This document shows positions 1 through 32,606 of a stretch of 32,606 nt of DNA, piece by piece. The DNA is taken from positions 1 to 32,606 of IMG/VR virus record IMGVR_UViG_3300020192_000048; one strand, given 5' to 3'. The notes beneath the pieces are model-generated. The model worked only from the letters and a program-made list of their open reading frames with translations. It searched no databases and was not told the origin of the DNA. A program made the translations under genes and the position numbers. The DNA comes from a virus. Each line of letters opens with the position of its first letter. The stretch's first letter is position 1.

Positions 1-2
1 CT

Positions 3-392
3 AATGGACTTGTAAAAGAATTGCTAGCACCCGATCTTAAAATACGTACTGGTAATGAACAGAAATCAGTAGGCTACGACCACGATCTATTAAACGATGA
101 TTTTAAAATTCATGTCAAAAGCTGTAGAGATTCATCATTTCCAGAGTCATGGCTGTTTGATAAGCACGATCCGGTGACTCATTCCAGGACCTTTGATGAT
201 TCTGAATTTGTAGTCTTTATGGTCCAATCTAAAGCATCATTCGCTATTAGAGCAATACTACCAGCAAGATTCTTAATCGAAGAGTCACTCTACGGACCGT
301 GCTTAAAACCAGAATTCGCTAAAACCAAAAGATGCGTCTATTACAGCTGGATCCAGGATCGATTAGCAACAAAAACACAGGAGTCAAAATGA
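3..392 (+). CDS. Possible PD-(D/E)XK-like nuclease, 5' end outside window
   Basis: The reading frame is open from the left edge of the window, so the N-terminus is missing; a TTG at 21 is in frame but probably internal. The visible part has the pattern YDHDLL followed about ten residues later by KIHVKSC. This resembles the D...(D/E)xK core of restriction-endonuclease-fold nucleases, with His in place of the usual Glu/Asp. A hydrophobic strand (FVVFMVQ) and a C-terminal helix follow. It ends in an ATGA overlap with the next gene, which implies translational coupling. The nuclease call rests on this weak motif only; the coding call is firm because of the overlap and composition. Confidence 0.45.
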   Translation, partial: NGLVKELLAPDLKIRTGNEQKSVGYDHDLLNDDFKIHVKSCRDSSFPESWLFDKHDPVTHSRTFDDSEFVVFMVQSKASFAIRAILPARFLIEESLYGPCLKPEFAKTKRCVYYSWIQDRLATKTQESK

Positions 393-874
393 GCGAAACT
401 AAATTTCCGGAAGAGCTAAAAGCGATTGAATGGTTTTTTGAGAATAACGAAAGCCACACCATGAGCAGCAATTTTATGAGCATGACGGAGCGTTTGATGA
501 GAGGTAATTCGAATATTAGCCAAACTGATCGCATGGGCTCGTATGACCAAAGTGCTGCCGTTTCAATGTTAAAAAAAACCGGGAAACTTCGGGCTGTTAG
601 AAAAGCGTTAATTGCTCTTCCAAGAAATGAACTTGAGATAATTCTGATCTACAATAGCGATGAAATGAATGCGGTTAGAAAAAATGGTGAACGGTTAAAG
701 CTTCAAAAAGATCACCCTAGATTAGTTCAACTTTTTTATAAGTACGAAAAATATCTAGCAAACCCTCTTTCGATTTTGGACGAAACTCTGAAACTTCGCG
801 GTGAAACTAAGAATGCTAATGAACTGCTAGAACAGGCGCTTTATCATTATTCGCAAAATCGAAAGGCAATGTGA
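389..874 (+). CDS. Hypothetical phage protein, 161 aa
   Basis: The start is taken as ATG 389, which overlaps the upstream stop (ATGA) and is preceded by AGGAG at a good distance. An in-frame upstream TTG at 332 lies inside the previous gene and has no ribosome site. The protein is charged and mostly helical, with a central stretch (about residues 50-110) of alternating basic and hydrophobic residues. No signal peptide, membrane segment or catalytic motif is seen. It sits between a possible nuclease and a small basic protein in a tightly overlapping run, so an early or middle accessory role is likely. I do not recognise the family. Confidence 0.6.
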   Translation: MSETKFPEELKAIEWFFENNESHTMSSNFMSMTERLMRGNSNISQTDRMGSYDQSAAVSMLKKTGKLRAVRKALIALPRNELEIILIYNSDEMNAVRKNGERLKLQKDHPRLVQLFYKYEKYLANPLSILDETLKLRGETKNANELLEQALYHYSQNRKAM

Positions 875-1131
875 AGCCAGAGCTATCAATTACAGAATAT
901 AAAGAACTCACCAAATCAACTGCTAAAGCCAAAGTGATCCGAAGGCAAATGATTGAATTAACCAAGATTCACCAAGGGCTAACAAGGTTCAAAACAGCCG
1001 GGAAAATGTATATCAACACTAGCGTTTTACTAGCAGCTTTTCCTATACTTGCTCCCAAAATGCAGCTTCATTCGCGAGAGTATTTGGAGCTGAATCAGAG
1101 AGTATTACGGCTAGAAGATGAAGTGTTATGA
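871..1131 (+). CDS. Small basic protein, possibly DNA-binding, 86 aa
   Basis: The start is GTG 871, which overlaps the upstream TGA (GTGA); the 3' end overlaps the next ATG (ATGA). It is Lys/Arg-rich and helical in the N-terminal half. A segment RFKTAGKMYINTSVLLAAF (about residues 39-57) looks like the recognition helix and wing of excisionase-like winged helices, which often read 'G..yIn...L'. The C-terminal 20 residues could form a short coiled coil. The DNA-binding idea is inference from shape only. Confidence 0.5.
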   Translation: MKPELSITEYKELTKSTAKAKVIRRQMIELTKIHQGLTRFKTAGKMYINTSVLLAAFPILAPKMQLHSREYLELNQRVLRLEDEVL

Positions 1132-1358
1132 AGGGTGCTCATAAATGGGGTAAATCACAATACACGACTATCGTTCAGTGTAGCCATTGCGGACTCTGCC
1201 GTTATCGCCTCAATAAAGCGATGAAAGACCAAATAGGTAAGAAGTTCCTATATTCGTACACATTTAGGACCCGTAATATTCAAGGTTCAGATTGGAAGCG
1301 CGAGTTTATCGATTGTCTAACTACCGAAGAACGACTTATTAAAGAGGTCATATGCTGA
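1128..1358 (+). CDS. Small Cys protein, paralog 1 of 4
   Basis: 76 aa, starting at ATG 1128 in an ATGA overlap. It carries HKW near the N-terminus, a CSHCG cluster at about residues 19-23, and a C-terminal signature DCLTTEERLIKEVIC. The same plan (H-x-W, C-x-CG or similar, then a Cys followed by an acidic L-S/T-x-x-E/D-K/R helix) recurs in the three related genes at 1352, 1573 and 2356. The Cys/His pattern suggests one small metal site. This is the most divergent member in its middle part. The function is unknown; the position just before the endolysin places it in a lysis or accessory cassette. Confidence 0.6.
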   Translation: MKGAHKWGKSQYTTIVQCSHCGLCRYRLNKAMKDQIGKKFLYSYTFRTRNIQGSDWKREFIDCLTTEERLIKEVIC

Positions 1359-1579
1359 ATCAACACAAGTGGTTCGAGCCCTTAATTTGGCGAGCAGGAT
1401 GTCATAGCAAGATCGGCTATACCACCTGTATTTGCGGAGCGATTCTTGAAACTCGCGGCAGAAGGCTAGCTTATCTAGCATGTATAAAATCACATGCTTA
1501 TTGGTTCGATCACATAAATCAGATACCAGATTGCCCACTTAGCGATGATGATAAGTTGATTAAGGAAATCATATGTTGA
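1352..1579 (+). CDS. Small Cys protein, paralog 2 of 4
   Basis: 75 aa. ATG 1352 overlaps the stop of the previous paralog by 7 nt (ATGCTGA). Motifs are HKWFEP at residues 5-10, TCICGA at about 25-30, then FDHINQIPDCPLSDDDK near the C-terminus. The first 30 nt are almost identical to the start of the next gene at 1573, and the same start/stop overlap arrangement is repeated there, so the pair arose by recent tandem duplication. Likely metal ligands are His5, the two Cys of CxC and the C-terminal Cys. No known family is recognised. Confidence 0.65.
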   Translation: MLNQHKWFEPLIWRAGCHSKIGYTTCICGAILETRGRRLAYLACIKSHAYWFDHINQIPDCPLSDDDKLIKEIIC

Positions 1580-1779
1580 ATCAACACAACTGGTTCGAGC
1601 CATTTTTGAGCGAAGCCACTAAAGTTTGCATTTGTGGCGCTATGCTCGGTAAATTTTATGACGACATCTTATATAAGGCAAATGAAAAAGAATGTGTTAT
1701 TTTTTATAATCACATAAACAAAATTCCCAGCTGCCCACTTAGCGATGACGAGAAAAAAATAAAAATAATAATTGAATAA
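1573..1779 (+). CDS. Small Cys protein, paralog 3 of 4
   Basis: 68 aa, with the start overlapping the previous stop by 7 nt (ATGTTGA). It is closest to the 1352 gene: HNWFEP, VCICGAM, then YNHINKIPSCPLSDDEKK. It is a little shorter in the middle. Conservation is strongest in the C-terminal IPxCPLSDDEK segment, which suggests that this acidic helix is the functional surface. It is followed 8 nt downstream by the endolysin gene. Confidence 0.65.
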   Translation: MLNQHNWFEPFLSEATKVCICGAMLGKFYDDILYKANEKECVIFYNHINKIPSCPLSDDEKKIKIIIE

Positions 1780-1787
1780 AGGAAAAC

Positions 1788-2288
1788 ATGAATTATAAAT
1801 GGTCCAAAACAAGCATCAACAAACTCGCGCTAGTAAATCGTCAATTAGTAATGGTTGTGAATCTAGCTCTATCAAGATCACCATTTGATTTAACGATTGT
1901 CGAAGGCTTAAGAACAAAAGAATTGCAGCTTCACTACTTTACTACTAAAAAATCAAAAACATTAAATAGCCGTCATTTAGCAGACCCTGTAACGAGTCTT
2001 TCAAACGCTATCGATATTGGTGTTTTTGAAAGTGGCAAAATCAATTGGAAGAATATTTCTAACTACAAGCGATTAGCTGTTTTGATGTTTGAAGCGGCTG
2101 ATGAATTAAATGTTTTGATTCGGTGGGGAGGGGACTGGAACGCTGATGGATCGATAAACGATGAGACATTCTTAGATCTTGTGCATTACGAAATACCAGC
2201 TGCAAACCATAAGCAAGCGGCGTTAAGAGGAGTGGATCGAAGGACTGGACTGAGAGCCAGCTTTGAACCTAACAATTTCATCATTTAA
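1788..2288 (+). CDS. M15-family peptidase, predicted endolysin
   Basis: 166 aa, start ATG 1788 behind AAAGGA. The zinc-site motifs of VanY/M15-type L-Ala-D-Glu or D-Ala-D-Ala peptidases are present: SRH at 61-63, SNAIDIG at 72-78 (ligand Asp76) and FLDLVHYEI with His133. The WGGDW segment at 113-117 is also typical of the phage M15 group. The protein is a single catalytic domain with no signal peptide or added wall-binding domain, so it probably needs a holin to reach peptidoglycan. A holin-like gene lies far downstream at 28820, so lysis genes are split across the late region. Fold assignment is confident; the exact bond cleaved is not. Confidence 0.85.
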   Translation: MNYKWSKTSINKLALVNRQLVMVVNLALSRSPFDLTIVEGLRTKELQLHYFTTKKSKTLNSRHLADPVTSLSNAIDIGVFESGKINWKNISNYKRLAVLMFEAADELNVLIRWGGDWNADGSINDETFLDLVHYEIPAANHKQAALRGVDRRTGLRASFEPNNFII

Positions 2289-2355
2289 ATATCGAGTGTG
2301 AGGTTTTTGGGCGATAGAGACGTATGGTTAGTAAATTTAAAATAAGGAGAGATAG

Positions 2356-2616
2356 ATGACAGAATCCGAATCAGAATACATACACGAACACACGTGGAAA
2401 ATCGATGTAAATTACAATAATAATAATAAATATAATCAAGTGGAAAGTGACGTATACAAATGTGCCTGCAACTCAAATTTATATTTCGAAAATAATAAGA
2501 TCTATTACGAGAGCACTGATTATCCCGGTCAAACTTTATTTTTAGATCGCGTTGAACAGATACCAAAATGCCGATTAAACGAAAACGAAAAAATTGTTTT
2601 TAAAATTTTAGATTAA
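2356..2616 (+). CDS. Small Cys protein, paralog 4 of 4 (divergent)
   Basis: 86 aa, start ATG 2356 behind AAGGAGAGATAG. It keeps the plan of the three proteins at 1128-1779: HTW at about residues 12-14, CACN at about 36-39, then VEQIPKCRLNENEK near the C-terminus. It differs by an Asn-rich insert (residues 22-30, from AAT/AAC repeats at about 2413-2430) that looks like slippage. It is separated from the other copies by the endolysin gene, so the duplication is older or was rearranged. Confidence 0.6.
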   Translation: MTESESEYIHEHTWKIDVNYNNNNKYNQVESDVYKCACNSNLYFENNKIYYESTDYPGQTLFLDRVEQIPKCRLNENEKIVFKILD

Positions 2617-2627
2617 AGGAGAGAATT

Positions 2628-3332
2628 ATGAGAGTTAGTAAAGCATTAGAAAAGCAATTGAAAAAATATCGGCTTAGTGATTGTAAAAAATATTGGGTAC
2701 TTGATATCGAGAAGGAAAACGGTGAAAAATTTCATGTAAAACTGCTAGAGCATCATTTAGCGATCTGTCAGAATTATTGCTGGTGTCTTCAGAATCATAA
2801 TTACGCCGTTACCAATATTCCATTAATTGACCAAACTAATGGATTTAAAACTTGGAAAACTTTACTAATGCACAACCTCATCGCTAACCCTCAATCTGGC
2901 AAGGAAACCGATCATGTCAATCACAATAAGATCGATAATAGATATGACCCGAATGATAAAAATATATCGAACCTTCAAAACAAATTTCACTGGCAAAATC
3001 AACAAAACAGATTGAATGACAAAGGATCCTCATCAAAATTCGTGGGCGTTAGTAAATTTAAACGCGATAATAAGTGGCAAGCATCAATCACATTAAAGAA
3101 ACACATTTTTCTAGGTTATTACGATCTTGAAGAGGATGCTGCACTCGCTTTCAACTATGCCGCAATACTCTCAAACGAACTGACCGAACACCTACATGAG
3201 GATAAGCGCAACATGTTCATTTTAAATGGAGCAAATGTTGAACTAAACACTGCTATGCGCTTCGGCATGGTAAAGAATCTTCCGCAAGAAAAGCTCGATA
3301 TTATTAAAAATAAGGTTTCAGCTAATTTATAA
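2628..3332 (+). CDS. HNH homing-type endonuclease with AP2 domain
   Basis: 234 aa, start ATG 2628 behind AAAGGAGAG. It follows the usual plan of free-standing phage AP2-HNH endonucleases: an N-terminal beta-rich region, MHNLI at 81-85, TDHVNHNKIDNR at 94-105 as the HNH core, NLQ at 115-117, then an AP2/ERF-like DNA-binding domain at about 136-180 (SSKFVGVSKF, HIFLGYYDLEEDAALAFNYA). An insert lengthens the loop between DNR and NLQ. Genes of this type are selfish elements that nick or cut intron-less alleles, and their insertion often disrupts synteny. The long non-coding region starts immediately after it. A second member lies at 29139 on the other strand. Confidence 0.85.
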   Translation: MRVSKALEKQLKKYRLSDCKKYWVLDIEKENGEKFHVKLLEHHLAICQNYCWCLQNHNYAVTNIPLIDQTNGFKTWKTLLMHNLIANPQSGKETDHVNHNKIDNRYDPNDKNISNLQNKFHWQNQQNRLNDKGSSSKFVGVSKFKRDNKWQASITLKKHIFLGYYDLEEDAALAFNYAAILSNELTEHLHEDKRNMFILNGANVELNTAMRFGMVKNLPQEKLDIIKNKVSANL

Positions 3333-3593
3333 AATATCCAAAACCTTCCATTTTTAGCTACTAAAACACTATAGTATAAGGGCAGAATAAAAGTAAGTTC
3401 GAGACAAGATTCCAAAAGTTCAATTCAACAGACCCGCAAAAGTCCTTATATTTTTTCCCGAATGCTGAAAGAAATAAAAATCAAGAAAGCAATTGGGTCA
3501 AATCTAATACCAGAAATGACATGTAGTAATACATCCTAGCTTTAACCAGCTTATAGACAATCACTCTGTATCAGACGAACATCAGCCAGCATC

Positions 3594-3717
3594 AGAGAAG
3601 CCAGCTAGAGAAGCCAGCCCTAGAGAAGCTAGAGAAGCCAGCCATAGAGAAGCCGAGCACCTAGATAAGCTGAGAGAGAGAGAGAGCCAGCCCTAGAGAA
3701 GCACCTAGAGAGAGCCA
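3594..3717 (+). repeat. Degenerate AGAGAAGCCAGCCCT repeat array
   Basis: AGAGAAGCCAGC-type units recur at least six times with irregular spacing, ending in a (GA)n run and a final AGAGAAGCACC. No reading frame with a start spans it, although frames stay open for 30-60 codons because of the repeat composition. The GAAGCCA word also occurs three times in the first codons of the large terminase gene (5209-5244). Confidence 0.7.
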
Positions 3718-3718
3718 C

Positions 3719-3841
3719 TCTGAGAACCAGCCTTCGAATGACTCATCTGAGAATCAGCCTTCGAATACATCTGATAACCAGCCTTCGAATACGTCTGAGA
3801 ATCAGCTTTTAAGACAGTTGATAACCAGCCTTCGAATACAT
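3719..3841 (+). repeat. Five-unit tandem repeat, 24-bp period
   Basis: Units start at 3719 (27 bp variant), 3746, 3770, 3794 and 3818, each of the form TCTGAGAATCAGCCTTCGAA plus four bases. Alternating AGAATC and ATAACC versions suggest a 48-bp higher-order unit. The core TGAGAATCAGCC (3748-3759) is the exact reverse complement of GGCTGATTCTCA at 4536-4547 inside the small terminase gene, where a second 24-bp array begins. The period is a multiple of three and one frame is open, so decay from a coding repeat is an alternative. Confidence 0.75.
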
Positions 3842-4348
3842 CTAACCACATCAACCTAAGCATTGATTTACGATATCAAATGCTTTAATGTTAATAATAA
3901 CTTTTATCATATAAACACCGCGTAGAAAGCAAATTCCAATTTTACTGTAATTTGCCTCTAATCCTGGAATTTAAAAACTCAATTCCACGCACACTACACG
4001 CAAAAATTGCATAGTAACCTCAAATTTTTTTTTACAGTCTGATATTCAAATATACGCTGATACTGTAATCGCTCGTTCCGCTCCGCTTCACTCCCTCTTT
4101 AAAGGCTGATTACAATTTTCCGATATCAGTGGAAATTGGGCATCGAATCGGTATCGAATCTCCCGGGGTTTGTTTGATTGCAAAAAGGTGAATGATTATA
4201 AGCCGTTAGATGTATGGTCAAAAAGGGATCCGGGATCAGATACAGTGGCAGCAGATATTGATAGTGTCACTGTAATATCAAGTTAGGAATTTAAATGAGA
4301 GTGGAATAGAGTGGGAATGGAACGGTTATGATGAGAGCGGAATTAGGG

Positions 4349-4365
4349 TTGGCACGGTTCTTGAT
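4349..4365 (+). promoter_or_regulatory. Possible sigma54 (-24/-12) promoter
   Basis: TTGGCACG-N4-TTGAT matches the sigma54 consensus YTGGCACG-N4-TTGCW except for A instead of C in the -12 element. It points at the small terminase gene 130 bp downstream and is the best promoter-like motif I see in the gap. Sigma54 promoters need an activator bound upstream; the ACTGTAAT words at 3944, 4062 and 4269 are candidate sites. The departure at the conserved -12 GC weakens the call. Confidence 0.4.
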
Positions 4366-4497
4366 CAATAAAATGGGCGTCCAATTCACGCGCTCCGCTT
4401 TCTGACGAGACACCCTTTTCAGAACTTATTCACCCCTTTCGAACCCTCAAGTCTTACCCGCTCACAAGCCCACATTCGCCGCCTAAGCCACTCCAAT

Positions 4498-5193
4498 ATG
4501 ACTACCCACACAACCCCGCCCGATCAGCTCCAAGAGGCTGATTCTCAATCCTCACAAGAAGCTGATTCTCAATCGTCTTTAACAGCTGATTCTCAATCAT
4601 ATCAAAAAGCTAACATTGCAAACGATTGGGCTAACAGCAAAAAGTACCCTGATCAGAAGCTAACAGAAGGTCAAATCCTACAAGTAAGCCATTGGATCAC
4701 TGATAATATGAGTGTTAAGGAAGCATCTAATCAATGCCTAACATGTTTTGGAATTTCAATTTCGATGGTTTCTCTACGGAAAAAGCCAGCAATAAAAGAG
4801 GCTCTAAAACGCAAGAGGAGTTTGGATAGAATCGAAGCGAGCGAAAGTCTGCAAAGGGAATTAGGTCCTGTTATGCAAATCATAACAACTCGGATGAAGT
4901 CGAACGCTAAAGAGGCTCATGTTTTGGAGAGGAATCTTAGCAAATACGATATTGGATCTCGAGAGTACAGAGCGGCAACACAACGCATAAAAGACATTGA
5001 TAGTTGTTTACCAAAATATATCGGGGTTTTTAACACGGTTTATAACGCAATAAGCAAACCAGATGATGTGGTAGGACAGGAGGAATCTATCGAGGGAACA
5101 CTAGATGATTTCGCAAAAGATTTATTCAAAACAGCTAATAAATCTAAGGATAAAGTCTCGGACAAATCATCTGATGAAACCATAAAGCACTAA
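4498..5193 (+). CDS. Terminase small subunit (predicted)
   Basis: 231 aa, ATG 4498 with no clear Shine-Dalgarno. The N-terminal 40 residues are a disordered Ser/Gln-rich segment with three octapeptide repeats (EADSQSSQ, EADSQSSL, TADSQSYQ). A helix-turn-helix-like region follows (about residues 50-105: LTEGQILQVSHWI...VKEASNQCL...ISMVSLRKKPAIKEAL), which suits DNA recognition, then a helical oligomerisation part and an acidic/Lys-rich tail. The position directly before the large terminase supports the role: binding the packaging start site and handing DNA to the motor. The identification is by context plus the HTH; sequence alone would not prove it. Confidence 0.7.
   Translation: MTTHTTPPDQLQEADSQSSQEADSQSSLTADSQSYQKANIANDWANSKKYPDQKLTEGQILQVSHWITDNMSVKEASNQCLTCFGISISMVSLRKKPAIKEALKRKRSLDRIEASESLQRELGPVMQIITTRMKSNAKEAHVLERNLSKYDIGSREYRAATQRIKDIDSCLPKYIGVFNTVYNAISKPDDVVGQEESIEGTLDDFAKDLFKTANKSKDKVSDKSSDETIKH
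4534..4605 (+). repeat. Three 24-bp direct repeats within the small terminase gene
   Basis: Units at 4534-4557, 4558-4581 and 4582-4605 share GCTGATTCTCAATC. They encode the octapeptides of the N-terminal linker. The core is inverted relative to the non-coding array at 3719-3841. Small terminases often bind sequence inside or just upstream of their own gene, so these may be part of the packaging site. Confidence 0.75.
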
Positions 5194-5205
5194 CAAGGAT
5201 ATGAT

Positions 5206-6786
5206 ATCGAAGCCACAAGTGAAGCCACAAGTGAAGCCACAAATAAGACCATAAGTAATTCTCAATTTGATTGTCAATCTGACTTAGCACGGCTCTATCA
5301 GACGCGTGATCATTTCATCGCTTATTGTTTAGAATTAGAGGCTCAAGGCGATCATGAGCTATCTAAAAAGCTATTGTTAGGTGTTTCTAAGAATTGGAAT
5401 TTCTATTTTCAGCTCGCAAAACTACCTTACGAAAAGCAAGTTCAAGCCTTAAAACATATGCCTAAAGCGCATATGAGAGAGCTAGAAAAAGCATGGAAGT
5501 GGATAAGTCGACCGGAGCAAATCCCTCCCGACGATTTCAATATTTGGGTATTTCGAGGCGGTCGAGGAAGTGGGAAAACGTTCTCAGCTTCGAATTGGTT
5601 TGCTAACGAAGCTCTAATGATTCCTGGAGATTATGCGGTAGTCGGACAGGTAATGGACAACGTTAGAGGGACCATAATGTTTGGTCGTGAAAGCGGTTTG
5701 AAGCGTGCATTATTGGAAATGGATCCTAATTGCATCGAAACTGAGAGCACGAGAGAGTGCAATATTCACCTTAAAAACGGTTCAAAAATACTAGGTTTTG
5801 GAGCTGGCAAACCTGAGAGTCTCCGCGGTTACAATTGGTCCGGTATTTGGTTCGATGAGTTAGCGTTTTATAGCAACGCGGATTCGACATTTTTCGACAC
5901 CATGCCTTCGGTTCGGCAGGGCAGGGCGAGAGCATTAGTTACAACTTCACCGAGCAAGCAAAATAAGGCATTACTTCGCAAGATTGAATCAATGCCAGGC
6001 ACGGTAACAGCTACATCGATTAGCTATAAAAACTTATCAAATGTGCATCAAAACCAACTAGGAATTTGGAAAAGTTTCGAGGGCACTTCTCGATATAATG
6101 AGGAAGTGTTAGGTGAATTTGATAACTCTGACGGTGGCTTATTTAGAGCTGAAAACTTCCGACGATTAGCTCAAGTTGATTTCAACGCGACGGATTATCA
6201 CACCAATGCAAAACTAGAATTTAATCGAATAGTTGTAGCCATAGATCCTAACAATTCGAACACTAGCAATAGCGGTGAATCAGGAATCATAGTTGTAGGT
6301 AAGCGATGGTTCAAAAATGAGCTAACAGGAATCGATGAACCAACGGCACATATTTTAGCTGATTACTCTATGAGGGGTGACAGAAATGAGACGATTTTAA
6401 CGGCAATTCAAGCCTATAAAAATTGGGGTGCTGATGAGATCGTTATTGAGGTAAATTCGGGTGGCGACTGGCTCAAAGAAGCATTTCAAAAAACCGATTC
6501 GAGCGTAAACGTCAAAACGGTTTGCGCGAGCGCTAGGAAAGGGAAGGGCGCAAGAGCAGAACCGGTAGCGGTATGTTATCAGCAACGCAAAGTATATCAT
6601 CGAGGATATTTCGCAAAATTAGAGCAACAAATGCTAGATTTTGTCGATGCTCCGAGGATGGCAAAAGGACTATCGCCAGATCGTATGGATGCTCTGGTTT
6701 GGGGAGTTCAAACATTAATTTTAGACGGTCAAAGGACAGGATTTGCTAGAGGATTAACATCCCAGGACTTCCCCCTTTGGTACTGA
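5206..6786 (+). CDS. Terminase large subunit (ATC start)
   Basis: 526 aa if started at ATC 5206, six nt after AAGGA (5195-5199). The frame is closed by the small terminase TAA at 5191, and no ATG, GTG or TTG occurs in frame until TTG 5374, which would remove a well-formed helical N-terminus. ATPase motifs: Walker A GGRGSGKT at about 118-125 and Walker B GIWFDEL near 213-219. Nuclease-domain acidic residues appear in VVAIDPN, EIVIEVN and SPDRMDALVW. It pumps DNA into the prohead and cuts genome ends. The first codons contain three copies of a 12-bp repeat (5209-5244). An out-of-frame ATG at 5201 gives only 17 codons. Confidence 0.9.
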   Translation: MEATSEATSEATNKTISNSQFDCQSDLARLYQTRDHFIAYCLELEAQGDHELSKKLLLGVSKNWNFYFQLAKLPYEKQVQALKHMPKAHMRELEKAWKWISRPEQIPPDDFNIWVFRGGRGSGKTFSASNWFANEALMIPGDYAVVGQVMDNVRGTIMFGRESGLKRALLEMDPNCIETESTRECNIHLKNGSKILGFGAGKPESLRGYNWSGIWFDELAFYSNADSTFFDTMPSVRQGRARALVTTSPSKQNKALLRKIESMPGTVTATSISYKNLSNVHQNQLGIWKSFEGTSRYNEEVLGEFDNSDGGLFRAENFRRLAQVDFNATDYHTNAKLEFNRIVVAIDPNNSNTSNSGESGIIVVGKRWFKNELTGIDEPTAHILADYSMRGDRNETILTAIQAYKNWGADEIVIEVNSGGDWLKEAFQKTDSSVNVKTVCASARKGKGARAEPVAVCYQQRKVYHRGYFAKLEQQMLDFVDAPRMAKGLSPDRMDALVWGVQTLILDGQRTGFARGLTSQDFPLWY

Positions 6787-6802
6787 TAAAACGAGGAACA
6801 CA

Positions 6803-8260
6803 ATCGAAAAAATAACTCATAAAGATCTAACTAAACGAAAGCTTAACAGAGAGCTAACACGCATCTTGGATCGTAACGCTCTGTATGCTGGGGGCGAGTT
6901 ATTCAATAATCGTATCTCAAGATTTGTTACTAAAACACCTGCGGATTCCGAGAAAACATATCATCGCAAACGTTCATGTGCGGCGGATCAGCATGTTAAT
7001 TATTTGGCAAATGCTGTAAATTATTTCGTGAGTTATCTGTTTAGCCATCCTATGAATTTCGTTCCTCGTGAAGCAGTAGCTGATGAGATTTATAACGATT
7101 TCAAAAACGATTGTGATGGATCTGGTAGAGACTTTGAGAAGCTAATGGAACTAGCTTTCCAAGAGAGTTTATTAAATAAAGTTAGCGCTTTGGTAGTTAG
7201 TTTTCCAGAATTAGATAAACTGCCTGAAAGTCTCAAAGAATGGGAAGATTCAGGAGCTGGACGACCAGTTTTACAGCTTTATAAATCGGCTGAAATAGTG
7301 GACTGGGAGTACGACGAGACAGGTGATTTACAGTGGATAACTCTTGCTAAAAGAGCAGTTCATAGGGTTTCACCATTTAGCGCTGAAACCAAAAATGTCG
7401 AAAAGATATCGGTTTACACGCGAACGACATTAACAGTATTTCACTTCGAATCTAAGAACGAAGTATTGCCTGATAGTGAGCCAAATTTAATAGAAACTAT
7501 CGAGCACGGGTTTCATGTTGTACCGGTTACAATGTTAGATCTTGGTGATAGGTTTATTGGTGATTTGTTATTCGCTCCGCAAGTTGCAAATTTAATTGCT
7601 CGATTCAAACGAGCTTGGTTAACGCAAACACACTCTCATTCAATGCCTGTTTTTATGACAGATGTTGACTTAAGCGACGCATTCAAATCTGCTGAAGTTG
7701 GCATTCAATTAGATTCAAAATCAAGCATCGATTTTATGAAACCTCCGAGTGAGAGTTTTACGGCTTTGCAACATGAGATAAGCGACACTTCTTTAGAGTT
7801 ATTCCGATCTGTAAACCTTCAATTTCTAGGTGAAAACAGTTCTAAACAGCCATGGCGAAGCGGTTCATCGAAGATGGTAGATCAAGATGCTGGGACTCTA
7901 ACGGTTCGCCAATATGGGAAATGGATTAGAGAAACAGCTCAAAGAATATTCAATTTAATCGCTACATATCGACAAGATGATTATCGATTTGATGTTCGTG
8001 GATTCGAGCATTTGCAAACCGACGATCTTAGTGAATTGGTAGACATAAAAAGCAAATTAGGGATCGGCTCACCGACGCTAATTGCAGAGTTTGATAAAAA
8101 GATAGTGTCTCAGTTGTTAAAAGACATGACCGAAGAAACTAAAGCGAAAGTATTTAAAGAGATTGAGGAAGCATCAATCCAAAAGACCGCACTAGATCCA
8201 GTTAATCCTGATCTAGCATCCGACGATAAATCTAATGTCATTGATTTGTTAGAGGAATAA
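6803..8260 (+). CDS. Portal protein (ATC start)
   Basis: 485 aa from ATC 6803, five nt after GAGGA (6793-6797); the next conventional start is TTG 6866. The starting segment (IEKITHKDLTKRKLNREL) is helical and charged and reads as coding. The sequence after it, with a Tyr/Arg/Asn-rich N-terminus, a long central beta region and a C-terminal helix-rich part, is like the DUF4055-type portals that go with this terminase class. The portal dodecamer forms the DNA entry vertex. Position between large terminase and scaffold agrees. Function is well supported by context, exact family less so. Confidence 0.78.
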   Translation: MEKITHKDLTKRKLNRELTRILDRNALYAGGELFNNRISRFVTKTPADSEKTYHRKRSCAADQHVNYLANAVNYFVSYLFSHPMNFVPREAVADEIYNDFKNDCDGSGRDFEKLMELAFQESLLNKVSALVVSFPELDKLPESLKEWEDSGAGRPVLQLYKSAEIVDWEYDETGDLQWITLAKRAVHRVSPFSAETKNVEKISVYTRTTLTVFHFESKNEVLPDSEPNLIETIEHGFHVVPVTMLDLGDRFIGDLLFAPQVANLIARFKRAWLTQTHSHSMPVFMTDVDLSDAFKSAEVGIQLDSKSSIDFMKPPSESFTALQHEISDTSLELFRSVNLQFLGENSSKQPWRSGSSKMVDQDAGTLTVRQYGKWIRETAQRIFNLIATYRQDDYRFDVRGFEHLQTDDLSELVDIKSKLGIGSPTLIAEFDKKIVSQLLKDMTEETKAKVFKEIEEASIQKTALDPVNPDLASDDKSNVIDLLEE

Positions 8261-8285
8261 ATAAAACCCTTAATTTAAGGACAAA

Positions 8286-8894
8286 ATGACAGATACTGAT
8301 GCAAACGCAAATGTAAACGCAAGTGTAGACCAACCAATAGACGAAGCGCCTCAATACCTAACAATCGAAACGTTTCGTGCCGAATTAAACCGCGCAGTAA
8401 CCGCAAGATTTAAAGATTTTGAGAGGAAAAACGTAAAGTCTGATCCTGTTTTAGCTGATAAAGAAATGTCAGCTGCTGAAAGCAAAGATCCTCAGATCCA
8501 AATGCTATATCGGCAAGTAAAAGAGCTACAACAAGACAAAGAAATCTCGACCAAAAAAATGCAAACTTCTGAACTTCATAATTCGCTAACAAATGAGTTA
8601 AAAGGTCGAGTAAATGATGATTGGATTGATTTAGCTGTAAAAGAGCTAGCTTCAAGAGCCGATTTTTCCGGAGGAAATGCATATATCAAATTTAATGATG
8701 AAACTCTAAGTGTTAGTGACGGAGTTAAGTCGTGGTTATCAGAACCAAGCAATAAGCGTTTTTTGCCAGCCGGACAAGTTGTTAAAAAACAATCACAAAT
8801 CACTAACAATTCAGTCAATTCAGTAAATCACGAAACCGATAGAGCCCAAGCAAAAGCTGACGCGTTAAATCTGTTTTTATCACCAAAATACTAA
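8286..8894 (+). CDS. Capsid scaffold protein
   Basis: 202 aa, ATG 8286 after AAGGACAAA. It is acidic and mostly helical with a predicted coiled coil at about residues 60-110 (QMLYRQVKELQQDKEISTKK), a low-complexity Asn/Asp-rich N-terminus and a C-terminal helix (DRAQAKADALNLFL). This is the usual form and place of a scaffold that guides capsid assembly and then leaves. No protease motif is visible in it or nearby, so scaffold removal without a phage-coded protease, or use of a host protease, is implied. The ribosome site lies in a small palindrome CCTTAATTTAAGG. Confidence 0.75.
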   Translation: MTDTDANANVNASVDQPIDEAPQYLTIETFRAELNRAVTARFKDFERKNVKSDPVLADKEMSAAESKDPQIQMLYRQVKELQQDKEISTKKMQTSELHNSLTNELKGRVNDDWIDLAVKELASRADFSGGNAYIKFNDETLSVSDGVKSWLSEPSNKRFLPAGQVVKKQSQITNNSVNSVNHETDRAQAKADALNLFLSPKY

Positions 8895-8912
8895 TAATAT
8901 AGGAGCCTAAAA

Positions 8913-9911
8913 ATGGCAGACGTTCCAGTTACTACTACAACTCAAATCCTCAGTGAAATCCTAGCTCCCGAGCTAGCCCTAGCATTTAATCGCGAGACAC
9001 GTCTTGCGCAGATCCTTCCTGTGCGTGCAGCCTCAAATGCTAACGGTCCGACATGGGTTGTTAACACCGGCGGTTCAATTGCTCGCACACATGGCGACGG
9101 TGCAGCTATCGTCGACTTTAATAGCGATGTTGACGCAAAAGCTAGCCTTAGCTGGGGTAACTACGAATCTCCTTTCCATGTGACCGATGCCGCTCTTTCA
9201 GATGCTGCTTTGTCAGCAAATCCTCGGGCAACAAATGACCAGTTTGCACGATTAGTTAGTGAATCAGTAGCTACTTTAGCTAAAAAAATCGAAACTGATT
9301 TGTTCTCTGGTTCAGGTTCAAATTCGATCATCGGCTTAGATTCAGCTCTTGATAATGCTAACACCTATGCGGGCATCGACAGAGCTTCAGCTGCTTATTT
9401 CCGAGCATCAGAATTCGGTAGCGGTTCACTTACTACTTTAACAAAAGCGCAAATCCGTAGTGATTTAGGTGTCATTACTACAGCTTCTGGCGAACGTCCC
9501 AACGTCGCTATATGTGCTCCAGCGGTGTTTTGCAAAGTTGCTGATTTATTCGAGGCTCAACGTCAGTTTACTCGTATCGATACCGGTACAGGCGTAGCTA
9601 ATTTTGGTGATTCAGGGTTACCAACTGTGATGATCGACGGTTGTAAATTCGTTGAATCAGCAGGTGATGGTTATCTTGCAAATAACAACGGCGCAATTTA
9701 CTACCTAAACACTAACTACGTTCATCTCGAAGTTGTGCCTTATGTGTCAAGCGCTATGGGTCAAGCTGTTCCAAGCGTTGTAGGCGGAATAGATATCAAA
9801 AATCTTGCTACAACCTCACATAGCCGTAAAGCCGTTTCAAGAATTAGACTACAACTAGTGGTAACAAATCCGCTGAAATTTGGTCGTCGAGTTGACATTA
9901 ACGCCAGCTAA
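8913..9911 (+). CDS. Major capsid protein
   Basis: 332 aa, ATG 8913 after a strong AGGAG. It has the features of an HK97-fold major capsid protein: an N-terminal helical arm, then a mixed alpha/beta body ending in a basic strand (RKAVSRIRLQLVV). The gene is slightly richer in G+C and in preferred codons than its neighbours, as expected for the most abundant phage protein. It follows the scaffold gene and is followed by a long hairpin at 9925-9967. Confidence 0.88.
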   Translation: MADVPVTTTTQILSEILAPELALAFNRETRLAQILPVRAASNANGPTWVVNTGGSIARTHGDGAAIVDFNSDVDAKASLSWGNYESPFHVTDAALSDAALSANPRATNDQFARLVSESVATLAKKIETDLFSGSGSNSIIGLDSALDNANTYAGIDRASAAYFRASEFGSGSLTTLTKAQIRSDLGVITTASGERPNVAICAPAVFCKVADLFEAQRQFTRIDTGTGVANFGDSGLPTVMIDGCKFVESAGDGYLANNNGAIYYLNTNYVHLEVVPYVSSAMGQAVPSVVGGIDIKNLATTSHSRKAVSRIRLQLVVTNPLKFGRRVDINAS

Positions 9912-9924
9912 ATTTGAGAACTTC

Positions 9925-9967
9925 ATTCCGTGAAAATCATTTAGTAAAACAGTGATTTTCACGGGAT
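9925..9967 (+). terminator. Hairpin after the major capsid gene
   Basis: CCGTGAAAATCA (9928-9939) pairs perfectly with TGATTTTCACGG (9953-9964) around a 13-nt loop, and three further pairs including one G-U extend the base. There is no long T run right after it (GGATATTTCTT), so it may be a partial terminator or an RNA end-protecting stem. It would lower expression of genes beyond the capsid gene. It leaves GTG 9952 inside the stem, so the next gene more likely starts at 9988. Confidence 0.65.
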
Positions 9968-9987
9968 ATTTCTTACGTTATGAATTT

Positions 9988-10161
9988 ATGAGTGCATACA
10001 AAAATATAACAAATGAGACCATTTCTATCAGCATAAATGACAGGATCTGTATTTGGCAACCTAACAGTTGGCTCATGATCGAAGACATTTACGACTACAA
10101 ATTAGCGCGTTATGACAATCTTGAAATCTTCTCGGGAATGGTTCTTAGCGCAGACGAATAA
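9988..10161 (+). CDS. Small hypothetical protein between capsid and neck genes
   Basis: 57 aa from ATG 9988 (an in-frame GTG at 9952 lies inside the hairpin and is disfavoured). It has no strong ribosome site. The sequence is compact and beta-like (ETISISINDRICIWQP), with no cysteine clusters or membrane segment. Small beta proteins in this position often act in head decoration or completion, but nothing here proves that. Confidence 0.5.
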   Translation: MSAYKNITNETISISINDRICIWQPNSWLMIEDIYDYKLARYDNLEIFSGMVLSADE

Positions 10162-10175
10162 ACCAAAAAGGGTGA

Positions 10176-10559
10176 ATGGCTTTTTCAACTTTAGAAGCTT
10201 CGAAAATAAGACAATTTCTCGGCTATTCTGAGATTTATCTTAATTCCATATCGGCAGTTCAAGATGCGATTAATTTAGTCGGTCTTTTACCTGAAGCAGT
10301 TACGATAGTTCAAACGTACATTACTCGATTAGATTTGATCGATGTAGCATTAGATTTAGATGCGCCCGACATTACTGGTTTCTCTAGCGTTGGTACCGGC
10401 GATCCGGAATTTTATGAAGGCGCCAAGCTCAAAGAACTTCGATCAATTGGTCGAGGCATTTGCTATAAACTCTCAATAAAAATGGGAATAGAAATTAACG
10501 CTGATTATTTTTCGACCGGCGGAACTGTTAAAAACTTACCATATTCGTTCTCGGGATAA
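10176..10559 (+). CDS. Head-tail connector/adaptor-like protein
   Basis: 127 aa, ATG 10176 after AAAGGGTGA. It is mostly helical, with the pattern of small head-completion adaptors (an N-terminal helix entry like SKIRQFLGYS, central helices, then a 'GRGICYKLSIKMG' helix close to the C-terminus). Position after the capsid gene and before the tail-terminator matches Mu gp36-type or gp6/gp15-type connector proteins. No catalytic motif. Confidence 0.55.
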   Translation: MAFSTLEASKIRQFLGYSEIYLNSISAVQDAINLVGLLPEAVTIVQTYITRLDLIDVALDLDAPDITGFSSVGTGDPEFYEGAKLKELRSIGRGICYKLSIKMGIEINADYFSTGGTVKNLPYSFSG

Positions 10560-10561
10560 TA

Positions 10562-11023
10562 ATGACGTTACGCGATAAACTACTCCCAACCGTCGATAAA
10601 GTGCGTAAATTGCCAGGTAAACTAGGCTTTCGTTTATTCGCTGTAACACTCGTGCGTCAAACTGGCGGCGACTGGTCAAAAGGCATAGCTCCGACGCTAA
10701 CAACTCTCGAAAACATAACAGTGTTTGAAGGTTATAATCCGAAGGTGCGATGGATGAATCAAGGCGATTATGCGAGAGGAACTCCAGCTGATGTAGTTTT
10801 GGAAGTTGGTCCAATCACTCCTGCTTATGATGGCGGCGGATATACTTACGAGGATTTAGAAGATCTTTCAGCGCCAAAAAACTCCACAATTCTCTATAGA
10901 ATTACCGGTCCTGGAATGCTAACAAATGGCTCACTATTTGCCAAAACTTCATTTTCTGGAAATCGAGCTTTAGGATTTTTTATTCAACTTAGACGAGTAA
11001 ATACGGCGGCAGATAATGGTTAA
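10562..11023 (+). CDS. Putative neck/head-closure protein
   Basis: 153 aa, ATG 10562 two nt after the previous stop. It is beta-rich with Gly-rich turns (YDGGGYTYEDL) and overlaps the next gene by 8 nt. Small beta-barrel head-closure proteins sit here in siphophage and myophage genomes. I assign the role by position, not by a recognised domain. Confidence 0.5.
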   Translation: MTLRDKLLPTVDKVRKLPGKLGFRLFAVTLVRQTGGDWSKGIAPTLTTLENITVFEGYNPKVRWMNQGDYARGTPADVVLEVGPITPAYDGGGYTYEDLEDLSAPKNSTILYRITGPGMLTNGSLFAKTSFSGNRALGFFIQLRRVNTAADNG

Positions 11024-11705
11024 TCAAGGCTCGATAGGTAATGCAATATTGCCTTTTACAGTTCCTACTAATTCAATTTCCGAAGTCGCAGATCCTCTAA
11101 AACAGCAATTAGTAACACTATTTACTACTGCTATTCGAACCGAAATTGAAACAGCATGGGCGGCAATATCACCGAGCATGACTATTAGCGGATCGGTAGT
11201 TAAAACAGCAATTGGTTTTGATCCAGTGCCTGCTTTATCGCTCGAAATTAACTTTGGTTTTCCTTTACTAGCAGTGTTTGAGGAATCATCAAAAATGGAA
11301 AGTTTATCACTAGAAACTGATACTTTAATTCGAAAATGGAAACTAACTTACGTGCTTCCTCCGCTTACAGCTTTAGGAGTTGGTAAATTAGAAGATGTTC
11401 GTTCAGCTGTTAGCAAAGTAATAGCTCATGTGTTTATGAGAGGATCTCATCGGGCATATAATGATGGTTATTCCCTGTCAGATCTTGGAATAATAAGCCT
11501 CGATAATTACAAATCCGAAAATGGAAGATGGGAGATTCAAAACGAAGAGTCTCTAACAATTCAATCAGTTTTAAATGTTACATTTGAAACGACTGAAATT
11601 ATCAACCTAGGAAATGATATCGGAGACTTGTTCGACGGAGTCGATTTTAAAGTTTACAACGAAGATACTGATCTGCCATTTGCGGTAGTGAAATTGGAAA
11701 CATAA
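11016..11705 (+). CDS. Tail-terminator-like protein
   Basis: 229 aa, ATG 11016 overlapping the upstream gene by 8 nt. A helix-strand pattern in the middle (LSLETDTLIRKWKLTYVLPP) and an extended C-terminal strand-helix part resemble phage tail-terminator (gpU/Mu gp37-like) proteins, which cap the tail tube and join it to the head. The place just before the tail-completion and sheath genes fits. Moderate confidence. Confidence 0.5.
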   Translation: MVNQGSIGNAILPFTVPTNSISEVADPLKQQLVTLFTTAIRTEIETAWAAISPSMTISGSVVKTAIGFDPVPALSLEINFGFPLLAVFEESSKMESLSLETDTLIRKWKLTYVLPPLTALGVGKLEDVRSAVSKVIAHVFMRGSHRAYNDGYSLSDLGIISLDNYKSENGRWEIQNEESLTIQSVLNVTFETTEIINLGNDIGDLFDGVDFKVYNEDTDLPFAVVKLET

Positions 11706-11706
11706 C

Positions 11707-12141
11707 ATGCTTTACATTGATAATTTAGAGTCTTTTTTAGAGCATCAAAGAGAGTACGTTTTACAGTTAGAAGAAGTCGTTCAAGATTCGCTAAAAGATC
11801 TTGGTTATCAGGTACTTCTGAACTGCTCTAATGATCGGAGTTTTAACGGAGTAAGACTCAAAAATTCTGTTACGTTTTCTAAAAAATCCAAGAACTCGAT
11901 TCAGACGAAAACTAACTTAAAACACGCTAGTTATTTGAACGACGGAACAGCTCCACATATAATAAAACCTAGACGTAAAAAAGCGTTAAGATTTGTTTCA
12001 TCTTCCGGAAATATCGTATTTGCAAAAAAAGTAAACCATCCCGGAACCAAAGCAACTCATTGGTTCGACAATGCAAATAAGAATGCTTTTAATCAGATTA
12101 CAGCAGAATTAGCAGGCAAAATAGACGAGATAAAATTCTAA
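11707..12141 (+). CDS. HK97 gp10-like tail-completion protein
   Basis: 144 aa, ATG 11707 one base after the previous stop. It begins with a long helix, then has the family pattern 'asYLNDGT-aPHiIkPRrkKaL.F' (residues 78-98) and 'hPGtkatHWFdnA' (residues 117-129), which is the mark of the HK97 gp10/Mu gpG-like group. These proteins sit at the neck or the tail's head-proximal end. Good match. Confidence 0.75.
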   Translation: MLYIDNLESFLEHQREYVLQLEEVVQDSLKDLGYQVLLNCSNDRSFNGVRLKNSVTFSKKSKNSIQTKTNLKHASYLNDGTAPHIIKPRRKKALRFVSSSGNIVFAKKVNHPGTKATHWFDNANKNAFNQITAELAGKIDEIKF

Positions 12142-12168
12142 CAATTTACTAATAAAGAAGAGACCAAA

Positions 12169-12513
12169 ATGGATAAACAACTATTAAAATTCGTGCCATT
12201 AGAAAATCACTGGATCGGAACAGATGAGCCAGGGACCAATATGAGCCCAGGACAATTTCATCAAGTTTTAGGGCATAGATTTAATCCGAAAACTAACTCA
12301 TACATACCAACTGGCGAAGCTTTAGAAGTAGATCCAGATTCAAGACTTGCGCGCAAACTTATAAAACTTTCCAGGAAAAAAGAGTGCGGGCTATTACCAT
12401 TCGATGCTTTTACAGCCGCTAAATGCGGACTCAATTATGAACCTGTCAAATACGATGCAAAATCGTCAAGCTGGTTAAAGGTAAAAGCGGAAATCACACT
12501 AATCAAACAATAA
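12169..12513 (+). CDS. Hypothetical tail protein just before the sheath
   Basis: 114 aa, ATG 12169 preceded by an AGAAGAG purine run. It is basic in the middle (LARKLIKLSRKKE), has a Pro/Gly-rich N-terminus and no membrane segment. In Mu the gene at this place (gp38, DUF2635) is smaller, so it is only a positional counterpart. Role unknown. Confidence 0.5.
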   Translation: MDKQLLKFVPLENHWIGTDEPGTNMSPGQFHQVLGHRFNPKTNSYIPTGEALEVDPDSRLARKLIKLSRKKECGLLPFDAFTAAKCGLNYEPVKYDAKSSSWLKVKAEITLIKQ

Positions 12514-12523
12514 CGGAGCAAAA

Positions 12524-14071
12524 TTGGCATTTATAATCGGCTTTTCTCAAGATTTCATCCTCCCCGGAACTTTTATCAAAACATCATTTGCTCAGGGACC
12601 TTCACTCGCTGGGAGTGGTTTCCGCGATGAGTTATTTGTTATGCCCAGATCAACTGCCGGCACATGGCAAGTTAATCAAATTCGCCAGGTCAAAAGCGTC
12701 GCTGAAGCTGTTGGCGGAGCAGCAGAGGGTTCACCACTTCATCGCGCGATTGAAGCTAGATTCAAGGCTAGCAAAAAAGGTCGCGTTTATGTGCTGCCCT
12801 ATCTGCCCACTAGTGGAGCAGGCGCTGTAGTAGCAGATGGTTATATCGATATCAACGGAACAGCAACAAGTCAGGGCTCAATCCTGATATCAGTCGCTGG
12901 AGAATCGTTAGTGGTTGGTTACCCAAATGGATCAACTGCTACAGCTATTGGTGAACTGGTCGAAGCCAGGTTAAACGCGTTAACTTCACTCCCTTGCACG
13001 TCAAATAACGATGCTGGAGAAGTCAAATTAACTGCTAAAATTGCGGGAGCATCACAAAATGCTGTTATCCGTTTTCGAGCATCTATTGCGTCAGGTACAG
13101 GTGTTAGCGTTGTGTTAAGTGGTGAGACTCTAGGTACTGGTTTCGGCGTAGTCGGAGCCGAGGGAGCGACTACGGAACAGGTTAATTTTGCCGCTGCTTT
13201 AGCCATAGTTACTGACCGTAAATATTACATCGTATCTTATCTTGCTACTACAGCTGCTCTCGCATCGCTGAAACTAAAACTAGTAGACGACGCTGATTTC
13301 TTGGTTGGTAAACGTCAAGTCGGAATTGCTGCCACAGTCGAAGCACATACAGCCGCAATAACCAAATCAGTTGCTCTAAATTACGAACGTTTGAGTTTGG
13401 TAAATGAACCTTCTAGCGAACATACTCCCGAGGTTTTAGCCGCTCAATATTCTGCACTAAAAGCAGTTAAAGAAAATGCTGATTCTCGCTCATGTTTCTC
13501 AGGGTTTCGTGGTGATGCTGATGTAAATTGGATCTTGATTCCGGTCGAAGATCAAACCGATAAACTCGACTCAAACGATCTAAATGATTGTTTGATAAAC
13601 GGTGTTACTCCAATCGCAAGCGACGCTGTAGGTAGCTATCTTGTCAAATCTGTAACCACACGATCTAAAGCTCCAAGCGGCGCAACAAATGATCGTCGAG
13701 CATTAGAGCCTCATCGCGTCTCAGTAATTGATGATTTCGCTGATTCGTTAGCTAATAAACATAATGCAACTTATGTCGCTCAAGGTTACATCTTGACCAA
13801 CGACGTAAAAGACAGCGACGGAAACATCGATTCACTCGCCAAATATCCCGCTAAAACAGTGACTCCAGATCGTTGGAAGAGCCTACCTTTGCAACTCATA
13901 AAAGAGTTTGGATTAGCTGGCAAAATCAAAAATGTGGCAGTAGCAGTAGCGAGTTGTGAGTGCCAGATTTCGGCAACAAATCCAGCGCGTTTAGAGAATG
14001 GTCAAAGCCTCGAAGTAGTCGATCCATTCGATCAAGTAAGTGTCAATATCGATGAAGTTTCGGCAGGCTAA
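12524..14071 (+). CDS. Contractile tail sheath protein (Mu gpL-like)
   Basis: 515 aa, TTG 12524 after GGAGCAAAA. The arrangement matches Mu-type sheath proteins: an N-terminal domain with 'pGtfi', a variable Gly/Ala-rich insert at about residues 100-215, and a C-terminal domain with a 'DRRALEPHR' segment and the terminal strand 'VDPFDQVSVNIDEVSAG' that links neighbouring subunits. The sheath contracts to drive the tube into the host envelope. It uses TTG although it is a high-copy protein. Confidence 0.85.
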   Translation: MAFIIGFSQDFILPGTFIKTSFAQGPSLAGSGFRDELFVMPRSTAGTWQVNQIRQVKSVAEAVGGAAEGSPLHRAIEARFKASKKGRVYVLPYLPTSGAGAVVADGYIDINGTATSQGSILISVAGESLVVGYPNGSTATAIGELVEARLNALTSLPCTSNNDAGEVKLTAKIAGASQNAVIRFRASIASGTGVSVVLSGETLGTGFGVVGAEGATTEQVNFAAALAIVTDRKYYIVSYLATTAALASLKLKLVDDADFLVGKRQVGIAATVEAHTAAITKSVALNYERLSLVNEPSSEHTPEVLAAQYSALKAVKENADSRSCFSGFRGDADVNWILIPVEDQTDKLDSNDLNDCLINGVTPIASDAVGSYLVKSVTTRSKAPSGATNDRRALEPHRVSVIDDFADSLANKHNATYVAQGYILTNDVKDSDGNIDSLAKYPAKTVTPDRWKSLPLQLIKEFGLAGKIKNVAVAVASCECQISATNPARLENGQSLEVVDPFDQVSVNIDEVSAG

Positions 14072-14109
14072 TTAACTCTCTATCTAAATCTTATAAAGGC
14101 TAAAATCTT

Positions 14110-14484
14110 ATGGCATCAGTCAAAAAAACATTTCCAATTTTAAAAATCTCAATCAACGGAAACATCCCAACGCTGTTAACAAATGTTAGCGTAACTTGGG
14201 ATCCTGCCCTAAATCCTGTCATGACTCAAAATGGCTGGGAAGGCATGTCTCAAGGCGCAGCTACTATGCAAATTGAAGGTACCATGGTTATTCCAACTTC
14301 AGGACCCCAATTTAATCCGACCGTCGCTATGGATAAGAGCGAACAAATTGATGTTAGCGGTATGGTAGCTAATCTAAGATTTACTACAGTAGGCGTATTT
14401 ACGTCTGCTAGTTTAAGCAGCTCGACGGATTCAGCGACCGAATTTAGTTTCGGTTTAATGTGTGATTTCGCGCCAATGGAATAA
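14110..14484 (+). CDS. Tail tube protein (Mu gpM-like)
   Basis: 124 aa, ATG 14110 with AAAGGC nine nt upstream. A single beta domain (FPILKISINGN, VTWDPALNP, then a Met/Gly-rich middle) fits the small tube proteins of Mu-like phages, which stack into the inner tail tube. It directly follows the sheath and precedes the chaperone, as in Mu. A strong hairpin follows at 14501-14548. Confidence 0.75.
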   Translation: MASVKKTFPILKISINGNIPTLLTNVSVTWDPALNPVMTQNGWEGMSQGAATMQIEGTMVIPTSGPQFNPTVAMDKSEQIDVSGMVANLRFTTVGVFTSASLSSSTDSATEFSFGLMCDFAPME

Positions 14485-14500
14485 CGAATAAAACTTATCT

Positions 14501-14559
14501 GGCTCAAATTATTTAGTGGGTTTGGTCTCTCCCTAGATAGTTTGAGTCGGGTTTTAATT
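14501..14559 (+). terminator. Hairpin terminator/attenuator after the tube gene
   Basis: GGCTCAAATTATTTAG (14501-14516) can pair over all 16 positions with CTAGATAGTTTGAGTC (14533-14548), using three G-U pairs, and is followed by GGGTTTTAATT. The loop contains GGTCTC, complementary to GAGACC at 14571-14576 and to the ribosome-site segment GGAGACC just before ATG 14670. It probably limits transcription from sheath/tube into the chaperone and tape-measure genes. Confidence 0.7.
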
Positions 14560-14669
14560 AACAAGTAAAAGAGACCATAAATAGCAGGCATATCGAGATT
14601 TGACGCTTCATATGCTAGCCTCATTAGCATCAGCTTTTGGGGCTTTTGCTTTATCTACTAGGAGACCAA

Positions 14670-15412
14670 ATGAGCAATCTAAATCTATCAAAAATACTCG
14701 CCAATAAAACACAACCTAATCTTATCGCAGATCTTAAAAGTAATCCATCGGAGCTTTTCAAATATCTTTCAAAAAAAGCAACAGAAAATGCTGAAATAGT
14801 CGATTGGGAAGTTCGAGGACAAATTCAAAAAATTCGCGTCAAAATGCTAACATATGTTGAGGAGGAGTATTGTTATTCGCAAGCTCTTCAAAGCTGCAAA
14901 GATAGCAAATTTCGAGTTGAAGAATTAGGAGCTGAACAATGGGATTTGAAAGTTAAAGATGCTATAATTTGTGAGATAGTTGCTCTATCAATTACTGATG
15001 TTGAGCCTACAGCAAGTGGAAATTACAACCTAACATTTCCTGACGCAAAAGCTCTTAAATCAATACTATATGGGAACGAATTAGCCGAGTTAGTTAGCAT
15101 TCATAATCACATAAAATCCAAGTTTGCTAAAGAAATAAACGAGCGAGAAATTTACGAAAACATCGACAAATACGTATCACTAATAGCTAATGGGGCTAAG
15201 GTCGGTTCAAATTTTTTATCGCATATGCCATCCTCGATTGTGGCAGTGATAACAGAAGCTTTGGCGATGGTTCTCGTGATTTTAAGGACTTCCCAGCCAG
15301 CGCTTTATCAAGATTGTTTGGAGAATCTCCTCTCGATACAGCCCATAGTATTGAACGATTCATCCTATATCGAGGATGCGTCAAATTCTATCAGCAACTC
15401 ACTAAGCGATAA
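14670..15412 (+). CDS. Tail assembly chaperone, -1 frameshift product (GT-like)
   Basis: 183 codons in the 0 frame to the U UUU UUA slip site at 15212-15218, then 64 codons in the -1 frame from 15218 to the TAA at 15410-15412, giving 247 aa. The -1 segment (RDFKDFPASALSRLFGESPL, then ERFILYRGCVKFYQQL) is rich in aromatic and charged residues and resembles the T domain of phage GT proteins. In lambda, P2 and Mu-like phages a -1 slip in this gene makes a minority fusion that recruits tape measure to tube protein. Both frames are open over about 190 nt. Confidence 0.7.
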
Positions 15413-15431
15413 CACAACATCAACAGATTAA
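14670..15431 (+). CDS. Tail assembly chaperone, 0-frame product
   Basis: 253 aa from ATG 14670, which has AGGAG at the right spacing; an in-frame upstream TTG at 14637 lacks one. This is the usual place (between tube and tape measure) for the G/GT-type chaperone that coats the tape measure protein during tail assembly. The helical body to about residue 183 is convincing. The last 70 residues in this frame look poor (Ser/Asn-rich end), while the -1 frame there looks better, see the slip site at 15212-15218. The 0-frame tail may therefore be a by-product. Confidence 0.75.
   Translation: MSNLNLSKILANKTQPNLIADLKSNPSELFKYLSKKATENAEIVDWEVRGQIQKIRVKMLTYVEEEYCYSQALQSCKDSKFRVEELGAEQWDLKVKDAIICEIVALSITDVEPTASGNYNLTFPDAKALKSILYGNELAELVSIHNHIKSKFAKEINEREIYENIDKYVSLIANGAKVGSNFLSHMPSSIVAVITEALAMVLVILRTSQPALYQDCLENLLSIQPIVLNDSSYIEDASNSISNSLSDNTTSTD
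15212..15218 (+). promoter_or_regulatory. -1 ribosomal frameshift site U UUU UUA
   Basis: The heptamer T TTT TTA is in register with the chaperone frame (preceding codon AAT 15210-15212, then TTT, TTA). It fits X XXY YYZ exactly and is a well-known efficient slippery sequence. No obvious strong stem or upstream Shine-Dalgarno-like stimulator is seen, so efficiency may be modest. Confidence 0.75.
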
Positions 15432-15438
15432 GGGTAAT

Positions 15439-17691
15439 ATCTCAGGTCTTAATTATAATCTTTCAATCACTGGAGCGGGTCGAGTCGATCAGACTCTAGG
15501 ACAGATCGCGCGTAAAGTTGCTAAAGCTGAAAAGGATAAACTAAAAGAAGCTGAAAGAGTAGCTAAACGCATAGCCGCGACTCAGATTAAAGAAGCTCAA
15601 AAAGCGCATGATTTAAAACAAAGATTAGCCGTAAAAGAACTCGCGGAAATAGCACGAACCGCAAAAGCTGGAGAAAGAGCAAGATCCAAAGCTGAGAGTG
15701 ATGCTGCTAGACATGCGATAAGAGAAGCTGAGAGAGTTGCACGTGAACGAAAACGACTGGCTGAAAGAGCATCGCGAAACGAAATAGCTACTGCGAAAGC
15801 TACCGCTCGCGCAGTAGCTCGCGAGACAGAAAGCAAGCGTCGCCGTGGTCGTCATGTCGGCGGAGTTGTTAGCGGAGCAGTAGTAGGGTCTCTTGGTACA
15901 GCCGCTAGATTTGGCGCAGCTGGTGTTGCCTTAATGGGCGGAGCTTCGATTGCTAGTGGTGTCTCCAAGCGCTTAGCTACAGGCACGTTGGCGACCGGTT
16001 TAGCTAACAGAACTATGCTCACAGACACATCACGAACAAGACAACAAGTCAAAACCGATCTGCTAGGCACGTCGGAAAGAATTTCAAAAGATTCAGGTAG
16101 AGATCAAAGTGCAATTCTCGGCGGTATTGATCAGTTTTCTGAGATTAGCGGTGAAACTAAAGTCGGAGAAAATCTTATCGGTTCACTAACTCGCATTGCA
16201 GATGCCGTAGGAGCGACGGACGACGAATTAACAGAAATGGGTAAAGCCGCTGGAACAACGTTTGCCGCATTTAGAACTGGCGGAATGGATCTGGAAGAAG
16301 CTCAAAAATCAACAGAGGAAGCGTTTTTAAGCTTTGCAAAAATGTCGGCAATTGGCGCAATATCACTTGGAGATTTAGCGGATCAATTACCAGCACTCAT
16401 TGCAGCTTCATCACGAATGGGCGGCAATAAAGAAGAGAATCTTAACAACGTAATTGCTATGGCAAACATAGCCGTTAGTACAGCAGCTAAAGGTCCAGCT
16501 GAAGCAGCAGAAGCAGCTAAATCAATTATGTCGGACGTCGTAAAACACGAGAAAGAATTTAAAAAACTTGGCGTCGAGACTTTAAACAAGGATGGATCTA
16601 TTAGAGATATCCGAAAAATTATTACGGAAACCGCTGTTAAATCAAAAGGTCATTTAGGAAAAACTACTAAATTATACGGTGAAACTGGCGGAAAAATGTC
16701 TGATTTCGCAATGGAAATAGCGCGAAAAGGAAATGCAGAAGGTAAAAGCGACGACGAAATTACAAAAGATATCGAAGATCAAATGAACCGATTTGTTAAG
16801 CAAAAGCTAACAGACAAAGAAGTTGAAGATGCTGTAAAATTCGCGAGAGAAGATGAAGCTCGTAAATTCCAAAAAGCGTTACAAGATCTTGAAAGAGTAG
16901 TTTCCGAGCAAGTTTTGCCTGTTTTAGTTAACAATCTACTACCAGCATTTGTAGAAATGACTCCGCAAATTGCTATGATAACCAAAGAGGTTGCTAAATT
17001 CGTATCGTGGTTTGCAGCTAATCCGATTAGTGGGTTAGGTGCAATTGTGTTAGCATCAGTTGTAAAAGATCTTGCTGCCGCTGCAATTGGTAAAGGTGTA
17101 AGCACAGCGTTAGAAACGATGCTAACAGGTGGCACAGGTGGCGGTCTAGCTAAAGCCGGAACAGTAGCAGCGGGCGGTGTCGGCGTCCTGGGAACCGTTG
17201 GAGTAGCAGCTATAGGATTAGCTGTTGGTGTAGCTATTGGTAAGGCGATTACAGATTATTTGGATTCCGAGACGAAAGACAGGGAAAATAAAAGACAAGT
17301 GGCTTCTAGCGGCGCTTTAAGCACTGGATCCGGAACTTCGTTGGAAGAAAAGAAGAAAGCGTTAGCAGTTACAGAGCAGTCGATAAGAGATCAGGAAGAA
17401 TATCAATCATCAACACTTGATAATGGTACAGATAACTTGCGACGTGTTTTTAATTTTTTCCGCAAGAATAATGACCAATTAGATGATACGTCAGAACAAG
17501 CATTAGTTGATAGTAAAGAGGAACGTCAAATCATTCTGGAGCGTATTAACCGTCAAGAAATCGAAATCATGCAAGAGAAGATCAAAGCAACAGAAGCGCA
17601 TACAGCGGAAATAATTGCCCAAACTGAGAAACTTAAATCTAATACTACTACCGGCAAAAATCCACGCCCACCCGGATCTGGATCTCACTAA
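15439..17691 (+). CDS. Tape measure protein (ATC start)
   Basis: 750 aa from ATC 15439, four nt after AAGGG (15430-15434). The frame has no ATG, GTG or TTG before ATG 15934, yet the first 165 codons clearly code: a long Lys/Arg/Glu/Ala coiled coil at about residues 30-135, then a Gly/Ala hydrophobic stretch. The centre has the TP901-type tape-measure pattern (SLGDLADQLPALI, ETGGKMSDFAMEIARK), followed by hydrophobic Gly/Ala segments and a C-terminal helix. It sets tail length; by the known rule of about 0.15 nm per residue the tail would be roughly 110 nm. Confidence 0.85.
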   Translation: MSGLNYNLSITGAGRVDQTLGQIARKVAKAEKDKLKEAERVAKRIAATQIKEAQKAHDLKQRLAVKELAEIARTAKAGERARSKAESDAARHAIREAERVARERKRLAERASRNEIATAKATARAVARETESKRRRGRHVGGVVSGAVVGSLGTAARFGAAGVALMGGASIASGVSKRLATGTLATGLANRTMLTDTSRTRQQVKTDLLGTSERISKDSGRDQSAILGGIDQFSEISGETKVGENLIGSLTRIADAVGATDDELTEMGKAAGTTFAAFRTGGMDLEEAQKSTEEAFLSFAKMSAIGAISLGDLADQLPALIAASSRMGGNKEENLNNVIAMANIAVSTAAKGPAEAAEAAKSIMSDVVKHEKEFKKLGVETLNKDGSIRDIRKIITETAVKSKGHLGKTTKLYGETGGKMSDFAMEIARKGNAEGKSDDEITKDIEDQMNRFVKQKLTDKEVEDAVKFAREDEARKFQKALQDLERVVSEQVLPVLVNNLLPAFVEMTPQIAMITKEVAKFVSWFAANPISGLGAIVLASVVKDLAAAAIGKGVSTALETMLTGGTGGGLAKAGTVAAGGVGVLGTVGVAAIGLAVGVAIGKAITDYLDSETKDRENKRQVASSGALSTGSGTSLEEKKKALAVTEQSIRDQEEYQSSTLDNGTDNLRRVFNFFRKNNDQLDDTSEQALVDSKEERQIILERINRQEIEIMQEKIKATEAHTAEIIAQTEKLKSNTTTGKNPRPPGSGSH

Positions 17692-17711
17692 CTGCTAATT
17701 AAAGGAACCAA

Positions 17712-18593
17712 ATAGATTCGATTAAAACACTCAATAACCTTAGTTTTCGTGGCTTAGAACTGCCGTATACTAATCGTCAAGTTGGTTTTTCTCAGGAGAA
17801 CGCCGAGCATAAATTTATCTTTCAAGATCAAGCTTTAGTGCAACGTTTAGGCAAAAAGAACACTACTTATCGTTACACCATTCCTTACCTCGACGGGCTA
17901 AAATCATTCGCTAAAGGGAATCTTTTCAAAGATACTTTTGAGGCTTTTTATGACGCTTGCAAAGATGGTGATCCGGGTGAATTGATAGATCCAATTTATG
18001 GGTCTATCCGAGCTTCTGTCGTTAGTTTTTCTGAGAACATACAGCCTGGCAATATACGAAATGGAACAACTGTAGAAGTAGAGTTTATCGAAAGTCCGGA
18101 GTCATTACCAACAGAGAAAAAAGCATATTCGCTACCTCAATTAAAACGCGAAGAGCAGAAAGTTGTTAGTGAAGCAGTAGAGTTTCCGGAGGTTAAAGAG
18201 TTTACCAAATCACTAACAGATCCTTTTGATTTTCCCACCGGTTTACTCGATCAAATATCAGCAAGTCGAGATCGTATTCTTAGCCAAATTGACGCTAAAA
18301 CTGCTCAAGTTCAGCGCATGAGTGAGTCGATTGATAAGGTGACAGATCCTGAAGCTTGGCGAGTGAGAGAAGCAATCCGAGATTTCAATTTATCACTTAT
18401 TCGAACTTCTAAAAACGCGGTTAACAGATCTAATTTTATCACTCAAAAAGTGATCTCAAATCCCATTCCAATTGCGAACTTAGCGAGTGATCTAAAAATG
18501 CAATTTAACGAATTTCTTGCTTTAAATGAAGAGCTAATAAACTCCCCAATAGTACCAGCCGGATCAGTTGTTAAATTCAAAAAAATAAAATGA
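17712..18593 (+). CDS. DNA circularisation/N-like baseplate protein (ATA start)
   Basis: 293 aa from ATA 17712, five nt after AAAGGA (17701-17706). The frame is opened by a TAA at 17700-17702 and the first GTG is at 17838, too late because it would cut the conserved start (LSFRGLELPY, then FSQENAEHKFIFQD) of the DNA_circ N-terminal family found in Mu gpN. ATT 17721 is the only other nearby option. It is a baseplate hub-associated protein between the tape measure and gpP-like genes, as in Mu. It overlaps the next ATG (ATGA). Confidence 0.8.
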   Translation: MDSIKTLNNLSFRGLELPYTNRQVGFSQENAEHKFIFQDQALVQRLGKKNTTYRYTIPYLDGLKSFAKGNLFKDTFEAFYDACKDGDPGELIDPIYGSIRASVVSFSENIQPGNIRNGTTVEVEFIESPESLPTEKKAYSLPQLKREEQKVVSEAVEFPEVKEFTKSLTDPFDFPTGLLDQISASRDRILSQIDAKTAQVQRMSESIDKVTDPEAWRVREAIRDFNLSLIRTSKNAVNRSNFITQKVISNPIPIANLASDLKMQFNEFLALNEELINSPIVPAGSVVKFKKIK

Positions 18594-19819
18594 CCGAAAA
18601 ACAACCTAATATAAATCTCATAAATGAAAGCGCAAATCAGGCTATTCCAAAAAATCAGATCATAGGTTTCACGCTTCAAAGCAAATTTATTAACAGAGCT
18701 TTTGACACGCTAAGCATCGATCTTTTTGGTGGTTCGGAAGATGTTGATTTGGAAGAGATTCGAAGGATTACTCGACCAGGATCTTTAATGCGTTTTCAGA
18801 TCAACGAATCAGATCAATTCCTTGGACGAATCACCGATCGAGACACTTCAGATCAAGGCGTAATCCAAATTAGTTGTGCTGATTATCGAGCTGAACTCTT
18901 AAACTCTTACGTCGATCCTAGTGTGATTGTTAATCAAGGAGAAAATCTCGAAAAAGCAGCTCTCAGAATTTGCCAACCTTGGATCTCATCAATCGATAAC
19001 GATGGTTTTAATGCTCAAAGACAGCGCTTAACAGGTGGATTTTCTGAAATTGTAAAACCAGAATTTGACGCGATAAAACTAAAGGTTCCTGAGAGACCCG
19101 CTAAAGGAAACGAATCAGTTTGGCAGATGTTAATGAAGTTTTGCGAGAGAAGCGGATGTTTAATTTTACCAAGTAATGATATTAGAGTTCTCGTTCTAGC
19201 TAAGCCAGAATATAACCAAGAGCCATTGTTTAAACTTGTCAGAAATCTAAACGGCTATGGAAACAATGTTGTTAGTGGATCCATGAAAGAAAGCTACGGT
19301 GAAATCCCAACTGTCTATATTGAACTAACAAGATTTAGCGGTCAAACACGTGGTTTACCCATAAAAGGCTCCGGAACACAATATAATGTATTTGGTAGTA
19401 AGAGCATTATTCCAGCTGGTCAAACTCAAAAAGTTAGAGAAGTAATTTACGGCAATGGATCCGATGAAGAACAGCTGATTTGGGAAGGTCGACGAAATTC
19501 AAAATCAGCGCCTCTAGGTAATAAATTGTACCGACCTAGATATGTTGAAACAAATGAGTCTAAGACCGCACTTGAAGCGGAAAAATTGATGCTAAAAGAA
19601 CTATCTTCTGATTTACAAAACACACTTCAGTTGACCTATAAAATTGCAGGTTTTACTCAAAATAACGTCATTTGGTCGATCGATACTATAGCTGATGTTT
19701 ATGATGAATTACTTGACATAAAAGAACAGATGTATATTGAAGGACGTACATTTAGCTATAGCGGTTCTGGTGCTACAACAACTTTAAATCTCATTCAAAA
19801 AAACACATTCTTTTTATAA
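18590..19819 (+). CDS. Baseplate hub protein (Mu gpP / P2 gpD-like)
   Basis: 409 aa, ATG 18590 in an ATGA overlap. It shows the late-control-D/gpP plan: an N-terminal beta barrel (TRPGSLMRFQINESDQFLGR), a helical insertion, 'ERPAKGNESVWQMLMKFCER' near residue 165 (the conserved 'v..fl..la...G.l' element), and a C-terminal barrel. It forms the trimeric hub ring under the tape measure and above the spike. Assignment is strong from the motif and order. Confidence 0.82.
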   Translation: MTEKQPNINLINESANQAIPKNQIIGFTLQSKFINRAFDTLSIDLFGGSEDVDLEEIRRITRPGSLMRFQINESDQFLGRITDRDTSDQGVIQISCADYRAELLNSYVDPSVIVNQGENLEKAALRICQPWISSIDNDGFNAQRQRLTGGFSEIVKPEFDAIKLKVPERPAKGNESVWQMLMKFCERSGCLILPSNDIRVLVLAKPEYNQEPLFKLVRNLNGYGNNVVSGSMKESYGEIPTVYIELTRFSGQTRGLPIKGSGTQYNVFGSKSIIPAGQTQKVREVIYGNGSDEEQLIWEGRRNSKSAPLGNKLYRPRYVETNESKTALEAEKLMLKELSSDLQNTLQLTYKIAGFTQNNVIWSIDTIADVYDELLDIKEQMYIEGRTFSYSGSGATTTLNLIQKNTFFL

Positions 19820-19827
19820 AGGAAAAA

Positions 19828-20487
19828 TTGCTACTTAGAAATATCTCGTCCGTAGAAATAGAACCTACAACGAATCAAATAGTGCTCGTTACTAAAGGCT
19901 TGAATTTAAGTGATGATGATACGGATTCGTCAAGAAGTAAAGGGGAGCAAATGTGTGCTCTGGGAGTTACAGCTTTTCCATATATAGCCGATGAAAATGG
20001 CTCAGTTGAAGCGATGATAGATGAGCGAAGCGGTATTGTGGTTGGTATGAGAGATCCGCGTGTTGGTAAGCTATATGGGGCTTTGATAAGCGGCGATACT
20101 GCTTTACACGACACTCATTCAAATCAAGCTACGCGACTTTTGATGAAGGGCGAAGCTCGACAAGCTGCTATAATCGTGGACAAAGAAAATGGTAAACAAA
20201 TGATCTTTTCGATCGACGGGTCTGCTAAAAAAGTCCAAATAAGTGCTAATGGTGCTATGTTCCAAATTGACGATCAAGGAAATGTTCAGCTAACAAATAA
20301 AAATGGCTTTGGTCTAATAATTGATAGCAGCGGAGTTTGGGTTAAGGGTTCATGTGTTAAATTGGGCGCAAATCCTTCAATGTCTTTAGCGCAAATAATG
20401 CTACCTCCACAAAATGTGCTAGCTACGCCAGGACCAACGACTCCGATGCCACTGGGGACGGGTGCTTCAGTGATCATAACTCCATGA
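19828..20487 (+). CDS. Tail spike/central baseplate protein (Mu gp45-like)
   Basis: 219 aa, TTG 19828 four nt after AAAGGA. An N-terminal OB-like part (GEQMCALGVTAFPYIADENG) is followed by regular beta-strand repeats (QMIFSIDGSAKKVQISANGA, FQIDDQGNVQLTNKNG) typical of the triple beta-helix of gpV/gp45 membrane-piercing spikes. The C-terminal Pro/Gly-rich end lacks the His-x-His iron site of P2 gpV, so the tip may be completed by another protein. Its stop overlaps an out-of-frame ATG at 20484. Confidence 0.78.
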   Translation: MLLRNISSVEIEPTTNQIVLVTKGLNLSDDDTDSSRSKGEQMCALGVTAFPYIADENGSVEAMIDERSGIVVGMRDPRVGKLYGALISGDTALHDTHSNQATRLLMKGEARQAAIIVDKENGKQMIFSIDGSAKKVQISANGAMFQIDDQGNVQLTNKNGFGLIIDSSGVWVKGSCVKLGANPSMSLAQIMLPPQNVLATPGPTTPMPLGTGASVIITP

Positions 20488-20506
20488 TTTTAACTTTAGG
20501 ATTTTT

Positions 20507-20806
20507 ATTAGCTGTATTTTTGAACTCCCATTTCTCAGCCTTGATTTTGCCATATTTGCTCCTGTTTTGCCTGATCTTCCTAGATTTTCGTTAACAATTC
20601 TAGGCTTAGAGCTAGACCTTGAGCTTCCAGAAATCTCGCTTGATTTCCCGATACCAAGTCTAACACTTCCCTCACTGCCGATTTTTTTGCTCGCAATTCC
20701 AGGCTTAGATTTGAATCTTGAACTTCCGAATATCTCAATCGATTTTCCAATTCCGTCGCTTTCTTTTCCGTCGATTCCTAACTTTTCGCTAACGTGTCCA
20801 CTCTAA
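20507..20806 (+). CDS. Leu/Pro-rich repeat protein between spike and baseplate wedge (ATT start)
   Basis: 99 aa made of three repeats of 33, 33 and 28 residues, each ELPxIS(L/I)DFPIPSL followed by (L/F)PS(L/I)PxF and IPGL-like strands. Repeat 1 is degenerate but clearly begins near residue 6, so the frame must start before TTG 20567. No ATG, GTG or TTG exists in frame back to the stop at 20477, leaving ATT 20507 (six nt after TAGG) or ATT 20501. The protein is strongly hydrophobic yet Pro-rich, which argues against a plain membrane helix. I do not recognise it; its location suggests a spike tip or spike-wedge connector. Confidence 0.7.
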   Translation: MSCIFELPFLSLDFAIFAPVLPDLPRFSLTILGLELDLELPEISLDFPIPSLTLPSLPIFLLAIPGLDLNLELPNISIDFPIPSLSFPSIPNFSLTCPL

Positions 20807-20820
20807 TTTAAAGGCAAATT

Positions 20821-21264
20821 ATTTCAGCTCCTACTAACGGTTTTGGTACATCAAATTACGGCTTAACTCCCTTCGGCTTCTGGCGCGTCGATTTAGCGCC
20901 GAGTCGGACAGGCGGAGCTGTAGAAGCACGTTTAATCAACGCTTCAAATGGGGAGTACTCAGTTTTAGACGGCAAATTTATCGGCATGGATCGCATCAAC
21001 CAAAAAGTTATTTTGGCGATCAAAACAGTCCGTGGGTCGATACCTGGCTATGAGAGTTTCGGATCTGATTTTTCTGCCATCAAATTTAAAGATGAAAATT
21101 TCACGACTAAAATTAGAAATACGATCTCATTAGCTCTTAAAGACCTAATTGACCTTGAAGAAATCAGTTTGGAATCTGTTGAGGTATCAGAAGACAGAGC
21201 CACTGAAATTTCAATTACTTACAAAAATCTCACCACGCTTCAAAATCAAACTTTAAGGATTTAA
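20821..21264 (+). CDS. Baseplate wedge protein (Mu gp46/GPW_gp25-like, ATT start)
   Basis: 147 aa from ATT 20821, six nt after AAAGG (20810-20814). The frame opens after the TAA at 20809 and has no conventional start until ATG 20986, 55 codons in, yet the upstream codons give a coherent segment (TPFGFWRVDLAPSRTGGAVE). The body with GSIPGYESFGSDF and a helix then strand end matches the gp25/W-like family, where 'pG.....fGsdl' is typical. It joins wedge to hub and starts sheath assembly. It ends one base before the J-like gene. Confidence 0.8.
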   Translation: MSAPTNGFGTSNYGLTPFGFWRVDLAPSRTGGAVEARLINASNGEYSVLDGKFIGMDRINQKVILAIKTVRGSIPGYESFGSDFSAIKFKDENFTTKIRNTISLALKDLIDLEEISLESVEVSEDRATEISITYKNLTTLQNQTLRI

Positions 21265-22749
21265 TTGACAGATTACTATCTCCCTAATCCAGATGAACTA
21301 AGGTCTAAGTTTCTACGCGACATTGAATTAGGCTTAAACGCTCAAGGTATCGACAATCCCGCAGTCGAAGAAGGCACCGATTACTACATTTCCGGAACAG
21401 CCTATGCATCAGGTACGTCTATTCTCGTCGCGCAGCTCGCCCGACTAATAAAAAACTCATCAGAGCTAACAGCGACTGGTTTAGAACTCGACCAAATAAG
21501 ATCTGCAATCGGGCTCCCTATTGTACCAGCTATCGGCGCAACCGGACGAATCTTTCCAGTTATCTCGGGAAATAATCTAATCACATTTCCAGCTGGTATT
21601 CAATTCACCTTGGATCGAAATGGAAAAAGGGGCGAAATTGCTGGTGCTCAAACAATATTAGCTGGCGGTTCACTAGCTGTTAGAATGATAGATACTGGTT
21701 TTGATTCTGATGCGGCAGCTGAAGAGAAATTAACTTTTACGAACCCTCCAGTCAACGTGAGTGTTAGCGCAATAGTGGACGCCGATGGTTTGACCGGAGG
21801 CACTGATGATGAAAATGATGAACGCAAACGTCAACGCATCTTGAATCGTCGCCGCAACGTACCTGGTGGCGGAAACCCCGGGCAGCTAATAGAACTCGCA
21901 GAGTCGTCAACTGGGAGCGTTCAAAAGGCATTCGTTTATCCAGCTATTCTTGGTCCGTCGTACGCAAAAGTGGTCGTTACGAAATCGTTCCAACTTGATA
22001 AATCCAAGATTAGAGATTTTAGTCGTGAACTCGGCGACTCATCACTTGCAATTATTGCTTCAGCTGTTTTGGCAGAACTCCCTAGCGGTATCGAAATAAC
22101 CGTTGAATCAGCGCAAGATCAATTATTTTCATGCTCAATCGGTCTAACATTACCCGATGCGCAAGATGGCGGTTTCAAAGATTCAATTCCATTTCCAGCG
22201 CTTATTCCTGCCGATAATGGGCGAGTTACAGCAACGGTAATAACGTCTACTAACGAGATAACAGTTAGCGCTTTAGGAGCAGCTCCTGTCGTAGGGAATA
22301 AAATACTTTGGTGGTCGCCTGTCAAAAAAGAATTTCTTGAAGCGCAGATTGTTAGTTTTACAGGATCAGCAGGTTCTTACGCTTTAACACTAGACCGACC
22401 GCTAGCTATTGCTGATGAGATAGTCGCGATTGGTGATTACATTTCTCCAGCCGCTTCAAACTCACAAAATTACGGCGAGTCATTTTTGAGAGAATGTAAC
22501 AAATTGGGACCGGGTGAAAACACATCTAGTTCTGATCGTCTACCAAGAGCTAAACGTCGACCATTTATCACTGAGGACTGGGACAGTGGTTTAAAATCAA
22601 ATCAACTAAAAGCAATGTCTTTATCAAATCCAGAAATTCAAGATTTTGCTTGGATTTATAGGTCATTAAATGCTCCAACGGTTCCAGCTTTAGCCTCGAC
22701 ATCACCCAATGTTTTAGTGCCTCTACACTTCGCAATTTATAACTTATAA
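21265..22749 (+). CDS. Baseplate J-like wedge protein (Mu gp47-like)
   Basis: 494 aa, TTG 21265 five nt after AAGGA. Typical baseplate-J elements are present: an N-terminal helical region, 'TATGLELDQI...G' at about 68-80, the 'LTGGTDDENDERKRQRILNR' element at about 176-195 and a 'ERRR..PGGGNPGQL' type continuation. It forms the wedge ring that carries fibres. It is longer than many J proteins because of an extra beta insert at about residues 300-390. Confidence 0.85.
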   Translation: MTDYYLPNPDELRSKFLRDIELGLNAQGIDNPAVEEGTDYYISGTAYASGTSILVAQLARLIKNSSELTATGLELDQIRSAIGLPIVPAIGATGRIFPVISGNNLITFPAGIQFTLDRNGKRGEIAGAQTILAGGSLAVRMIDTGFDSDAAAEEKLTFTNPPVNVSVSAIVDADGLTGGTDDENDERKRQRILNRRRNVPGGGNPGQLIELAESSTGSVQKAFVYPAILGPSYAKVVVTKSFQLDKSKIRDFSRELGDSSLAIIASAVLAELPSGIEITVESAQDQLFSCSIGLTLPDAQDGGFKDSIPFPALIPADNGRVTATVITSTNEITVSALGAAPVVGNKILWWSPVKKEFLEAQIVSFTGSAGSYALTLDRPLAIADEIVAIGDYISPAASNSQNYGESFLRECNKLGPGENTSSSDRLPRAKRRPFITEDWDSGLKSNQLKAMSLSNPEIQDFAWIYRSLNAPTVPALASTSPNVLVPLHFAIYNL

Positions 22750-22761
22750 TAAAGGACTTTT

Positions 22762-23268
22762 ATCGCAAACGCAAATCCTAACTCATTACCCAGCTGGACC
22801 AAAGCAGCAGGCATCACTGATATCGACGGACATTTACAAAAAGCAAATCGCAATGGTTTAGGCGCCATAAATGTCAAAACAGATCTCTCAGCAGAAGGGC
22901 AAAGTCGACTAGTTGAACTCGTGCAAGCTTGCAATTGGGCTTCGCCATTCGCTACGATTAGACTTCAGCTGAATGATACTGTTCCAGCTGCTCCAACCGT
23001 ACTCATGTATACATCACAACATGGCGTAGGCATTTCTAAAGCACCAACTGTCGCTCGATCCGGAACAGGCGGGGCACAAGTTACTTGGAACTCGGCTTAC
23101 ACTGATTTCTTCGGGGTTTCTGGACCATTAGTGATTACCGCTGCTCAAGTTTCAACACAAGATGTGTCTGGTACTGTCAGATATACATTAACCTCTAGCC
23201 AAATAATAACGATAGTATCAGCAGCAGAAGCTATCGTTACGCTAACAGTTTGGACAGGTGGTATTTGA
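22762..23268 (+). CDS. Unknown baseplate protein (ATC start)
   Basis: 168 aa from ATC 22762, five nt after AAAGGA (22751-22756). The frame opens at the TAA of the J-like gene's trailer (22750) and lacks ATG, GTG or TTG before GTG 22921. The upstream 53 codons read as coding (SLPSWTKAAGITDIDGHLQK). The sequence is beta-rich with Ala/Thr/Val strands in the C-terminal half, like small baseplate or fibre-adaptor proteins. It overlaps the next gene by TTGA. Confidence 0.65.
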   Translation: MANANPNSLPSWTKAAGITDIDGHLQKANRNGLGAINVKTDLSAEGQSRLVELVQACNWASPFATIRLQLNDTVPAAPTVLMYTSQHGVGISKAPTVARSGTGGAQVTWNSAYTDFFGVSGPLVITAAQVSTQDVSGTVRYTLTSSQIITIVSAAEAIVTLTVWTGGI

Positions 23269-23957
23269 GCGGTTTAGGTTCATTATCTTACAGTCTTGGA
23301 GCTGGATCCAAAGTACATGAGCAATATATTAGAGCTATAAAAGCGAGTTATGGAACATCTATCGATACAGATCAACCAGTTCGCGAAGTTGAAATTATAG
23401 CTCTGGCAAAAATGGTTGGAGATGTCGACCAGATTTTTCGTCGACAGCAAAACGAAACTGTGCCAGATACAAGTGTTATAGGTTTGGTAGATTGGGCAAA
23501 AAGACTAGGTGTAAAAGTACTTCCTGACGATTCAGCTCAAGATACTCGTAACGCTTGTGCTGCAAAATATCGAGCAAGTGCTGGTAATAATTTAACTGCA
23601 ATTTACAACGCTTTAGACTCACTTCTTGGAGAGTATTTAATCGAACTAAATATCGTCGACGGTGTATTAGCTCAAGCTGAAACATTTTGGGCAGGGGTAA
23701 ATCCTGGAAATCCTTTAATCGATCTTGGTGGCGATGCGTTAGGTCAATGGTCGAGTCAACGTTCTCACTTGCTTATTGTCGTTTCGCCGATTCCCGGAAA
23801 AAGCATCGAACAACTTCAACAAGTTCTAGATACCAAAATGTTTAATATTTTGGACGTAATGTTACCATCTTGGGTAACCTGGGATTATCAGATATCGCTA
23901 ACCAATTATCACGGATTTGATCTTGATGATGATTCACTAGACATAACAAGTTTATAA
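23265..23957 (+). CDS. Baseplate protein (Mu gp48/YmfQ-like)
   Basis: 230 aa from TTG 23265, overlapping the previous TGA; an in-frame TTG at 23250 gives a five-residue longer form with no gain. The element 'VPDTSVIGLVDWAKRLGV' followed by a helix pair matches the YmfQ/DUF2313 group that lies after J-like genes in Mu-like phages. The C-terminal half has beta segments and ends in an acidic tail. It bridges wedge and fibres. Confidence 0.7.
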   Translation: MSGLGSLSYSLGAGSKVHEQYIRAIKASYGTSIDTDQPVREVEIIALAKMVGDVDQIFRRQQNETVPDTSVIGLVDWAKRLGVKVLPDDSAQDTRNACAAKYRASAGNNLTAIYNALDSLLGEYLIELNIVDGVLAQAETFWAGVNPGNPLIDLGGDALGQWSSQRSHLLIVVSPIPGKSIEQLQQVLDTKMFNILDVMLPSWVTWDYQISLTNYHGFDLDDDSLDITSL

Positions 23958-23971
23958 CAAAATAGGAATAC

Positions 23972-24580
23972 ATGAGTTTTTCAAGAGCAAAAAATGGCGG
24001 ATGGTTAACGCGAGAGAAGTTAACAAGCACACAAATGAATGCAATCGACATTAATCAGTCGCAAGCATTAGACGGTTATAATGGCGGAGTTTATTCGACT
24101 TCTACACTGCTAAATGTCGGCGGTTCTGGACTTATCTGCCCACAAATAACAGCGCTAAATGTTGCGGCAGATGGTTATAGAACTGAAACTTGCAGATACA
24201 GCTTAGCTGATGCGGCAACAAATGTGGGCACTGTCGTAACGCTAACACAAGTCATAAATCAAACCGGATTTTTTCTAACGGCTAATACAATCCAGGTTCC
24301 AATAGCTGGTTTTTATCATATTTCAGTTTCTGCAAGAGTATCAAATGCCTCAGTAACTGCCGATAGACTTGCAGGTTTGAATTTACGAATTGGTGCTGTT
24401 TCTGTTTTAGATATTTTTGCAACTCGTAAAGTGACAGCTGATACTATCTATATTTCAGGTTCCGGTGTTTATCATATTGCGACTCCAGCAAGTAGTGTTA
24501 TTGACGTGCTAAAATCGGGAGCTGGTTTTGACTCAATATCTCTTGGCGGTGGTAACATTTCAATTTTCCGAGTCGCATAA
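23972..24580 (+). CDS. Tail fibre protein with C1q-like head
   Basis: 202 aa, ATG 23972 behind AGGAATAC. The C-terminal two-thirds has the C1q/TNF-type jelly-roll pattern (IPIAGFYHISVSARV, then LNLRIGAV, SGVYHIATPA, SISLGGG-like last strand). The N-terminus (residues 1-40) probably attaches to the baseplate. Such domains form trimeric receptor-binding heads on fibres. Confidence 0.6.
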   Translation: MSFSRAKNGGWLTREKLTSTQMNAIDINQSQALDGYNGGVYSTSTLLNVGGSGLICPQITALNVAADGYRTETCRYSLADAATNVGTVVTLTQVINQTGFFLTANTIQVPIAGFYHISVSARVSNASVTADRLAGLNLRIGAVSVLDIFATRKVTADTIYISGSGVYHIATPASSVIDVLKSGAGFDSISLGGGNISIFRVA

Positions 24581-25735
24581 ATGATAACGATCACGACCCA
24601 ACCTACTAACGCGATCCCCACGATCGAACACCGCGTAATAGTCGCTGGAGCAGCTGGAGACACTCAAAGAGCACGAGTCAAAAGTGCTCCAGAAGCTTCC
24701 TCATTTTACCGCGAAGACGGCGCCGAAATACCAGTCCCGACCACAAAAACATTTGCTGGATCCGTCGGCAAAGAAGTAATTGTTTTTACTCCAGACGTTA
24801 GCGGTTTATGGGTTCTGATCATTGAGGATCTAAACTCTCACGCGGCAAGAAGCGCGTCATATGATCAAAGTCCAAATGCCAACTTTGCTGAAGCGATAAT
24901 TTCGAGAACACAAATTGATGTTTATGTTGCTTCCAAAATGACAGGAGTTATCGGAGCTGGAAATGATAAAGCAACTCTGATTTTTTATATGCTCGACGAA
25001 AATTGTATTGCCACAAATAAAGCTGATTATGGCGATAAAATTGGTGACACTCCAAGATTCGAAAAACCAACTTCTCTTAAAGCTGAAAATGCAATGCTAA
25101 ACACTTCTGTTAGTCAAATAGTAGGTGATGGTTATCAGGAAATGGTAACCGATTATGGAGTACTAATAAATAACTGGAGCGATCAGATGGCAACTCATAT
25201 GGGTTCAGTAGCAGCAGGTGCCCATGTAGTAATAGATTTTCGAAATCGCAGAGAAGTCAGATTAGCCGAAGGTTCTGCTTATCAAAAACCTGGTTTATAT
25301 GATGGTCTAAATTTGCTCAGAACAGGATATGTTAACCACGCAAAAAACTTATATTCGTCGCCTCTAGACGGATATATACCGGCAGAAGAAGCTGTAATGA
25401 ACGCGAATTGGCATAACGAAAACGATCTAAAAAATATCCCGATTGTCGGAGGAGCGCATGATGAGTTAAGTGCACTAATGTTAGCGGCTGATTTATATCG
25501 CTGTTACAACAAACACTATACCGAAATAAATGGTCGTCCAGCTTCGCATACGGATGGTACTCCAGTAGGTGCTCCCTCTGTTCCTGGCTCACTCGTTTTG
25601 CTCGTCGCAGATTTCTTGGCAAACCTAGTTCCTAGCTATCAAACACCTTCACCGACCGCAAATTATGGCGCTGTTTACGTTCATAGTTCAGCTGGTTTCA
25701 CTTCAGATTTTTCGTCAAAAACTACCAAAATATAA
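24581..25735 (+). CDS. Putative fibre/baseplate structural protein, 384 aa
   Basis: ATG 24581 directly after the previous stop, with a weak ribosome site. The N-terminal 100 residues form an Ig-like beta domain (HRVIVAGAAGDTQRARV, GLWVLIIEDLNSH). The remainder is mixed alpha/beta, with a His-bearing helix-rich section at about 225-330 (MATHMGSVAAGAHVVIDF, then GYVNHAKNLY, MNANWHNEN). No known enzyme motif is clear. Position among fibre genes suggests a host-recognition or fibre-linking role. Confidence 0.5.
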   Translation: MITITTQPTNAIPTIEHRVIVAGAAGDTQRARVKSAPEASSFYREDGAEIPVPTTKTFAGSVGKEVIVFTPDVSGLWVLIIEDLNSHAARSASYDQSPNANFAEAIISRTQIDVYVASKMTGVIGAGNDKATLIFYMLDENCIATNKADYGDKIGDTPRFEKPTSLKAENAMLNTSVSQIVGDGYQEMVTDYGVLINNWSDQMATHMGSVAAGAHVVIDFRNRREVRLAEGSAYQKPGLYDGLNLLRTGYVNHAKNLYSSPLDGYIPAEEAVMNANWHNENDLKNIPIVGGAHDELSALMLAADLYRCYNKHYTEINGRPASHTDGTPVGAPSVPGSLVLLVADFLANLVPSYQTPSPTANYGAVYVHSSAGFTSDFSSKTTKI

Positions 25736-25744
25736 GGATCTATA

Positions 25745-27298
25745 TTGGCTAACGCTCAATTTACAATTAACGGTTTTACACCACCTTTTTATACATCGCA
25801 TAACACTGTTCTAACATTCCAATTGCTAGAAGTTAAAAACATAAAATCGATCGCGTGGACAGTGATCGGTTATTGGAATGGTCCTAACAATGCTCCTGCC
25901 GCAATTACTCGAAGTGGTGTACCGCTTGGCGTTACTGCTTCGCTAACACTTCCAGCTGGAGACGGTTATGGTGCCGCCTATGGTATCGAATGCACCGTCG
26001 TTGATAACAACTCTGAAACCGCTGTATTTCGAGCAGGTGTAGGAGTTTTAAATGCAGCGACTGGAACTCTCGTCGGTTTCCCAAATGAGACGACCGAGTT
26101 CAACTCGGTTGCTGGCTGGGCAGATCGTCTAAATCGTTATCTGGGAGCTGAAACTACTGTAGCGCTAATGACCTTTCCAACCGGTCGATCTGTTGCCGGT
26201 AAAGTCGCAACTGGGGCTGGTCCAGGCGTAGAGATTGTCGCGACGAATGACACTGCTCTCGTCGCGGATGGGGCTGGAGCATTAGCGTTCGGTCAAATCA
26301 AAACCGCTATGATTACCGACGGCAACGTCACATTACCAAAACTTGCCACTCAAGCAGCTCTATCCGTCGTCACCAATGCAACCAACGGCGTTGCTTCACC
26401 TACAGCCGTAACAGCCGCAACAGACGGACATGTATTTAGAAGATCTGGAACTGCTCTCGGTTTTGGAACGATCGTTACAGCTGGTATCGCAGACGCTTCA
26501 GTTACACTTGCAAAAATGGCTGCAAACTCAATTCAAACTAGCAATATAAATGATGCAAACGTTACATTACCAAAAATTGCTACTCAAGCTGCTTTATCAG
26601 TTGTAGCTAATGCGACTAACAGCGTTGCTTCACCGACCGCTGTAACAGTTGCAATAGATGGTCATGTATTTAGACGCTCTGGATCAACTCTTGGGTTTGG
26701 AACGCTCGATACAGGGGCGTTTAATGATCAAACAATTACACTGCCAAAACTTACCACTCAGGCTGCTTTAACCGTCGTCACCAACGCAACCAATGGCACT
26801 GCTTCACCGACAGCTGTAGCAGCTGCAACAGACGGACATGTATTTAGAAGATCTGGAACTGCTCTTGGTTTTGGAACAATTGTTACAGCTGGTATCGCAG
26901 ATCAAACAATCACACTGCCGAAATTAGCAAACGGCTCAGCGCGCGGTCAAAGCTTTACCTGGGACGGATCTGCTTGGACGTTACAAGGCATAGTTACAGC
27001 CACCAATTTGACGAACTCAGATTTATCAAGATCGATATCGGATGGTTCAAGATTTGTTCTGCCAAATGCAACTTTAACAGCTCCGCGAATACTAACATTA
27101 GCAGCAACTGGAAGTCCTATTCTCGGCGAAACAATTTACGTCGAGCGCTATGATACGACTGCCAATATTTATACTGTAGTTGATGCCGTTTCTGCGCTAA
27201 CAATATTCGTTTTTCCAGTTACTATTAGACGTTCAGCTTCGTTCAGGTGGAATGGAACAAATTGGACTAATACCGAATCATCAATAAGGTTAAATTAA
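25745..27298 (+). CDS. Tail fibre with long internal repeats
   Basis: 517 aa, TTG 25745 six nt after AAGGA. After a beta N-terminal domain (residues 1-190), repeats of about 60-78 residues follow. Each contains 'vTLPKLaTQAALsVV.NATN', 'ASPTAV', 'DGHVFRRSG..LGFGT' and a short 'aGIaD' link. This is the pattern of repeat shafts common in phage fibres. A different C-terminal domain of about 120 residues caps it (SRSISDGSRFVLPN). Repeats 1 and 3 share a 78-bp segment with three silent differences. Confidence 0.72.
   Translation: MANAQFTINGFTPPFYTSHNTVLTFQLLEVKNIKSIAWTVIGYWNGPNNAPAAITRSGVPLGVTASLTLPAGDGYGAAYGIECTVVDNNSETAVFRAGVGVLNAATGTLVGFPNETTEFNSVAGWADRLNRYLGAETTVALMTFPTGRSVAGKVATGAGPGVEIVATNDTALVADGAGALAFGQIKTAMITDGNVTLPKLATQAALSVVTNATNGVASPTAVTAATDGHVFRRSGTALGFGTIVTAGIADASVTLAKMAANSIQTSNINDANVTLPKIATQAALSVVANATNSVASPTAVTVAIDGHVFRRSGSTLGFGTLDTGAFNDQTITLPKLTTQAALTVVTNATNGTASPTAVAAATDGHVFRRSGTALGFGTIVTAGIADQTITLPKLANGSARGQSFTWDGSAWTLQGIVTATNLTNSDLSRSISDGSRFVLPNATLTAPRILTLAATGSPILGETIYVERYDTTANIYTVVDAVSALTIFVFPVTIRRSASFRWNGTNWTNTESSIRLN
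26320..26940 (+). repeat. Internal repeat block in the tail fibre gene
   Basis: Three full copies and a short fourth start. The 78-bp segments 26417-26494 and 26825-26902 differ at three positions, all synonymous, while the middle copy is much more diverged. That pattern points to recent gene conversion or duplication between the outer copies. Confidence 0.75.
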
Positions 27299-28278
27299 TG
27301 CTTAGAAATATTCAATCAAGCGGTCTCGGTTTACGTGGAATTGGAGTATTTAATCCTCTAAGTATCACAAGCTCGACTCCGTTCCTTTGGTGCGAAGTTG
27401 ATAGAGGAACCATCTTTAGTGGTGATGCTTTATCAGCTGGAACAACTCCGCCAGTGGTAACAATAACTGGCACTAACTCTGTAGCTTTTCCAACCGTCAA
27501 AGTAAGAATAGCGGTTGGCGGAGCTAGAGGAACGGCTACTTACGAAACCAGTCACGACAACATAACTTGGGCAGCTCCTACAGCTACCGTGGCTTCAGTT
27601 AACGTCGGTCCTTTTACGATCAATTTCCCAACCGGCACTTATAACATAAACAACACATATGATGCTAATCCGCAAACATTAAATGATATGACAACGCAAG
27701 CAAATCATATGACAGCTAACAGTTTAACTGGACCATTGATTACACCAAATTCTCTTGGTGGGCGCGCTGGATTTACGGGAGCTGCGTCGCGGTATTTTCA
27801 GCGCTCTGTGTTGACGAACGCGCGCGTTGTATCTGGACCCATGACGATAATTGTGATGGGAGTGAGTGACGTAACTCCTGCCGCAGCTATTCTTGCTGGC
27901 GGCATCGATTTTATGAGAGATTTGCGTTGTGACGGGAGCGGCAATATTGCGCTAGTCGCGTCAGTCTCAGCAGCGCTATCGCCCACTGCGGCGCTTAGCG
28001 CCAGCAAGGCTTTCATGACATCTGGCAGTTGGAATGGAGCAAGTTCCGGTGGGCACCTGCGGCAGCAAGGCGTGCCGACGGTGAACGGCACGTGCAACCC
28101 ATCGGATCCAGCGCCGATCCTGTTGTCGTCGATGGGATTTGGAGCGAATGGGCAAGGCACGTGGGCATGCGTCGGCTATCAGATGTGCTCCGTTTTCGCT
28201 TGTGATGGGCTGATCTCAGATACTGATTTAAAGTATCTCCTCGACGGTTTTGCTTATCGATATTCCATAACTTCATAA
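27298..28278 (+). CDS. Lectin-like receptor-binding protein, GC-shifted C-terminus
   Basis: 326 aa, ATG 27298 overlapping the previous stop (TAATG). N-terminal part: a short attachment segment and an Ig-like beta domain. C-terminal about 190 residues fit a concanavalin/LamG-type fold (GGRAGFTGAASRYFQR, VSGPMTIIVMG, then the closing ISDTDLKYLLDGFAYRY helix-strand). DNA from about 27775 to 28195 is far more G+C-rich than the rest of the tail genes. The likely job is receptor binding, with this domain exchanged from another genome. Confidence 0.6.
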   Translation: MLRNIQSSGLGLRGIGVFNPLSITSSTPFLWCEVDRGTIFSGDALSAGTTPPVVTITGTNSVAFPTVKVRIAVGGARGTATYETSHDNITWAAPTATVASVNVGPFTINFPTGTYNINNTYDANPQTLNDMTTQANHMTANSLTGPLITPNSLGGRAGFTGAASRYFQRSVLTNARVVSGPMTIIVMGVSDVTPAAAILAGGIDFMRDLRCDGSGNIALVASVSAALSPTAALSASKAFMTSGSWNGASSGGHLRQQGVPTVNGTCNPSDPAPILLSSMGFGANGQGTWACVGYQMCSVFACDGLISDTDLKYLLDGFAYRYSITS

Positions 28279-28294
28279 ACGACTAAGGACCTAA

Positions 28295-28495
28295 TTGAAC
28301 GATCTCGAAAATATACAATTTAAAATGCAAAAAATAATTGATCAGAATGAAAGAGTGATCAGTCAAAATGACGCGATGATGGGGCTTTTATCGAATTACA
28401 TCAAAGCCACGGGTTATGACTTAAGAGCTTTATCTAAACGTATTGATTTGTTAGAAGACGCTCCCTTAAGGGCGATGAATGGTGGGAGTCATTAG
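28295..28495 (+). CDS. Small coiled-coil protein
   Basis: 66 aa, TTG 28295 five nt after AAGGA. It is almost wholly an amphipathic helix with heptad character (residues 1-55, IQFKMQKIIDQNERVISQND) and no membrane segment. It overlaps the next gene by 17 nt. It leads a three-gene group with a membrane-anchored coiled-coil protein and a holin-like protein, so a lysis accessory or fibre chaperone role is possible. Confidence 0.6.
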   Translation: MNDLENIQFKMQKIIDQNERVISQNDAMMGLLSNYIKATGYDLRALSKRIDLLEDAPLRAMNGGSH

Positions 28496-28823
28496 CATCT
28501 CGCTTAAACCGGAAAGTAAATTCAGCCTAAGTTTGAATCAGTTAATTTTGGCGGTTATATTTATTGTAACTAGCACTTTTTCAGCCAGTCTGATCTTCGC
28601 GAAAATATCTCAATCGTCAAAAGAAGCTGATGAGACAAAAGAGCAAGTTAAGAAGCTAACCAATGCCACCGAAAAAATATCGAATGTTTTAGAAATAATT
28701 TCGAAGGATCAATCACAGCAGAAACAGGATATTATTTCAGTTAAAGAAGATGTTTCAAAAATCAAGATAGAATCGGTGTTAACAAATTCTTACATTCAGG
28801 ACTTAAAGGGAAGGCGCAAATGA
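28479..28823 (+). CDS. Membrane-anchored coiled-coil protein, spanin- or holin-accessory-like
   Basis: 114 aa, ATG 28479. One transmembrane helix at about residues 20-42 (LNQLILAVIFIVTSTFSASL) is followed by a long Lys/Glu coiled coil to the end. This N-in, C-out plan is like Rz-type inner-membrane spanins or holin partners. No lipoprotein partner (Rz1-like) is seen in an overlapping frame. It overlaps the next ATG (ATGA). Confidence 0.55.
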   Translation: MVGVISISLKPESKFSLSLNQLILAVIFIVTSTFSASLIFAKISQSSKEADETKEQVKKLTNATEKISNVLEIISKDQSQQKQDIISVKEDVSKIKIESVLTNSYIQDLKGRRK

Positions 28824-29149
28824 CAGAATTTTTTGCTATGATATTTTCGATTGAGACGCTACTATTCGTTCTCACTATTCAAATTCTCGTCTACACAATT
28901 CGAGGCTCTCTTGAGTTTTTATTTCCGAAGCTAATAAATGATGCGCGGCTTAAAAAGTTCTGGAGTATGTTCGTTCTGAAATCAATGCCCAGCCTGATCG
29001 CATTAGCATTCGGGTGTTTCGGACAGATACAAATAGCCGAAAACGTCAACTGGATCCTCTACTGTATTTCTGTTGGCGCTATGAGCAATTTGATTTACGA
29101 CGGAATAAAGAAAATTGTGAAAAATAAGCTCGAAAAATTCAAGGAGTGA
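28820..29149 (+). CDS. Holin-like membrane protein
   Basis: 109 aa, ATG 28820 in an ATGA overlap. Three hydrophobic segments, about residues 5-25, 52-70 and 77-95, with a basic C-terminal tail (KKIVKNKLEKFKE), match a class I holin in size and layout. It would let the M15 endolysin encoded at 1788 reach the wall. The last 11 nt are shared with the convergent HNH gene. Confidence 0.6.
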   Translation: MTEFFAMIFSIETLLFVLTIQILVYTIRGSLEFLFPKLINDARLKKFWSMFVLKSMPSLIALAFGCFGQIQIAENVNWILYCISVGAMSNLIYDGIKKIVKNKLEKFKE

Positions 29150-29702
29150 TCTCGTATAAGTGTCTGTTCGCTTCAAGTTCTAGATTTGGGAACTTTAAAA
29201 CGAAACCATTTGCTAGAGCTACTTGGTTATATGCGAGTGCTGCTAATTCTTCGTTAGGATAAATCCCTATATAGTGAAATTTACAATTGAAGCCGATTAG
29301 AGCTTTGAATGGATTATTTTTACTGTCGGCTTCATAGACGCCTTTATAGATAGAGAAAGTATTCGATTGTTTTAAAGCGCTTCTTGCATTTTCAGAGTAA
29401 GTATTTTCTTCTAAATTAAATCTTCGATTATCTAATTTCTCACTATTTCTATGATTTGTTATTAGAGGGGCTCGTGGCTTTAGGATTAGAGCGTGCATTT
29501 TCACATTTTTTGTTTCATATAAATGAAGAAGTGCTTTTGGCACATGAGCTTGAGCGTAGCCTCTAACCAAGCGCCACCGAAACTTCTCTACCAGCGCCAA
29601 ATCACCTACATCTAATAGACATAAATGTTTTTTTCCTTTGCTCGTAATCGTTAATTCATAATATTTCCCGCACGCACTTATTTTAAATATTTGTTTTTTC
29701 AT
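29139..29702 (-). CDS. HNH endonuclease with AP2 domain, minus strand
   Basis: 187 aa, ATG at 29702 with AGGAGG one base upstream on the minus strand. The family order is clear: MHALI at 69-73, ITNHRNSEKLDNRRFNLEEN at 81-100 (HNH core), then an AP2-like domain at about 115-165 (FSIYKGVYEA, YIGIYPNEELAALAYNQ). The usual Asp before the first core His is Asn83 here, so cutting activity may be reduced. It is the only convincing minus-strand gene in the window and lies between the holin-like gene and a plus-strand terminator. It is clearly diverged from the gene at 2628. Confidence 0.85.
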   Translation of the reverse strand: MKKQIFKISACGKYYELTITSKGKKHLCLLDVGDLALVEKFRWRLVRGYAQAHVPKALLHLYETKNVKMHALILKPRAPLITNHRNSEKLDNRRFNLEENTYSENARSALKQSNTFSIYKGVYEADSKNNPFKALIGFNCKFHYIGIYPNEELAALAYNQVALANGFVLKFPNLELEANRHLYEITP

Positions 29703-29752
29703 ACCTCCTGTTTTACTATTTTCTCAATCACACTCGACAATTTACTTTCAGC

Positions 29753-29786
29753 GCGGCATCTCTAACAGGTGCCGCCTTTTCTGTTT
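29753..29786 (+). terminator. Rho-independent terminator of the late operon
   Basis: GCGGCATC (29753-29760) pairs with GGTGCCGC (29768-29775) around TCTAACA, followed by CTTTTCTGTTT. It is oriented for plus-strand transcription coming from the holin-like gene; the minus-strand HNH gene now lies between them. Confidence 0.8.
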
Positions 29787-29821
29787 CAATTTTCTGCTCT
29801 CACTAGAAAACCATTTTTTCA

Positions 29822-29843
29822 GCTAAAAATTAGGCTTTTTAGC
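29822..29843. terminator. AT-rich hairpin in the 29.7-29.9 kb intergenic region
   Basis: GCTAAAAA (29822-29829) and TTTTTAGC (29836-29843) form a perfect 8-bp stem with a 6-nt loop. On the minus strand it is followed by TGAAAAAATGG rather than a T run, and on the plus strand by AATTAAAA. It could be a weak terminator or a regulatory site before the gene at 29924. Confidence 0.4.
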
Positions 29844-29923
29844 AATTAAAAAATTAATTGATCGATTTTAGTTGGCAGGTGACCAAATTCCGTGCTCTAG
29901 TGATTTGAGAAGGAATCGAAAAA

Positions 29924-30166
29924 ATGAATTACCAAACCCGGGGCGTGTTGGCTGGAGCTTATCGTGGCGGTCGAGCAAGTTTGAAAGTGCTACTCACACA
30001 CACTGTAGACGAGACAGATATGCCTCTCTGCGCGGTGAACCCTGACTCGATCGCAGACGAGTACTCTTGCCCAGAAGGCGCCGACACTGCTCCCACCTGC
30101 AAAAAGTGTCTCAGTAAAGACCCACGTTTTAAGCTCTTGACAGTAACTAGCGCGAAGCTTAAATAA
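29924..30166 (+). CDS. Small Cys protein, zinc-ribbon-like
   Basis: 80 aa, ATG 29924 after GAAGGAATCG. A His and Cys set, LLTHTV, PLC, YSC and a final TCKKCL, resembles small phage and actinobacterial zinc proteins of the form 'H...C......TC..CL'. N-terminal residues 1-20 are basic and Gly-rich. It is more G+C-rich than the phage late genes and is followed 30 nt later by the gene at 30197. Function unknown; probably an early or regulatory gene. Confidence 0.6.
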   Translation: MNYQTRGVLAGAYRGGRASLKVLLTHTVDETDMPLCAVNPDSIADEYSCPEGADTAPTCKKCLSKDPRFKLLTVTSAKLK

Positions 30167-30196
30167 GACTCCCGACCGAAAAAAGGACCAATTACC

Positions 30197-30826
30197 ATGG
30201 CAAAATTCAAATCATCCGCTGTATCTGCTGTTTACGATGCTCCCGTAGATGCTCCCGAAGCCGCTACAGAGACTGCTCCAGCCGCTCCCGAACACGCTGC
30301 TAGCACCAAGCTACACAGTGAAATCGCGAAGCTGCTCAAGTCATTCAGCGCGGTAGATCTTAAGAAAGCTCTAGATCAGGATCTGCAAGCGGCGGCTCTC
30401 AAATCTGCGACTGATACCGCTGCTCAAATCCTCATTTTGCGAACGACGCTGAACGCGGAAATGGATAATTGTGGCTTGTTTCTTGCTGATCTTGCTCTGT
30501 CAGAAATCGACCAGGATCTCTTGGGGCTTGGGATTCCAGTTGCCGCCGAGGTCGAAGTTGGCAATCGCAAGAAGCGTCCAGTCGAAGGCAAGGGAACTCG
30601 GACTAGAAGTACCAAGGAGCAAATGGCTATCCAAAATCAAGAGCTGCTAGCGTTCAGAGAGGTTGTGTTTGCCGCGTTGTCGACGGAGCCGATTGGAGCA
30701 GGCGACCTAGCCGAACGACTGAGCTGCCCTACAGCTAAGGTAGCTGGAGCAATGGCACTGCTCCTATCCGAGCAGCGAGTCACCAAAGTAGGACAAAAGC
30801 GAGCGACCAAGTATCTTTTGGCTTGA
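30197..30826 (+). CDS. Protein with C-terminal winged-helix-like domain
   Basis: 209 aa, ATG 30197 after AAAAGGACC. An Ala/Pro-rich disordered N-terminus (residues 15-35) is followed by a helical middle (residues 40-110) and a basic linker (NRKKRPVEGKGTRTRSTKE). A C-terminal domain follows (about 155-209) whose pattern, AALSTEPIGAGDLAERLSC, then AGAMALLLSEQRVTKVGQKR, is that of a winged helix. A DNA-binding regulator is the most likely role. A hairpin follows at 30900-30928. Confidence 0.65.
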   Translation: MAKFKSSAVSAVYDAPVDAPEAATETAPAAPEHAASTKLHSEIAKLLKSFSAVDLKKALDQDLQAAALKSATDTAAQILILRTTLNAEMDNCGLFLADLALSEIDQDLLGLGIPVAAEVEVGNRKKRPVEGKGTRTRSTKEQMAIQNQELLAFREVVFAALSTEPIGAGDLAERLSCPTAKVAGAMALLLSEQRVTKVGQKRATKYLLA

Positions 30827-30872
30827 GTGATCCCAAAGCTTACAGCCAACTCAAAAAAGTCTGAAAATCGAG

Positions 30873-31002
30873 AAAAGGGATCCAGAGCAGTTTTTCGGCT
30901 AGAAAGCCCGGTAAATCCGGGTTTTCTAAAATCCCCGTAGATTTGTTGGGATCCCTGTAATTTCAAACACTTAGGTCTCCGGATCCCTTTTGGATCCCTT
31001 TT
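30873..31002 (+). repeat. GGATCCC(TTTT) repeats upstream of the integrase
   Basis: AAAAGGGATCC (30873-30883, inverted), GGGATCCC (30948-30955, palindromic) and two direct GGATCCCTTTT copies (30981-30991, 30992-31002) lie in the 259-bp gap before the integrase. They could be arm-type integrase or excisionase sites, or operator half-sites. Confidence 0.55.
30900..30928 (+). terminator. Hairpin after the winged-helix gene
   Basis: AGAAAGCCCGG (30901-30911) and CCGGGTTTTCT (30917-30927) pair around TAAAT with one G-U, extended by a T-A pair at 30900/30928. The GGGTTTTCT in the stem's right arm gives part of the T-rich end. It separates the gene at 30197 from the integrase. Confidence 0.65.
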
Positions 31003-31049
31003 CCAGATTGTTGCTGTTTTTAATCTTTTATTTTTACAGGGTATTGCGG

Positions 31050-31065
31050 ATGGCTGCGCAGCCAT
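31050..31065. promoter_or_regulatory. 16-bp perfect palindrome before the integrase
   Basis: ATGGCTGCGCAGCCAT reads the same on both strands, ends 20 nt before the integrase ATG, and lies close to where a promoter or leader would be. It may be an operator for a dimeric repressor or a leader hairpin. Confidence 0.55.
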
Positions 31066-31085
31066 TATAGTGACAGGACAAGATC

Positions 31086-32270
31086 ATGAGACTCCAAAGT
31101 TATAACGTGTATTTGCGCAATGGTTCGCTCGAAGCTCGATTCAAGTTCAAGTCTAACTCCGATCAATTGGTCGAGCGACGAAAGCAGGTTCCAAGTACCA
31201 TCGCTGGAGCTGGAGCCGACGCTGTTCTGCTATGGGCTAAGGCTGAAGCGGACAGACTTTGCACTGAGATTCCGGACAAGAGCAAAGCGGCTCGATCGGC
31301 TAAGCCACTGGATCTGCAAGTTGTTAGTTGGTCTGATTTCGAGCAAAGCCTGTCAGACTACCTTTTAACTCGTGTTTCCGACGATACCATAGTCGAGTAT
31401 CTCTCTATTTACCGTCGCGAGATCGTTCCTGGGTTCGGCGCAAACACTCCCCTACGGCTAGTTTCTCAGCCTCAAATTAACGCATTTATGGCGCGCGTGA
31501 TTTCTGGCAAAAATAGCAATTCGAAAATCAAGCAAATTGCAAATGTGCTCCGATGCTCTCTTCGATGTGCTCGGCTTTGCGACGTTGTAAAACTGCAATT
31601 CGAGATCAATTGTCCGAAGTCCCAAGCACCGCGAGTTGGAGTCCTTACGCCAGAGCAATACGAGACTTCCCTTCAGCTGGCTTCTGACATTGGCGGTCTA
31701 GTCGAGCTTGCCGTTTGGATCGCTGGAGAAACTGGGATGCGAGCGGGCGAAATTGGTGCTCTTACTTGGAGTGACATTGATTTCGAAAATAGGAAAATTA
31801 GCGTTTCGAAGCAGGCGGATCGTAAGCACGGAAATGTAATCAAGCAGCACACCAAATCTAAAAAGGCGCGGACGATTAGTTACACGAAGCGGCTTCACAA
31901 TTTGCTTACCCAAACGCCTGTACAGGAACGGCGAGGAAGGCTTTTCCCGGGTTTTAGTAGCTCCCGCATGGTCGAACTTGGAGCACGCATCCTGCTTCGC
32001 CTGGGACGTGTTTATGATCTTCCTGCCGAGTGCCGATCTGGGCTTCACATTTACAGGCATTGCTTAGCCACAAGGATCGTTACCGCCGGTCTACCTTTGA
32101 GCCACGTACAAGCGCAGCTCGGGCACTCCTCAATTCAAACCACTGAAATTTACCTACATCAAAACAAGAGTGTGGAAGCGGCTATTGCAATTAATGCTCT
32201 AGATGCTCTCGACCAAAATAATTATTCGAGTAATTCGGGTGATAACGTAATTCAATTGAGGAGAAAATAA
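31086..32270 (+). CDS. int: Tyrosine-recombinase integrase
   Basis: 394 aa, ATG 31086 after AGGACA. A short N-terminal domain (residues 1-75) is followed by a SAM-like core-binding domain (about 82-185) and a catalytic domain. The catalytic set is complete: Arg219 (ETGMRAGE), a Lys in KSKKARTISY (about 258-261), His321-x-x-Arg324 (HIYRHCL), His347 (LGH) and Tyr356 (TTEIYLH). It should mediate insertion and excision of the element. The C-terminal Asn/Ser-rich extension holds the ribosome site for the next gene. Confidence 0.92.
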   Translation: MRLQSYNVYLRNGSLEARFKFKSNSDQLVERRKQVPSTIAGAGADAVLLWAKAEADRLCTEIPDKSKAARSAKPLDLQVVSWSDFEQSLSDYLLTRVSDDTIVEYLSIYRREIVPGFGANTPLRLVSQPQINAFMARVISGKNSNSKIKQIANVLRCSLRCARLCDVVKLQFEINCPKSQAPRVGVLTPEQYETSLQLASDIGGLVELAVWIAGETGMRAGEIGALTWSDIDFENRKISVSKQADRKHGNVIKQHTKSKKARTISYTKRLHNLLTQTPVQERRGRLFPGFSSSRMVELGARILLRLGRVYDLPAECRSGLHIYRHCLATRIVTAGLPLSHVQAQLGHSSIQTTEIYLHQNKSVEAAIAINALDALDQNNYSSNSGDNVIQLRRK

Positions 32271-32272
32271 TA

Positions 32273-32606
32273 ATGAAAAATATGAAGTGTTTTGGAGTGG
32301 CAATTGCTCTGCTCGCGGTGGCTTGCGGTGAGGCTGGTACGGGCGAAGGCATAGGTGGCGAGGGAGGGGCTTCGGAGACTGCCAGCGGCGGCACTGCAAG
32401 CGGCGGAGCAGCCAGTGGAGGAGCAGCGGCAGTGGATTGCCGCGTGTCTCAGGTTGGAAAGGTTGGAAGCCAGTGTGCGACTGTCCCTCGCGGTGTTTGG
32501 TTCACCACGGAGCCGAGTAACATTCTTGAGAATGGTTGTGCACTTAATCTACACGTTTCAAACAATGATCTTGAACTGTCAAAGTCTGGTATTGCTTGGG
32601 TCCGAG
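32273..32606 (+). CDS. Secreted lipoprotein, 3' end outside window
   Basis: ATG 32273 follows AGGAG located in the integrase stop region, 2 nt after the integrase stop. A signal peptide with lipobox LAVAC (Cys18) is followed by a Gly/Ala/Ser linker (about residues 19-55, TASGGTASGGAASGG) and a Cys-containing domain (DCRVS, SQC, NGC) open to the window end. Such tethers are common in lipoproteins of Myxococcota and relatives. It may be a host gene at the insertion edge or a phage-carried gene co-expressed with the integrase. Confidence 0.75.
   Translation, partial: MKNMKCFGVAIALLAVACGEAGTGEGIGGEGGASETASGGTASGGAASGGAAAVDCRVSQVGKVGSQCATVPRGVWFTTEPSNILENGCALNLHVSNNDLELSKSGIAWVR

Follow-up and report, generated by a model that had tools for sequence, protein, structure and literature searches.

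Seven genes in the late structural operon of a contractile-tailed phage almost certainly begin at AUC, AUU or AUA codons (hereafter AUH, where H is A, C or U). The seven codons, each with a Shine-Dalgarno (SD) sequence just upstream, are confirmed in the sequence. Their use as gene starts is well supported by conservation in a related contig and by start-to-start homology with a distant phage genome at six of the seven sites. In most of these genes, a canonical start codon (ATG, GTG or TTG) would cost part of the conserved N-terminus.

The late operon and its start codons

The window, by which we mean the whole 32.6-kb stretch of DNA analysed, is an IMG/VR virus contig with a GC content of ~41%, whose right end carries an integrase; the phage is known solely from environmental DNA. 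The structural operon extends from 4498 to about 28500 (Table 1). It holds the sheath, tube, tape measure, DNA_circ_N hub, gpP, gpV, gp25 and baseplate J genes of a Mu-like contractile-tail module in order, the tube and tape measure being identified by position and homology to MW202476 only. The order is supported by synteny with that genome and by the order as annotated in Mu.

Table 1. Genes of the structural operon discussed in the text, with their SD sequences, start codons and, for the AUH genes, the distance in codons to the nearest downstream canonical codon
Feature	Coordinates	Strand	SD	Start	Distance	Identification
Terminase large subunit	5195..6786	+	AAGGA (5195-5199)	ATC 5206	56	PHROG terminase
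Portal protein	6794..8260	+	AGGA	ATC 6803	21	PHROG 145 portal
Putative scaffold	block 8286..9911	+		ATG 8286		Position
Major capsid protein	block 8286..9911	+		ATG 8913		PHROG 9953
Five connector/neck-region genes, presumed low-copy	10176..12513	+		ATG 10176, 10562, 11016, 11707, 12169		PHROG 5 neck (11707); position (other four)
Tail sheath	12524..14071	+	GGAG	TTG 12524		PHROG 165
Tape measure protein	15430..17691	+	AAGG	ATC 15439	165	Position and homology
DNA circularisation/baseplate hub protein	17702..18593	+	AAGGA	ATA 17712	42	Pfam DNA_circ_N
gpP-like baseplate hub, low-copy	18590..19819	+		ATG 18590		PHROG 177
gpV-like spike protein	19828..20487	+	AAGGA	TTG 19828		Homologous to MW202476 L009:4285
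Leu/Pro-repeat tail protein	20498..20806	+	AGGA	ATT 20507	20	MW202476 homolog, same place
gp25-like baseplate wedge protein	20811..21264	+	AAGG	ATT 20821	55	PHROG 43
Baseplate J	21265..22749	+	AAGGA	TTG 21265		Pfam Baseplate_J
Gene after baseplate J	22752..23268	+	AAGGA	ATC 22762	53	MW202476 homolog

The 27 late structural genes comprise 14 with ATG starts, seven with AUH and six with TTG (the three in Table 1 and those at 23265, 25745 and 28295); none uses GTG or CTG. Among the 14 genes outside the operon, 13 start with ATG and one with GTG. Non-ATG starts are therefore concentrated in the late operon (13/27 vs 1/14, p = 0.014), and the AUH starts taken alone (7/27 vs 0/14) do not reach significance.

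An earlier note on this DNA had listed seven AUN codons, each with an SD 4–6 nt upstream, and had stated for five of the genes that no canonical start occurs from the upstream beginning of the open frame to clearly coding sequence. All seven codons are where it placed them. The spacing from SD to AUH is 5–6 nt at every site, with SD/anti-SD duplex energies of -3.2 to -5.9 kcal/mol, and all seven frames are free of in-frame ATG, GTG or TTG from the upstream stop to the AUH codon. The sites lie 7–20 nt past the stop codon of the preceding gene.

Chance alone is a poor explanation for this series. AUH makes up 6.5% of codons, and, given an SD, an in-frame AUH is expected among the 2–3 codons at the right distance in 13–18% of cases per gene; by a simple, post hoc calculation, all seven would occur by chance with p ~5e-7 to 7e-6. 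We also applied a uniform scan, which calls an SD followed by AUH without a canonical start within 15 codons, to a control set of 15 contigs with 434 ORFs (lambda, Mu, the T4 tail region, PY6, Neutron, OlisA2, two MW202476 stretches and seven IMG/VR contigs). It called 6 of 38 ORFs in the window (16%) vs 6 of 434 in the controls (about 1.4%). Of the control calls, three run antisense to annotated genes, another two fall upstream of annotated starts, and the last comes from a contig without annotation. The scan missed 20507, probably displaced by a longer antisense ORF. Published counts bear out the earlier note's premise that such starts are rare: a single AUG to AUU switch turned up in a set of 61,358 reconstructed AUG starts (PMC5622118), and initiation-site profiling of S. 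aureus found four AUU/AUA sites only (PMC13009471).

Relatives and the positions of the gene starts

Scans of viral contigs yielded two structural relatives, L001 and L097, plus distant terminase and integrase matches, and scans of genome contigs found no relative. L097 (69% GC) ends inside the sheath gene and spans no informative site. L001 matches window positions 2640-16242 at 92%, and is strongly diverged in the terminase and portal region (dS 0.55 and 0.30). There it retains both the ATC and the SD at 5206 and 6803. At 15439 the two sequences are identical through recent shared ancestry, and the match there verifies the base call without speaking for selection; L001 is thus informative on start conservation for 5206 and 6803 only. 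Its indels are confined to intergenic spacers or are multiples of three within coding sequence. The dN/dS ratios for the terminase, the portal and the start region of the tape measure (the part covered by L001) are 0.15–0.19, and indicate that the coding regions it covers are under purifying selection.

The second comparator, MW202476 (Caudoviricetes sp., cta39025; 64% GC), is syntenic from the portal through the tail and baseplate genes. No alignment was obtained between its large terminase subunit and that of the window. The homologs of the other six AUH genes start with ATG or GTG within about 0–4 residues of the AUH codon; for 17712, 20507, 20821 and 22762, this distant genome is the one comparator. 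The alignment of homologous phages proposed in the earlier note therefore shows N-termini that match start to start at 6/7 sites. As to the start codons themselves, ATC is retained in L001 at 5206 and 6803, and MW202476 uses ATG or GTG.

In the terminase gene, the first canonical codon is TTG 5374, and the conserved block DLxRLYQxRxxFIAYCLELEAQGDHE sits upstream of it. The dN/dS ratio is 0.19 over 5374-6783 and 0.62 over 5206-5373. An out-of-frame ATG at 5201 was also considered as the terminase start and rejected; it would open a frame of ~17 codons in the window and of 5 in L001, and the SD is just 1 nt away. At the portal start, L001 retains AGGAACACAATCGAA despite a 4-nt indel in the adjacent spacer, and the N-terminus of MW202476 (MPTIEQ) lies 3 residues from the one here (IEK). 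The first canonical codon of the tape measure gene is ATG 15934. Homology to the MW202476 tape measure starts at residue 80, before this ATG, and in the alignment the MW202476 ATG is no more than about 2 residues away from 15439. The DNA_circ_N match of the hub protein covers residues 8-100 counted from ATA 17712, so that the first canonical codon, GTG 17838 (residue 43), would cut the domain; the MW202476 homolog starts one residue away.

For the gp25-like protein, MAGFGT in MW202476 compares with ISAPTNGFGT here, and the downstream ATG 20986 would delete this N-terminal motif. The MW202476 homolog of the 22762 product aligns from residue 1 (MTITPTGSPAW vs IANANPNSLPSW), and GTG 22921 lies downstream within the gene. 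The homolog of 20507 is an unannotated frame in MW202476 that begins with GTG at L009:4938 and aligns by eye, start to start, as VCQFDLPRIALPLP against ISCIFELPFLSLDF. The CDS deposited at 4940 is in a different frame from this Leu/Pro-repeat ORF, and the homolog is mis-annotated in that record.

It is very improbable that the starts have been misplaced, the real ones being TTG, GTG or ATG codons downstream, or that the AUH bases arose through errors of sequencing or assembly. Canonical codons do occur downstream in every frame, but the first of them lacks a good SD in all seven genes, and most would remove conserved sequence. As for errors, ATC at 5206, 6803 and 15439 is also found in the separate contig L001, and seven independent third-base errors at seven starts are not credible. 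Gene finders restricted to ATG, GTG and TTG would shorten such genes or overlook them, at a cost of 165 residues in the tape measure. Should operons of this kind be widespread among uncultivated phages, there is a bias in the annotated N-termini and in the statistics on start codons.

Initiation at weak codons

The anticodon of the initiator tRNA, CAU, matches the A and U of AUH and is mismatched at the third base only, a kind of mismatch that IF3 penalises at the initiation codon. We give roughly even odds to an account in which initiation at AUH is rescued by the SD and by gene packing, and tolerated under weak IF3 proofreading. Ordinary initiator fMet-tRNA would read the first two bases of AUH with the third-base mismatch tolerated, and initiation would be rescued by a strong, optimally spaced (5–6 nt) SD. 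With the preceding stop codon so near, ribosomes would already be present through coupling or re-initiation. The SD and tight packing together would thus make the AUH sites work. The series of AUH and UUG starts may arise most simply from weak IF3 proofreading, either in the host or in late infection. Under lax IF3, AUG would be just mildly better than other codons, and weak codons might accumulate with compensating SDs, rather than being tuned gene by gene. The start codons outside the late operon (ATG in 13/14 genes, AUH in none) count against a generally lax host.

The leaders of the late genes are consistent with compensation. An SD of 4 nt or more with a spacer of 4–6 nt is present at 13/13 non-AUG late genes vs 5/14 late ATG genes (p = 6e-4), a comparison that is partly circular, since it was the SD that had first led to the AUH starts. 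This suggests that the tight SD at non-AUG late genes compensates for the weak codon. Published work agrees with the proposed account of initiation: weak starts tend toward stronger SDs (PMC5622118), the AUU/AUA sites of S. aureus have extended SDs (PMC13009471), IF3 disfavours weak third-base pairs, AUU/CAU included (PMC10158994), and IF3 in excess holds down both initiation at non-canonical codons and re-initiation, an effect that an SD lessens (PMC2268962). In addition, U occupies position -1 at 5/7 AUH vs 6/27 ATG genes (p = 0.024, post hoc), and at these sites base pairing of this U with A37 in the initiator tRNA is conceivable. AUH leaders are slightly less folded around the start, not significantly so (p = 0.16). 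Coupling is no distinguishing feature of the AUH genes, because the AUG genes of the late operon are packed just as tightly. A four-base 'ATNG' start was also considered and dropped, as the TTG and ATC frames differ and ATG starts, too, often have A at -1.

Alternatively, a dedicated initiator (an extra initiator tRNA with an Ile-type anticodon, or a modified initiator) might read AUH as a normal start. Every non-NUG start is indeed AUH, within the Ile codon box, and CUG is not used. We consider it highly unlikely all the same, for the first-two-base match to CAU already accounts for AUH, the strong-SD pattern points to weak codons, and neither a tRNA gene nor an Rfam family match was found across the 32.6-kb window.

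Another possibility is that the AUH genes are gated by phase, being translated only when free IF3 is low in late infection, through the same signal as infC. IF3 represses AUU starts as well as its own AUU/AUA-started gene (PMC9410913, PMC13009471), and the concentration of non-AUG starts in the structural operon would fit. However, the operon alternates between AUH and AUG genes, an arrangement that would allow partial gating only, and the lysis-type genes, 1788 (endolysin) and 28479 (spanin-like), start with ATG. Such gating is unlikely in our view. Quite unlikely, too, is a reading in which the AUH starts would be a built-in sensor of free IF3 that follows the infC feedback rule, the structural operon being held early and opened as the IF3/ribosome ratio falls late.

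Particle stoichiometry and known systems

The earlier note had proposed that start-codon strength sets particle stoichiometry, with AUH lowering the output of low-copy parts and AUG serving abundant ones. Capsid, scaffold, tube and sheath are all without AUH, and in S. aureus AUU/AUA starts cut output to about 10–30% of that from AUG (PMC13009471). Even so, the proposal fared badly. The split between AUH in 0/4 high-copy genes and 7/23 other late genes is what chance would readily give (Fisher p = 0.55). ATG is used by the low-copy connector genes (10176-12169), the gpP-like hub at 18590 and the distal tail genes 23972 and 24581, and TTG by the abundant sheath, where it is retained in L001. 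The AUH genes bear the best-spaced SDs, the reverse of throttling, and the syntenic MW202476 makes the same parts from ATG or GTG. We therefore regard a stoichiometric role as rather unlikely. The sheath does start with TTG, as the earlier note had said, but is not the sole exception to its pattern, given six TTG late genes and many low-copy genes with ATG. Whatever the reason for the AUH codons, the operon offers seven natural leaders for the study of how near-cognate starts are made to work by SD strength, the -1 base, coupling and the level of IF3.

Single AUU/AUA starts are already known (infC, pcnB and T4 26'), whereas the open-licence PubMed Central literature yielded no series of seven AUC, AUU and AUA starts within one structural operon. 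Like the AUH genes, E. coli infC (encoding IF3) and pcnB have an AUU-type start that is weak relative to AUG. They are, however, single chromosomal genes, infC being under IF3 feedback, whereas here seven genes share one phage operon and AUC and AUA are included. The S. aureus genes infC (AUA), cvfC1 (AUU), ccpN (AUA) and citZ (AUA) likewise combine AUH with a strong, well-spaced SD (PMC13009471); these four are scattered genome-wide and were shown by profiling and reporters, whereas the present series comes from sequence comparison. In MW202476, the portal-to-baseplate gene order and the N-termini are homologous, but the genome is 64% GC and the compared homologs have ATG or GTG starts. T4 gene 26' is, like several genes here, a phage baseplate gene, and has an annotated ATT start (NC_000866). 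It is one gene with an in-frame secondary start inside gene 26, whereas in the present operon whole genes have AUH as their sole start.

Mosaic divergence between the window and L001

Between the window and L001, a separate viral contig matching positions 2640-16242, the major capsid gene start and following region (8913-14484) carries 5 substitutions in 5572 nt, and positions 15439-15933 of the tape measure frame carry none. Divergence is clear in terminase and portal and again beyond 15934. This patchwork of near-identical and diverged stretches suggests that the head-tail core has recombined.

Accessory ORFs and window edges

Small neighbouring ORFs at 1352-1579 and 1573-1779 begin nearly alike (MLNQHKW, MLNQHNW) and are possibly tandem paralogs. 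Roughly 1 kb (3333-4371) lacks clear genes, holds repeats resembling AGAGAAGCCAGC and shows numerous indels relative to L001. A lipoprotein-like ORF (MKNMKCFGVAIALLAVACGE...) occupies 32273-32606 at 56% GC, versus ~41% for the phage; this segment beside the integrase may come from the host, at the margin of a provirus.

Additional features in the window and MW202476
Feature	Location	Strand	Basis
Leu/Pro-repeat tail gene, unannotated, GTG start	L009 (MW202476) ~4938-5265	+	homology to window 20507-20806
HNH/AP2 homing endonuclease-like ORF	window 2628-3332	+	likeness by eye
HNH/AP2 homing endonuclease-like ORF	window 29139-29702	-	likeness by eye

Structural relatives

The deposited MW202476 coding sequence at 4940 lies in a different frame from the Leu/Pro-repeat gene begun at GTG. 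In another relative, the contig L097 (69% GC), the sheath is 42% identical and the neck genes are homologous, and thus the lineage's GC content ranges from 41 to 69%.
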